Shown here: positions 1 through 64,000 of the stretch, in pieces
Position numbering within the stretch: position 1 is the stretch's first letter
Layout of the letters: the number at the start of each line of letters is the position of its first letter
Assembly (NCBI GenBank): GCA_007449985.2
Contig: VIIQ02000079.1
Span: forward strand, 124,001-188,000
DNA from: Desmodesmus armatus
Taxonomy: Eukaryota > Chlorophyta > Chlorophyceae > Sphaeropleales > Scenedesmaceae
Reading direction: 5' to 3'
Length of the DNA: 64,000 nucleotides
Program-made: the position numbers and the translations under genes
The notes under the pieces: generated by a model
Told to the model about the DNA's origin: nothing
The model's database searches: none
The model's input: the letters and a program-made list of their open reading frames with translations, nothing else

Positions 1-1646
1 AGCCGGGGTAGCGGTAGTCCTGCAGGACAGGACAGCATCGAAAAATACACATAATGTATAATGTACAATGTCATACATGCATCAAGTCTGAAAAGAAAGC
101 CCCAGCGCCCAGTTCAACTTGTACTGCCAACGTACCTGCAGGCGCCGCATTTCAGCAAAGCCCATGCCGACCAGCATTGTCCACAGCAGAGTGCCTTGGT
201 CCGCCCAGTAGGAGAAGGGGATGTGGGCAGCAAAGGGGATGCCCTGGACGTCTCCTGCAAGAAAAAGACAAGCAACAGGGGTGTTGCCTGCAAGGCTGGC
301 CACACATTGAGGAGCGTCACAGAGACTGACAGCCCGTCTGCATCCTGCAACATGCACTTCGACTGTTTCAAACCTGGCTGTGTTCTGTTGTGCAGAGACG
401 TCTCTGAAATTCACAGTGGTACCAGCTATGTAGCAAACAATTGTGACATAGCGACCATTTATTGAAGTCAGTTGGGGTACAATGCATTTTGCAGCCAGTG
501 CGGCCACCTACCTTGTGTGGAGGACAGCACGCCCCCTGCCTCAAACCAGGGCAGGGCAGTCTGTTGGGGGATGAAGCCCGCCATGCCCAGCACCTCGGGG
601 GCTAGGGCACCTGCTGCAGCCAACATGGCCCACCTGCAGCAGCAACGGTAATAGGCAGGGGTGGGTGGGTGGGTGGGCGGGCGGGCGGGCGGGCGGGTGG
701 GTGGGCGAGCGGGTGGGTGGACGGGCGAGCGGGTGGGTGGACGGGCGGTTGCTACTGCTACTACTGCAAGGGCAGTAGCAATGCCAGCTGTGCGCACACA
801 GGTGTTGTGAGTGAGAGGGCATTGCTGTTTTGGACTTGCAAGTGCAAGGTGGCGCTACCTCCCGTATGGCTCACCTTCCATGGATGAGTTCTGCATAACC
901 GAGCCACCTCAGGTTCATGATGCTGTCCTCCCCAGGTTGTCCACGTTTGGATGGGTCAGCCAAGCCTAGGGATCAAAGCCGTAGTCACCAGGCAGGCTGC
1001 ATTGCAGGGGTGGCAAGCAGTGATGCAGTCAAGTACATGAGTTTGCGGCAATGGTGGTTGATGGTGGTCGGCAGCATGTCAACAAGTTGTCAGCATTAGA
1101 TGTGGGTGCACCATGGCAACTCCTTTGAAAGCATGGTGCTATGATGCAGTGCAGTTGAAGGCATGAGCTGCTGGTGACCTTTCAATGCCCCTGATCAATT
1201 CCCACATGCCAAGGGCATGCAGGGGAGGCCAAGCTAGTGCCACCCAAGAGTGGCTTCAAGTGACGCTACGGATTGGTGGTTGTTACTCTGTGTGCCCACC
1301 TTCCATCGAGGTATGTGATGGACTTTGGTGTGGCGAAAATGAGCTTGCGGCCAGCACTCGCCATAAGGGTGGACCTGCTGTCAGGAGCTGTAGCCCTTGA
1401 TGATCGAGCCTTAGGTGGATTCGGCTGAACCAGTTCGACGTTCAGGGGCTCTGGTGGGATCTCGAGGCTGCTGCTCAGGGGTGGGCTGTCCTCTTCACTT
1501 CTGTCAAGGACAACAGTGCCTGAGTCAGTCTGCAGGCTGCGGATCTTGAAGAGGCGTGCGTGAGGGAGTAAGCGCCGAGCAGCGGGCCTGTGAGGCCTGC
1601 ACTGAGCGCTGCTGCCCCCACCGTGCTTTGCCAGGCTGCTGAACAT
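1..1646 (-). CDS. LHCA3: LHCI chlorophyll a/b-binding protein, Lhca3-like (partial, runs off left edge)
   Basis: Antenna protein of photosystem I in the thylakoid membrane; binds chlorophyll a/b and carotenoids. Exons (minus): 1646-1300, 996-875, 633-512, 254-136, 19-1, continuing beyond the window. Exon 1 gives about 115 residues of plastid transit/N-terminal sequence ending in YLDG. Exon 2 joins in phase and holds SLPGDYGFDP, LGLADP and the helix-1 motif ELIHGRWAML, which crosses into exon 3. Exon 3 has APEVLG and TALPWFEAG, exon 4 YWADQGTL and GFAEMRRLQ, and exon 5 starts DYRYPG. This order of motifs matches Lhca3 better than other Lhca or Lhcb types, but the paralogue call is tentative. 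Exon 2 is 122 nt where the phase needs 123: after GFDP the frame meets TAG, and one extra base in the run at 969-971 restores DPLGLADP. The third transmembrane helix lies outside the window. Confidence 0.85.
661..748. repeat. GGGT/GGGC tetranucleotide repeat
   Basis: Imperfect four-base repeat of GGGT, GGGC and GGGCGA units in the intron between exons 2 and 3 of the antenna gene. It produces long proline-rich shadow frames on the minus strand that are not coding. Confidence 0.85.
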
Positions 1647-3407
1647 GTTGGTTGAAAGATACTACAGCTGTACCGGACGCAAGAGTGAGGCACAGAATTT
1701 GCTTCGCTCACAGCTAGTTTAAGTATTGTTTTCGGAGCTGGCGTGCACAATGTACAAGCACGAAGTGCGACCAGCATGCGCGGGGGCAGTGGGAACATTG
1801 TGTGCTGCACGCGCGTGCGTTGCAGATTTGCCTCCCACACGCAGGTGAACTTTTGATCAATGCAGGATGGATACAACGACCTAAATAGTCCTCTGGTTTT
1901 AGCACAAAGCCGGCTGCTCGTCCGTGAGTTAAACAAGGTACTGCAGATCCGTCAGTTTGAACAAGGTGCTGTTCAGCACTCCTCAAGAGGCCTCACTGTT
2001 GAACAGGAAGGTTTGAAAGACTGATACAACAGACATCATGACAGCACCGTGACTGCTGACGTTTGCATTCCCACTTCCTGATCAGTCTCTCATGAGAGAC
2101 TCTGATGACCAAGCTGCACACTCTGCCATCAACACTCCCATTGCAATTGGATTCAACCTGCAGTATCTACTGTCTTTGCTACGAAACGTCCAGCAGCTTG
2201 CAGATTAGTAGCCATTGAAGTTGCTCTTTCACACTCATCTAGCGACCGCGCAGCCGTAAAGCAGTCACCAAGTAGCGTGGGAAGGATCACTGAGGTCCCC
2301 CCCCCCTCAACATGCACACTCCACAGGGCCCACTGGATGCAGGGGTGACCGCGCATCATTGCTAAGCTGCATGTATAACAGGGCTCAGCCCCAGTCGGTG
2401 TGAACGCAAACTTTCACAAGCCCATAAAACAAGGGCAACACAGCTGCTGCGTGCATCGTGCCGCACACACGAGTGCTAATCATGATATGTTCCGCTCAGC
2501 TTCGCACGATACACCAGGTGTGATGTCAAACAATTGTCAGACCGCTGGCAAGCTACGTAAGTCACTACACAAGCAAACCTCGCAGCCACCCACACCACAC
2601 GCTCAACACGTAGTGCCACCATCCACGACAGTGATATGCAGGACCGTGCGTCAAGACAAATCAGACAGCTGGAGGCTGGCAAATGACAGTGGCAAGCCAC
2701 ACACAACACACATTGCACCCACCACCCCTGCAGTTGATGCAGACATGAGCGACAGTCCAGCATGGGCAGAGACAGGACCAGCCAGCCAGCAGCGCATCCA
2801 TCACACTCAAACAGTATCATGGTTGTGATCTACCAAAGCGCCCACAGGTGGTTCCCCTCAAAAGCAAGCAGCCATGGGTCAAATGGGAGAGGGCCTCACT
2901 TTGACAGGTTGACATGAGCTGGTCAAACAGCCTGCACAGGCTGGCACATCACCAACGTCAGCACACTAGAGACACCTGCTCCACCCGCAAACATGCTGGC
3001 ACCTAACCAAGGCAGCCCCGGCATGTGGGATACGTATGGCGGCCGGCCTATCTGGCTCGAACCTCCCTGCACAAACACTCCCAAAGCCTCCTAAGACACA
3101 AACAGATCGCTCTGAGATATCAGCTCCTTGCGTCTGAGACCCTGCCTTCACCCGCTGTCGTTGCATGCAACTGCATATGTCATTACATGGAACTACACAT
3201 GTTGCTGCATGCAACTACACATGTCGCTGCATGCAACTACACATGCACCCCTCCAGCCAGCAGTGACACCTCAACCCTGCAAGTCAGTCCTTGTTGAGAC
3301 CTGGACCTCTGAGCTGTTTGACACCTGAAGACCTCTGAAACTTTGGCAGCTGTGCAGCATGCCATGCTGCATCCTGCACTGCAGTTGCAGTCGGCTGCTG
3401 GCGGGTG
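1647..3407. other. Intergenic region, no gene recognised
   Basis: Lies between the start of the antenna gene and the end of the kinase gene. Open frames here are short, lack recognisable motifs and show no convincing splice-linked series. It holds the 22-bp tandem repeat at 3191-3246 and TTACA at 3183-3187, which is TGTAA on the minus strand, about 220 nt past the kinase stop: a candidate polyadenylation signal. Confidence 0.6.
3191..3246. repeat. 22-bp tandem repeat, about 2.5 copies
   Basis: The motif AACTACACATG recurs at 3191, 3213 and 3235, an exact 22-bp period with few mismatches. It lies just past the kinase gene's stop and may be in its 3' UTR. Confidence 0.8.
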
Positions 3408-6400
3408 CTACTCAGATGCGGCAGGTGCTGCTGTGTTCGTGCTGGGGCGTGCTGCCGAGTCGTAGCCCACCGCGTAGCTGACCTGCACGTTTGGCCCGAA
3501 GTTCACTGCCACCTCCTCGTACGCCTCTGCTGCTGCCATGGCTGCTGCAAAGCCGGGTGCCTTCATGCTGAGCGCCTGCACACAAGAGGAATGCGCGGTT
3601 CAGTGTGCGTCAGTTGCAGACTACATCAGCGTCAGCACAAGCCGGCTGCAAGCACAGCGGTTCACAGGCTTGATTGGGTCTTGCAGCATGCAACTACCAC
3701 AAGTTCATGGGGTGAACCGTGACTGCGTGCACCTACCTGCATCTTGCTGCGTGCCTCTGTGAGGGGGTCTGAGGACACCTGGCCGGCTGTGACCCATGGG
3801 TGCTGCAGGCAGTCAGCGGCAGCCAGCCTGCGTGTTGGCTGCACCACCAGCAGCTTGCGGATGAGGTCCTTGGCCCTGTGGATGGTTGTTGGTCAGCGCC
3901 ACACAACAGACACACGCTGGGATTGACACAACGGACAAAACACACGCTGCTAGCAGGCAGGTGCTCCTTCTCACACCATACGACACAGCAGAAAGCCAGC
4001 TGCTTAGCACTGCAGATGCAACCTGTGCACAAACAAACCACACAGCAGCCGCTCAGGTGTGCACGTGCCAAAAGTAAATGTCGGGAACAACGGGACCGCC
4101 TGGCAGCATGGCATGGTGGGAAGCGCGTGATGGTGTCACTCACGCCTCGCTGACAACGTCCCACACTGGATCGTCAAAGCTGTACTTGCCGCGCCTGATC
4201 TGCTCAAACAGTGCTGGCTCGCTCTCGCTCCAGAAGGGGGGGTAGCCACCCAGCAGGATGAACAGCACAACACCTGCGGACCACATGTCGACCTGCAAGG
4301 TAGGCAGCAGGTAACAGGTGTTTGTTGGTATAAACAGCTTGAGGCTGGGGCGCTGCCGACTGCAGGACAAAGCCTGCGCTGCTGCTGGGTGAAAGTGACC
4401 GCAAGTAAAACCATCCTGCACACACACTGCTGCTGCGGAGCCTCTCGACCTACGCCATTCGAAACCCTGCTCACTCAAATCCTGCTGCATCATCAGTGCT
4501 GTTCACACCCGACAAGGCACCTAAGGCAGCACCCTACATGCACCACACAAGCCGCCCAGCGCACACTCACTTCTGGCCCATACACAGTGTGCGCAGTGCC
4601 CTGGATGACCTCGGGCGCCACATACTGGGGTGTGCCGCACACCGTGCTCATGGCGTCAGCGCTCTGCTTGGCCAGGCCAAAGTCCGCAATCTTCACCTGC
4701 GCACAGCACACCAGGACATGCAGTGTGCGCCTGAGCTACTAGCATGTGAGATGTTCTAGGTGAGTCATGCTTTTGCAACACAGCTCACAACTGCACCGGC
4801 TGCAGGTGCCGCGTCCTTGGCCATGGTGCTACTGCACAGTCAGCATGACTCTGCTGTCCAGCCAGCTGACCGCACTGGCATCCACACCAGCATTTTATTG
4901 CCAGTGCGGTCAGCTGGGCTGGACAGCAGAGTCATGCTGACTGTGCAGTAGCACCAAGATGCTGCCGGTATCCTGCAGGGTATGTGCACTGTTATGGGTG
5001 CCGCCATCAAGGGCAACTGCAACTGCACATTCATGAGACCCCTCTTACCTTTGTGATCTCATCAGGGGAGGCCAGCAGCAGGTTCTCCAGCTTGAGGTCG
5101 CGGTGCACGACATTCCTGCATCAGCAGGTTGCAGCAACGGATGAGCACACATGCATGGGTTCATGCGCATGTGGGCAGCTGAACCGTCCCGGCTAATCAC
5201 CGCTCTCGCTGTCGTGCATGCGTCATGCGCTATGCTCTGTCAGGCACCTTGCATCTGCGCACAGAGGCTGCCCAAAGCTGCTGTTAGTACAGAACGCCGC
5301 GCAGAGGCAGATGTTGTTCGGCTGCGGCTGCTGACCATGCCCATGCACCCTGTGAAGCCGAACTCACTTGCTGTGCAGGTACTCAATGCCCTTCAGCAGC
5401 TGCACAAAAGCCAGCCGCGCCTCTGCCTCGCTGTAGGTGCCGCGCTGCAGGACAGCTTCCAGCAGCTCGCCGCCTGTGACCAGCTCTGTGATCAGGTACA
5501 CCTGTGCGACAGGCCAGCACAGCACGCATGTCAACGGCAGCATCAAGTCTGGGCACATGGCCCGTGACAATGCTGCACAACATGCAGGAGGGCGCAGGAG
5601 AACACATACATGAATTGTGACAACTGCAGCAATGCCAATGCGCAAGACGGGTCTGCTGCTGTACTGTTTGCAGCTAAAAACACAGCTTAAATCACGCAAG
5701 CAGACCATCTGGACGCGCAACACATAAAAGTGCAGTGCTGCCCATACATGAACACGTGAACAGCTCGCAAGGGACGCTTTTGTGCTCCCAAGGGGGTGCA
5801 GTGAAAGGAAGGAACACACTGCCGTAGTGTCCTGTCCTGCACCCCTGCTGAGTGTGTGTCTGTGTTGCGCCTGGCATCCTGGCGCACCTTGTTTCCCTCC
5901 TCAAAGTACTCCTTCAGGTAGACCACGTTCTCATGGTTCAGGCCACACAGGATGTCGATCTCCTTGAAGATGTCCTCCCTGTAACAGCAAACAGGCGGGA
6001 AAGTACGTCATGTCCTGGGACCATAGACAGCAGGAGTTTTGGGTTTGAAGGCACAGTGAAGAGGTTCTGTGGTGCTATTGCAGCCATGCAGCAGTGGGCT
6101 GGGAACACCTGGCAGCGCCATCCTGGCATACAGTGCTGGCATGCTGTCCACCTATGGTTGGTGTCCTGCGCCCCTGCATGTCACAAGTGGCTGCACGGCA
6201 TGCCAGCACACCTTGTGCTCTCATTGTCTCCGGGCTCCACTCCCACTGGTGGTAGTGTCATGATCTTCACAGCATACTGCTCCCCGGTCTTGCGGTCTGT
6301 GGCAAGCTTGACGATGGCAAAACCTGCAGGCAACACCACCAGCACACACAGCTAAGCTACTGGCAACATCTGATAAGTAGTGTACCACATCAGCAGCTGT

Positions 6401-7084
6401 GAAGGGTGTTGAAATGCTTGTGCTGCTGCCATGGTGCCATGCCATGTGCTGGGAAGCAGGCAATCCTGCAGGACAGCGCATGCGTGCAGGAGGCTTACCA
6501 CCGGTGCCCAGGGTCTTCCCTAGCTTGTATGCTTCTTTGATCCTGCAGTCCACCCTCTTCTTAGATGTCCTGCAGGAGGCAGGCAGGCAGCACATGTTTC
6601 GGCTTGTGATGCACGTGTTCTCAATAGCTGCTGGCATGGATGTGGTGTGCTAAAGAGAAAGAGAGTGACCAGGATGAGCATGGTGCGCTGAAGCTGCTGA
6701 ATTGTGCAGGCGTGCAGAGGGCAACTGATGTAGTGTATCGGTCAGCACTTGTTCCTGCAGCATGCAACAGATGGAGTTGGTCACTTACGGCTGCTGGGGC
6801 TGTGCTGTGCTGGCAGCAGGCGCTGCCTCTGCTGCTGGTATCTGCCACTCTGTTGCAGGGGCCTCGGCAAAGCAGCACTTCTTCTGGCCTGGACGTGGTG
6901 CTGCAGTGCTCTTGCCTGAAGGTGGCCTAGGGCTCAGGGGTGCTGCTTGAACATCGCCACCAGCTTTGCTGTTGCATTCAAGGGCAGCTTCCTGCTTGGC
7001 TGCAGATGGGGGTGACTGCTGCACAACTGCATCCTGTGGATCAACCTGAGCGAGGCTGGAAGGCTTCCCACATGCATTACCCAT
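3408..7084 (-). CDS. CaMK-type Ser/Thr protein kinase with N-terminal acylation motif
   Basis: Ten exons (minus): 7084-6789, 6569-6499, 6323-6212, 5978-5888, 5501-5368, 5115-5049, 4696-4571, 4292-4144, 3875-3737, 3575-3408. All phases agree and give 450 residues ending in TAG. The start MGNACGKPS has Gly2 for N-myristoylation and Cys5 for palmitoylation, so membrane attachment is likely. Residues 3-100 are Pro/Ala-rich. The kinase domain follows: glycine loop GKTLGTGG-FAIVK, catalytic Lys142 in YAVKIM, HRDLKLEN at 239-246, DFG at 262-264, CGTPQYVAPE, then WSAGVVLFILLGGYPPF and the RRLAAADCLQHPW end motif typical of CaMK/CDPK kinases. No EF-hands follow, so it is not a CDPK; the last 56 residues are Ala-rich with no clear calmodulin-binding helix. 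Substrate is unknown. One intron holds a long hairpin (4826-4954). Confidence 0.92.
4826..4954. repeat. Long intronic inverted repeat (hairpin)
   Basis: A 55-nt left arm (4826-4880) is matched by a 56-nt right arm (4899-4954), perfect except for one extra G in the right arm, with an 18-nt loop. It lies in the kinase intron between exons 6 and 7 (5048-4697). It could fold as a miRNA-precursor-like hairpin in the transcript or be a small palindromic mobile element. Confidence 0.9.
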
Positions 7085-7540
7085 GGCCTCGAAGCAGCTC
7101 GAGCCTCAGTGCTCTTCAAGCCGTGTCCAGGTGGCTGGAGCTTGCTGCTGTTGTGCACAGGACGTCCTGTCGACAGAGACAAAGCGAGAGCACGGCGTGG
7201 GCCTCCGGGAGTAACTCCGGGAGTTACGTTGTTTTCCCAATCAATTCAATCGCAAAGTGGACTGCAAAAAGGATGGTGACGCAGAAAACACAAACCAAAG
7301 GCGTACTCAGTAGAAGAGGCAGAACTACGCATAAAGCAGAGAAACACGATGTAATGAACGTCAATCAACCATCGATGTGTTCTGCCCTACGCTTGTACTG
7401 CTTGTAGTGGCCGTTGCAACCCTACAGTGTGACCCACAGTGTGACCAATAACAGGTGCATGGGGTGCTCTATCAGCAGCTGCTTGAAGACTTGCCTGCTG
7501 CACTGACTTCTTCTCAGCAGCGTCCCACGCTGTTGTGGCC
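7085..7540. promoter_or_regulatory. Kinase promoter / glycosylase 3' region
   Basis: Intergenic stretch between the kinase start and the glycosylase stop, both on the minus strand. It contains a near-perfect 17-nt palindrome at 7211-7227 (GTAACTCC/GGGAGTTAC) about 130 nt upstream of the kinase ATG, next to a direct copy of CTCCGGGAGTWA. A role as a factor-binding site is a guess. No gene seen. Confidence 0.4.
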
Positions 7541-10132
7541 TCACGCAGCTCCATCCCCACCACGGGATGGCTGTGTTCGGCAGTGGCAGCTGACGATGTG
7601 GTCGTTCACCAGCCCTGCTGCCTGCATGAAGGCGTACATGATGGTCGGACCCACAAAAGTCATCCCTGCCTTCTTCAGTGCTGCACTGAGGGCCTCTGAC
7701 TCAGGGGTCCTGCATGGAGACACCCATGGTGCACACACACAGCAAGACAGCAACAAAAGGGCAGCCTAATCATGCCCTAACAAGTGAAGCAGATGTTGGG
7801 CTTGACACGTATCTGCAAGCTTGAAAAGTCTGGTCAGCGCCGATGATGCGCATCAGGGCAGGGCTGGAGTGTTCAGCACACCAGGAAGCAGCTGCGCCAG
7901 CGTCATGAAGGCCCCATAGGCCAAGACCAGCCAGCAGCTGGTGCGGAACTGCTGCTCCAAGTAGCTGTGCTGCTGCGACTTTTTGAAGCCTGTCCCTGCC
8001 GAAGTGGCAGTGTGCAACTCCAATCGGACCGTGTTGGTGCAATGCAGCCCAGTGAACCAAGCTAGCAGCAGCCAACTAGAAAGGAGGTGGACACTCACTT
8101 GGTTGGCACCTGGCCGAGTGCCGTCCAGTTGTTGACGATTGGCTGTCTGTTGGGCACAAAGCCCCACACAAAGCTGTCAAAGCTGCCATGCGCATCCTGC
8201 AGCTGCAGGAAGACCCTGCAGAACAGCACACACCAAATCAAATCAAAGTTACACCTGTAGCTATGAGGCTGAAGAACATACTGGGAATAACAACACGGGT
8301 TACCTGCTACAGCCTTGACATGGCCGCCGAAAGCCAAGGTGTTGTGGTAATTCTGACCTATCAGACGCCATGAACGCTGCACCTCCACACCCCGTCACAC
8401 TGTGCCACTACTAGACCAGTATCTGCGTAGATCTAGACACTGCTGAGTGGCACTGCCTAGTACATGCACCTGCTTGGAAGCAGTCTCGCAGCAATTCATG
8501 GGGTGACCACTCTGCGTGCGTGCCGCTTCTGTAATGCACCACAAGACCAAACTTGCTCTGGTGCACACCCATAGCCTGCTGCTGCCCCTGCTCAACACTC
8601 CCAACCAGCACCTACAGGCGACTGTGCTGCAGCTGATTCAACCCGCACGCTCATGCAGGGGCCCACGGTCTGGTGGCATCCACTCCTTTTTCGAAGTGAC
8701 AGGGGGGAGGGGGCGGAAGCTCTTGGCTACGCACAGCAGATAGGTGTGCTTCCAAGCCTTTTATTGTCCAGGGACCTCAGATGATCCCTCTACATCTTGC
8801 CATGTCTGTGTGTGTTTTTTGGGGGGCTGGTCTTGCCTGACGTGTCTTTTGCAGGCTTCCTCGTGCCAGGTGTGCGTCTTTGGCTTGCCCAGTCGATCAA
8901 GTGTAGAGAGTACCGCTTTGGGGTGAAGGTATCTACTTGTAACACCCTCCCCCCCAAAAGAAATATCCACCACTCACATAGCGTCCACTCACTTGGCATT
9001 CTTCACAGCACCCTGCAGCTTGCCCCTGTGCCGCACCACACCTGACTCCTGAGACATCAGCTGCTCAATCTTTGCATCGTCATATGCAGCAACCTTGCTG
9101 GGGTCAAACTTGTCAAACCCTGCTCGATAAGCTTCCCGCTTTGCAAGGATGGTGCTCCAGCTCAGACCCGCCTGCGCGGTTGGCAGTAGCAGGAGCACAA
9201 CAAAGCACTGTACTGTGCTACTGTTGCCATGCACACAAACCTGCTGCGAGAGTGAAAAAGAGCCCAACAGAGCAAGGTAAAGGGCGGTTTTGCCTGCAGA
9301 CAGCAGCAGCACATAAAGCACAAAGCTTTCCCTTGAGGCCACCCAACCCCTGCCCTGTCGAGTGTGCCCAGTAGTGCAGGCCAGAACGAAATGGTCACCC
9401 ATAGTTCCATGCATGCAGGAGTACGTGGTGGCAACCTGCTGCTGCTGCTGCTGCTGGTTGCAAGGCACCCGCATGCCTATTCGTGCAACACCATGGCAAT
9501 GACGGTCATGGTTCCTGTGCGGCTGCAGTGCATGTGTGCATGCACACAGACTGCCACCACCCACCCCTCCCCACCTGGGCACCTTCCAGGATCAGCAACT
9601 CAAACAGCTTGCTGTCATCATGCTCTGGCCGGCCCCATTCCTCGTCATGATACCTGCACAGTTAGTACGAGGGAACAAACCGGACATTTGAGTGCTTTCA
9701 TGCTGGCCCATGTCATGCACCAACCCATGCTTCATGCGCTGCAGCGATCACAGCCGAACAGCTGCGTGATTATGAGGCACCCACAGAGGCAGCAACACCA
9801 TTTTCATCATACGTGATGTACTCTGCTGATGCTGTGCATTCTTTATGTTCTCTGCTGATGCTACACATAGCTGTACTTTGCTGAGGTTGTGCTTACCTGA
9901 TGTACTCTACTGATGCCGCGCCTTTGTACATTGTGGCCCAGTCACAGCGCTGCAGGCCATCTGAGGCAGCAGCAGTTAGCACTGATGCAGCAGACGGAGA
10001 GGGACCAGGGCTTTCGAGTGTATCCTTGGACAACGGTTTCCGTCGCCCTGCCACCGTTCTGCGCGTTTTTTTGGTGCTGGGATCATCGGCAGCCCTTTCC
10101 CCACCCCTTTGGGCTCTCGTGCGTTTCATCAT
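7541..10132 (-). CDS. DNA-3-methyladenine glycosylase I (TagI family)
   Basis: Base-excision repair enzyme that removes 3-methyladenine from alkylated DNA. Five exons (minus): 10132-9897, 9653-9575, 9171-8993, 8215-8099, 7709-7541; total 780 nt, 259 residues, every phase consistent, TGA stop. The start was put at MMKRTRAQRGG because a basic, Lys/Arg-rich stretch (candidate nuclear signal) follows. Family motifs appear in order: RCDWATMYKGAASVEYIR, YHDEEWGRPEHDD, KLFELLILEGAQAGLSWSTI, LAKREAYRAGFDKFDP, ESGVVRHRGKLQGAVKNA, SFVWGFV and finally KKAGMTFVGPTIMYAFMQA then GLVNDH. The usual Cys/His residues of the family's structural zinc site appear present (CDW near the N-terminus, HDEEW, NDH and a C-terminal HC), but the exact ligands were not aligned. 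Intron 1 carries degraded copies of the exon 1 end. Confidence 0.93.
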
Positions 10133-10786
10133 GTGTGTGATCTGTATGATGCAGTAAGCCAGGCGTCGCGAACCGCGCTGAGGACCAAACAATACACTTT
10201 CTTCAATCTTGAACATGCACCATGCACATAACTTCAATGTGGAGCCTCAGCTCACTCCTATCCCTCAAGGAGTGACATGCTACAGCCATGAATATGGTTG
10301 CTCTCGATGATGCCATGATGCCACCTTGGCTAGATGTCATTCAACCAAACTCAGGTTTTGAGCCGTTTCACAAACCTTACCGCGAAAGCAAGAGATATTT
10401 GTCTCCGTTGTGCCTCCCGAGACTGCAGAGTGTGTGTTCAGAAGCGGCAGGTCTGGGTGCAAACAAAGCAGAGGATGGCAAAAGCTGCGATGGGATGGTG
10501 GCAGGTAAGCGGGCGCTGCGTGGCAGTGCTTGGCAACATGGCTTCTGTTGGTGCTGCTGCATGCGGGCTTCAGGTATCGTGCAATGGTTATGCATGGCTG
10601 CAACTGTACCATTCCAGCCTGAATTTTTTCAATGATGAGCGAACAGCAGCAGGCACAGCATCCATTGTGTTGCAACAGCTTGGACTGTGCATGTGTGGTT
10701 GAGTCCACGATAGTGCGTCGGACGCTGCGACACACAAAGGAGCAAATGCTAATAAGATATTGCGCCACATTTTCTGAGCTTTGCAG
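10133..10786. promoter_or_regulatory. Divergent intergenic region and unresolved 5' exons of the coiled-coil gene
   Basis: The glycosylase reads left and the coiled-coil gene right, so a shared divergent promoter is likely in the first 150 bases. An ATG at 10288 opens a 115-codon frame and a good donor (GCAG|GTAAGC) lies near 10505, so the first exon or exons of the coiled-coil gene are probably here, but no combination gave a convincing phase match to the exon at 10787. Confidence 0.4.
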
Positions 10787-13084
10787 GTGTTCCGTTCGAA
10801 TTACCAGAAGCTGAAGCAAGAGAAGAAGGCTCTGCAGCAGCAGCTTGCACAGGTCAGTCTTGAGTTAGCTTGCTTGCAGGGCTAATGGCAGTCGCTGAGA
10901 ACAGCAATGACCACAGAACCACCAAGCCGAAACATTGCCAAAATGATTTATGCTGAGACTGTGAGCACTGCTGTGTGTGAGGTCAGCATTGTCACCTACC
11001 CCAAATGCCTCAAGTCCCATTCACCACTGCTCTGCTGCTTTGTTCACTGGCTGTTCCGCTGCTGTTGATGATGCACACACTGCTGCTGTCCTTTCAGATG
11101 CAGTCCAACTTTCTTCGCTGCCGGCGGCAGCATTGCACAGCATAGCATAGCCAGCTTCAGCAGCTCCAGCAGGACTGTGCAGCAAAGGACTTGCAGATAC
11201 AGCAGCTGCAGGAGGATTTCACAGAAACGGCCTCCCAAATGCAGCAATTTCAGCTGGATTGCACAGCAAAAGACTCGCAGCTGCAAGTGCTGCAGAAGGT
11301 GTGCGCAGCGCAGGCGACCAGGCTGCAGCAATTCGAGCAAGACTCTGCATCAAAAGACTCAATCTTACAGCGGCTGCACTTGAACTTCGTAGCAAGGGGC
11401 TTGCGGATTCACCAGCTGAAGCAGAACTGTGCAGAAACCAACACACAGATGCAGCAGCTGCAGCAGGACTGCACAGCAAAGGCTGAACAGATTCAGCACC
11501 TTCAGGACGAGTGCGCCTCTTTGAGCAAAACAGCTCGGGAGGCCACGCAGCTTCTGGAAAAGTGGTGACAGCACACAAGGTAAGCAACTATCTGGTTTGA
11601 TCCTTGTTGCGTCGGCGCCCTCCGAGGGAAAAACCAGAGTCTGGTTTTTCAGGACTGCCATCTCCATGATACAGTGAATGGCTGGCATGGGTCCTTGAGC
11701 TTCAAAGCTGACGTTGTAACGTTAACACTATTGTTGCTGTTGCTGTTGTTCTTGTAGGTCATGGGCGAGAAGCTGGCAGTAGCCCAGGAGGAGTCGAGCA
11801 ATGAGGCAGATAAGAGGGAGAGGCTGCTGGAAGCCCTGAAGGTGCTGCAGCATGAGTTCAACAAGATGGCCAAAGCACACCAAGACTCTCAGGTAGGCAC
11901 ACGTTGGCTGGTAGTTTGCCATACAGGTGGCTGGCTCTGTGTTGTAGCTGGTGCCAACAAGCTGAGCTTGGCATGAGGCCCGGACTGTGTTTCGCATTTG
12001 ATGTAGGCATTGCCACTGTCAACTCAGATTGAATGGGCGGCACCATGAGCCATGAACATGCGTTGAATTCTTGTCACAGCGTGACGTGAGTCTGGCGTGA
12101 TGTGCACTGCTGCTGTGTTTTGCACCATTGCTGCCCCCCATCCTACCCACATCCAGGCTGCTCGAAAGCGTGCTGTCATCAAGGTGAAGGCGCTGACTGC
12201 ACACCTGCAGGAGTCTGATGCGCACAGGCAGCAGCTGCAGCAGGAGCTCGACAGCGCCAAGGTACTGTTTTCGAGTCGATAACTCGCGCTGCGGCGCCAC
12301 TGTTGATCAACCCGACTGTGTCTGTTTCGGCATTACGTAGCCGCGTGGCGCAGCACCCCACATGGTGCCGCGGTCTGACAATCCGCACGCTGCCGCCTTT
12401 TGTTGCAGGCATCGTACGATGTGCAAGCCATCCGCAGTGGCAGCAACTCTCCTGTTCAGTCTGACGGGTGGGGAACGCCGGACCAGCGCAACAGCGAGGA
12501 TGACTGCACGCTAAAGCAGGCGCTGTCATTGATTGAGAAGGATCTGGACGAGTTGCTGGCAGGAACAGACCTGGTCGCCCTGGATGACTCAATCAGCAGC
12601 GGCAGCAGCAGTGGTGGTGGAGGTGGGAAGCACTTGGGCAGCGACTGCACTGCCGGCAACACCACCGGTGAGTTCCTGTCTTGGGCACTTCTGTCTGTTC
12701 CAGGTACTTGAAGCTGCCAATTCCTGCACACCACGCTTCTCAGTATTCCTGAAATGCAGTTAGTGTTTGCGGCATACCAGGATGCATTGGCGGGTGAAAA
12801 GCACTGCTCAGCTTGCTGCTCTCCTTGGTTTTGAAAACAAACTTCATGCAGCGCTTGCGCTGCACTTTACAGAGCATGCCGCAGCTGAGAGCCATATGCA
12901 TCCCTTACATCTGTTATACCTGTGTTTATCTCCTGCATGTACTGCAGTGCCCAAGCTCAACATGGTGGCTGTCCACAAGAAGAGTATGGAGGATGCGCAG
13001 CATGGGGGCCCCTTGTGCTCCTGCAGCAGCAGTGATGACTCATCAGTGCGCCTGACGACTGCAGCATTCCGAATGTCAGGCTGA
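10787..13084 (+). CDS. Coiled-coil protein with 14-residue repeats (5' end unresolved)
   Basis: Exons 10787-10852, 11098-11579, 11758-11892, 12157-12261, 12409-12667, 12948-13084 (TGA stop) join in phase. The second exon is a run of nine 42-nt (14-residue) units of the type QLQQDCTAKDxQIQ, two heptads each, giving a continuous coiled coil; the next exons continue it (EKLAVAQEESSNEADKRERL, then QESDAHRQQLQQELDSAK). The C-terminal part is acidic then Ser/Gly-rich. It is probably a structural or tethering protein, but no family is recognised. There are two oddities. An in-frame TAG (11143-11145) sits in the degenerate first repeat; an alternative acceptor at 11160 would skip it. Exon 2 is also one base short: an extra A in the run at 11558-11561 changes the TGA-ending frame to one that reaches the donor at 11579 in phase 0. 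Confidence 0.7.
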
Positions 13085-13548
13085 CAACCGGAACACAGTC
13101 ATCGTCATGATCATCAGGGGGAGCTGCGCACACGTAACGGTGTTGACAGTCAGTGGTTGTCTCACTCGCAATGGCAGCAACAGCAGTAGGTGGTGTTGGC
13201 AGGTGCAACGGTGTTTTGTTGTGGCAGCAGTGCAGCCCGCGGCAGGCGTCAAGCAGTCAGTGCCTCTTGCTTTGATTGTGGCAGATGCCTTTTTTGCAGT
13301 GTTACGGGCCGGGGCTTTGCTGGACTTTCACTTGAGGCCTTTTGACCTACTCGTCACTTTCGGGTTGCTACAGTAGGTCGCTCATCGCAGCAGCAGGGCA
13401 TATGGTTTGTTCAGTGTGTGAGCCAGGGGTTGTTGGGTCTGCACGCCACTTCAGAGTCACATAGACCAGCAGCAGTTCCTGCATGACAGCATCAGCCCTG
13501 CTGTCATGCATGCAGCCAGGACTGCAGCCATGCGGGATGCGGTTTGGC

Positions 13549-13567
13549 TGTTTAGGGTTTAGGGTTT
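13549..13567. repeat. Interstitial telomere-like repeat
   Basis: Two and a half units of TTTAGGG followed by a T run. TTTAGGG-type repeats are telomeric in plants and many green algae. Confidence 0.7.
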
Positions 13568-14758
13568 TTTGTGATGACAGCGAGGGCACTTTGCCAGCCC
13601 TTTGATTGGAGGCAAAGTAAAAAGCAGATGTTGATGCTGTGTGCAGCATTTGCGCTCTGTTGCTCCTTCCCCTGATTCTGATCGCCCCTGGAATGCGGGT
13701 GGCATGCGCATGAACACTGTTTGGGTGGTTGTTGGCTGAAGCAGCAGGGGCAGTCTGATATTGACATGCCTGGCAGTATGAATGCAGCCAGTGTGCATGC
13801 TCTGTGTCGCGTTTGGTTCTGGACCAGTAAGCTAGAACCTTCCTTTGTGTTGCAATGTGCAGCCCACTGCGGCTGCCGCGACGGTTTGCGGCAAACGCTC
13901 TCAAGGCAGGTGGTGCTGCCGCAGAAGTAACAGCGTGGGGTGCTTTCACTCAGTAAGGGGACAGTGTATACCCTTCCATGCAGCAATGCGCTGCAGTCTC
14001 TTGACGTTGCTTTGCAATGCAGGGCAGGGCAGGGCAGGGTTGACAGTTGTTGTGCTGAACCCCAAGCCGCTTAGGCTGCAGCACAGTGCAGACAGCAAGT
14101 GCGTCGGCAGCATGCAACCATACTGTGGTGTTGTGACTCGGTGAATTGTGTGCTTGATTTGAGGTGTCCCCTGCCATTCTGCTTAATTTTTAATTTGCTG
14201 CCGCATTCCCTTACAACCAGCCATGGCGCCTGCCCATGTGTGCGACACAGGCAGCAAGATGGTTTGTCTGCCACCAGCCCTGTGCTGCAGTTTGACTGCC
14301 GCTTCAACTGTCTGTTGTTGATTCCAGACACAGGAAGCGTGAGCACTTGTGACTAGTTTCAACACTGTATGTCTTGACATCATATCACCAACAAGATTTC
14401 GGTCCATCGATACTGCTGTAGTCAATTTGTCAGCTACATTGGTAAGAGGATCTGAGCTCAATGTGCAAGCGCAGATGTGCAAAATTTTGAAACATCACCA
14501 AACGTGACAGGGTTAGTTGCAGGCTCAGGTCCCAGCACAGCACACGGGAAGCAACTTAGGGCAACGGGGTCAAAAGCAGGATAGCAGGGCACATCTTCTG
14601 CGCCAAGGGTACAGGTACTCTGTGCATAAACCCCAGCAGGCAAAACCTAGCCATGGATCATGCATGTCCACTACCAAAACCAAGGGCATGTATACGCCAC
14701 TGCGCTCCACCAGAACAGCAACACACAGCAACTACACAACTTATTAGTCGGCCCCGGC

Positions 14759-14833
14759 GTCAGCACAGGTTGACAAACCCGGTGTCAGCACAGGCTGACA
14801 AACTGGGTGTCAGCACAGACTGACAAACAGGGC
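14759..14833. repeat. 25-bp tandem repeat, three copies
   Basis: Three consecutive 25-bp units beginning GTCAGCACAG and ending near GACAAAC plus five bases, with two to four differences between units. No gene overlaps. Confidence 0.85.
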
Positions 14834-15636
14834 ACCGACACTCCCCACCCCTGCACAAGGAACTGTATAAGACTACTGCGCTGCGGCACCAAAAAACAGC
14901 GAGCGCCTTTTCGGCACCCCTCCTTTGACAGGCATGATGTGCTCTCAACAAGGTTGTGGAAGCAGTGAGAAAAAGAGTGAGGGAGTGACATATGACTGCT
15001 GGTATGGAGCCCAGCAGAACGGTGGGGAACTTGGGTCGGCCTTGGTTTGGCGTGTAGGGTTTAAGTCTGTCAGCAGCACACTGGCAGTACACACACAAAA
15101 AGACTAAACCCTACAGCCTCAGCAAGGCCTGGAAATATAGTCACCTGTTGGAGCGCACATGCCGTCAATAGGACTGCTTGATAGCAGCGTATCAAAGAGA
15201 GTCGAACAACTGCACAACCCACCAAAGTCTCTATACAACTCCTGAATCAACATATGCTCCCGTGTTAGTGCTGCGCTAGGGCCGAGCGACTGCATACCAA
15301 AACCTGCTGGGCACCCAGCTGCACGGCAGGTTGTGAGGCTCACTGCTGTCAAAGTAGAGCCCCCCATACACTACACCCCACTCACGGGGTACGATCACAA
15401 CACTCCTGCTGCCAGCTCCGACGTGCTGGAAGTTCCAGCACTAAGCTGGAATGCTGCTGACATGTCTTCGAAGGCTTCGCGGCGAAGCAGCTGTACATTG
15501 CGAGACTGCTGAAGCCTGACTACATGGGAAAGCAACGGCTTTCACTCAGGAGTTCAACAACACTCTGTCGCAGTGAGCTGGGCTGCATGGGGAACACACT
15601 GCTCTTGCTCCTGCCCACGTTCATGTCCATGGCTGC

Positions 15637-16794
15637 TTAGCAGCCAGGCACCTTGCGCAGGGATGAAGGGTCCTTCGCGTGCATGTCAGCACACTTGTTC
15701 ATGACCTCCCTGACCTGGGCGTTGAATGCCAGGCCTTGGCTGCATGCGGTGGGCAGGGCGCTGTTGGCGTTGGGGCACTGCTTGCTGTCGTTGGCGGCGG
15801 CAACGCACTTGCTGCACTGTTGCTTGCAGTAGCTCTGGATGCCGGCCGCACTGAAGGACTTGTTCTGGGTGCCCTGCGTGGAATGAACAGCAGGTTGCAG
15901 GGGGACACATATGGCAGTGAGGTTAGAATCATGATATGCTGAGCAGTAGGCTTGTGGCAGTGTTGTGTGCATGTGATACTTCTGCCCACGCCCTTTCACC
16001 CCATTCATGATGGTTGCAAGCGTGTGTCTCAAACTGTGCGCAGATCACCTGGGCAGTAAAGTACATACATACCAGCTCTTTGTGCATGAGACACGCCGTG
16101 TCCCATACTAGCTAGTGCAGCACCTTGGTGCGTCAGCACAAAGTGGTTGACAATGGAAGATCTGGCCTGATGTACCAACTGACGCATGCTGCGCAACAAA
16201 GGACCCCGGCTGTGCTGCCAATGTGGAGAGGTTAAGCTTCGTCAGCAGCTCATATTGTTGATGATATGAAATTTGGGTGCGCTGTTGGATGGAATGCAAG
16301 ATTTAAAGTCCTGTCTGAGACTATGGCACTGTGTCGGGCAGTGCCCCTCCCGCATCTTCCCCCCCGGGGGACGGGTCCGTGCTGGCCAATGCCCTACCAA
16401 ATGCTATAAGCTGTATGCTACACCCCCTTGTTGCTCAGCTGTGCCTCAGCAAAAAAACCTATATGCTCAAAATCTACAAGCATCAGGAGTGCTGTTGAGT
16501 CAGTTCTCACCAGGCAGTGGCAGAGCTGACAGCAGTTGTTGCTTGAAGGCTTGCCAAGCTGCTGTGCTCCACCACAGTTGTACAAGCCCTCCTGCAGAAC
16601 GAACAACAAACATGGGCAAAAAAAGCGTTATAGCGAGGCATGGAGTGCGATCAGGACTGATTTTGACGCCGTACGCAAAATGGCACAGCAGCGATGATGG
16701 CAGTTGGCCATTCACGACTAACCTGTTTGATGGCTGCATGAGCCACTGCCAGTGCTCCAAGCACAAACACAACGTAGAAAATTGTCTTCTGCAT
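15637..16794 (-). CDS. Small secreted cysteine-rich protein
   Basis: Three exons (minus): 16794-16723, 16591-16511, 15873-15637, all phase 0; 390 nt, 129 residues, TAA stop. Exon 1 is essentially a signal peptide (MQKTIFYVVFVLGALAVAHA), so the product should enter the secretory pathway. Exon 2 contains closely spaced cysteines (NNCCQLCHC). Exon 3 has YCKQQCSKC, QCPNAN, a further Cys in a TACSQG stretch, NKCADMHAKD, and ends KVPGC. This Cys spacing suggests a disulfide-stabilised extracellular or wall protein. The family is not recognised. Both introns have clean GT-AG ends and no frame break is seen. It lies alone, transcribed toward the empty interval to its left. Confidence 0.72.
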
Positions 16795-17570
16795 ATTTCT
16801 AGGATGTACTGAGATGAGGGGGAGAGAGCGGAGTTGGGCGTGCAGCGTTGTGCTGTTTGAAAGACGTGTATGCGCAGACTGAATGTGCAGGATACTTAGA
16901 TGTGTGCTCACTACTACAACCAGGTGTGCGTGATCCGTATATCAGCGGCAGCAAATGCTCACATGGGGTTTAGGCGCGAAGCTGACCAAGGGCACACGAT
17001 GCGAGAGCATAGTACAAACACAGCCAGCATGTAAACTTTATTCTGCATTGTTCCGTTGCATTAGACCAGGAAAGCCAGCAGGGCCAGGTATCGATGGTCA
17101 ACGGTTCTCATCAAATCGTGAGTCTTGCTACGACCAGATAATCGAACGAAGCCAGCTGCACCATGGCGCCGTCAGCACAATTGCTCACTGCAGTACGTAC
17201 ATCTTTATTTCAAAGAAGAGTCATGCTGCCAATGCGGCTGCAGGTGCAGCTGGCCCAGTGGGTTTGTCAAAGCAGCAAGATACTTGTGGTTATGCCAGGT
17301 CTGCTTGACACATGTGATCTTGGTGTCAATACCCATCCCTTGGGTGATGCATGATGGCCCAGATCTGACGCATTTACACCAACCTCCAACCACAACCAGG
17401 ATATTGGTGAGGGAAGAAAGGCCATGGTTGTGCTGCTGCAGACAAACACCGCCTGACAGTTACACCAACAGACAACACACACCCCACGCACACAAACTAG
17501 CCCACAAAGTGTGGCAGTTGTACGCGCCCCACGTCACACACAGAAGCAGGGTAGCACCGTCAATCCTGCA
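16795..17570. other. Intergenic region, no gene recognised
   Basis: Contains the upstream region of the small secreted protein and the 3' flank of the M24B peptidase. TTTACA at 17373-17378 is TGTAA on the minus strand, about 195 nt past the peptidase stop. A 191-codon plus-strand frame (17125-17700) overlaps the peptidase's last exon and has no recognisable motif. Confidence 0.5.
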
Positions 17571-20500
17571 TCAATTCAGCACTGACTTTCTTCCTGTTCC
17601 TGCTCCTGCTGCTGCTGCTGCATCTCGGCTCTCAGCCATTGCTGCCTCCACCCCTGCTGCTGTCTTAGGCAGGCCTGTTGCATCAGTCAGGTTGAAGTGA
17701 GAGCCAGCTGTGATCACGACATTGTCCTCAATGCGAACCCCACCCATATCCATGAACTGATCCACTGCTGACCAATTGACACCAATCGCCTGCAAGCATC
17801 CAGTAGCACAACACGATACAGCGAGCAGCAGCAGCGGCAGCAGCACAGTGCAGCAGATCGCAGCACAGGAGCCGGCGGCTGTGGAGAATGACATGTGAGG
17901 CCACACCCATTGTGCCAATACTGAAGCGCAGCAATGTGCAAAGTTGCCACATGAATCCTGCCCAAGCTGTAGTGCCCCTGGTACTTGACCCTGATAAAAA
18001 CACAACCAAGCCGCAAGTTTACAATCGTTGTACCGGCCTGGTAGATGTCCTAGAAACTTCAAAAAGTCAATCTTAGTCAACTACCACCCCTCAGCTACTG
18101 CTAGGGGACCGCTCCAAGACAGCCAACCCACCCCAGCTACTGCCTACAGTACCAGCACTGTACTGCCAGGAGCGCAGCGCTGGGCAATGTTTACAAGGTG
18201 CCATAACAAAAAACACTGCTTGAGGCGTACTAGGTTCATCTTCGCCCAAACGGCCTCCATGCACCAGGCCACACCAGGGGTATTAATCATTATTACCCAT
18301 GATGGCGCAGCTGCTAGTACCCCCAAGCCACAGTGCAGAGCAAGTATAGATGTGATCGACGCATTGTGCTTCGTCTTTTTCTTGATCTAGAAGAAGAAGA
18401 AGTACAATGCGGTGATCACGTCTCTACATGTAATGCAAGTGACGAGCTGCATGTGCGCAAAGCCTGCGCGTAACACATGGCATATAAACAGCATGGATAT
18501 GCCACAACATGTACATGACAGACCCTGCCAGGTTCCAGCACCTGCACCACAACTGCGATTGGCCCATTTGTGTTTGCTGCAGAACTATTGATGATGCACT
18601 TGTGCAGGGCTATCCAGCCCCATCGCCGGGGCTGACATGAGCATGCACCCCCCCCCCAATGGTTACCATGTGGGAGAGTCAGCTTTCCAGTGGGTTTCAA
18701 GCCCAATGCCGGGGCTGACATGAGCATGCACGATTGTTCTGTGCGTTCCTATGTCAGCCCCGGCATTGGCCCACCATTGACCCACCGGATATGCCTAGCC
18801 CGCCCACACAGCAACCATCCAGGGGGGGGGGTCACACGTAAGATGTTCACTCCCTCCCCTTGCCATTAGTGGCTGAGTTGACTCCTCGCTTTTACTGCGA
18901 GCTGTTGCTAGGCCCGGCGATACAGAACGGAGCCGATATGAGCCTACCTCAGCCTGTGGCCCACTGCTGGGCGCGTCTACACCCCTGCTTGCCCATGACC
19001 GCAATACAAGCTTTTCTCTGCACACGCAGTCACACCTTTGTAGATATGTACACACACCTGTTTTGGGTCCTTCCTGCCTCTGGCTAGCAGCGTGGGCATG
19101 AAGTAAACGCCTGAAAGATGAAGGTAGCAGAAGCAGAACAGAAGCAGAAGCAGAAGCAGAGACAGTCAAAGACGGGTGCACGAAGATCCATCAGCAACAA
19201 AAGTGAAGAAGCAGCAGGCCAGTGAACACGCAGAGGGGTTTTGTGATATTGGCTGCACTGCAATCACAGCTAAAGCTTTCACCTGGCACCCACTTGTCAC
19301 AAAGAAATTCACAGCCCACCAAAGAGTTGGATTCGAGGGCCCGCACCCTGTGCACATGCCTCCATCTGCTGCCCCCCCCCTACCTGGTTCCACAGTGATG
19401 ATGTGTCCCTCCTGCAGCTGCTGCGGTATAGGCCCCACATCAGACACATCACACACATTCAGCACTGAAAGCTGCAAGTTCTTCCAGTTGCTGCAATACA
19501 TTCAATGGCTTCAATGGCAATCCAAGTTGGCCAGCCATCCCCTCAAGCCTTTGCCCTTCAACTACCTACAGCTATCTACATCTACAGTTATCAAAGTTGT
19601 TTCCCTAGCAAGGCAACACCGCCACCACCCCCTCCCCCCCCCCCCCCACACACACACCATGTCTCCCTACCTGGTTCCACAGTGATGACCTGTCCCTCCT
19701 GCAGCTGCTGTGGTATAGGCCCCACATCAGACACATCGTGCACATCCAGCCCCAGGAAGTGCCCCAAGCCATGGGGCATGAACAGCTTGTCAACCCCAGC
19801 CTCCAACAACCCCTCAACAGCACCACCAACCACCAGCCCCAACTGCTGCAGGTGCTGTAGCATCAGCAGCCGAGTGGAGCGCTGGATTGTGGCCCAAGAG
19901 ACGCCGGGTTTTAGGGCAGCGAGGGCGTGTAATTGCATGTCGAGGACGAGGTTGTAGATGTCGCGCTGCTGGGGGGTGAAGGAGCCTGAAGCGGGGAAGG
20001 TGCGTGTGATGTCGGCGGTGTAGCAGTTGTGCTCGGCACCTGAACGCACAACCACAAAGTAAACAGCAAAAATGAGGAAGGTGGTACATGAAGTGCTAGC
20101 TACAGGTCAGGAGGTGTATGTTGACACAGAGTGTGCATCCAGCCAATCCCTCTACCATCCAAAGTTGTGACAGTCCGAAGTTAGGTACAAGGGCGTGGGT
20201 ACGCCCAGCGAAAAACTTTATACTAGCATCAATTAAATCGGACAGCGTTCACCTGATCGGCTTGCCTCCTCTCTCTCCAGCACCCTCCAGACCTCGGCTG
20301 GCTGATTTTTCTGCTTGCTGCTTGCTGCTTAACTGCTGCTGCTTTCTGGCTGCATAGAGCTGCTATGACTGCATAGATGTGATATCGAGACTGCTTAGAG
20401 GGGCCACAACCCTCCTTACGGCATGGCAGGCAATAAGTCCCCCTTGTCCCACTAGAAATTACCTGCAGGCACAACGAAGCATTTCGGTAGGCAACCGGGT

Positions 20501-23500
20501 CGTCAGTCGGGCCTGCAAAAAACAAGCTTGAACACATGCAGGGCTTGTCTAGTGTGGCTTGAGGCGTCTTAATTGTCCAGGACGAGGGTAGACGGTAATG
20601 TAGGCCTGGGTGATGTCATTCCAGGGTTCAGGCAGGTGTTTGACCTGCTAACACAAACAATGACATATCCTTCCAGACAAGTGAGCAGGTGTGGCTAGCA
20701 ACGCACCATGCTGACACATGTGTATGTTGACACAGAGTGTGTGTGATGTGAAGGGGGGGGGGGGGTGCGTGTGATGTCGATGGTGTAGCAGTTGTGCTCG
20801 GCAGCTGGGGGGGGGGGGTCGGCAAATGATCAAACAAGATGCAGGCAATGTTGTGCTGGTGGTGCTAATGTAGGTGGGTGGGTGGGTCAGAAAAAGGAAG
20901 GGTTCCCTTCCACTGCTAAACCTATCCTCACCATGTAACACTGGATGCCTTCACATCCGATGGCCCCTTGCCCAGTCTGCCCTGTCCTCCTGCATCTCCA
21001 TTGCGCCTTTCCCCCTTCCCCACTGCTCGCTCCACCACTGTGTTCCTTCCCCTGCCGCTCCACCCCCCTCCTCCACCCTCCTCCTTCCCCACATTTCTCC
21101 TCGTTCCTCACCCTCCCTCCCCTCCCTCCCCTCCCCCCTCCCCGTGCCCGTCCCACACACCCCCACCTGCATCCACCAGCACCAGGTCTTGAGGCCCCAC
21201 CACTGCAGTGTTGCGCTCGTAGTGCAGGATGGCTGCGTTGCGCCCCGCACCCACTATGCAGGGGTACCTGTGCAACACAAAAACAACGTATGACAGGCAT
21301 CCATATTCAGGCTGAGATAATGCGCACCAGGTGATACAACAGCAGCAACACGCTGCCAACAATCAGGCGACAACATGGATGCTTGGTGGGCGCGTCTACT
21401 GCCAGCATAGCTGTTGCCCCAGTTGTCTGCTATTACAATTTTGAACACTGTTGGACCACCTGTGTGGCGGCCACCCTCCCCATCAGCCTTAGATCACTGA
21501 ATGCAACACCTGTTTGCCGCCCCTCTCACCCACTCCCCCCCCCCCATCAGCTCATTGACGCACCAAAGGTTCCCTCACCCCCCCACCCCTCCCCCCCTCC
21601 CCCCAACACCTCTCCACCTCTCCCCCCTCCTACTTCTCCCCCCTCCTCTCATTTCTGGTGACTGGTTGCCCCTCCCCCCTCCTTGTCACTCACCCCAGCT
21701 GCATGTTGCCTTGCCTCAAGCACTCGTGCACAAAGGCAGCCTCCAGCTGGTACTCAAACACACCAGGACGACATGCACCCCACAGCGCCCTGCAAACATA
21801 CAAGGACAAATCAAGGTGGGTGCTTTTTGCGCAAGGGGGGGGGGGGGGGGGAGGGGGGGGGGGGGGGGAGGGGGGGGGGGGAGGAGACCAGTCATCCAAA
21901 CAAGAGCTGGGTGTGCAAGCGCTGAGATGTGCAGGCGCTACCAAGAGCACCCGTCAGTTGACCAAGGAAAAGTAACTAGTTGAAATAAGGGCCTCAGGTA
22001 CAGTGTAGCTAAAACATGGGCCTTCAGCTGGTACTCAAACACACCAAGACGACACGCACCCCACAGCGCCCTGCAGCACAAAATCAAGTTGTGTGGTTGG
22101 GGTGTTGGGGGGTTGGGGTAGCGGAGGGTGGGGTAGGGGAGGGGGGGGGGGGTGGATCAGTCATCAGGATGACACAGCATGAGAGCTGGGGTGTGCAAGC
22201 GCTGCCAACAGCACCCATCAGTCGGCAGAAAAAACAAAGTAGGTACTAGTAGGGGATCCTGATGGGCGGCGTGTGTGTGTGTGTGGGGGGGGGGGGAGTC
22301 CAGTCATTCCAATGGGAGCTGGGGTGGGCAGGCATGGGGCTGGGCAGACATATCAAGGAGCCGACATGGAAAAGCAAAAAGGTAGAACTTGGGCCGCCAG
22401 CTGGTACTCAAACACACCAAGCCGACACGCACCCCACAGCGCCCTGCAACATTCAATCATCGTTGTAAACAAGTGGCTTTGTGGTGCATACCTTCGTCTG
22501 CACTCGCAGGTGCTGACACGCAAAACCCTCACACACCTGTGTGCAGCTGCTGAACCCTCGCTAGCCCTCAGCAGACACGCCACCTCAGCCGGGGTTTTGA
22601 TCGCCCGAAGGCGGTTTAGCGTCCCCTCCAAAAACGCCGTGTTGAAGTGCAGAGAGGGCTGTTGGGAGTGTAGGGACTGCAGCGCTGCCAGCTGCTGTGC
22701 CTGCTGCTGCTGGTGTTGGCCTAGGTGGGTGCCCAGCAGCTGCTGCTGGTGGTCTGGGTGGTCCTGTTCAATGACGTGAAGGGTATCAATGCCTGCAGCA
22801 GCAGCAGCAGCAGCAGCGAGCTTCATGCGTGAAGCCTGCTTTACCCCTGCCACACCACATCACTAATCCCCCCCCTCTGGGCTTGTACCTCATCCCGCAA
22901 CCTGCCATACAGTCTCGAGGCGATCTGAGTGTTTACACACACAATCCTCTGCGCCCCCTCCCCCTCCTGCCCCCCCCCCCACCGGCATGGTGCTGCTGCA
23001 GAAACTGTGGCAGGTCTGCTGCTGGAGTTTGACGGGCCCCCTCCCAAAACTGAATGAGCCCACCCCTTCACCGGCTCACTAGCTTCCAAACCTGTAGCCC
23101 GCTCTATCCCCCCCCCCGCCCCGCCCTCCCTGCCCCTTTGCCTGCATGGTGCTGCTGCAGATAGTTTGGCAGGTCTGCCGCATAGATGCATGTGTCAGCG
23201 CCCGCCTCCTCTGCCACCACATCCAAAGATGGCAGCCCTCCCCACTCTCCACCTGCAACTCTCTGACCCCGCTGCTCCCTGCCACAGCCCCCCCCCCCCA
23301 GTTTGCCCCCCCCCCCCCTCCGCCTCGCTCCCCCTCACACCCCATATCCTCCCCCCTGGCGTGCCCCCCCCCTCACACCTGCATGGTGTTGCTGCAAGTA
23401 AGTCGGCAGGTCTGCTGCATAGATGCATGCATCAGCTCCCGCCTCCTCTGCCATAACATCCAGCGACGGCAACCCTCCCCACCAAAGTTCGGCATCTTCT

Positions 23501-24394
23501 GGCGGTTTAGGGGCCACCAGGGTGAAGCGCTGGGTTTCAGGGTCTAGCAGGCATGCAAAACCCGGGTCTTGAACCCCGGTGAGGTATACAAAGCTTGAGG
23601 AGGGGCGGAACTTGTAGTAGACATCGCTGCCGTTGCGGTGCTTGAGGTCTCCCCCTGAAATGTAGATGAGGCCACCTGTGTGCGGCAGTGTGGGTGTGGG
23701 TGTGGGTGTGGGGTGGGGTGTGTGTTTCAGGGGGGGGGGATGGAGGAGGGGGGAGAAGGGTCCTGAGAATGCACTTGCATAGGGTGGTGTCAGCTGCTGG
23801 TGTTGACCTAGTGGCTGTTGAATCAGACAAGCAAGGCACATGCTGACCGTCTCTGCCATTTGGTGCTTGAGGTGACCGTTAGGAATGTCGATGGTGTCGT
23901 GTGGGGTTGGTGGGGTGGAGGTGGAAGGGGTCACCAGAATTTCATTGCTGCTTTGCGCTGAACTGGCTGAATTATACAACACACGGCATGCTGATGCCTC
24001 AACACCATTGCCATACACTTGGCAGTGCTGCTGGGGTGTTTGTGGGGATCAAGCCATAGGCACCTGACAAAAACTCCGAGCAAACCCTGGAGCGCAACTG
24101 CCTGCGATGCAACAGGCAAGGCAGAGCTGGATATCAGACATTGGTGTCCTAAACCCTGGAACTATTGGATTGGCCCTGGGCACACCTCGTCTGCTCCCTG
24201 ATGTCCACAGCAGGGTAGGCTTTGTGTGGTTCCAACTGCTGCTGTTGATGTTTATGTGGGTCCAGGAGGACTGCGGCAGCCTGATGCTGCGACTGAGCCT
24301 TGACAGACATAGAACGAGTTGTTTGGACGCATTGTGGCAGCAATGGGCCGGAGGGCCTCGCCAATTGGCGGGAGGCAGACTGCATCAAGGCCAT
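17571..24394 (-). CDS. M24B metallopeptidase, Xaa-Pro dipeptidase/aminopeptidase P-like
   Basis: Cleaves the bond before or after proline in small peptides, using two metal ions. Nine exons (minus): 24394-24186, 24101-24064, 23675-23379, 22792-22537, 21789-21694, 21267-21167, 20039-19671, 19110-19058, 17789-17571; total 1638 nt, 545 residues, all phases consistent, no frame break. The N-terminus MALMQSASRQLARPSGPLLP resembles an organelle transit peptide. An N-terminal AMP_N-type domain follows (SDVYYKFRPSSSFVYLTGV, then LLDPETQRFTLVAPKPPED). The catalytic pita-bread domain keeps all five metal ligands: Asp331 (VLVDAG), Asp342 (TADITRTFP), His426 (HGLGHFLGLDVHD), Glu454 (ITVEPG) and Glu494 (GGVRIED). 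Prolidase and aminopeptidase P3 remain alternatives. Its introns hold many partial exon copies. A longer start at 24487 is possible. Confidence 0.92.
18627..18772. repeat. Direct and inverted copies of a CCGGGGCTGACAT motif
   Basis: CCGGGGCTGACATGAGCATG occurs at about 18627 and again at about 18708 in direct orientation; the second copy, extended left to CCAATG, is repeated inverted at 18754-18772, forming a hairpin with a stem of about 19 bp and a loop of about 30 nt. It lies in the last peptidase intron (19057-17790). Confidence 0.75.
19380..19460 (-). repeat. Partial copy of peptidase exon 7 end plus donor
   Basis: Minus-strand copy of the coding end of the exon at 20039-19671 (DVSDVGPIPQQLQEG and ITVEPG remain readable) with its splice donor, lying downstream in the following intron. 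It could serve as an alternative donor but would duplicate metal-ligand sequence. Confidence 0.8.
20762..20808 (-). repeat. Partial copy of peptidase exon 7 start plus acceptor
   Basis: Minus-strand copy of the start of the exon at 20039-19671 (AEHNCYTIDIT-like), upstream of it in the preceding intron, flanked by poly-C on the coding strand. Confidence 0.75.
21834..21883. repeat. Interrupted poly-G tract
   Basis: About 50 bases of almost pure G interrupted by single A residues; on the coding (minus) strand this is a C-run some 45 nt before the acceptor of the exon ending at 21789. On the plus strand it could form G-quadruplexes. Confidence 0.9.
22016..22449 (-). repeat. Two partial copies of the start of peptidase exon 5
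   Basis: Minus-strand segments at 22073-22017 and 22449-22390 each reproduce acceptor plus ALWGACRxGVFEYQL from the real exon (21789-21694), then diverge. Both lie in the preceding intron; only the 21789-21694 copy carries the full exon. Confidence 0.85.
22980..23245 (-). repeat. Partial copies of the end of peptidase exon 3
   Basis: A long copy at about 23245-23145 and a short one at about 23025-22980 reproduce the coding end of the exon at 23675-23379 (Asp-Leu-Pro-x-Tyr-Leu-Gln-Gln-His-His-Ala region) with the donor context, downstream in the same intron. Confidence 0.8.
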
Positions 24395-24674
24395 CTCCAG
24401 GCAACACGCTTCAGCACGAGTTGAAGAAATGCAGATGAAGGCGTGACGTGACTTCATACTTGAACAGTTTGACCGAACTCTCGCCATTACGTAACCCGTT
24501 CAAACTGCGACAGGTCTTCCAGTCCTGTCCGTGTGTCCAGCCCTAGACTGTGTACCTGGATTGGTCTATCTGTTGATCCTCAAGAACGTGCTGAGTGCCA
24601 AGCCCCTGCAGCATCTAGCCTGGGGTGATTTTGATATCGCTGCTGCTGTTGTGGTGTACGCACCTGATCAAGCC
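24395..24674. promoter_or_regulatory. Divergent promoter, peptidase / DRC5
   Basis: About 280 bases separate the likely ATG of the peptidase (minus) from the likely ATG of DRC5 (plus). Both starts are inferred, so the region may include 5' UTR or a short DRC5 exon; the DRC5 frame stays open back to 24531. Contains CGTGACGTGAC near 24443. Confidence 0.5.
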
Positions 24675-27600
24675 ATGCAGACGGCCCAGGCTCAAACTGA
24701 CGCTCAAAGTAAGCTTGTGGCACCTCAGCTGGTGCCCCAGCTGCGAGATCTATGCATCAAAGCAGTCGCAGCTGGCTTCCAGAGCAGACCCGTCCACACC
24801 AGCAAGCTGGATGAGCGCTGTGTGAAGCAGATTGTGGACAACCTAGCTCTAGACTTGCCTCTAGACATAGCAGCTGTCCTGGTAGCTGGAGAAAGCTACT
24901 GGCAGCACAGGTCAGCTGCACGCTGGAAGAACTGCGACACGCTGCCTTATGGACAGAGCTGGAAGCAGCTCTACATGGAGCGAAACCTTCAGGAGGCTAT
25001 CGAGCAGTAAGCAGCATACGAGCAGAGCAGTTGCAAACTTTTTTGTTGAACATACAAGCAGTTGTGTTAGGCAGCAGACAGCAGACAGCACCTGGCCGGC
25101 TCTGACTGTGCTGTGCATGGTGATGTGTGTGGTAGTGACCAGCGCAGGTGTGGTAGTGCTGTTTGGTCAGACGCCATGACTGCCTGGTGGTCGTGCCAAA
25201 GCGTGTGCTGACGTCTTTTTGCCAGCCAACGGCTTGCTCTTCCAGCAATCCCCAGCAGTGTATCTTGGCAGGAGGCATCACTTGTGGCACTCAACTCACA
25301 CCGTATTCTCATGGGATACCACAGCAGCGACTGCACTCCTGCACACTCACTACGGCCTGAGACAACTCCAGCACCACCCAAAACCCTGCATGTCGCAAGC
25401 ACATGCCTCACAGTCAGGCTGTCATCACGACATGATGGCATCAGCTGCTGCGTCTTTCACCTTTTCCTCAGGAGTGGCTTCTTCTGTGGTAGCACATGGC
25501 ACGGCCTGCATGGCAGGACACATAACACCGTATGTATTCATGCCATGTGCTACCACAGCAGCAGCCACTGCTCTCTTGCAGACCCGTCACAGCCTCATTC
25601 AGCATCTTGCGTCTCACAACCACATACCTCACAATTGAACTGTCATACATCAGCACCTACGTCTTTCCTCTTTTCCTGCATGGTGCTGCAGGTTTGACCT
25701 AGCCATCATAACCTCTCCCAGCTCCGCAAGCTGATGCCATGTAATGTACCATATGGTGTGCAATAAGGCGTGCTGCCACACATCAGCACTTATGTCTTTC
25801 CCCTTTTCGTGCATGCATGGTGCTGCAGGTTTGACCCAGCCACCCACGACCTCTCCCAGCTGCGCAAGCTGATGGCCTTCAGCCGCCGCTTCGTGCAGTG
25901 CCTGCGGCTGCAGCAGCTGCCCTCACACCTCGACCTGCAGCTGTTGTTTGACACCATGCAGCTCACACCCACGCAGCTGGCCATCAGCTACAACCCCAGG
26001 GGCCTGGGCATGAACTTCAGCACCAGCGCAGCAGGCATGCGGCTGTCGGACTGCAGGATGCTCGCGAGGGCCCTCGCACACACAGGTGATGATCCTGCGC
26101 TGTTGACTTGTTTGGCTTTTTCCCAATACCATCTGATGTGCGACAAGGCGTCACGATCCTCACCAGCTTGCACAGTCATACTTGGAGGGAGTCAGCAGTG
26201 GTAGGAGTAGGGCAAAGGGACGATGCACCTGGAGCCTAGCAAGCTGCATTGTGTCGAACAGCACAGGGCCCTCGCACACACAGATAAACCTGCGTCGTCG
26301 GATGGTTTTTTCCCTTTTGAAAGTACGGTGAGGCGTGACGCCTGACCCACTTGCGCAGTGGTAGTTGACGGGAGGATGGCCGACAAAACAGGGAAGATGA
26401 GGGAGGGGAAGACTTGGAGTCAAAGCACCCAGCAAGGGAGACCAGAGTAGTGCAAATCCATGAGTAATGGGGAGGGTGTGTGCCGGAGTCGCCCTGCACG
26501 GCCCTTGCAACACGCAGACAACTCTACTGTGCAAATCAGTGGAGCAGAGTATGTTGACTGCAGCCAGTGTTGGTATGTGATGTACAGCAGCAGGTGCACG
26601 CTCCTGGACACGTGCGCATAGCAGCCGCTTCCAGGTCTGCTGCTGGTCGTACGTCGGGTGCGTGCTGCAGCAGCACTGGTGCATCGCATCTGGCAACAGC
26701 ATTTTTGCCGCCATGTCCTCGACTCCAGCACACAGCGGTGCTGCAGTGGTCCCTTATGCCGTTGTGTGCGTTAGCCGTCCCTTGGCTGCAGTGCAGTCAC
26801 ACCCACACCACCCCCCAAGCACGGCTGCTTGGCAACTGGCGCTTATAACAGCCCGCTGCACTGCTGCAGCCAACTGTTATAAGCCCGATGTGTGTGTAGA
26901 TACAGGGTGACGGGCCCGCCTGGCATGCCTCTTCCCTTTCACACAGGGTGTTGTACAGCACGTTGTTCCAGTTGGTCAACCCTCCCACCTGTCCGGGACG
27001 GACTTGCCAGACAGGCACACACCTCCCCTGTTCTCTGTTTTGCCTGCCTCCCTCATCTGCTGCAGAGACGCTGGTGGTGCTGGACCTGTGCAGCAACTCC
27101 CTGAACGACGACATGGCCCGCATGCACACAACTTGTGTGTTGCCTGCCCAACTCCCTTTTGCGTACAGGTGCTGATTCCTTACCTTCCCCTGCTGCTCTC
27201 TTCTTCTGCTGCAGAGACTCTGGTGGTGCTTGACCTCTGCAACAATTCCCTGAACGATGACATGGCTCGCATGCTGGCCAGCGGCCTGGCGGACAACATC
27301 AGCGTCACACACCTCAACCTCAGCCACAACAGCATCTCAGGTAAGTCGAAGGTGCCCCATTGTTTTGGGAAGGGAGGTTGTCACCAGTGGATGCTTGCAC
27401 TGCTGGGCGGTGCTCTCCACACTAAATGAGCTGGTAGACCAAAAGACCGCCTTTGGGGGGGGGGGGGGGAGCTGACCCCAATGTGTAGCCCCAGCAGGGA
27501 TGTCCCAAGTTGGGGCCAGTTCAAGATACTTTCGAAGCCCTGATCAGGGCTCATGAGCATCACTCTGATGGGCGGTGTGAGTGGGCTGAAATGTAGTGGG

Positions 27601-29602
27601 GACAGGGATGTGCTGCATGCTTTCCTGAGAGGTTGCTCACATATACGATAAGATGTCCACTATGAGGCGGCATGGTGCGTCAACTGTGCCATCAAATCGT
27701 CTAATCTTGACTGGGGACTGAAAGAGGGTTGCCAACCCGTCAAAAAGGGATCTTGCGACTCATCATGATGGCTCAGCATGAACCCCCTGCATCAGCCGCT
27801 GGCCGAGATTGCAACACATGCAGCGAACAGAGCTGATGCGCGATGGATGACCACAGCATGAAGGCACCCATTGCAGCAGCAGCAGCAGCGATGAAGCTCG
27901 CAGGCACTGCTTGACATGCCCTCAAAGTACAAAACTAGGACCACGGAGCAGAGCCCCCTGTCTCCTCCACCCCCAGTTGTTGCCTAGTACTGTGCATTCA
28001 GACAAGATAGTACCTTCTCTGGCAGTCACTGCCAGAGAACCTACTATCTTGTCTGAATGCACAGCAATAGACAACAATGGGGCTCACGCCCCTCCCTTAG
28101 TCCTCTACAAGTCTCCCTGGCATCTCACTGCGGACCCTGCTCCTTACTGCACAATGCTGCCGCTACTGCCTCTGTGCGTTGCAACAAAGCCATTCTACCA
28201 CATTCGCTGTTGCCCACTGGGCGAAGGCTTGCATTCGGCATGCTGCCGCTGACTCCCTCCCTACCTTGACATTTTGCTGGTGTTTGAACTTCGAATCGGT
28301 CTGTTAGTTTCAAATCTGAATTTCTGATGTGGGTTTGAATCTTGCGTGCGCTGGCCAAGGTCCTGGACAAGAACAGCATCCTGTGCAGCCTGGACCTGCA
28401 CAGCTTTGCCTTGCCGTGCCTGTGACCGCAACTGTACCTTTTTGGGTTGACTTGCAGATCGTGGGGTGCGTGCACTGGCCAAGCTGCTGGACGAAAACAG
28501 CATCATATGCAGCCTGGACCTCTCTGGCAACCAGCTTCAGGCAGACAGCGGCAGGGCGCTGGCGCGGGCCCTCACACACAGCAGGGCCCTGCTCTCCCTC
28601 AACCTGCGCCTCAACCGGCTCGGGGACGACGGCTGCAGGGCTGTGTGCGAAGCTCTGGCGCATGCAGGCGAGTGCCGTCGGGTGGGAAGTGGTCATGTTT
28701 AGGGTTAAGGGTATTCAGGGTATTAATATCGGACGAGGAATTATCCCTGTTCTATGTGGGGGTTGGGGACAGGGGCAGGGCCCTGGCACGGGCCCTCAAC
28801 ACAGCAGGGCCCTGTTCAGCCTCAACCTGCAGCTCAACCGGCCAGGGGACAACCGCTGCAGGGCTGTGTGCGAGGCTCTGGCGCATGCAGGCTATTAGTG
28901 GATCGCAAGCGGCTGGCCGGTTGGCATGAGCTGTCTAAGCTTCACAGCTACAGGGGTAACATATACATAGGTAATTGTACAGACAGGAAGTCCAGCGACC
29001 CAGGCAGCAGGCGTGAATGTCCTGTGTGCCTCTAAATTTAGAGGGAAATTACAGGCGACTAGTTTCGCCCCTTTCACAATGCTCATCGGTGTACGCATGT
29101 TTGCAGGTGCTGCTGCTGCTGTGGCGGGCCCTGCGGCGGGAAACACTGCAGGAGGCAGCGGTGCAGGAAACGGCAGCAGCACCAGCACAGCTGCAGGAGG
29201 GACGGTGGCCAGCACACCAGCGGGGACGCAGCCCCAGCACGGCAGCAGGGTGGTGCTGGCGGGTGTGTCCTGCAGCGGCTGAACCTGAGCAGTAATGGAG
29301 CAGGGGTTGGGGTGGTTCCTGCAGTGTGCAGCATGCTACGATGCTGTGGGAGCCTGCAAGAAGTCGACTTGTCCTGCAATCAGCTCGGGCAGCGGCTCAG
29401 CACAGACATCCTGTCGGCAGCTGCTGCGAGCAGCATGGGGTTGGCAGCGCTGGATGTGCGTGGCTGTGGGATCGGGGCGGAGGCTGAGGGGGCGCTGCAG
29501 CAGCTGCTGCTGGATAGGGCGGCGGAGAGGGAGGCCGCGAAGCTGTTTGCATGGGCGGGGAGCAGCAGCAGCAGCAGTGGCCCTGGTGCTGGTGGGCGTT
29601 GA
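24675..29602 (+). CDS. DRC5: Nexin-dynein regulatory complex subunit 5 (DRC5/TCTE1), leucine-rich repeat protein
   Basis: Axonemal LRR protein of the nexin-dynein regulatory complex, which controls dynein activity in motile cilia. Exons: 24675-25006, 25829-26085, 27215-27340, 28458-28667, 29107-29602; about 473 residues, TGA stop. The N-terminal part has VPQLRDLCIKAV, KLDERCVKQIVDNLALDLPL and YWQHRSAARW as in TCTE1; then LRRs of the ribonuclease-inhibitor type: ETLVVLDLCNNSLNDDMA, THLNLSHNSIS, CSLDLSGNQL, LLSLNLRLNRLGDDGC, LQRLNLSSNGAG, LQEVDLSCNQL. The 28667 donor is GC (AG|GCGAGT), the only phase-compatible choice. The last exon starts with an Ala/Gly/Ser linker, then needs one added base near 29269-29270 (TCC to TCCC) to enter the LRR frame. 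The start Met is inferred. Introns are crowded with partial exon copies. It implies a flagellated cell. Confidence 0.85.
25690..25745 (+). repeat. Copy of acceptor and start of DRC5 exon 2
   Basis: The context TGGTGCTGCAGGTTTGACC is repeated here 137 bp upstream of the real exon start at 25829, followed by a decayed copy of the first 15 or so codons (CAGCTCCGCAAGCTGATG retained). Confidence 0.85.
26238..26520 (+). repeat. Two copies of the end of DRC5 exon 2
   Basis: GGGCCCTCGCACACACAG of the exon end (26085) recurs at about 26267-26283, with upstream similarity from about 26238, and in weaker form at about 26497-26519. Both lie in the following intron; the GT of the donor is lost in both. 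Confidence 0.75.
27066..27120 (+). repeat. Extra copy of DRC5 exon 3 start
   Basis: Reproduces the first 18 codons of the exon at 27215 after an intact TGCTGCAG acceptor. Differences are almost all at third codon positions; only one residue changes (Ser for Asn). It then diverges. Confidence 0.85.
27990..28064. repeat. Near-perfect palindromic hairpin
   Basis: Arms 27990-28026 and 28028-28064 are complementary over 37 nt with two mismatches and a one-base centre. Flanking bases extend the pairing weakly. It lies in the third DRC5 intron. It may be a MITE-like palindrome or a small-RNA hairpin. Confidence 0.88.
28342..28425 (+). repeat. Decayed upstream copy of DRC5 exon 4
   Basis: Resembles the start of the exon at 28458 (RALAKVLDKNSILCSLDL readable), then hits a stop; no clean acceptor. 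Confidence 0.8.
28760..28898 (+). repeat. Downstream copy of DRC5 exon 4 end
   Basis: About 130 nt closely matching 28535-28670 (one LRR and its end), with small deletions that shift the frame, lying in the following intron. Confidence 0.85.
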
Positions 29603-29632
29603 GCGTGCTGTGCTTGAGAGTTTGAGAGCCTG

Positions 29633-29637
29633 TGTAA
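29633..29637 (+). other. TGTAA polyadenylation signal candidate
   Basis: TGTAA, the usual green-algal signal, about 30 nt after the DRC5 stop; another lies near 29824. Confidence 0.45.
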
Positions 29638-29896
29638 TGCGGTGGATCATAGCAGATCAATGTTCCAATGTTTCCCACTGTGCAATGAACTGCATTCCGT
29701 GTAGGTGCGCCCAAGGTAGTACACAACTAATAGATTTCCACAATTTGTTGTCGTGCACAGCATTCTTTTCGAGATCACGTCAGTGGTTGACCGAACGAAC
29801 GATCAAGGACCCATCAAATCCCATTGTAAATCATTCACTGTGTTCTGATACCTGTTGATCGCCTGAGCCTCTGGTGTGCCCTCTTCGTGCTCCAAC

Positions 29897-32828
29897 ATGG
29901 CTCCAATGCTGCTGGCTCGTTCCATCCTGCAGCCTCTGGCTGGGCAGGCCATTGCTGCTGCTGCTATTGCTGGTCAAAACGTTTCTGTGCGCGCCTACGC
30001 AGCACAGCCCCTCAGGTGTGTTGCAGTGTGGTATCCCTTCAGATCAGTATATCCATTCCACCCTCTCAAACTCTCAGGCCTTAACGTTTGCTGCAACACT
30101 TATCGATCGCACTCAGGAAAGTAGATGTCACTGCTGAGGCTGCGATCCAGCATGCAGAGGCTCTGCCCAAGAAGGTGTGTGTTGGGTTGGATTACTGCTG
30201 ACTCAGCACACAGACACTGAACTGAACTGCCTGTCAGCACAAGTCAGCCAGCTGTTTCAATCCTCCAGGCAATGTGTGAGCAGGAAGGAACACGCTCGTT
30301 CGGTTGTGAGACACCCCCCCCCCCCCCCCCCCCCCCCGCCCCAAGGCTCGTGCCCTGCCCTTCTCCTGACACCCCCCCCCCTCCCCGCCCTACCCCCCCC
30401 CCCCCACACACACACACCCCTACCCCCCCCCTCTTTTGCAGCTGCTGATCGACGGCAAGTGGGTGGATGCCGTGTCTGGCAAGACCATCCCTGTGGTGGA
30501 CCCCCGCACAGAGCAGGTGGGTGGCTAGCCTGTTGGGTTGATGGCTGGGTTTGAACTTCAGCAAAAGCTTCCGCCCTTGGCAGTCTGTGCCTGTCTGATT
30601 AGTGGCTGGGTTGGCACTCCAGCAGTAGCTTTCACCTCTGGCCAGCTGTACCTGTTTCTTCAAAGGGCTGGTTGGCATTTCAGCACTGGCTGTCACCATC
30701 CAGGAAGGGCTGAGGTCAGCCTGCTGTGTCTGTTTGGCTGGCCCTCTTTTCAAGTTGTCAGTGACTGGCTGCGCTGTCAACAACTGCTGAAATGCTGTCC
30801 CCATCCAGAACAGTTGAGGTCTGTGGGTGGCTGGCATCAGCTTTGTCAGAATTCATTGACACTCCACTGTTACAGACATTTCATCACATGTGATCTCGTC
30901 CCCTCACACATCCTTCATGGATGAATGAATGGATAGCCATATATGCCATATTGCCATGTCTTTAAAATTGTGTGTGTGCAGGTGGTGCTGCATGTTGCTG
31001 AGGGTGACAAGGCAGACGTGGACAAGGCAGTGAAAGCAGCACGCAAGGCTTTTGATGAGGGACCTTGGTGAGTGTCGATGGGGGGGTTGGGGGGGGGGGG
31101 GGCAGGGGGGGGGGGGGGGGAGGGGGGCAGGGGGCAGGGGCAGGGGAAGGGGGTGTTGGCGGCGCGAGGGGCAGGGGGCAGGGGGGGGGGGGAGAGGGGG
31201 AGGGGGAGGGGGGAGGCTGGAAAGTGGTGTACCACATGGGGTCTGTTGTGATTTGGTCCATGTCCCAGTCTGTGGACTTTGTGCCGGTATTTGGGGGCTG
31301 CACAGGTTGGTGGGGAGAGTGTGTGTGTGCTGGGGGGGGGGATGCAGCCTTGAACCTGCAGTGTGAAGTATGCAATGTTTTTTACATAATATCTTTTACG
31401 TCAGGGAGGGGGGTAATGTGGACATGGCACTAATGGCAGCATCTGATGAGGGACCGCTATTCATGGTCAGAGTGGACCTGCATGAGCCACTGCTGCTGAT
31501 GCTGATCCTGCTGCCTGCTGCTGATGCTTCTCCTTCTCTTGCTGTTGTGCCTGCTAGGCCCAAGATGACGGCAAAGGTGGGCCAATGCTGTGCTGACGAC
31601 GACAGCAGCTGCTGCTAACCCTTGCGCATGGTCATGTGTACTACATGAATGCATTGTCACCCTCCGGGCAGCTCTTGTTCACTTCATGTTCCTTTGCTTT
31701 TCTGATTTCATCACACACGGGTTTTGCCTGATGCCCTGGTAAAACCTTTGTTGAAACAAGCAAGGCATAAGGGTGTTGTCGTGTTCTGCTGCCGGCTGGT
31801 ATGTGGTGTGTCATGCTGTTCGGGCGTGCTGCTGTGTGGTGTGTCATGCTGCATTGTGTCGTCATCGCACTTCAGGAGCGTGGGCGCATCATGTACAAGC
31901 TGGCCGACCTTATGGAGAGGGACAGGGAGGAGCTGGCTCAGCTGGAGACACTGGTGAGGGGGGTGGGGAGGGGGGTGTCCTTTCTGTGGGGGGGGGGGGA
32001 TTGTGGTGGTGGTGGTGGTGTGTGTGTGGGGCGGGGGGGGGGGGGGTTTGTGTGGTCCCGAGGAAGAGGGACAGGGAGGAACTGGCTCAGCTGGAAACAC
32101 TGGTGAAGGGGGGGGGGGGAATGCAGGGAGGGGGGGGGGGGCAGTTTGATGGTGGTGTTGATTGGGGTCAGAGAGGCTGGGTGGAGGTGGGGGGGGGGTG
32201 TGTAGAAGGGTGGGGGTAGTAGGAGAGGTGGTGGTGGTGGTGGGGCGGGCAGCAAATGTGGGGACAGGCGTGCGGGGGGAGGTTGAATAGGGAGAAGCTG
32301 GCACAGCTAAAGACCCTGGTTAGGGAGTGCCAGGGGATTTGGTGGTGGTGGTGGTGGTGGTGGGAGGTTGGCGAGGTCTAGGGAGGAGCTGGCACAGCTG
32401 GATTACCTGGTGAGGGAGGGGTTGTGCCCCGGGCGGGGAGGGGGGGGGGGGGGAGATGTGCGACGGTGTGTGTGTGTGTGGTGTATTGGTTGGATGTCGC
32501 CGATGACGTAATGGCTCTTTGATGGTTGCGGCAGAATGGCGCCATTATCCTGACACGGCCGACATTTGCGCCAAGAAACTGTCACATGCCTGCATGTGTT
32601 TGGCCATTTTTGTTCGTGTGTCCAAGTGGTGTGTCACACATTGACGTGCCTTGCTGCGCTGTGCGTGTGCATGTGCTGTTTGTCACGTATTTTGTGCCTG
32701 CAGGACAATGGCAAACCCATTTTCTTCAGCCGCAATGCTGATGTACCGCTGGCCTTCGACCACCTGCGCTACTATGCTGGGTGAGTGAGCCATGCAATTT
32801 GCCATTGTGTCGTCTACTTCAATGCATG

Positions 32829-32861
<33 letters not shown>

Positions 32862-33985
32862 GCTGTGTCTGGTGTTTCTTATTGTCAAAGGAGCAATGTA
32901 GCAGCACATGTCGCAATGACAGACCAAGCTGCAGGGACCGAGCAGCACTTTCAACCACATGGGCGGCCCTCCATTGCCCAGGGGTGTTCCTGCAGACAGT
33001 GTCACTGCAGCCACTACAGGCAGGGGCTGAAGCATTGTTGTGTCTGCGTGTGGATGTCTCATTGCTTGTGTGCACTGCTGCTGCAGTTGGGCTGACAAGA
33101 TTCAGGGCAAGACCATTCCTGTTGATGGGCCCTACTGGGCCTACACACTGCATGAGCCACTGGGGGCGGTGGGACAGGTGAGACAACAGCAGCAGCAGCA
33201 GCAGCAGCAGCAGTTGCAGTTGCAGCAGCAGCAGCAGCAGAGGTGGGTCTGCACACTGCACGAGCCACTGTGGGCGTTGGGACAAATGAACACACAGCCG
33301 CCGGCAGCAGCAGCAGCAGCAGCGCCCTAGGCAGCAATATCATGTTCAACAGCGCAAGCGGTGCTGTTGTAGAGCAGCAGCAGCAGCAGCAGCAGCTGCA
33401 GCAGCAATGACATAGGTAGCCCGGCCCGTCTATCTGCCAGCAGCCCCAACATCATGCACAAGTTATGCTACAGTACAATTCAGCACAGTTGTTTTGTTGG
33501 GGGTCCCAAAAGTACTTACCAACTCCCCTCACCAACAGTCAAGTGCTACTAACTCCCCTCACAACGGCGTGGAGCTCATGTTGCATCAGATCATCCCTGG
33601 AACCCTCCAAGCCCCGTCCTGTTGATGGCTGCCTCTGCCCTCCATGCTGCTGCTGCTGCCGCTATCCTGCTGCTGCTGCCACCGCTGCTGCCGTCGCTGC
33701 TGCTGCCGCCGCCGTCGCTGCCGCCGCCGCCGCCGCTGCTGCTGCTGCTGCCGCCGCCGCCGCCGCCGCTGCTGCTGCTGCTGCTGCCGCCGCCGCCGCC
33801 GCCGCCGCCGCTGCTGCTGCTGCTGCCGCCGCCGCCGCCGCCGCTGCTGCTGCTGCTGCTGCCACCGCTGCTGCCGTCGCTGCTGCTGCCGCCGCCGCCG
33901 CTGCTGCTGCCGTCGCTGCCGCCGCCGCCGCCGCCGCTGCTGCTGCCGCCGCCGCCGCTGCTGCTGCCGCCGCCGCCGCCGCCGC

Positions 33986-34018
<33 letters not shown>

Positions 34019-35345
34019 AGATCATTCCCTGGAACTTCCCCCTGCTGATGGCTGCCTGGAAGCTTGGCCCCGCCCTGGCTGCAGGAACACTGTGGTGCTC
34101 AAGACAGCTGAGCAGACACCACTCACAGCAATAAAACTGGGCGAGCTGGCACTGGAGGCAGGTGGGTGAGGGGGGGGGGGTAGTGGTGGTTTCAGAGGGA
34201 ACGGATTGTGCGTGTTTTTTCGGGGGGGTGGGGACGGAGGAAACACAGTGGTGCTCAAGACAGCTGAGCAGACTTGACTCACAGCAAGCAAACTGGGGGA
34301 GCTGGCACTGGAGGCAGGTGGGTATGGGGGGGGGGGGGGCTCCATGTGGGGTGGGGGTTGCCAGGAGGGGGCTGGGTGGCGGTGGTGGTTGCTGCAGAGG
34401 GAGGGGAATGTGTGTGTTTTTGGGGAGGCAGGAAACACTGTGGTGCTGGCCCTCAGCAGACAGCTGAGCAGACACCCCTCACAGCCAGTGGGGAAGCTGG
34501 CTCTGGAGGCAGGTGGGTGTTGGGGGCAGGGGGGAGGGTCTCCCGGGGGGGGGGGGGTGTCTCCAGAAGCGGGCTAGGGGTGGTGGTGGTGGTGACGGTG
34601 GTGGGATCCAGGAGGGAGGGGAATGTGTGTGTTTGATGGAGGGGGGAGGAAACACTGTGGTGCTCAAGACAGCTGAGCAGACACCACTCACAGCAATAAA
34701 GCTGGGGGAGCTGGCACTGGAGGCAGGTGAGTGGGGTGGACAGTTGGTGTCAGTGCTACAGTCTGTGTGTTTTGTTGTTGGAAGGGGGATCCAAGAGGGA
34801 TCCAAGAGGGGAGTTGTTGGTGGTTGGGGGTGGTAGCAGTGGTGGTGGTGGTGGTGCGGGGGAGGGGGCGTTGTGCTTTTGTGGGAAGGGGGAGGCCCAG
34901 AGCACTCTGCAACACACGGCCTCCACCTGACCCACCCACCCACGCCCCCACCCACCCCGCGCCCCGAGCCACTAAGCAACACACTCCCCCCCGCCCCAAA
35001 GGCCCAGAGCACTAAGCAACACCCCCCCCTCCCTCCCCCCCCCTTGGTTTCCACGCAGGCCTCCCCCCCGTGTGCTGAACATCATCAGCGGCTATGGGCC
35101 CACAGCAGGAGCAGCACTGGTGTCACACCCAGGCATTGACAAGGTGAGTGCTTGAATGGTAATGGGTGATGGGGCTTGTGCCAAGAGAAGGGAGGGGTAC
35201 TAGATTGTCCCAGCTGTGTTAGACGTTGTTTGCTGTTCATCTTGCCGGTGAATAGAGCAACATCAGCTGCAATAGCATCAGCACGGTCAGTATGCGACAG
35301 CGCTGACATGGGTGCTGTTTCTGCTGCTGGCCCTCTTGCTGCTGT

Positions 35346-35378
<33 letters not shown>

Positions 35379-37481
35379 CCCTACTGCTGCCGCTGCTCAT
35401 GCTCCCTCCCTTTTCCTTGCTGCTGCTGTTGCTGCTTTCGTGGTTGATGTTTCTGAGTGCAGATTGCGTTCACGGGCAGCACAGAGGTTGGTCGCCGCAT
35501 TGGTGCAGAGGCTGGCAAGAGCCTCAAGCCCTGCACACTGGAGTTGGGGGGAAAGAGCCCAGTCATTGTCTGCCCAGGTTAGTCAGGCCGCATGAATGTT
35601 GCTGTCTGTCTGTGGGGGGCGGGTGAAGAGGGAGAGGGAGGGAGGGAGGCATTGGGCAATCTGGTTACTTGAAATACAAGAGTATGTACACTGCAGCTTT
35701 TCAAACGATTTAGCAGGCTTGGGGAGGACAGGAATGGTGGAGAAAGGTGGGGGGTCCGGTGGCCAAGAACCTGAAACGGTGCACACTAGGAATCCAGGGG
35801 GGTTGGGGGTGGAGCCCCATCTTTATCTGGGTGGGAACTGCATGCATGGCTCTTTTCAAAGGGGCAAGGGGGGGGGGTGCTAGGAGGCAAGGGTAAGTTG
35901 TAGGGGGCGCAGTGGGCAGAAGACACTGTAACAACTGTAAGTGGGGACTGGGAGATGAAAGGGTTCTGAGTGCAGGTTGAAGCTACATGGTATCTTGTCA
36001 CTGCTGGTGATGTTGCTGTTCTTGCTGTTGCCACTGCTGCTGCTGCTGCTCAGATGTCGACATCGACAAGGCAGTGGCTGACACCCACTTTGCTCTTTTC
36101 TTCAACCATGTAAGTTCTACCCATGATCATTGTGTTGCTGTAGATGACGAGCGTTTCCATTTGTGTCTCTGTCAATGGAAGTGTGTGAGACACGTGAGAG
36201 CTGTGCATGTGTTTGCCCTGTTCATGGCATGTATGTTTGTCATGTGTGTGTCCTGCAAAGTCAATGCTGTGCTGCCGGCTGCCATGTGTGGTGTACATGT
36301 GCATGCCACATCCATGTGATGTTCATGGCATGTATCTTTCTCGTGTGTGCTGTATACATTCATGCCACATTCATGTGATGTTCATTGCACATGAGTGTGT
36401 GGTGTGTGTGTGCCCTGCAGGGTCAATGCTGTGCTGCTGGCTCCCGCCTGTTTGTGCATGAGAATATCTACGACGAGTTTGTGCACAAGTCTGTGGAGAC
36501 AGCAAAGAACAGGTGGGAGGGTGGGGGCAGGGGGGGGGGGGGGGCAGGGGGGGGGGGGAATGCAAGCGTACGGCATTGGTTGGTAGGTGGGTGGAGAGGG
36601 CATGAGGGAGAGTGCACAAGTCTGTGGAAACAGCAAAGAACAGGTGTGTGTAGGTGTTCCACCAAGAGAGTGCATGCAGGGGCGTACTTGAGGAGCTGTG
36701 TGGGGGAGGGGAGGGGGAGGGGGAAAGGGGTGTGTGTGAGATGCGGGAGTGCATGTGTCTCAACCCTATTTGGATGGGAAAGTTGGTGCCAACATAGGCC
36801 TGGATTGTTGAAGTCAAGGACATACAGGCCTGTCATTGAGGAGCGAGGTGTGTTAGGCACAGGGATTACTTGTGTAGCCAGCATGTTGTAAGCATGCCAA
36901 TCACCTGCAAGCAGTCCTAGGAGGGAAGCACATAGTCCTCACAAGGATAGTCATTGTGTGCAAGCGGTAGGTGGCATGATCGTTTGAGCACAAGCCACCT
37001 GTTGTTGCCAGGAAGTTGGCTTGGGGTGCAACTTTGGCTTTTGTCGGAGGTGTAGATGCCCCCCCCCCCCCCCCCCGTGTTCCCTTGCCCCCCCTCGTGT
37101 TCAGGCGTGTGGGTGACCCCTTTGGTGATGTGGACCAGGGACCTCAGGTTGACCAGGACCAGGTGAGAAATATAATGGTGGCTTCAATGGGTGGTCGAAG
37201 AGCAGTAGGTGCAGGTGTGTGGCTGATAACAGCGAAGGGAGAGGGGTTTTGTTGTGGGGCATAGTTGTTGGTGATGTGGGGGTGAAGTGTGGTGTAGGCA
37301 GGTGATGGGCTGGGGCGTCTGGAGTGGGGTAACGTTGGGTGAAGGAGGTTGGGGGGGGGGGGGAGGGGGGGGGGACAGGTGGTTGATCGATTGGTAATTG
37401 GATGCCATGGGGACATGGTCGTGCGGCTGGCGAACTGCTTGGACTGTCGGCTTATGTGTGGACTGGCTTCAATGGTTGTGC

Positions 37482-37534
<53 letters not shown>

Positions 37535-39289
37535 AGTACAACAAGATTCTGGAGTACATTGACCATGGCAAGCAGGAGGGAGCAACACTGCAGTGAGTAC
37601 CTCACTGGGTGGCATGGTGTTGGCAAGATGGGCTGCTGTGCGTGCCTTATTTATGTCTGTCCATACTGCATCTTCTATGCAGCTGGCATCAATGTGGTCC
37701 CCCCCCCCGCCCCCCCCCGGCAGGGCTCTTGCTCTGTCTGTTCGCGTGTGCTGCACAAGTGAACTACTTGTGTGTCATTCCTTGCCTTCATGTTTTAGAT
37801 TCGAAAGGAACGAGTGCGAGATATTGAGCTGATGATAGTTGAGTATGGTGTTGAGGCCAGCTTATGGGTCGGTGCTGTGTACTGCAGGTGTGTTGCCCCC
37901 GGCGGAATTGATAAGGGCTGAGGGGTTACTGCAACGGCTGGGCGGAATCCTGTGTAACAGGCAGGCGTCATGTCGTGCTGTGTCGTGCTGTGCAGGTGTG
38001 GCGGCACCCGCAGCAAGTGCACTAACGAGGGCTACTTCATTGAGCCCACTGTGTTCGCTGACTGTTGTTAACCCCACAATGGGACCTGCATCATATTGTG
38101 CTGTGTCGTGCTGTGCAGGTGTGGCGGGACCCGCAGCAAGTACACTGACAAGGGCTACTTCATTGAGCCCACTGTGTTCACTGACTGTTGTTAACCCCAC
38201 AATGGGACCTGCATCATGTCGTGCTGTGTCGTGCTGTGCAGGTGTGGCGGGACCCGCAGCAAGTACACTGACAAGGGCTACTTCATTGAGCCCACTGTGT
38301 TCACTGACTGTTGTTAACCCCACAATGGGACCTGCATCATGTCGTGCTGTGTCGTGCTGTGCAGGTGTGGCGGGACCCGCAGCAAGTACACTGACAAGGG
38401 CTACTTCATTAGAGCCCACTGTGTTCTATGGGCGTTGACTGACCCCATGATGGGATATTTGCGTGCATGTCATGCTGTGTCATGCTGTGCAGGTGTGGCA
38501 TCCGCAAGGTTGGAAGGGCTACTTCATCGAGCTGACCCCATCATGGGACATGTTCGATGAGCGTGCTGTGCCATGCTGTGCTGTGTCATGCTGTGCAGGT
38601 GTGGTGGCACCCGCAGCAGCTTCACTGACAAGGGTTACTTCATTGAGCCCACTGTGTTCACTGATGTGAAGGACAGCATGAGATCAGCAGGGAGGAGATC
38701 TTTGGACCTGTGCAGGTCATCAGCAAGTTCAAAACTATGGACGAAGTGTGTATGTGGTGGTGGGGGTGGGGGGTGGGGGGTGGGGTGGGTGGGGGGGGGG
38801 GGGGGGGGGGGGATGAAATAGGGTATGATCTCGGGGGGGGGGGGTCTTTGAGCCTGTGCAGGTCATCAGCAAGTTCAAAACTATGGAGGAGGTGGGGGGG
38901 GCAGAGGGCAGGGGGGTGGGGGGTGGGGGGGGAGGGGGAATGTGAGTTTGGAAGATTGAAGTGGGTGTTGAGGGGGGGGAGGGGGAGGATGCTGATTTTG
39001 TTGGGTTGGTGGCTTGCTTATGTGTGTGGCGGGTCTTCAGCAACCTTCGCCAGGTGGGGCTTTGTTCTGTAGGGATAGACAGGAAGGAAGAAGGGGGGGG
39101 GCAGGTGGGAGGGTTAGCAGCGGGCCTGTCATCAAGAGCTCAGCAGACACACACAAACAGAGGTCAACAGCAAGGCTGTGTGGCTGTCAGCACCAGGCAC
39201 TTAGACAGGTTCCCCAACCCCTGGTGCGGTCCAAAGAAACACAGTCCCTGTCCTCGTGGTACCATGCTTCCATTGAGCTAGTGCTGCTC

Positions 39290-39329
<40 letters not shown>

Positions 39330-39886
39330 AGGTGATCTGCCGCGCCAATGACAACGCGTACGGTCTTGCTTCTGGTGTGTTCAGCCGCAACGTTGATGAC
39401 ATCAACACCCTCACACGAGGCATACGCTCAGGCACTGTGTGGGTCAACTGCTACAACCTCTATGACGTGAGTGCATGGACATGAACATGAACATGGAAAC
39501 AAACAAAAAACCCTTGGATGTCAGGTTTGACGGATCGAACCAGTGCAGTTCATGCAACAGAGTGCCGCACTGCACGCAGCCGCTCTCCACAACTTTCAAG
39601 GCGCTGCACTAGAAGCTGATGTGGTTAGTACCTAGTTGATCCTTTCAACCTAGTGAACATCTCCAAGCGTCCCTGGTGGTGTCTCAGATGCCTGTGGTGG
39701 TGTGTGCCTGTGTTCTTGGTGCTGTCTGTTTCCCGCTGTCTGTGTTGTTTGTATATGCAGGCTGCTGTGCCGTTTGGTGGTTATAAGGACTCAGGGCTAG
39801 GCCGTGAGAAGGGGGAGTATGCCCTGTCTAACTACACACAGATCAAGGCAGTCTACCAGCCTCTGGTCAACCCAGCCTGGCAGTGA
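29897..39886 (+). CDS. Mitochondrial aldehyde dehydrogenase (ALDH2-type)
   Basis: Oxidises aldehydes such as acetaldehyde to acids with NAD+. Eighteen exons: 29897-30015, 30117-30174, 30442-30516, 30982-31067, 31558-31576, 31876-31953, 32704-32780, 33087-33177, 34021-34161, 35059-35143, 35463-35577, 36054-36109, 36421-36512, 37105-37162, 37537-37592, 38599-38745, 39332-39466, 39761-39886; about 538 residues after repair. The N-terminus [16 protein letters not shown] looks like a mitochondrial presequence. Motifs: [28 protein letters not shown] (NAD binding), general base Glu304 in LELGGKSP, nucleophile Cys338 in [38 protein letters not shown]. Three exons are one base short: near 34085 (GGAAC for GGAAAC), in the C-run at 35063-35070, and near 38683; each single-base addition restores motif and splice phase. 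Exon 5 is only 19 nt. Introns hold numerous exon-junction copies. Confidence 0.93.
32060..32415 (+). repeat. Three decayed copies of ALDH exon 6 end
   Basis: AGGGAGGAGCTGGCTCAGCT and the donor context of the exon at 31876-31953 recur at about 32066-32106, 32286-32325 and 32376-32415, increasingly diverged, inside G-rich intron sequence. Confidence 0.85.
33235..33290 (+). repeat. Decayed copy of ALDH exon 8 end
   Basis: Copy of the coding end of the exon at 33087-33177 ([11 protein letters not shown] readable) 110 bp downstream; the donor GT has become AA. Confidence 0.8.
33585..33645 (+). repeat. Decayed copy of ALDH exon 9 start
   Basis: ATCATCCCTGGAACCCTCC and CTGTTGATGGCTGCC resemble the start of the exon at 34021, which lies about 435 bp downstream beyond a trinucleotide array. 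Confidence 0.75.
33643..34018 (+). repeat. GCTGCC/CTG/CCG trinucleotide array at an acceptor
   Basis: About 375 bp of GCT, GCC and CTG-type triplets ending directly in the TAG acceptor of ALDH exon 9 at 34020. It generates long poly-Ala, poly-Leu/Pro and poly-Gly/Ser open frames on both strands that are not genes. Confidence 0.9.
34230..34727 (+). repeat. Three copies of ALDH exon 9 second half plus donor
   Basis: Segments 34238-34317, 34430-34511 and 34648-34727 each reproduce the last 80 or so nt of the exon at 34021-34161 ([20 protein letters not shown] region) and its GGCAG|GTGRGT donor. The third is almost identical; the others have indels. All retain GGAAAC where the real exon reads GGAAC. 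Confidence 0.92.
36605..36645 (+). repeat. Copy of ALDH exon 13 end
   Basis: GTGCACAAGTCTGTGGAAAC, AGCAAAGAACAG and a GTGTGT donor, copied 130 bp downstream of the real exon end (36512). A weaker copy of that exon's start (GTCAATGCTGTGCTGCCGGC) lies upstream near 36260. Confidence 0.85.
37972..38598 (+). repeat. 123-bp tandem array of ALDH exon 16 acceptor and start
   Basis: Acceptor plus exon start (GTGTGGCGGSACCCGCAGC onward) begins at 37996, 38119, 38242 and 38365, an exact 123-bp period, then in diverged form at about 38492, before the real exon at 38599. Units two and three are nearly identical. In the ALDH frame each unit reads through FIEPTVF and then meets TAA; only the last copy is complete. 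Confidence 0.93.
38840..38893 (+). repeat. Copy of ALDH exon 16 end
   Basis: The [13 protein letters not shown] region and a GTGGGG donor repeated about 145 bp downstream of the real exon end at 38745. Confidence 0.85.
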
Positions 39887-42054
39887 AGACTGTCTGTTGG
39901 CCCTGTGCTGAACCCTGCTTGGGTTTTTCGAAACCTTGCTAGCTCTGAGTGGCAGAAGGGCTTGCTGGGTTTAGCAGCAGCAGGATGAGGAGTTTATGCA
40001 GGGAGGGTTACACCATGTCCTTTTCAACCCTGGGCCAGGCTGTTTACCAGCCTTTCATCAACCCAGCTTTTTGATGCTCAACTGCCAAGGGAGGGTGATG
40101 CTGCAGTGGGACGGGCGATGGCCTTGTTAGGTGGTGCAGATTGCCACTTGGCAGCAGGTCATCATGGTTGTTGGGGAAGCAGGCAGGGCAGCAGCAGGAA
40201 CATGAGTTGCAGTTGTGTTCGCTGAGTAGGACGCCTGCTGCAAGCAGTGGCTTACTATACTAAATACTGCTAAGTTGGCATGCAGGCGGTGCATTGCGGC
40301 ATGTCCATGGCAGTGCAGTGCGCTAAGGGTGAATGTGCAGGACCATGCAGCCCTTTTGCTGCAAATACGGACATTTATGTGTTATGTTTTGGCAGCCGCA
40401 TTGGTGCACTAGCTTTGTTTGCTTGCGTATGCGTCTTCGGCAGTGGCCGTATTGCCAATCAGGAGGAGTGATGCTGGCAGTTGGGGTGTGATGCTGGCAG
40501 TTGGTGGTGCTTGTTCGGGGCTTGTTGGCCGCTCCTCCCCTACAAAGGTTTGGGGGCAGTAGCTGGTCACCATGGAGGTGTATGGGCTCTACTCCCATGC
40601 CTTTTTGGTCCGGACGCTGAGCACCTCCTGGCTTAGGGGTGTTAGGCGTTTCCCATTGGTGTGAGGCTTTGCCTCGGGCTCCCGGCAGCTGGGTTGACTC
40701 GGCTGTTGCGTGTGTGGCCAGCCGGTGGGGTCCGCCCCCCTCCCCCCCTGTACGTACCAAAACAAGCAGCTGGTCATCTCAGCTGTTGCCTGGTTTCAGC
40801 TGTAGCTGGTCAGTAGCTCGTCACGCAGCTGCGTTGTTGTGCACTTCTTTCTTGATTGCAGCGGTTTGCAGCAGTTGCAGCGACTCAGAACCAACCTGCC
40901 TTGTGGTTATGGCCAGCTGGGGAGTGGTTTGGGCAACAGGCCACACCTGGTGCGTGTGCGCATGCATTTTTGAAAGGAGTTTTCCACCAGGTGCATGCTG
41001 CATTTTGTTCTGCACCATTTTGGTATGTTGATGGTGGTTGTGTGTTGATTCAGGCATGCTGTGGCATTTGGACCTCTGCTGCGGATCTGCAGGGATTTTT
41101 CCGTCCACCGTTGGTGAATTGTTGTGTTTGGTTGAATGTTCAGCCCACAGCATGCAGGCTTCTTCCTCAAGACTGGCTTTGCTGCATGTAGAGTGTTTAC
41201 GTGTGCTGAGTTGGATTTGGACAGTACTTCAGTAACTACAGTATGGCAGGCAAACTCAGCTGCAGCAGTAGCAAAACACCAGCAGCAAGGGATCTTCCTT
41301 CGATGCATATGGACTTGTGAGGGGGGGGGGGCAAGAATGTGCAGGACGTGTGCAAGGCTGTGAAAGTCTGCAAGAACAATACACTCCCTTGAAGTAGCAT
41401 CAGAGGGCGGGAACATGTCCGTTCAACAAAGTTTTGTTCGGCCAATGCTGGCCAGTACTGGTGTGGCAAGGCATGACTAATCAGTTGCTTTCCAAGTGGG
41501 CGCCAGCTGCAGCACGTGGTGTTGTTCGCTGTGGTGCAGCTGGATAACAGGCCAAACGGCGTGATAGTGGCATTTGGGCCCCGAGGAAGCTATTCGCAGC
41601 ATTGAGGCATTTTTTAGTCAACTGGCCCACCTGGCCCCCCATCTCAACTGACTGCGTTACATGATGCTGTGTGACGTCAACGGAGGCCCCGGGTCTTCAT
41701 CACACAACTTTGCATTGCCCCATATGTGAATCATGAATTCGAATGTACTTTACCTTGATCTATTATTGTCATTCGAATGTACTCTTGCCTTGATCTGATT
41801 GATCTACACCGTGACCTGTCTTTCAGGATATCTGTCGGTGCCAGACGTGTCTGAATACTTCTTGTACATGAGAGATTCTTGCTTGTTTCACGGCGCAACG
41901 GAGGGCCAAATTGCTGGCCATGCAGGCCCCATATACAGCAGTTGCAATGGGGCACTGCTGTGGCAGGGACAGTCAGGGCACCTGTCCTGCTTCCTGAACA
42001 TCACAGCCTGAGCCGTGCGACAGTTATCAAAAGTATCGAAACTCTGCAGTCTCG
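39887..42054. other. Intergenic region with a decayed ALDH 3' fragment
   Basis: No gene recognised. At 40035-40075 a decayed copy of the last ALDH codons (CAGGCTGTTTACCAGCC, then TCATCAACCCAGC) lies 150 bp past the stop. Near 41735-41800 a direct repeat of about 35 bp (ATTCGAATGTACT plus CCTTGATCT) occurs twice. The right end should contain the promoter and 5' UTR of the channel gene. Confidence 0.55.
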
Positions 42055-45000
42055 ATGTCTCTGGCGTTGATCAAGCTATGGCAGGTCCTGAGTGCAGTGA
42101 AGAACCGCCTGCAGGCCAGAACAGCAGCAAACTTCAGGCTGCGCATATCGCTGCTTGCTGCCTTCAGCATATTAAACGTGGGTTTGGGAGGATTGCTGTA
42201 CAAATGGATGGCAGCAGAGCAAAGCTGGGGGGAGGCCCTGTTCACAGTGTATGCGGTGAGTGAAACGTAATGGCAGTTGCTGTGTGTGTGTGTGTGTGTG
42301 TGTGTGTGGGGGGGGGGGGGTCAAGGTGTATGTGCTGAGTGCAAGGCACAGGCAGCTGCTCTGGGTGTGTGTGTTGGGGGGGGGGTCAAAGTGTATATGC
42401 TGTGTAAGGGGCATAGTGAGCTGCTCTGAGTGTGTGGGAGGAGGGCAGGCCAGGTTGACAGTGTATGCGGTGACTGAATGGCAATGGCAGTTGCTTTGGG
42501 TGTGCAGGGGAAGTGTGTGTGTGTGGGGGGGTGGGGGTGCACCTGCTGCCTGTCTGCATCACTTGGTTGATGGTTCTGACATCTGCAGCAGCCCCAGCAG
42601 CAGCAGCAGCAGGAACCAGCAGGCAACAGCAAGCAGCACCGCGGGGTTACCAGCACTGGCAGTGGTGGGGCCAAACCGCAGCTGCTGTTTGCTGAGGATT
42701 CTCCCATCAGGTTTTTGGAAGCGCTGCGTACATCTCTTGTCAAGGCAGCGTATGTATGCCTTGTGTGTCAGCGCCGTATCTTTTGCAGTGCTGAATGCAG
42801 TACGCCCTCGCATTCTATACAGCACATGGCACATGCGGTCACACCAAGTGCGTTGGGGCACCTGATAATGCTACAACTGACAGCAACCCCTTTGCATCAC
42901 AGATCGTGGAGAGGATTGAGTGCTCAGATTCATCTGCTGCTGACGCAACCCCAACTTCTCAGCTGTAACCATAGAGCGGCACTGCTTATGTGATGCCGGT
43001 GCTGACTGTTTTGTTTGTGTGCACTCCTGCCTGTGTGTTCAGGTGTTGTACTCCATTCCTGGTGCTGACATCACGCATGCACCCAGCAGGGCGGGAACAG
43101 TAGTGCTCAACCTCATATTCATCTTTGGACTGCTGGTGAGCAGCAGCAGCAGCAGCAATGCGACGGCAGCAGCAGCAGCAGCATGCAATGAGGCGGCAGC
43201 AGCATGCATTGTGGCAGCAGCAACAGCACCGGCAGCAGCATGCATTGTGGCGGCAGCAGATGCATCATGTAATGCGGCAGCAGCAGCAGCAGCAGCAGCA
43301 GCGGCGGCAGCAGCGGCAGCAGCATGCATTGTAGCAGCAGCAGCGTGCAATGCGGCGGCAGCAGCAGCAGCAGCAGCATGCAGTGCGGCAGCAGTCAGCG
43401 TCTCCAAAGCTGCGTCTCCACAGCAATATGATGATGTCGCCTGTTGCAGGTGTTTGCCAACATCCTGGCCATGATCATTGACCGTGAATGTGGCGGGCAC
43501 ATACCAACGGCCCCAATAGCCGACAGGCAACTTGCCGCCTTCATCCCTTACCATACCAATTTGCCACCCCATCTTGTGCTATCAGAGTTACAAACCTGTA
43601 CTGTCAAGGTGTCTGTGTGTCCTGCAGGTGTTTGCCACCATCCTGGCCATGATCACTGAGGAGGTCAACAGCTTCCTCATGGCAGCACGCAGCGGACGCG
43701 CTCCCCTGGACATGAGCGGACACATTCTGCTGCTCAACTGGAACGCACAGGTGAGTGTATGCCCACTGTGCCCTACATGCAGCAGCCCTCCTTTGCCCCC
43801 CCCCCCTCCCCCCCAGCACCCTGCATACCTTGGTGTCGAGTGCAGCTTGAATGTGTGGTAGGGCCTATGCATATGCAGCAGCATAATCAACACAACCTGC
43901 ATGCACGGCTGCTCACTGTTCTTCTTATGCTGCTGTTGTCGATTGACATGTACTGCTGCGCAGATTCCCTTCCTGCTGGATCAGTTTGAGGCGGTGCAGG
44001 CCAGTGTGGGCCCCACAGGGCGGGGCCGACACAAGCTGGCTGGGCGGCCGCTGGTGATCCTTGCTGACAAGGACAAAGAGGAAATGGATGCACTGGTAAG
44101 CAGCCTGATGTAGGGTGGTGTGGTCTCCTCCCTTTGAAACCCATGCTAGGAGGTACGGCAGCGCAGCTGATGCATCTGCATGTATTTATTGACAAACCAA
44201 CCCTATTTGGAGGTGGTGAAACCCCATGGTCAACCCCTGGGGGTGTTCTCCTAGGTTGCCTGCTCGTCCCATTGTTTAGTGTCGACATGAATATGCTTTG
44301 GCTCTTGAAAGGGCGGTCAGGCAGGGCCCAGTAGCAGTAAATGCACAAATGCACAAATGCACAGGGGGAAAGGGGGTGAGTGCCCGCCCGCTCACTTGCC
44401 CACCTGCTCATGCAGGCACGCACACGTGCTTGCATCCAGTCACTCGCCCACTTGCACCCCCCCTCTCTGTTCCCCTCTCTCACTCCTTTATTTTACCTGC
44501 CTCTCACTTCCTCCCACTGTTTGGTCCCAGGTGGTTGGCTTCATGCGCAAACACAAGCTAGAGGTACACACAAGGACAGGAAAGCCCTACAGGTAAACCC
44601 CATGCCCCAATCTACATGCTGCTTCACTACAGCTCGTGCTATGGGCTGCAAACATGTGACATTTACCCTGTAAACTGACATCAGGAACCTTTCCTGGTAA
44701 GGGCACATGAACAGCTGCCAACATGTACCCATGTACAGCTGGCAACTCTACATGTGTCTTGATAAGGAATAGTCCTGACGTCAGTTTACACAGCACATGT
44801 TACATGTGCTCATGGTGCTTGAAACCAATGGAGAATGCGCCTCGTCGGCTGCTTACGGGGTGTTCAGGCAGTCGTCAACCATGAACATCCAGAGTGACAG
44901 TGAAAGTAGTAGAAAGCAAAGCTTCAAGTCTGTCCCGTGACAAGAGATGGCGGCGCTTGCTGTCAGTCCATACAAATACAGCTGACGCGTTCATCCATGG

Positions 45001-45152
45001 TCATATTTTGTGCATATAGTTGGTGCCTAAGTGTACCCCTAGTGTGTGTGCCGATCTGCTGGCTTTGCCCCCCGTGGCGCTTGTAGGCTTGGGCACCTTG
45101 AGCGGGTGTCAGCAGCAGACGCTGCAGCACCCCTGGTGAGCCTGCAGCAGCC

Positions 45153-45184
<32 letters not shown>

Positions 45185-47878
45185 CCCCCTCCTCCCTCAC
45201 ACCAAGTTTGCCGCATCTGCCTGCGTGCCTGATGCACTCTGTCCCATTCCGCCCCCCTCCGCCCCGCATTCCGCCTCGTTCCGCCCCCATTCCGCCTCAT
45301 CCCGCTCCCATTCCGCCTCATTCCGCCCCACTCCGCCTCGTTCCGCCTTCATTCCGCCTCATTCCGCCTTCATTCCGCCTCACTCCGCCTCATTCTGCCT
45401 TCATTCCGCCTCATTCTGCCACATTCCGCCGCATCCCGCCCCATTCCGCCTCATTCCGCCCCACTCCGCCTCGTTCCGCCTTCATTCCGCCTCATTCTGC
45501 CTTCGTTCCGCCTCATTCTGCCACATTCCGCCGCATCCCGCCCCATTCCGCCTCATTCCGCCTTGTTCCTCCTAATTCCGCCTCATTCCGCACCCATTCC
45601 GCCTTATTCCGCCGCATTCCGCCTCATTCCGCTCCCATTCCGCCTCACTCCGCCTTATTCCGCCTCATTCCGCCCCCATTCCGCACCCATTCTGACCCAT
45701 TTCGCCCTATCATGCCCCTGTGTTGCTCTCTGCTGCCCGTCAGGTTGGAGCACCTCGAGCGCGTGTCAGCAGCAGCCGCTGCAGCAGTCCTTGTGCTACA
45801 TCCAGAGCCCGCAGCAGCAGATACAGCAGCGGATACAGCGGCAGATATAGCAGCAGATGGCACTGATGCTGCCGCAGAGAATACCGCGGGAGGCAGCTCG
45901 GCTCAGGGGTCTGGAGGGGGGGCAGGGGCAACAAGCAGCGGGAGCAGTAGGGCACGTGGGGGAGTGGATGGCGGTGCCGCTGCTCTGAAGATGCAGACAG
46001 TTATGGCATTGACGGCGCAGCTGATGGGACGCAAAGCTGCAGTGGTGGTGCAGGTGGGTGGGGGAGCGCCTTGCATTGGAAATGGCCTCAACAAAGCATG
46101 AGGGGTTGTCACGCTGGATTGAAGGCCTGACAGAGGGGACTGCTGGGTTTTCTTATGAGTGCATGTGCGGTTCAGGCTGGGGTGAGGTGCATGTGTGGAT
46201 GGCGGTGCTGCTGCTCTCAAGATGCAGACTGTTATGGCACTAACAGCATAGCTGATGGGCCGACACTTGGCAAGCCGCAGTGGTGGTGCAGGTGGGTGGG
46301 GTGCGGTCAAGTGGGGGGTTTGTGTTGTAGGGGTTTGGCGGTTTATCCGTGGGGCTTTGGGGGGTACTGAGAAGATGGATGTGGTGAGCAGGGTGGCGGG
46401 CAGGAGAAGTGGTAGGGGTGGGGGTGCATGTGGGGTTTTGGATGGAACTGCTGCTGCTCTCAAGATGCGGACTGTTAGGGCATTGACGGCACAGCTGATG
46501 GGGCGGCGAGCCGCAGTGGTGGTGCAGGTGGGGGGGGGGGGGGCGGCTTGTACCTTTTGGGTTGGAACACAATCAAATTTCATGCTTGCAAAAAGTCAGT
46601 GTGGTGCTGATAGTTGGGTTCTTGGGGTGACAGCGCAGCATTTTGCTGCTTGCGGATGTTGTGACTGTATGGTTTGTGTGCACACGAGATATGCTGTGCT
46701 GAGATGACTCACTAGGTTTTCTTACGCCTTTTATTTTCAAATTCACAAGTCAAGGCTTCCACCTGCAGGGGCAAGAGGTGCGGCGTTTTGTGAAGAGAGG
46801 AAGCTGATGTTCCATGATGTGGCCCAAAAGTGATGATGATGCACAGCAACATGCTGTGCTGTGCTGTGCTGTGCTGTGTTGTGCAGGTACCTGAGTCTGA
46901 CAGTTGCACTGGCGGCAGCAGGATGTCGTGTCAATTTGAGGTGAACCACCACTGCTGTGCTGTGCTGTGCTATGACTTGAAGTGGCTTTGATCATGCCGC
47001 ATCCCATCACATCCCATCACATCACATCACGACCTTCCACAGCCTCTTCAAGTAGTGTGCCGTGAAACCATAAGCTCATGACGACACATCATCCATCAGC
47101 AAGCGTGCTGAGGCATCTGTAATGTTCACATACGGTGCTGCTGCTGGGCATGAATGCGCACCTTTCCTGTAATTAGATAGCCATGTTTCTGCGATAGTCA
47201 GTACCCTGAGGGAACATGTCAACAGGTGGGTGCGTTACAAACAGGTAAACATTCCAAAAAACCGCACTAGTCATCGGTCCAAGTGATACACTCCACTGCC
47301 GCAACCACCTTGACAAATCACTCCTTCCATGAATTTGTGTGAGGTGGCCTGCTACAAACATCCACAACTGCCCCCCCCCCTCTTTCCACCCCTGCTGCTG
47401 CTGTTCAGATGTTGGACAAGGTTCTTGCTCGTGCGGGACATGATGTGGGGCTACTGGAGCTGCCGGTCAAACGCATGGTCAACAGGTGGGGGGGGGGCAG
47501 GCTTGTGCGCAAGACACTGAGCTTGGATCAAGGCACAGGTGAAAACTTATGATGATGCAAGCCGTGTTGGACAGGGTTCACTTGAGAGGAACAGCTGGGG
47601 ATGCAAGGCACATCAGCTCCCTCCAATTTGGAGACTTCTGATGTGTGTGTTGGGGGCGGGGGGAGGGGGGAGAGGTGTGTGGGGGGGAGCACCTGTGTGC
47701 ACACGCATGTGGGTGAGTGGGGGGTGGGGGCTACTGGAGCTGCCAGTCAAACGCATTGGTCAACAGGTCGGGGCACACGCTCGTGTGTTAGTTCAAAGCA
47801 TACACGGGCAGCTAGCATATAGCGTACATGCAGCCCTAGTCCGGCTCGGTTCACTGCTGCTGAAACCTGCTGCTGCAA

Positions 47879-47911
<33 letters not shown>

Positions 47912-49742
47912 GCTGCTGCTGCTGCCTCCTGTCACACAGTCTAGCAGTCCAAGCCACCCTCCAGCCTGGTCAGCCTCCATCTACACTCAACTGCTGCAAC
48001 ACGGGCGACAACCTGACCTCACCTTCAACCACCTACCCCCCTCCCTAGATATCCATGTAAAACAACCTGTGCACTGAACGCCTGTGCTGCTGCTGCTGCT
48101 GCTGCTGCTGCTTCTCACTCCCTTCCTGCTGTCACACAGTCTAGCGGTTCAAGCCACCCTCCAGCCCTGGTCAGCATCCATCTACACTCAACTGCTGCAA
48201 CACGGGCGGCAACCTGACCTCACTTTCCACCACCTACCCCCCACCCTCTTCAAAAAGGCACCCCCCTCCTCCCAGTCCTTCAACCCCTGGGTCTCCGCCC
48301 CACCAGCAGCAGCAGCAGCAGCAGTAGAGGGGCTGCTGCTGCTGCTGAATGCGGATTGTCTACTAGCTTCAGCCTAAGGACGAGCAGTACTGTCTTCAAA
48401 CGGCCTAGCAGCAATTTACTTGCACATGGCACAGCAGCAGCAGCAGCAGCAGTAGGATCAGGAGGGTCTATCAGTAGTAGAGGGCAGCTTAGGTCTTATA
48501 ATTCGTACACCCCCGGCGTGGGGCTTACGGCTGGCGTCCAGTCAGCAGCAGCAGCAGCAGGAGCAGCAGCAGGAGCAGCGGGGGTGCCAGAGGGGGCCTT
48601 GCTGTATGAAGAGGTTCGGTTGAGGTATGAGAGCAGCGGCAGCATTGTGGTGGGGTACTACAGCAGCAGCAGTCAGGAGCTGGTGCTGAACCCTGGGAGG
48701 GGGTGCTGGTGTGAGGCGGGGGATGTGTTGGTGGCGCTGACACGCACATCAGGTGAGGTGGGGGAGGGTGGGGGGGGGGGGAGAGGGAGGGAGTGGGGGA
48801 GGGAGTCGGGGGGGGGGGGATTGAGTGAGTGAGGGAAGGGTGTGAGTGAGGGGGAGGGGTAGCACATTACAAAACAGGCTGGTGTGAGGGGGGCAGATGT
48901 GTTGGTGGCACTGACACGCACATCAGGTCAGGCCTGAGGAACCTTTGGGGGGGGGGGGAGGTGAGCGTGAGCGAAAGGGGGGGGGGGGAGTAAGGGGGAG
49001 TGCAGCAGGTGTGGAAGGAGGTATATTTGTATTGTAGTTGCACTGCACTGCTGTGTGTGTGTCTCTGTAGGTCACACTTCCTCAGTGTGCCGCAACATGC
49101 ACCTGCTGCTCACGTCGTGTTTGTCACTGTACCGTGCTTGTTGGTAGTGTAATTGCTTTGCACTGCTGTGAAAGCACTGCTTTGATTTTGATCTCACTCA
49201 GCAACAAAGCAAACCAGTCAAGTCGGTACGTATTGGGAACTTGCGTCTGTACGTATAAGGAACTTGAGATGAATGTAGTTGCACTGCACTCCTCTGTGTG
49301 TCTGCAGGTCACACCTCCTCAGTGTGGGGCACCATGTGGAGGCCTCTGCTCAGCATCCTCAACTCCAACACCCAGCACAGCAGCAGCAGCAGCAGCAGCA
49401 AGCAGCCGTCGGCAAAGCAGCCGCCTCAGCAGCAGTGGCGGCTGCAGCCGCATCAGCCGTCACTGCTGCCGGCACAAATAACGACACCCGGGTAGCCCAG
49501 CAGCAGCAGCAGCCATCAGCAGCAGCTGGAAAACAGTCAGTCAACACTAATAACACCCTTCACAGTCAGCAGCAGCAGCAGCAGTACGGGCACAGTCAGC
49601 AGCACATCCTAGGTATGAGGAGGCAGGGCAGGTCTAGCCTTGCCCCCATTGTAGAGGCTAGCTCAGACACACCTCCACCAGCATCACTGTCACCAGCATC
49701 ACAACAGCAGCAGCAGAAGGAGGGGTTCGGGAATCAGCAGCA

Positions 49743-49773
<31 letters not shown>

Positions 49774-52700
49774 GGGTCAAGCCGCTGTGGAGATAATCAG
49801 CAGCAGCAGGACCAGGGGCAGTGTGAGTCAAGTGTGCCTTGTCCCAGTTCCCCCCCTGAACACGGCTCCCACTGGGAGTCCCCCTTTGCAAAGCTTTCGA
49901 CAGCTACCGTCACAACTGCCACAACTGCCAACAACACACAGGATGACCTCTCCCCGTTTGCAGCAGTGTCAGCAGCATGTGACGATGAGGGAGCAGAAGT
50001 GTTTTTGGAAACAGACCCCTGCTGCTGCCGCAACCGCCAGCTACAGCCCCTGCTGCAGCAGCATCAACAGCAGCAACAGTTGCAGGAGGATCCAGCCCCG
50101 CGCCTTCAGATAGGATGTCCCCGGTTCAAACCCCACCAGCGGCATCAGGGTTTAGCATGTCAAAAGGGTCGTTCGCGTCCCAAAACCCTGGCGGGGTTGG
50201 GTCCCTGCGGTCTGCCCCCTCCTGGCTGTTTAGTGCCAGGAAGGTTCTAGCACAGCAGGACCATCAGGCCGCTGCACAGCGGCTGATGCGGGCGGCGGCT
50301 GGTGGCAGCAATGGCGGCAGCGGTGGCAGCAATGGCAGCAATGGCGGCGGCCAGAGCAGTCAGCAGTACCTTCAGGGAGACCAGCAGCGCTATGTGGTGG
50401 TGGCAGGTGCGTAGGCCCTGACCTAGTGAAGTAGTAGTGGTAGTATGTGGGGTGAAGCAACCGGATCTTGAATTCGACTGTTGTTTCTGATGTGGGTTGC
50501 AGCAACCAGATTCCGGATTCAACTGTCCTTTGGATATTGACAGATCAATCTACCTCTCCATCACTTCCCCGCGCCCCCCTCACCCTATACATCAGCACCC
50601 TGGGGGTTGCCCACGCACCCACTGAACGTGTGCAAGCTGACATTTATGATGACAAACACCTCCCCCCCCCCTCCCTCCCCCCCCCCCCCCGCGCCTCCCC
50701 CCTGCAGGTTTCACTGCTCAGGAGTGTGCCCAGGACCTGCTGCCTCACTTCCTGGACTTCGCACCAGCCGGCAGCCGTGTAGTGTTTGCTGTGGGGCCAT
50801 TTGAGGAGCCCCCTCCTGAGTTTGATTACGAGGGGACTGTGGAGGAAGATGAGGACAGGGGGATGGCCGGCCACCCATTCTGCACCAGGTGCACTACAGG
50901 TATGTATGCTGCTTGTGTTGGTGAAGGGTGGTGCTGGGCATGGGTGAATACCATTGGCATGGTCTCTTTCTTGGGCTTGACTATGAGGGAACTGTGGAGG
51001 GGGATGAAGACAGGGGGGATGGCCGGCCCCCCATCCTGCACCAGGTGCACTACAGGAATGTAGACTGGCACTTGCTCCTCAAGTTGGTAGGGTAAGGGTT
51101 CAGGTTGAAACCCTAAACCCCCAAACCCTAAAACCTAATCATAACCCTAAACCAGTTGAACACCACATGTACACTGGCACTAGCTGCTTCAGTACGCACG
51201 GGATGGTTCTAGGCATTGGCAGTGCTTACTGGGCCACTTAGGCTGTCACTTGGACGCCTTGAAACTCAAGTTTTGTCAGAGTACATTCCTTGGTGCTACG
51301 AGGGAACTGTGGAGGAGGACGGGGGCACAGGGGGGTTTAGCCGGCCCCCCATTCTGCACCAGGTGCACTACAGGTGTGTACAATGGATCTCGCTGCTTGG
51401 GTTGGGGGCGCAGCCGGGCATGGGTGGTGGTTTCTGGACCACTTGTGATTTCACTTGAACTTTATGAAACTCAAGTGTTGCTGGAGTTGGTTTCGTCCTT
51501 GGGTCTTGAGGGTACTGTGGGGGCATATGACGACCCAGGGGGGTTTAGCCGGCCCCCCATTCTGCACCAGGTGCACTACAGGTGTGTACAATGGATCTCG
51601 CTGCTTGGGTTGGGGGCGCAGCCGGGCGTGGGTGGTGGTTACTGGGCCACTTATGCGCTCAGGTGAACTTGATGAAACACAAGTAATGTTTGCAAGAATC
51701 AGTTTCGTCCTTGGGTCTTGAGGGTACTGTGGGGGACCCCCAAATTGCACCAGGTACACTACATGTATGTAACCTGGCACTCTCTCCTCAAGTTGGCAGA
51801 GGACCCCCCCCCTGCAGGTTCATCCAGGTCGGCTACCACTTAAGGCTCAACACACCCCCAGAAACGCTGTACCCTAACACCATCAACCCTAAACCCCAAC
51901 TCCCCCAATATGTGACCGTGCTGCTGTTGGGTGCATGTTGCAGGTTCATCCAAGTTGCCTACCCCACAAGTGCTGAAGGTCTGCAGGCTGCGGGTGTGTT
52001 GGAGGCGGATGCCTTGCTGTTGGCAGCAGAGGAGGGCACACGGGGCAACAGTGCTGAAGCAGACGCACAGGTGCGGTGCAGGGTGGTGGTGTTGGGGGTG
52101 GGGAGGCAGACATCGGGTCGGGCGCAAGTCCAAAAGGCAAGTGTTTTGTGCAAAATCTGCAGACAGCTGTCACTGCTTGCGTGGCTCGCCTCATGAGCAA
52201 TCCCTGCCTCCTATCCCTTCCTGCACCCCCCCCCCAGTGATATCCTGCCCCTTCCCACACCTTCCCCCCCCCTCCAGCGTGGGTTCTTGGCAGCATGGTT
52301 GAGCTGCAGCACCTGTTGGCCCCCACACACTGCCATCCACGCCACTGTTAGCCCCCCCCCCCTCCACCCCCGCCTCCCATCCCTCACACCTGCATTCCCA
52401 TCCTCCATACACCTGCCCTCCCTCCCTCTCCCTGCCCTCCAACGTGGCTCCTGCTGCTGCTGCCATCCCCACCCAACCCCCCCTCCTGCCCCCCCTCATT
52501 CCCTATGCCATAGGTCCTAGGCAGCATGGTTGAGCTGCAACACCTGTTGGCCCACAGCGAGCGCTACCAACGCACACACAGCTTGGGACCCTTCGCCACC
52601 CACAGCAACGGCGGCGCCGCCGCTGGCAGCAGCAGCAGCAGCAAAACCCCGGACCGCAGGTCCAGCTGGGGCCGCAAGCGCCCTAGCTTCCGCCACTCTA

Positions 52701-52953
52701 CACCCAATGGCAGTATGGAGGCCCGCTCAGACTCGTCCGATGACCCTATGCCGCAGATTGCTGCTGCTGCTACAGCCGCCGTCGCTGCTGCTGCTGCTGC
52801 TGCAGAGAGCAGTGGGGGTGGGGAGGGTGAGGGTAGGGATAGCAGCAGCAGCAGGCGTGGGGGTGATGTTTGGGAGCCAACGTGGGATGAGGTAGAGGGG
52901 GTTGGGAGTGGACAGCTGTCCTCTCAAGGCATCCAACAGCACAAGCTGAACCT

Positions 52954-52986
<33 letters not shown>

Positions 52987-54547
52987 GCAGGGCAGAGGTC
53001 TGAAAGAAGCAGCGGCAGTGCCTCGACAGCAGCGGCAGCAGCAGCAGGGTGTGCTGCATGTCGTGGCGTGTGTTAGCAACACTGCTTCAAAGGCCGTGGC
53101 TGCCGCCTTTTTTGGCACTATGGGTCCCGACGCAGCAGCAGCAGCAGCAGCAGCGGCCAAGGGCAGTAGGAAGCATGGGGCTAGTGACAGCAGCAGTGTG
53201 GTGGGGGCCTGTGAGTTCAGTTATGAGCTGATTGTGCCTGGTGAGGTTGAGAGTGCGGTGCTGGTGCAGGTGGCTGGGGAGCCCCTGTATACACGGTGAG
53301 TGGTGGGCCGTGTGTTTTGTGTGGGTGGGTGTGTGGGTGTGGTGGTGGGGGGGGGGGGGGGAGGGGGTGTACTAGTATTGGTCGGCTGAGTGCGTGTTGA
53401 GACCAACACAGAGATGGTCTCAGCTGCCCAAAAAATGGCTGGGGAGCCCCTGTACACACGGGTGGGTGGTGGCCCGGGGGGGGGGGGGGGGGGGGCTCTA
53501 TCCGTAGGGTGAGGGTGTGCGATAGTTCATAGGGGGAGGGTGTGTAGTTGGTGTCAGTTGCCCAAGTGGCTGAGGAGCCCCTGTATACACGGGTGAGTGG
53601 TGGGCCGTGTGTTTAGTGTGGGTGTGGGTGTGGGTGGTGGTGGTGGTGGGGGGGGGTAAAGGGCGGGAAGGGGGGGGGACAATCGGCAGGCTGAGTGCGT
53701 GTTGATACCCACACAGAGTTTGTGCCAGTTGCTCGAGTGGCTGGGGAGCCCCTGTACACACGGGTGAGTGGTGAGCCGAGGGGGGGGGGGGGTTGCTATC
53801 CGTAGGGGAAGGGTGTGTTGATGCCAACACGTAGTTGGTGTCAGTTCCCCAGTGGCTGGGGAGCCGCTGCTAATCAAAATGAACTTTTACCCAGGGGGTC
53901 AACCCTCTTTGTAATCAGCCCCTTACACGGGTGAGTGGTGGGCTTCTTTGGAGGCGGTTCTCGTCAGTAGGCGGAGTGGCTGCTGCACTGGCTGAACCAC
54001 TTGCCTGCCTGCCTTTTCCCCTCCAACTCACACTCCTGCTCCCACCAGGTTGTTCAAGGACTAAACTGCCACCCTGCCTGCCCTGCCTTCCTTATACCCT
54101 GCCACCTAATCCTCCTGCCAGGTGGTTCATGAGCTGTTGGGCACTCCCCAAAGGCCGCGTGTGTTGTTGGCAGATTGCACATGTCTAGTACGGGATTCAA
54201 TGTGCCTTTCGTCCTCACAACTGCCTCCTGGCTCCTGTTTGGTTGTTCACGAACTGAACGCAACCCTGTCCTGCCTTCCTTATACCTGCTTTTTCCAGGT
54301 GGTACACGAACTGCTGGGCACCCCCGAAGGCTGCGAGCTGTACCTGCTGTCCCCATCAACCTTCAGCTGCTGCAGCGGGGAGGTGGTGCGGTTTGCTGAG
54401 CTGCAAGCTGTTGGGCGAATGGTGAACAAGACAGTGATAGGGGTGGTGGCGGCAGGCAGGGTGGTGTTGGCTCCTGGGCGGGAGTGGCGCTGGTGTGTGC
54501 AGGATGGGGACAGAGTTGCGGTACTGGCGCTGTCGTGGGAGTGTTGA
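42055..54547 (+). CDS. CASTOR/POLLUX (DMI1)-like ion channel
   Basis: Cation channel of the CASTOR/POLLUX/DMI1 family, which in land plants acts in nuclear-envelope calcium signalling. Exons: 42055-42255, 43043-43135, 43628-43750, 43964-44095, 44531-44592, 45744-46053, 46887-46940, 47409-47485, 48140-48752, 49308-50406, 50708-50899, 51944-52070, 52514-53295, 54299-54547 (TGA); about 1372 residues after repair. Order: basic N-terminus, membrane helix (LLAAFSILNVGLGGLLYKW), pore-like loop (YSIPGADITHA), second helix (VVLNLIFIFGLLVFATILAM), family motif MSGHILLLNWN, then RCK-type regions: [53 protein letters not shown], and a final VIGVVAAGRVVLAPG, RVAVLAL. Long poly-Gln/Ser/Ala inserts make it larger than plant relatives. 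Five exons are one base short (about 48360, 49401, 50098, 50875, 53295). Localisation in algae is unknown; the start Met is the first in frame. Confidence 0.85.
42320..42500 (+). repeat. Three copies of channel exon 1 end plus donor
   Basis: The exon end (CAGTGTATGCGGTGAGTGAA, then TGGCAGTTGCT) is repeated at about 42320, 42387 and 42452, alternating with GT and G tracts. Confidence 0.82.
43138..43400 (+). repeat. (GCA)n/(GCG)n array
   Basis: About 260 bp of AGC/GCA triplets with recurring GCATGCA and GCAATGCGG interruptions, immediately after the donor of channel exon 2. Not coding. Confidence 0.88.
43450..43495 (+). repeat. Copy of channel exon 3 start
   Basis: GCAG acceptor plus VFANILAMII-like codons, 178 bp upstream of the complete exon at 43628 (VFATILAMIT). 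Confidence 0.85.
44654..44805. repeat. Imperfect inverted repeat, arms about 75 nt
   Basis: GTAAACTGACATCAGGA near 44670 is matched by TCCTGACGTCAGTTTAC near 44771; pairing extends outward through CATGTG and inward through CAGCTGCCAACATGTAC / GTACAGCTGGCAAC. It lies in the channel intron after exon 5 and is a candidate MITE or hairpin RNA. Confidence 0.82.
45087..45145 (+). repeat. Decayed copy of channel exon 6 start
   Basis: HLERVSAADAAA-like codons after a GTAG acceptor, resembling the exon at 45744 ([14 protein letters not shown]); separated from it by the decamer minisatellite. Confidence 0.8.
45243..45706 (+). repeat. CATTCCGCCT decamer minisatellite
   Basis: About 460 bp of 10-bp CATTCCGCCT-type units with variants (CACTCCGCCT, CATTCTGCCT, CCCATTCCGC). 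Ten bases is not a codon multiple, yet no frame has a stop, which explains a 351-codon open frame (45046-46101) that is not itself a gene. Confidence 0.9.
46195..46530 (+). repeat. Two copies of channel exon 6 end plus donor
   Basis: Segments at 46197-46291 and 46438-46529 reproduce the coding end of the exon at 45744-46053 (KMRTVRALTAQLMGRRAAVV-like) and its CAG|GTGGG donor. The second copy is open and nearly intact. Confidence 0.9.
46857..46886 (+). repeat. (TGTGC)n acceptor tract
   Basis: Five to six TGCTG/TGTGC pentamers run straight into the CAG acceptor of channel exon 7. A similar tract precedes the exon at 56434. Confidence 0.85.
47725..48055 (+). repeat. Copies of channel exon 8 end and exon 9 start
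   Basis: At 47728-47767, GGGCTACTGGAGCTGCC to AACAG|GT copies the exon 8 end. At 47935-48045, CACACAGTCTAGC onward copies the exon 9 start (real one at 48140) for about 110 bp, then diverges. Confidence 0.88.
48880..48935 (+). repeat. Copy of channel exon 9 end
   Basis: GATGTGTTGGTGGCACTGAC and the ACACGCACATCAG|GT end copied about 175 bp downstream of the real donor (48752). Confidence 0.87.
50980..51775 (+). repeat. Four copies of channel exon 11 end
   Basis: Copies of GAGGGAACTGTGGAGG to TGCACCAGGTGCACTACAG lie at about 50985-51058, 51297-51373 and 51509-51591, plus a decayed one at 51719-51765. The second and third share about 100 bp of following intron (GTGTGTACAATGGATCTCGC), so the unit spans the donor. 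Confidence 0.9.
51107..51156. repeat. Interstitial telomere-like CCCTAAA repeats
   Basis: Four degenerate CCCTAAA units (AACCCTAAACC types) within a channel intron; opposite orientation to the motif at 13549. Confidence 0.75.
51810..52335 (+). repeat. Copies of channel exon 12 and exon 13 starts
   Basis: CAGGTTCATCCAGGTCGGCTAC at 51815 copies the exon 12 start (real 51944). TTCTTGGCAGCATGGTTGAGC onward at about 52283-52325 copies the exon 13 start (real 52514). Confidence 0.85.
53430..53945 (+). repeat. Serial copies of channel exon 13 end plus donor
   Basis: GGCTGGGGAGCCCCTGTACA to CACGGGTGAGTGG recurs at 53439-53465, 53566-53601 and 53736-53774, with fragments at 53850-53870 and 53923-53941. 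The spacing is about 130-170 bp. All complete copies read CGGGTGAG or CGGGTGGG, one G more than the real junction. Confidence 0.9.
54047..54275 (+). repeat. Copies of channel exon 14 start
   Basis: Three graded copies of VVHELLGTP-coding sequence: weak at 54049, good at 54119-54160 (GGTGGTTCATGAGCTGTTGG) and weak at 54239, before the real exon at 54299. Confidence 0.85.
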
Positions 54548-55069
54548 CAGTTTAGGTTGTCATGTTTGTGACCTCCAAGGTTTGTGGGTGAAGTATGAGT
54601 TTCTAGTGAACGGGTTCGGTGTTTGTAATGGGTACCGTCAGCGCTGGGCGGTACTAATTCACGTTCTATCAGTTGTCACAGCGACGATGCTACAGCAATG
54701 GATAGAGGCCGCTGTAGCACTATTCTAGCGATCACATCACAGGTACAGTGAAGAGACGACCACTGTGACATGTTGAGCTTCCACAAGCAGATGATGGAGC
54801 TGGTACTGCGAGCGGGGGAGCTGGTCAACGTTCCGTCAACACGGTTGACCGATAGCCTCGCAGGCCGCTATAGCTGACGCCAACCGTGACAAAGTCATTG
54901 TCATTGAGTCTTCGTAGCAAGACCCTCAGGCATATACATCGACCTTCTGCATTCTTTCTTCAACGTCGCTCGCCAACATCTTTCAACATCTGCCTGTGCC
55001 TCTCGCTTTGTAGTGTTCGAGTACCCGCTCACGTTGTTAAAATCACCTTATTTAGTGCTTAAGAACACA
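54548..55069. other. Intergenic region
   Basis: Separates the channel stop from the PAN-like gene start. TGTAA at 54624-54628 is a candidate channel polyadenylation signal. No gene or TATA box identified. Confidence 0.5.
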
Positions 55070-57054
55070 ATGAGCCACTTTTGGGCAACCGCTGTGGCCT
55101 TATGCCTGCTGCTTTCTGGAGCAGCAGCACAGTCCTGTCCGAGCGCTGTTTGCAAAGCAGACTTCTCCAACGCGATGGGTGGCCCGATAGACTGCTGTAA
55201 ATGGGACTATAACAAGGGCACATGTCGCTGGTGAGTGTACAGCACGCTTGTTTTCCGGTCTGTGTCTCATCTATGCTGTGTCAGCATCCTTCTCCCAGGG
55301 GGTCCCTGTTGTGCTGATGTGTGGTCAAACGTTATTCACCTTGACAAACGGATCTGCAGCTCAACATGAAACCACCGTATAGTCCGATTGCGCCTTGCCT
55401 TGACCCACCCGGGCGCAACATGTTGGCACAACATATGTTTAGGGGTGGCACTCCTGTGCGCTGCGTGCTGTTGTGCTCGTGTACCGTCAACACTTTGCTG
55501 ATTTACAAACCCCACACATCCAGCATACAAGCACCATGCACTCAGCTGCATTGCTGACTTGACACATCCACTTGACGTAACCACTGGTTGGTATGTCCGC
55601 AGGGGTGGCACGCCTGTGAGCTTCAGGCTGGTACGCACCTGCACTGATGGCGGCAAGTCCTACCCAGTCCTGATTGGAAGCAACACACAGGGACCACCCA
55701 GCAATGCAGAGTGCCGCTGCGGCAACGCACAGGGGCCACAGTTCTCAGTGCTGCAGGTAGGACGGGGGCCGGGGGGGGGGGGGGGGCTGGCTTTGTGTGG
55801 TTTTGTTTGTGGATGGTTTTCTAACAGACACCACAGCACATGCGGCAGCAGCACACACGGGCCACCCAGCAACGCAGAGTGCCGCTGCGGCAATGCACAG
55901 GGACCACAGTTCTCAGTGCTCCAGGTAGGGTAGGGGGTTTTGTGCAGGTGTACCTTTTGGTTAAGGTGACCCATATGTAGTTATGGGGGGGGGGGTGCCA
56001 AATTATGCCACAGGGGCACTTTTTAGGTGCCCCTATCCCATGGCTGTGTTGCCCCACCCAAGGACGGCCCGGTGATAGCAAGCCAGGGTATGAGCCCTAA
56101 GTAACATATAACTATGTCGATGACAAGTTAAAACCATCATTGGGCCGGATGGCTTGTGTACCATGCCGACACAGCACTTGCAGCACTGACACACAGGGGC
56201 CACCCATCAATGTAGACTGTGGCTGTGCAATGCACAAGAAGCACAGTTGCTGGTGCTAAAGGCTCTGCAAGGGATGTGTGCTGGCGCTGTGTTGACCTCA
56301 GCTTCACACAGCATTGGCAGCCAGTGACCGTCACTGCTAGGCTAGCAGCAGGCGCAGCAGCAACTCCACCCCATACCATTACCACCAGCTTACACCCAGC
56401 TGCTGTGCTGTGCTGTGCCGTGCTGTGCTGCAGGCCTGTATCAGCATGAAGCCTCGTGTTGACATGGACATCAGTGGCCAGGACATACCCTGCAAGAGCA
56501 ACCAGTTCTGCCAAGTGTGTGGCTCGATAGAGGACGTCAAGAATGCATGCATGCAGGACAACAGGTGCGTTGGTGACGGTGCTTCTTTGATCCTGGGCCT
56601 GAACATGTGGCAGCAACAGTAGCAGTATGTTGCTATGAGGGTTTTGCCAGGGCAGTGCACAGGGTAGATATGTGCCCCCAAGGGAAGGGTTGCTTGCGTG
56701 TGGGGGCTTGGTTCAACCATGGCATGTGACCAGGGGGTGCCATATCTACCCTGCGCAGCAGGTTGTTTTGTGCTGTGTTGTTGCAGAAGGTGCTCAGCTG
56801 AGAAACATACTGGATACCAATGATGTATGAGGGGCTAAATAGAGGTCAAATGCACTTTCTGCACTGCCTCCATCATTTCATATGTGTCGTTATCCAGTGT
56901 TGACACCCTCTCCATGCTGCTGCCTTCCTGCTGTTTCTGTGTTGTGCACAGGTGTGTTGCCTTCAGCTACGAGACATCCACCAGCTGTGGATACCTCAAG
57001 ACAGCTCCATTCTACAAGGAACGCAAGGGTTGGGTGGCCTATACCAGGGACTAA
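55070..57054 (+). CDS. Secreted cysteine-rich protein with C-terminal PAN/apple-like domain
   Basis: Four exons: 55070-55230, 55603-55756, 56434-56564, 56952-57054; 549 nt, 182 residues, TAA stop, all phases consistent. The first 21 residues (MSHFWATAVALCLLLSGAAA) form a clear signal peptide. The middle is Cys-rich (CPSAVC, DCCKWDYNKGTCRW, AECRCGNAQGPQF). The C-terminal half has the PAN/apple pattern: NQFCQVCGSIEDVKNACMQD, then CVAFSYETSTSCGYLKTAPF and GWVAYTR. PAN domains bind carbohydrate or protein ligands outside the cell, so a wall or extracellular adhesion role is a fair inference, not shown. The start was set at the Met before the hydrophobic stretch. Partial copies of exon 2 lie on both sides of it. 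Confidence 0.8.
55440..56275 (+). repeat. Copies of exon 2 of the PAN-like gene
   Basis: A copy of the exon start lies upstream at 55440-55470 (GGGGTGGCACTCCTGTG). Copies of its end lie downstream: 55851-55928, nearly identical and with its own GTAGGG donor, and a decayed one at 56190-56250. The first downstream copy stays in frame with exon 2 through the G-run but cannot be spliced in phase. Confidence 0.88.
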
Positions 57055-60000
57055 GGGGCGGACTCCGCACTGCCTGCTGAAGGAATCAAGCACCTTGCTG
57101 AAGGGTGCATATGACGGCAGCAACATCGGCTGGTTGCTTGTGTATCAGTGTGTGGCCGCTGCAATCAGCCGAGTATGCACGGCTGAGGTAGATCCTGTAA
57201 GGATGTGCCTGCCTTGGTGACTTATGCGCGACGACATGGTGTTCATGCGCATTTGATGACACTGAGTGCTGCACTAGTTATTGCTGGGGGACACCACGAC
57301 CTCAGAAGGATTGCAGCAATGGCTTCCTGATGGATATGCTGATTTGTAGAGCTCCTGCCGTCCTGGTGTAATCTAATCATGATCCCTGCGGCTGTGTGGG
57401 ATGCATCTTGTGCTGTTGTTCACAACGGTGCTCGTGCAGGTAGGGGTCTTGCACTGGCAGGCTGTTTGGTCCGGTGTGTAGCTGACACTATCACTGTTGC
57501 GTGGTTCAGGCCATGCCTGAACACCCTCTAGGCAGCCAACAAGGCTCATGGGGCGTCATTGTCACAGAACACATCAGAGTAACCATCATACAGGGGATGC
57601 GTCCAGCTTGGGGGCAATGTTTGAAGTTGAGGTGGTCGACCGTGATGGTTGTGGGAGCTGCAGTATTGCAGTGTGTGTCATTGTGGTGCATCCTGGGCAT
57701 AAGGGGGCTGCAAGCTATGCAGTGCCTGCAGTATTTTGCTGTGCTGCGCTGTGCTGTGCATATGTCTTGAGCCTGATCAATCGCCATGCCGCATCACACC
57801 GTGAGAGAAGTAATCACTGGACTCTGAGTGCAGTGCTGGCTTTTTAAGAAGGTCATGACTGAACAAGCGGCTGAAGCAGTGTTGTCCGTTTGGCACTGTT
57901 TGGTGCTGCTATGATGCCTTGGTTGTTGCTGCTGAAGCAGCAGCAACACATAAGCATGAGGGGGGATGCCGCTGATGATTGCTTGTGCCTAGAAGTTTCC
58001 GGCTGTTGTGACTTGTGGTTTTGTGGCATGTATCAATTACCGTAATTGAGACTACCGTATCTGAGATACGTGCAGTCAACGCAGTCCTATGGCTGTGCTG
58101 CCCTGCGCGTCCTGACAGTTTATTGTTAGGTCACATCACCAGGTCAGGGTCATCTGCAGTCAAAGTGCAGTCGTGCCCGGCACAGTGCTGGCGTGCAGGA
58201 AAGTCGATCAAGCAGCCCTCGATTCTGGGTGTGAAGTTACCAGTAAGGTTTATGTGCATCTTTCAGCACAGTCACATGTGCGACATGCGGTATGCTGAAT
58301 CCTTATTGCTTACGTGCCTGGCCACTGGCTCTTTCCAATGGCTGGCGTGCAATGATGTGAGCACCAGCATCACATCCAGGACAGTGCACAAATGCACCAT
58401 TGACTGCACCAACCCTGTCATGCATATGACCAGCCGTGCCAGGTTATGAAAGAAAAACGTACATTCCGCTGCTGGTTGGCCTGGTTGGCCTTATGATTGC
58501 GGATGCATTGCGGACATGCTCACAATGGTCAAAACAAATAGCGCGCAAGACCCAGAGCATGCTGTGGCACCACGTAATAGTTGGATCCCATCTCAGCATC
58601 ACCTAGCCTAGTCAGCGAAGAAGAGGGAGGAACCTATGCACCACTGCATGTATTTCCTGCGCCATTGCAGAAGCCGGAGCAGCACAGTGTCGGTGTTGCC
58701 ACACCGGCTGCGTTAAGGCAGCTAGTACCAATTGCCAGTGTGCCCTTTGGACAACCTGCGAGGCACAAGCAGACGCAGATGAACCTTGTAAGTCAGGAAG
58801 GACAGCATAACAAACACATGTCGAGATACGTCACCTGCACCAGGCAATGCCGTGAGGATAAGTGCAACGTACATCATGTGACACGCATCGTGTGTTACCA
58901 TAGATGACTCCTCAACATGTGACATCTGTATACAGAACATGAAAGTCATATGCAAGCAATAGATCAGGCACAGACATACTCCCACAAGGACAGGTGGTGA
59001 CGGCAGTAACATGGTGTGTTTGTGTGCTGCTGCAGTGCCGCCCTTGCTCCCAATCTCTCCCTCACTTGCAACCCCTGCTGGGCACCCGGTGCCACAGGCT
59101 CGTTGCATGCAAGCAAAGTTCTCACACATCCCCTAGGCTGTTGCACTACAATGCATGATGCTTGCTGCTCATCATGGCATGCTGGCTGCTGGCTGTCTCA
59201 TTCAGCTTACATGTGAAGGAGGTCAGTGGGGCGGTGGCGATTCCCAGGATGCAATTCCTGGTGCAGCATTGGCTGCGGTGGCTGCAGACTCTGCGGACGG
59301 CACGGCAGCCTGCAGCACAGAGGTACACACAGCATGGGGACAGCAGTGCGTCAGCAGCCAGTTGTGGGAAAGAGTGCAGCCAAGTGCAAGTATGCATGTA
59401 AGGGAGCACCCTACTGCATGTAGTGTGACATACATGTCTGTGATGTACTTGCTTGGTGCTGCTGAGAGCCAGAAAACGTTGAAGTGAACAGGCCTTGTGT
59501 GCCCTGCCTGGTCCCTCATAGCCATGTATTGTGTAGTAAGGCTGATGTATGCTTGGACAGCCTACATAATTAGCTGTGCTGCTATACATACACAGCTATG
59601 CCTACATACATAGCTGTGCTGCTATGCGTACACAGCTAGGCATACATACATCATGTATGATTTGTGCCGCAGAGCAGCAGTGCCAGGCACTCAGCATTGG
59701 CAAAGGGGGAGAGCCTGTGTCACTGAGCCTCAGTGCTGGGCCAGCCTAGCTGTACTCATGAGTACTGCAGAACAGCATGTGGACTTACTGTGTCCGTGAT
59801 CATGATCGCCATGTCCGTGCCCGTAGTAGTTTGCAATCTGTGCCACTCTGGAGATGCTCAGTTTCTGCAGGTGATTGAAATCGACAGGACAAGACCACAA
59901 ACAGCAGCACAGGTGTGAGTGGATATCCGCAGCAGTCATGCACCGGACTGCATGTTGCATGTTACAATGTGCGGTATGCATATGTGCACAGTAGGCTTCC

Positions 60001-60348
60001 CAAGCCCTCCAGCTGCTGCTCCTGACAGCCAGCCAAATGGCGGGAAGGCCATGCAGGCACTGGAGTTGCTGTCACTGTCCATGTCACAACCATGGATCGC
60101 CCGTCCCCTGTTTCTCTAGTCTGTAATGGGGAGAAACGTATAGTTGTGTTGATTCTGAGCCAGAATTACGCAGAGCTAAGGGCCCCAGGGCTGGCTCAAT
60201 CACAGGATTGGTTGCCAGCGCAGCATGATCAGCGTTGATTACAGATTCACAACATTTTCGCTGCGAATATTTATTGACTTTAAATAATCATATATATGCT
60301 GCACATATCTATACTTGCAGCAGTGTATACTTGAGCCTTCATTGATTT
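57055..60348. other. Unresolved interval with possible Cys-rich exons
   Basis: No gene could be assembled. Plus-strand stretches that look exon-like: 58266-58449 (after a CTTTCAG; HSHMCDMRYAE, several Cys, stop), 58671-58788 (one frame has ten Cys, ending before GTAAGT), 59206-59322 (LTCEGGQWGGGDSQDAIPG, between CAG and GTACAC) and 59995-60119 (Pro-rich, ends in TAG). They may belong to one or two secreted-protein genes. A minus-strand His-rich stretch at 59866-59792 is noted separately. Confidence 0.35.
59549..59660. repeat. Imperfect tandem repeat of TACATA/ACAGCTA units
   Basis: TAGCTGTGCTGCTAT followed by ACACAGCTA occurs twice about 40 bp apart with further partial units; AT-richer than its surroundings. 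Confidence 0.75.
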
Positions 60349-60492
60349 TCAAGCGGGAAAAGTCAGGCGAGCCATGCACACCTGGCCATCGACACCATCT
60401 GCAGCAACCGTGATTTCATCACTGGCAAAAGCGTAAGGTAGGGAGACGCACGCCAGGGCCAGAAGCGCCAGACAGAAGATTTTGGTGGACAT
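60349..60492 (-). CDS. Short ORF with signal peptide, probable first exon
   Basis: A 47-codon minus-strand frame from ATG at 60492 to TGA at 60349. It begins MSTKIFCLALLALACVSLPY and continues AFASDEITVAADGVDGQ, a textbook signal peptide with cleavage near AFA-SD. A donor-like CAG|GTGTGC after DGQ suggests it is the first exon of a spliced gene. A phase-compatible partner is 59866-59792 (KLSISRVAQIANYYGHGHG then DHDHGH), which would give a small secreted His-rich protein. The stop-terminated 47-residue form is the alternative. Family unknown. Confidence 0.5.
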   Translation of the reverse strand: MSTKIFCLALLALACVSLPYAFASDEITVAADGVDGQVCMARLTFPA

Positions 60493-61924
60493 CTTGTTTC
60501 TGCTTTGAGCGTTGCTTTGAGCGATACTAATTGAGAATCACAGATTAGAATTCAAAGGGTTAGTCTGTGCTGGTGATGGGCTGCTCAACGTACTTGTTTG
60601 CACCGCTGGATGCTAACAACCCGGGTTTTCAGGTTTGAGTGGTCGTTGATACATTAGCTGTTTGATATGCGCGACACAATTACAGCATCAATTAATTTGA
60701 TTACTTTGATTACTTTGATAATACGTCTGCCATTCTGCTTGCGTATATTTGGGTGGTGGTGCTTTGGTCAAGAGGCGAAGCACAAGAAAATTACACGCAA
60801 GGCAGTAAATAGTTCAACAAAAGCGAATAAAGCTGCTAAACGATGAAGGTGATTCGTCACGCTTGGGCCGGTCGACGTTGACCGTGTCATGCCAAGTCAT
60901 GCAGCATTTGTTGGTACCCCAAGTAGGCTCAAGCCTGAAACAATTCTCTCGAGTGCTCAACTTCTACACGTATGCAGCAGCTTCAAACAAACTGGTTCTC
61001 TATAGCTTGGCACAACCCCTTGCCGAGTGTACCATCCAATCCAAATTGGACCAATCACTCTTCAACAGTATCAATTTCGGTGTCAACCCCTCAAAACAAG
61101 TGCTTCTGCAGCAATTTCTGCTGATGTTTGACGCTTGTGAGAGCCGCACTGGGGCGCTTGTGAGAGCCCCACTGGCAGTGCCTTTGTGCTATTGTGCAAA
61201 CACAACTTGGCATATTCCTGGCATGAATAGCCATTGCTGCTGCCAGTGACTGGTGGTGTGTAGGGAGCTTCTTGTGCAATATCTTGCTGTCACAGTGTGT
61301 TGCATTGATGTGATTTGATGGACCTGGTGACTGTAGGTAAGATTGGGGCTTCTGTGTACTCGTAACTGAACTTGCATGCAGTTTGAGTCACTGCCCAACC
61401 CTGCGTAGGTGTTTTGGCTGAATGGCACGCAGCCTGTTGCAGGATGTGACAGCTGCGCTGATTCTAACTGAAATAGTCCTGCGTGTCCTTACAGCAATCT
61501 GACAGTCACACGCGCAAGCAGGTGATACACACAGCCAAGCGAAGTAGCCCATCTCATTTTCATGCAGTCCTTTACACTGTGCACAGGGGGCAACACCATA
61601 CACAAACTTTTAAGGCAGCCTTATCTTATCGTATTTATCTTATCGTATTACTGTATCTCTACACAAGTATCACAGGCGAAGCAGCCATTTTCGCCTAGTC
61701 AACAGCGCTGTGAAGCGACCAACGGGGTTGGCCAAATCTTACAAACATAGTCTTCCGCTGGACAAGACTTCAGTACATCCTTTTTGTGCACCTCTCCATT
61801 CATATACTAAATATGCTCAAGAAGAATAGAATAGAATAGAATTGAATTGATAACACTGGACAGGAGCCACTTCAGTTCATCCTTTTTGTATACATTCCCT
61901 ATGCCCTTGGCATATGTTTTGCAG
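60493..61924. other. Intergenic, AT-richer interval
   Basis: Probably contains the upstream region of the short signal-peptide ORF and unidentified 5' exons of the gene starting near 61925. A 128-codon plus-strand frame at 60863-61249 has no recognisable motif. At 61758-61791 and 61857-61893 a segment (CTGGACA..CTTCAGT.CATCCTTTTTGT) is repeated ahead of the acceptor at 61924. A TTATCTTATCGTATT repeat occurs near 61620-61650. Confidence 0.45.
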
Positions 61925-64000
61925 TATGGTTCCAACCACATGTTCACTGTTGATGCATATGCAGGAGGATAACTCAACTGAGTATGCATTCATGTTCCTC
62001 GAAGCTGTTGGAGACGTCCCCAAATCGATCAAGTTTGACATGGCCCCCAAAAGATGCACCTACACCAGTCCGGCAGGGGTTGACTCTGAGGGGGTCGTGT
62101 CAAATGTTACACCATACCTGGGGGAGCTCAACATGTATGAACTGGCCGCCAGGCACTGGTTTGCCGGTGTTACTCTGAAGCTCACGTGCAACCTGCAGCA
62201 GAATAGGCGGCAAAAGGGGCAAAAGTCCAACCCTGAGGCACTTCCTCCTTGGGTGGAACCCAAAAAGCCTACTCCAGGGATGTCTGTAGGTGCCGGAAAG
62301 TCTGCACAGTCCGTTACATAGGCCGAGGCAGCAGCATGTGTGGATATGCTGTGGCCTAACGCCCCGTACGCAGTGCAGAAGGCTCAAGTTCGGCAAGTCA
62401 TGCAGTCCAAGGCAGCACGCCACCTGCCAACAGCACCCGTGCCTGCAAAGCTTGAAGGGTCTGGTGCCGGACATGGCTCATACCCACAGCCGGGCGTGGA
62501 GGACGAGCCAAACATCGGGCGTTTTGATTTCCAAGCTGTTGCTGTCGTCTATGTAGGCTCCCCAACTGCCACGGGTGTGCTGAGCCCCACTAAGACAGGT
62601 GAGCTGCAACATGCCAATGTCCCAAAATTTCTTTTGCAGGAGTGGCAGCCTTTTGCAGGTAGCAGCCAGTGTGCGCTTTGACAGCGTCAGATGCACCGCA
62701 GCACGGGGCACGCCTGACAGATGAGTTTGTTTTTGGTGTGATGATACATATGTGTTGAGCTTGCTGTATGTGGTAACCGCATACATAAGACCTAAATTGC
62801 AGACAGGCTCAATACATGCAGATTGACAGGCATTGTGCATTGTGTGACGTTCTGGTCATGCGCTCGCAGGGGCTACACTGGTGACAATCAATTCTGCTCA
62901 ATTCGTGAATTTAGATGACATGACAAGAGCAGGAGCGGTACGTAGTTTCGGGAGCTTGAAGCTTCATGTGCAAAGCCCATACATGCAATGCAGTTGGCTG
63001 ATAGGCAAACAAAACCTGCACAAGCTTTGCCTGTGTTGCCTCTATAAGCCTTGTATCAAACCAAAGTTACACCTGTGGCTATCATGAAGATGAAGCTCAA
63101 GAGCTCATGCCAGCCATTCACTGATATCGCGGAGGTGGCAGAACACACCAGCAGGAACAAAACACCGAGGATCAAACCAGAGAGTTGCTGAGACTATACG
63201 TTGGAAACCAGCCCCAAATCCCCAAGCATACTATCTTAGTGCACCAGCTTATCATGCCCCCCGCCCTCTTTACCATGCAGGCTGCGCAGCAGTACACACC
63301 CTTTGTGCCATCCTCCCACCAGCCGTTTGTGCGAATTGAGGGCCCTGCCTCATACCCTGAACGAATGGTTGTGACGGGAAAGCTGGTGAGTTGTGTAGGA
63401 GGCTTATTGCTGTGCTCGTGCATGTGGTTGAGCACTACAGTACGCACATCGTGTGGCGTTCAAGCTCTGTGATTCTCATGAGGACAGCCGACTCCGGTGA
63501 TTGGCTTCCACAAAACATGTGTGGCTTCTTGAGTAGAATGACAAGAAGTTTAGTGTGTTTCGATAGTACACTAGAGGCGTAATGCACGCCATGATCATCG
63601 GATGTTCACATAGGTGATGCAGCAGCCACTGACAGGCATACTTGCAAACATTGCCAAATGCATGCTATGCAAAGGTCATGGTAAGGTGCTGCTGCTATCA
63701 TAGTAATGCCCTACCAGCCAAGAGTCTTTTATTAGCGTAAGTCTTGCTACGGCGACCAAACCTGAAGCATACTGCGGTGTTGCGGCTTTTACTGCAAGAG
63801 TTACTGCCACACGCGATGCAATGTCCCCTTCCAACTTGTCTCTGTTTGTGTTGCTGCCAGATGACCCCGAGGTCACAACAGCTTCAAATCCCTTTGTTGC
63901 CCGAGTCAGTGGAGCGGCTTTTTGACACTGGAGTCACAGTTGCACTGCGAAACGGGTATACTCCTGAGACCTTGAAGTTTGACCTGTCCCCATCTGGCGA
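61925..64000 (+). CDS. Unknown protein with repeated domain (partial at both ends)
   Basis: Exons 61925-62598, 62870-62937, 63281-63385, 63861-64000, joined in phase and running off the right edge; 5' exons not found. Two segments share a pattern. The first exon begins MVPTTCSLL and has YAFMFLEAVGDVPKSIKFDM; the last begins MTPRSQQLQIPLLP and has GVTVALRNGYTPETLKFDLS. Similar length and spacing suggest a tandem domain of perhaps 200 residues or more. Between them lie hydrophilic Pro/Gly/Lys-rich sequence and NSAQFVNLDDMTRAGA, then TPFVPSSHQPFVRIEGPASY. No known family, signal peptide or membrane helix is seen. The first exon contains an in-frame TAG at 62319-62321 (QSVT-stop-AEAAACVDML), with the same frame open for about 90 codons after it. 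Confidence 0.6.

What the first reader, a model, noticed from the sequence alone, without database searches (positions are those of the whole stretch)
9800..57000. Introns carry copies of their own exon-intron junctions ('junction echoes')
In at least six genes (TagI, M24B peptidase, DRC5, ALDH, channel, PAN-like) introns contain partial copies of the adjacent exon edges, about forty in all. The geometry is regular: copies of an exon's 3' end plus donor lie downstream of it, and copies of acceptor plus exon start lie upstream. Whole-exon copies are not seen. Ages range from near-identical to barely readable. This suggests introns grow by repeated short tandem duplication across splice junctions, leaving arrays of decoy splice sites. 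I know of intron gain by tandem duplication, but not of this dense, gene-wide junction duplication. The alternative is generic slippage in a repeat-rich genome.
Basis: partly seen in the sequence, partly recalled or inferred. Interest (0 to 1): 0.85.

Follow-up and report, generated by a model that had tools for sequence, protein, structure and literature searches.

The report
Exon-edge copies in algal introns
In some genes of a green alga the introns hold many dead copies of the neighbouring exon edges, left by repeated small local duplications that cross the splice junction more often than chance placement predicts; why they favour the junction is not yet known.

Summary
The echoes are real. 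With protein-guided models of five genes, 14 of 39 donor and 11 of 41 acceptor edges have a local copy above a remote-sequence control, in the stated geometry; one more edge goes the wrong way, and 1 of 184 intergenic points is positive. In the four echo-bearing genes 30 local-duplication families touch an exon and 10 are intron-only (at most 35% exon-touching expected by placement, p=3e-7). TagI has none (0 of 7). Copies decay like unconstrained sequence. A metagenome relative carries a 149-nt tandem array at the same M24B exon end: tandem birth, recurrence across species, no assembly artefact. In 20 other 10-kb loci the effect is patchy: a Prp31-type gene is as rich (10 of 30 predicted edges), 14 of 21 gene chains have none. 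The geometry follows from selection; the junction bias, and loss of homology within about 15 nt of the splice site, do not. Best reading: recurrent short-range tandem duplication in hot genes, filtered by selection, exon parts outliving intron flanks. New variant of a known kind.

The parts
19378..19463 (-). copy of M24B exon 3' end + donor (parent edge 19671)
   Evidence: 80 exon nt at 0.91 + 6 intron nt identical, then no homology; offset 287
20758..20807 (-). copy of M24B acceptor + exon start (parent edge 20039)
   Evidence: 47 exon nt at 0.89 + 3 intron nt
20114..20741 (.). dispersed repeat (looks non-LTR-like, truncated) between the preceding echo and its exon, flanked by its own 22-bp direct repeat
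   Evidence: 44 genomic matches, most beginning near one point; direct repeat 20114-20135 / 20720-20741
22007..22092 (-). copy of M24B acceptor + exon start (parent edge 21789), offset 281
   Evidence: 77 exon nt 0.86, 191 intron nt 0.70, spacer 10
22380..22466 (-). second copy of the same M24B acceptor edge 21789
   Evidence: 51 exon nt 0.92 + 14 intron nt
22954..23245 (-). two copies of M24B exon 3' end + donor (parent edge 23379)
   Evidence: offsets 240 and 391
25640..25736 (+). copy of DRC5 acceptor + exon start (parent 25829)
   Evidence: offset 133, homology on both sides of the junction
26265..26308 (+). copy of DRC5 exon end + donor (parent 26085); short, below the strict rule
   Evidence: offset 198
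27043..27125 (+). copy of DRC5 acceptor + exon start (parent 27215)
   Evidence: 60 exon nt 0.88, 26 intron nt 0.81
28343..28397 (+). copy of DRC5 exon start (parent 28458)
   Evidence: begins 9 nt inside the exon
28768..28892 (+). copy of DRC5 exon end (parent about 28668)
   Evidence: 125 exon nt 0.89, intron side lost at once
32065..32419 (+). two copies of ALDH exon end + donor (parent 31953)
   Evidence: offsets 149 and 456
33244..33322 (+). copy of ALDH exon end + donor (parent 33177)
   Evidence: offset 108, near-tandem
34237..34739 (+). three copies of ALDH exon end + donor (parent 34165)
   Evidence: about 34237-34330 (0.92, one stop), 34428-34519, 34646-34739 (0.96)
36219..36304 (+). 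copy of ALDH acceptor + exon start (parent 36421)
   Evidence: offset 160
36612..36650 (+). copy of ALDH exon end + donor (parent 36512)
   Evidence: 32 exon nt 0.97, donor kept, then no homology; below the G-rich window control, passes (33 against 28)
37968..38499 (+). 123-nt tandem array (4.3 copies) of ALDH acceptor + exon start (parent 38599)
   Evidence: TRF 93%
38847..38932 (+). copy of ALDH exon end + donor (parent 38745)
40037..40067 (+). copy of last ALDH exon end in the 3' flank (parent 39846-39876): not a splice junction
   Evidence: 84%
42305..42538 (+). two copies of channel exon end + donor (parent 42255)
   Evidence: offsets 79 and 214
43445..43481 (+). copy of channel acceptor + exon start (parent 43628)
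   Evidence: 37 nt from -5 to +32; exon part 0.94
45065..45129 (+). copy of channel acceptor + exon start (parent 45744), now separated by the 45243-45707 satellite
46195..46542 (+). two copies of channel exon end + donor (parent 46053)
47727..47773 (+). copy of channel exon end + donor (parent 47485)
   Evidence: 39 exon nt 0.97; flanks share nothing above control; spacer essentially single-copy
47887..48046 (+). copy of channel acceptor + exon start (parent 48140)
   Evidence: 108 exon nt 0.93, 76 intron nt 0.84
48881..48965 (+). copy of channel exon end + donor (parent 48752)
   Evidence: 48 exon nt 0.94
49033..49099 (+). copy of a probable channel acceptor + exon start (parent about 49.3 kb, exon model weak)
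   Evidence: 84%
50969..51799 (+). array of copies of a channel exon end + donor (first copy ends about 50.91 kb; which copy is the used exon is ambiguous)
51813..51850 (+). copy of channel acceptor + exon start (parent 51944); below the strict rule
   Evidence: 79%
52254..52325 (+). copy of channel acceptor + exon start (parent 52514)
53563..53778 (+). two copies of channel exon end + donor (parent about 53297)
54077..54164 (+). copy of channel acceptor + exon start (parent 54299)
55844..56284 (+). two copies of the PAN-like gene's exon end + donor (parent 55676-55768)
   Evidence: 55844-55936 at 88%; 56147-56284 at 70% to the second copy; frame read by eye, no protein model

Best explanation
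Short-range tandem duplications (offsets mostly about 80-300 nt) recur in a subset of genes of this alga. Those that cross one edge of an exon survive because splicing at the outermost intact edge still gives the old mRNA; the second copy is left inside the intron and drifts. Each event lengthens the intron and leaves a copied splice signal. Shown: local copies at 25 of 80 tested edges with one-way geometry, neutral decay of the copies, complete tandem units in some pairs and in a relative, excess of exon-touching over intron-only families in the window. Inferred: the likely trigger is break or nick repair with fill-in synthesis near the exon edge, helped by long sense-strand G runs behind donors. 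Inferred too: the exon part stays readable longer than the intron flank because one copy of it (the exon) is under selection, while intron flanks turn over, are filled with G-rich or inserted DNA, or were joined with filler at birth.
For: Edges with copies 25 of 80, direction 25:1 (p=8e-7). Of the 30, one is the 3'-flank copy, one is weak (23620/23850, 73%) and two rest on weakly modelled exons; without these it is 26 of 36. The scan finds simulated intron-only and donor-crossing tandem duplications equally well (199 and 200 of 200; false positives 29 of 200). Differences in exon parts of 32 copies: 90 synonymous, 124 not (0.42); I expect about 0.39 for a dead copy beside a constrained exon, and 0.245 per random change. 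Relative P0008: exon in frame, a copy 149 nt on in another frame (score 110; best of 300 codon shuffles 75) and the start of a third at 298 nt (weaker, score 40, no shuffle control). Echo donors have a G run of 10 or more within 150 nt in 10 of 14 cases, other donors (TagI left out) in 2 of 22 (p=2e-4). In rice, tandem duplications are the commonest insertions, enriched at 50-200 bp, and attributed to repair of adjacent nicks (PMC7971508, passages read).
Against: In the 32 of 38 copies whose 30 exon nt next to the edge are at least 0.80 identical, mean ungapped identity falls from 0.91 (last 20 exon nt) to 0.65 at intron +2-6 and 0.34 at +15-20 (background 0.30). In 8 of 9 pairs tested the two intron flanks do not exceed the 95% control, although by my estimate a duplication of that age should leave about 85% identity. 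In 20 other loci, with predicted edges of which 57-61% were right when the same settings were tried on the window (donors 28 of 49, acceptors 30 of 49), donors are positive in 20 of 207 (15 downstream) and acceptors in 12 of 206 (6 up, 6 down), against 30 of 453 intron mid-points; combined direction p=0.055. Without L043 acceptors run against the rule (2 right, 5 wrong). The G-run link at gene level (rho 0.44, p=0.03, 24 genes; 2 short chains left out) vanishes in the 19 other-locus genes alone (rho 0.03), and acceptors show no such link. A motif-only test was weak (strong donors in 9 of 49 duplications, 4.2 expected, 49 of 119 events kept). The simulation covers intact tandem pairs only.
Confidence: 0.62

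Rival explanations
1. Old tandem duplications whose exon part is kept alive by gene conversion: the functional exon repeatedly overwrites its echo, so exon parts stay 90-97% identical while intron flanks diverge beyond recognition. Junction duplications then look enriched because only they have a selected template.
For: Would explain at once the excess over intron-only families, the sharp end of homology at the splice site, and high exon identity with lost flanks (D19671, D36512, D47485, L043 edges).
Against: No conversion tract was shown; several pairs keep both flanks (A25829, A48140, D42255). The neutral spectrum of differences does not test it.
Confidence: 0.2
2. Generic slippage or random tandem duplication in a repeat-rich genome, with no junction bias; exon-touching cases are only easier to see.
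For: Tandem and simple repeats abound; outside hot genes there is little excess; the motif-only test is weak.
Confidence: 0.1
3. Echoes are target-site duplications of inserted elements (copy - element - copy).
For: Many pairs have a non-homologous spacer; the A20039 spacer holds a dispersed repeat.
Against: That repeat has its own 22-bp direct repeat inside the spacer, so it looks like a later arrival; two other spacers match elsewhere only in pieces of 31-64 bp; arrays of 3-5 copies and the 149-nt array do not fit.
Confidence: 0.03
4. Assembly or haplotype artefact: diverged alleles or misjoined reads strung together at exons.
For: One-base frame breaks in ALDH exons (aligner events) and a one-base difference at the 53297 donor suggest imperfect homopolymers; copies resemble diverged alleles.
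Against: The M24B protein search finds only weak other loci; an independent metagenome protein shows an echo at the same exon with another period; copies have a wide range of ages; a repeat with its own direct repeat has landed inside one unit.
Confidence: 0.05

Closest known systems
[quoted passage not shown] review PMC3443670, passages read; potato RdRp case PMC4974935, abstract read; Drosophila PMC2891723, abstract read)
   Same: Tandem duplication of exonic sequence carrying splice signals; in the potato case the unit crosses an intron-exon boundary.
   Different: Those make a new intron; here existing introns are lengthened, the exon edge is kept, and many edges of one gene are hit, some repeatedly.
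Short tandem duplications from repair of adjacent nicks / staggered breaks (rice: PMC7971508, passages read, which cites Vaughn and Bennetzen 2014 and Schiml 2016; CST-Pol alpha fill-in: PMC8355091, abstract read)
   Same: Unit sizes of about 50-200 bp, simple tandem form, not TE-made.
   Different: No bias to exon edges is reported in the passages seen; here exon-touching units dominate in hot genes.
Tandem exon duplication (mutually exclusive exons) [recalled]
   Same: Local duplication of exon sequence into introns.
   Different: No whole exon copy seen; copies lack one splice site and decay neutrally.
Introner elements / TE-born introns [recalled]
   Same: Also described in green algae.
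   Different: No shared element between the three spacers searched; the copies are of the neighbouring exon.

Membership tests
Short tandem duplication by break or nick repair | Two copies head to tail, direct orientation, offset equal to unit length | tested here: inconclusive
   Complete or nearly so in some pairs (A21789 268 nt of 281, A48140 184 of 198, ALDH 123-nt array, relative's 149-nt array); many others have a spacer of tens to hundreds of nt
Short tandem duplication by break or nick repair | Unit size about 50-300 bp, not a mobile element | tested here: met
   Offsets of nearest copies mostly 79-300; two of three spacers searched essentially single-copy
Short tandem duplication by break or nick repair | Break or fill-in intermediates | not testable with these tools
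   needs experiment
[quoted passage not shown]
   Models place the intron from the outermost copy to the next exon
Tandem exon duplication | Whole exon with both splice sites copied, coding constraint | tested here: not met
   No whole exon seen; 90 synonymous against 124 other changes over 32 copies
TE target-site duplication / introner | Spacer is a repeat family whose ends abut the copies | tested here: not met
   1 of 3 spacers searched is a repeat and it has its own direct repeat inside
Gene conversion between exon and echo | Conversion tracts shared by both copies | not tested
   needs population or sister-species DNA

The most novel reading that the evidence does not exclude
Duplication in this lineage is steered to, or preserved at, splice junctions: copies start inside an exon and end at the splice signal, so that the splice site itself (through co-transcriptional R-loops at G-rich donors, a splice-signal microhomology, or exon-templated conversion of the copies) sets the boundary. 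Introns of hot genes would then grow by adding dead exon edges and decoy splice sites one after another, independently at the same edges in different species.
Probability: 0.27. Interest if true: 0.85.

Novelty: new variant of a known kind. Interest (0 to 1): 0.6.

Why it matters
How introns lengthen without transposons is an open question. These genes offer stepwise records of growth at single introns, with a built-in clock (dead copy beside a constrained exon), and a test bed for whether transcription or splicing directs local duplication. Arrays of copied donors and acceptors also confuse gene annotation and may burden the spliceosome.

Tried and rejected
Target-site duplication of inserted elements: rejected from three spacer searches and the sequence. 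Functional or coding echoes: a few pairs are rich in synonymous changes (23379: 13 of 16; 27215: 6 of 7), but the whole set fits dead copies. Loss of power in G-rich introns: rejected by simulation; the first run used an unmatched control sequence and was repeated with the window as control, with a negative control at 29 of 200. Annotation-free motif test: weak. The first alignment script compared regions with themselves and was discarded. A home-made gene finder was tuned; at the settings used for the other loci it was right for 28 of 49 donors and 30 of 49 acceptors in the window, so those figures are diluted; filtering on codon score (at least 2) leaves donors 19 of 183 (15 right) and acceptors 11 of 182 (6 right). 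A 100%-identical 67-nt pair in L045 overlaps no predicted exon and was left out. Read-through tails of other relatives showed no further convincing echo (P0206 and P0233 look like the real exon read in another frame; P0078 undecided). The DRC5 donor near 28668 stayed uncertain. The PAN-like gene was not modelled.

Literature: nothing describing gene-wide exon-edge copies appeared in the listings (titles and starts of abstracts); one search found no paper, one general review. The library holds open-licence papers only.
Full report
SOURCE. The window is G000:C75:124001-188000 of a 115.8-Mb, 831-contig assembly. The closest named proteins are from green algae (Scenedesmus sp., Chromochloris, Tetradesmus), at 49-70% identity over the aligned parts. 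I infer a chlorophyte of the Sphaeropleales.

GENE MODELS. I wrote a GT-AG, phase-aware protein-to-DNA aligner and used relatives' proteins (P0001-P0004 for M24B; P0121, P0126, P0132, P0135, P0156 for DRC5; P0241, P0242 for the channel) and E. coli PuuC, AldA and Tag. Junctions look canonical: most acceptors end in CAG and most donors resemble GTGAGT. Of the 96 edges of 48 exons I kept 80 (39 donors, 41 acceptors); 16 at doubtful or terminal positions were dropped.

OBSERVATION. One search compared 90 nt around each edge with the flanking 2.5 kb and with the rest of the window. One search repeated the test with a fixed rule (score at least 4 above the best match in 60 kb from other loci; the copy must reach the edge): 14 of 39 donors with a downstream copy, 11 of 41 acceptors with an upstream copy, 1 donor (51581) the wrong way. 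Per gene: TagI 0 of 7, M24B 4 of 14, DRC5 3 of 8, ALDH 7 of 28, channel 11 of 23. Controls: 1 of 184 intergenic points, 3 of 24 exon mid-points, 24 of 117 intron points (these include the copies). The edges are listed. Some copies visible in alignments (at 26085, 28458, 51944) do not pass this rule, and one that passes (43135) is CAG-rich and weak.

IS IT MORE THAN RANDOM DUPLICATION? A blind scan of the window at 3,194 points found 468 positives, which collapse into 51 families: 30 touch an exon, 10 are intron-only in the modelled genes, 11 lie outside the models. One of the 11 (18590-18739) is in fact in the last M24B intron if its weakly supported last exon is right, and one of the 10 (20110/20720) is the direct repeat of an inserted element; the two swaps leave 30 and 10, the 30 of 40 used. 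Of the ten, three are simple-sequence or satellite tracts (33650, 43130, 45210) and two continue junction arrays (21870, 26140). Of the thirty, one is the 3'-flank copy (39840), one is weak (23620, 73%), two rest on weakly modelled exons (49010, 50790). Simulated duplications of the observed sizes and ages, with homopolymer change, were found in 199 of 200 intron-only and 200 of 200 donor-crossing cases; without a duplication 29 of 200 were called.

ANATOMY. Banded alignments show a gradient. Some pairs are near-complete tandem units with homology on both sides of the junction (A21789, A25829, A48140, D33177, the ALDH 38599 array). Others keep 30-125 nt of exon at 0.89-0.97 but lose homology within 0-15 nt on the intron side (D19671, D28668, D36512, D47485, A43628, A20039; also L043 edges 2555 and 4982 in another locus). 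The averaged profile of 32 of 38 copies falls from 0.91 in the last 20 exon nt to 0.84, 0.65, 0.55, 0.46 and 0.34 over intron positions 0-2, 2-6, 6-10, 10-15 and 15-20 (background 0.30). The exon-side plateau is partly imposed by the filter; the intron-side fall is not. In direct comparison the two flanks exceed the 95% control in 1 of 9 pairs (34165).

DECAY. In the exon parts of 32 copies 90 changes are synonymous and 124 not (0.42). I expect about 0.39 for a dead copy beside a constrained exon and much more for a coding copy; stop codons: one.

LATER INSERTIONS. The 20039 copy is 765 nt from its exon because a dispersed repeat flanked by its own 22-bp direct repeat lies between them; without those 606 nt the offset is about 159. 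The 45065 copy is separated by a satellite. So some large spacers are secondary. Two other spacers match elsewhere only in short pieces.

A RELATIVE. P0008 (259 aa; a cluster of 9 sequences on 4 contigs, the longest 19.8 kb; 86% identical over 40% of my query) reads from the same M24B exon into the intron. Its tail matches the exon end in another frame (score 110; 300 codon-shuffled controls reach 75, also E=3e-9), 149 nt after the original, and starts again in the third frame at 298 nt (weaker, score 40; offsets computed). That is a tandem array of exon end, donor and intron head at the same edge but with another period (149 against 287), which I read as an independent event. The short tails of P0005 and P0012 show no echo.

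ELSEWHERE IN THE GENOME. Twenty 10-kb stretches at round coordinates of large contigs gave 547 positives of 9,880 scan points. With predicted edges (57-61% right at these settings in the window) donors are positive in 20 of 207 (15 downstream), acceptors in 12 of 206 (6 and 6), intron mid-points in 30 of 453, exon mid-points in 6 of 142, unassigned points in 20 of 592. One gene, L043, has 10 of 30 edges in the right direction and 3 in the wrong one; it encodes a Prp31-type splicing factor (Pfam Prp31_C and Nop above cut-off). L049, dynein-heavy-chain-like (Pfam matches below cut-off), has 3 of 34; 14 of 21 chains have none. Without L043, donors are 9 right and 3 wrong of 192, acceptors 2 right and 5 wrong of 191. 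So echoes are a property of hot genes, and this window is unusually rich.

POSSIBLE DRIVER. Echo donors in the window carry a run of 10 or more G within 150 nt in 10 of 14 cases, other donors (TagI left out) in 2 of 22 (p=2e-4). Introns of M24B, ALDH, channel and L043 have 1.2-2.9 runs of 8 or more G per kb, the other genes listed 0-0.5; DRC5 is an exception (0.27 with 3 of 8 edges). The correlation over 24 genes is modest and absent in the 19 other-locus genes alone. G runs may be cause, consequence or a shared mark of fast-changing introns.

MECHANISM. Committed reading (inferred): fill-in repair of nicks or staggered breaks near exon edges makes tandem units; purifying selection discards units inside exons and whole-exon units that change the mRNA, and keeps units that leave an intact outermost edge. 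This gives the geometry for free. What stays open is the bias over intron-only units and the sharp boundary at the splice site; conversion from the exon, filler at birth, or hypermutable intron heads could each do it.

VERDICT. Observation confirmed in four modelled genes and, by eye, a fifth (PAN-like), not in TagI; interpretation partly supported; a new variant of the known class of short tandem duplications and of intron change by tandem duplication.

Noticed in passing
window 20114-20741: Dispersed repeat with a near-constant end and a 22-bp direct repeat at its sides; 44 genomic matches (40 of 384 candidates scored); looks like a truncated non-LTR retroelement.
   Followed up: partly
window about 34085, 38680, 53297: One-base frame breaks or differences in exons; may be homopolymer errors of the assembly.
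   Followed up: no
window 45243-45707: Decamer satellite (CCCATTCCGC unit, about 45 copies) inside a channel intron.
   Followed up: no
window 11124-11516: Degenerate repeat with offsets that are multiples of 42 nt (84, 126, 210, 252, 294) in an open frame, probably a coiled-coil-like protein.
   Followed up: no
L043 (C26:500001-510000): A Prp31-type splicing-factor gene with the same dense donor echoes as the window: a splicing-factor gene full of copied splice signals.
   Followed up: partly
L050:3224-6156, L051:7483-7917, L044:7662-7967, L036:525-1340: Long tandem arrays in other loci (offsets in multiples of 129, 43, 52 and 255), not examined further.
   Followed up: no
window 34-40 kb: Introns of ALDH are strongly G-rich on the sense strand, with a GC skew of up to 0.29.
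   Followed up: partly
window 42055-54538: The channel gene is CASTOR/POLLUX-type (PF06241 is listed for its relative P0242) with about 15 or more exons; several exon borders remain uncertain.
   Followed up: no
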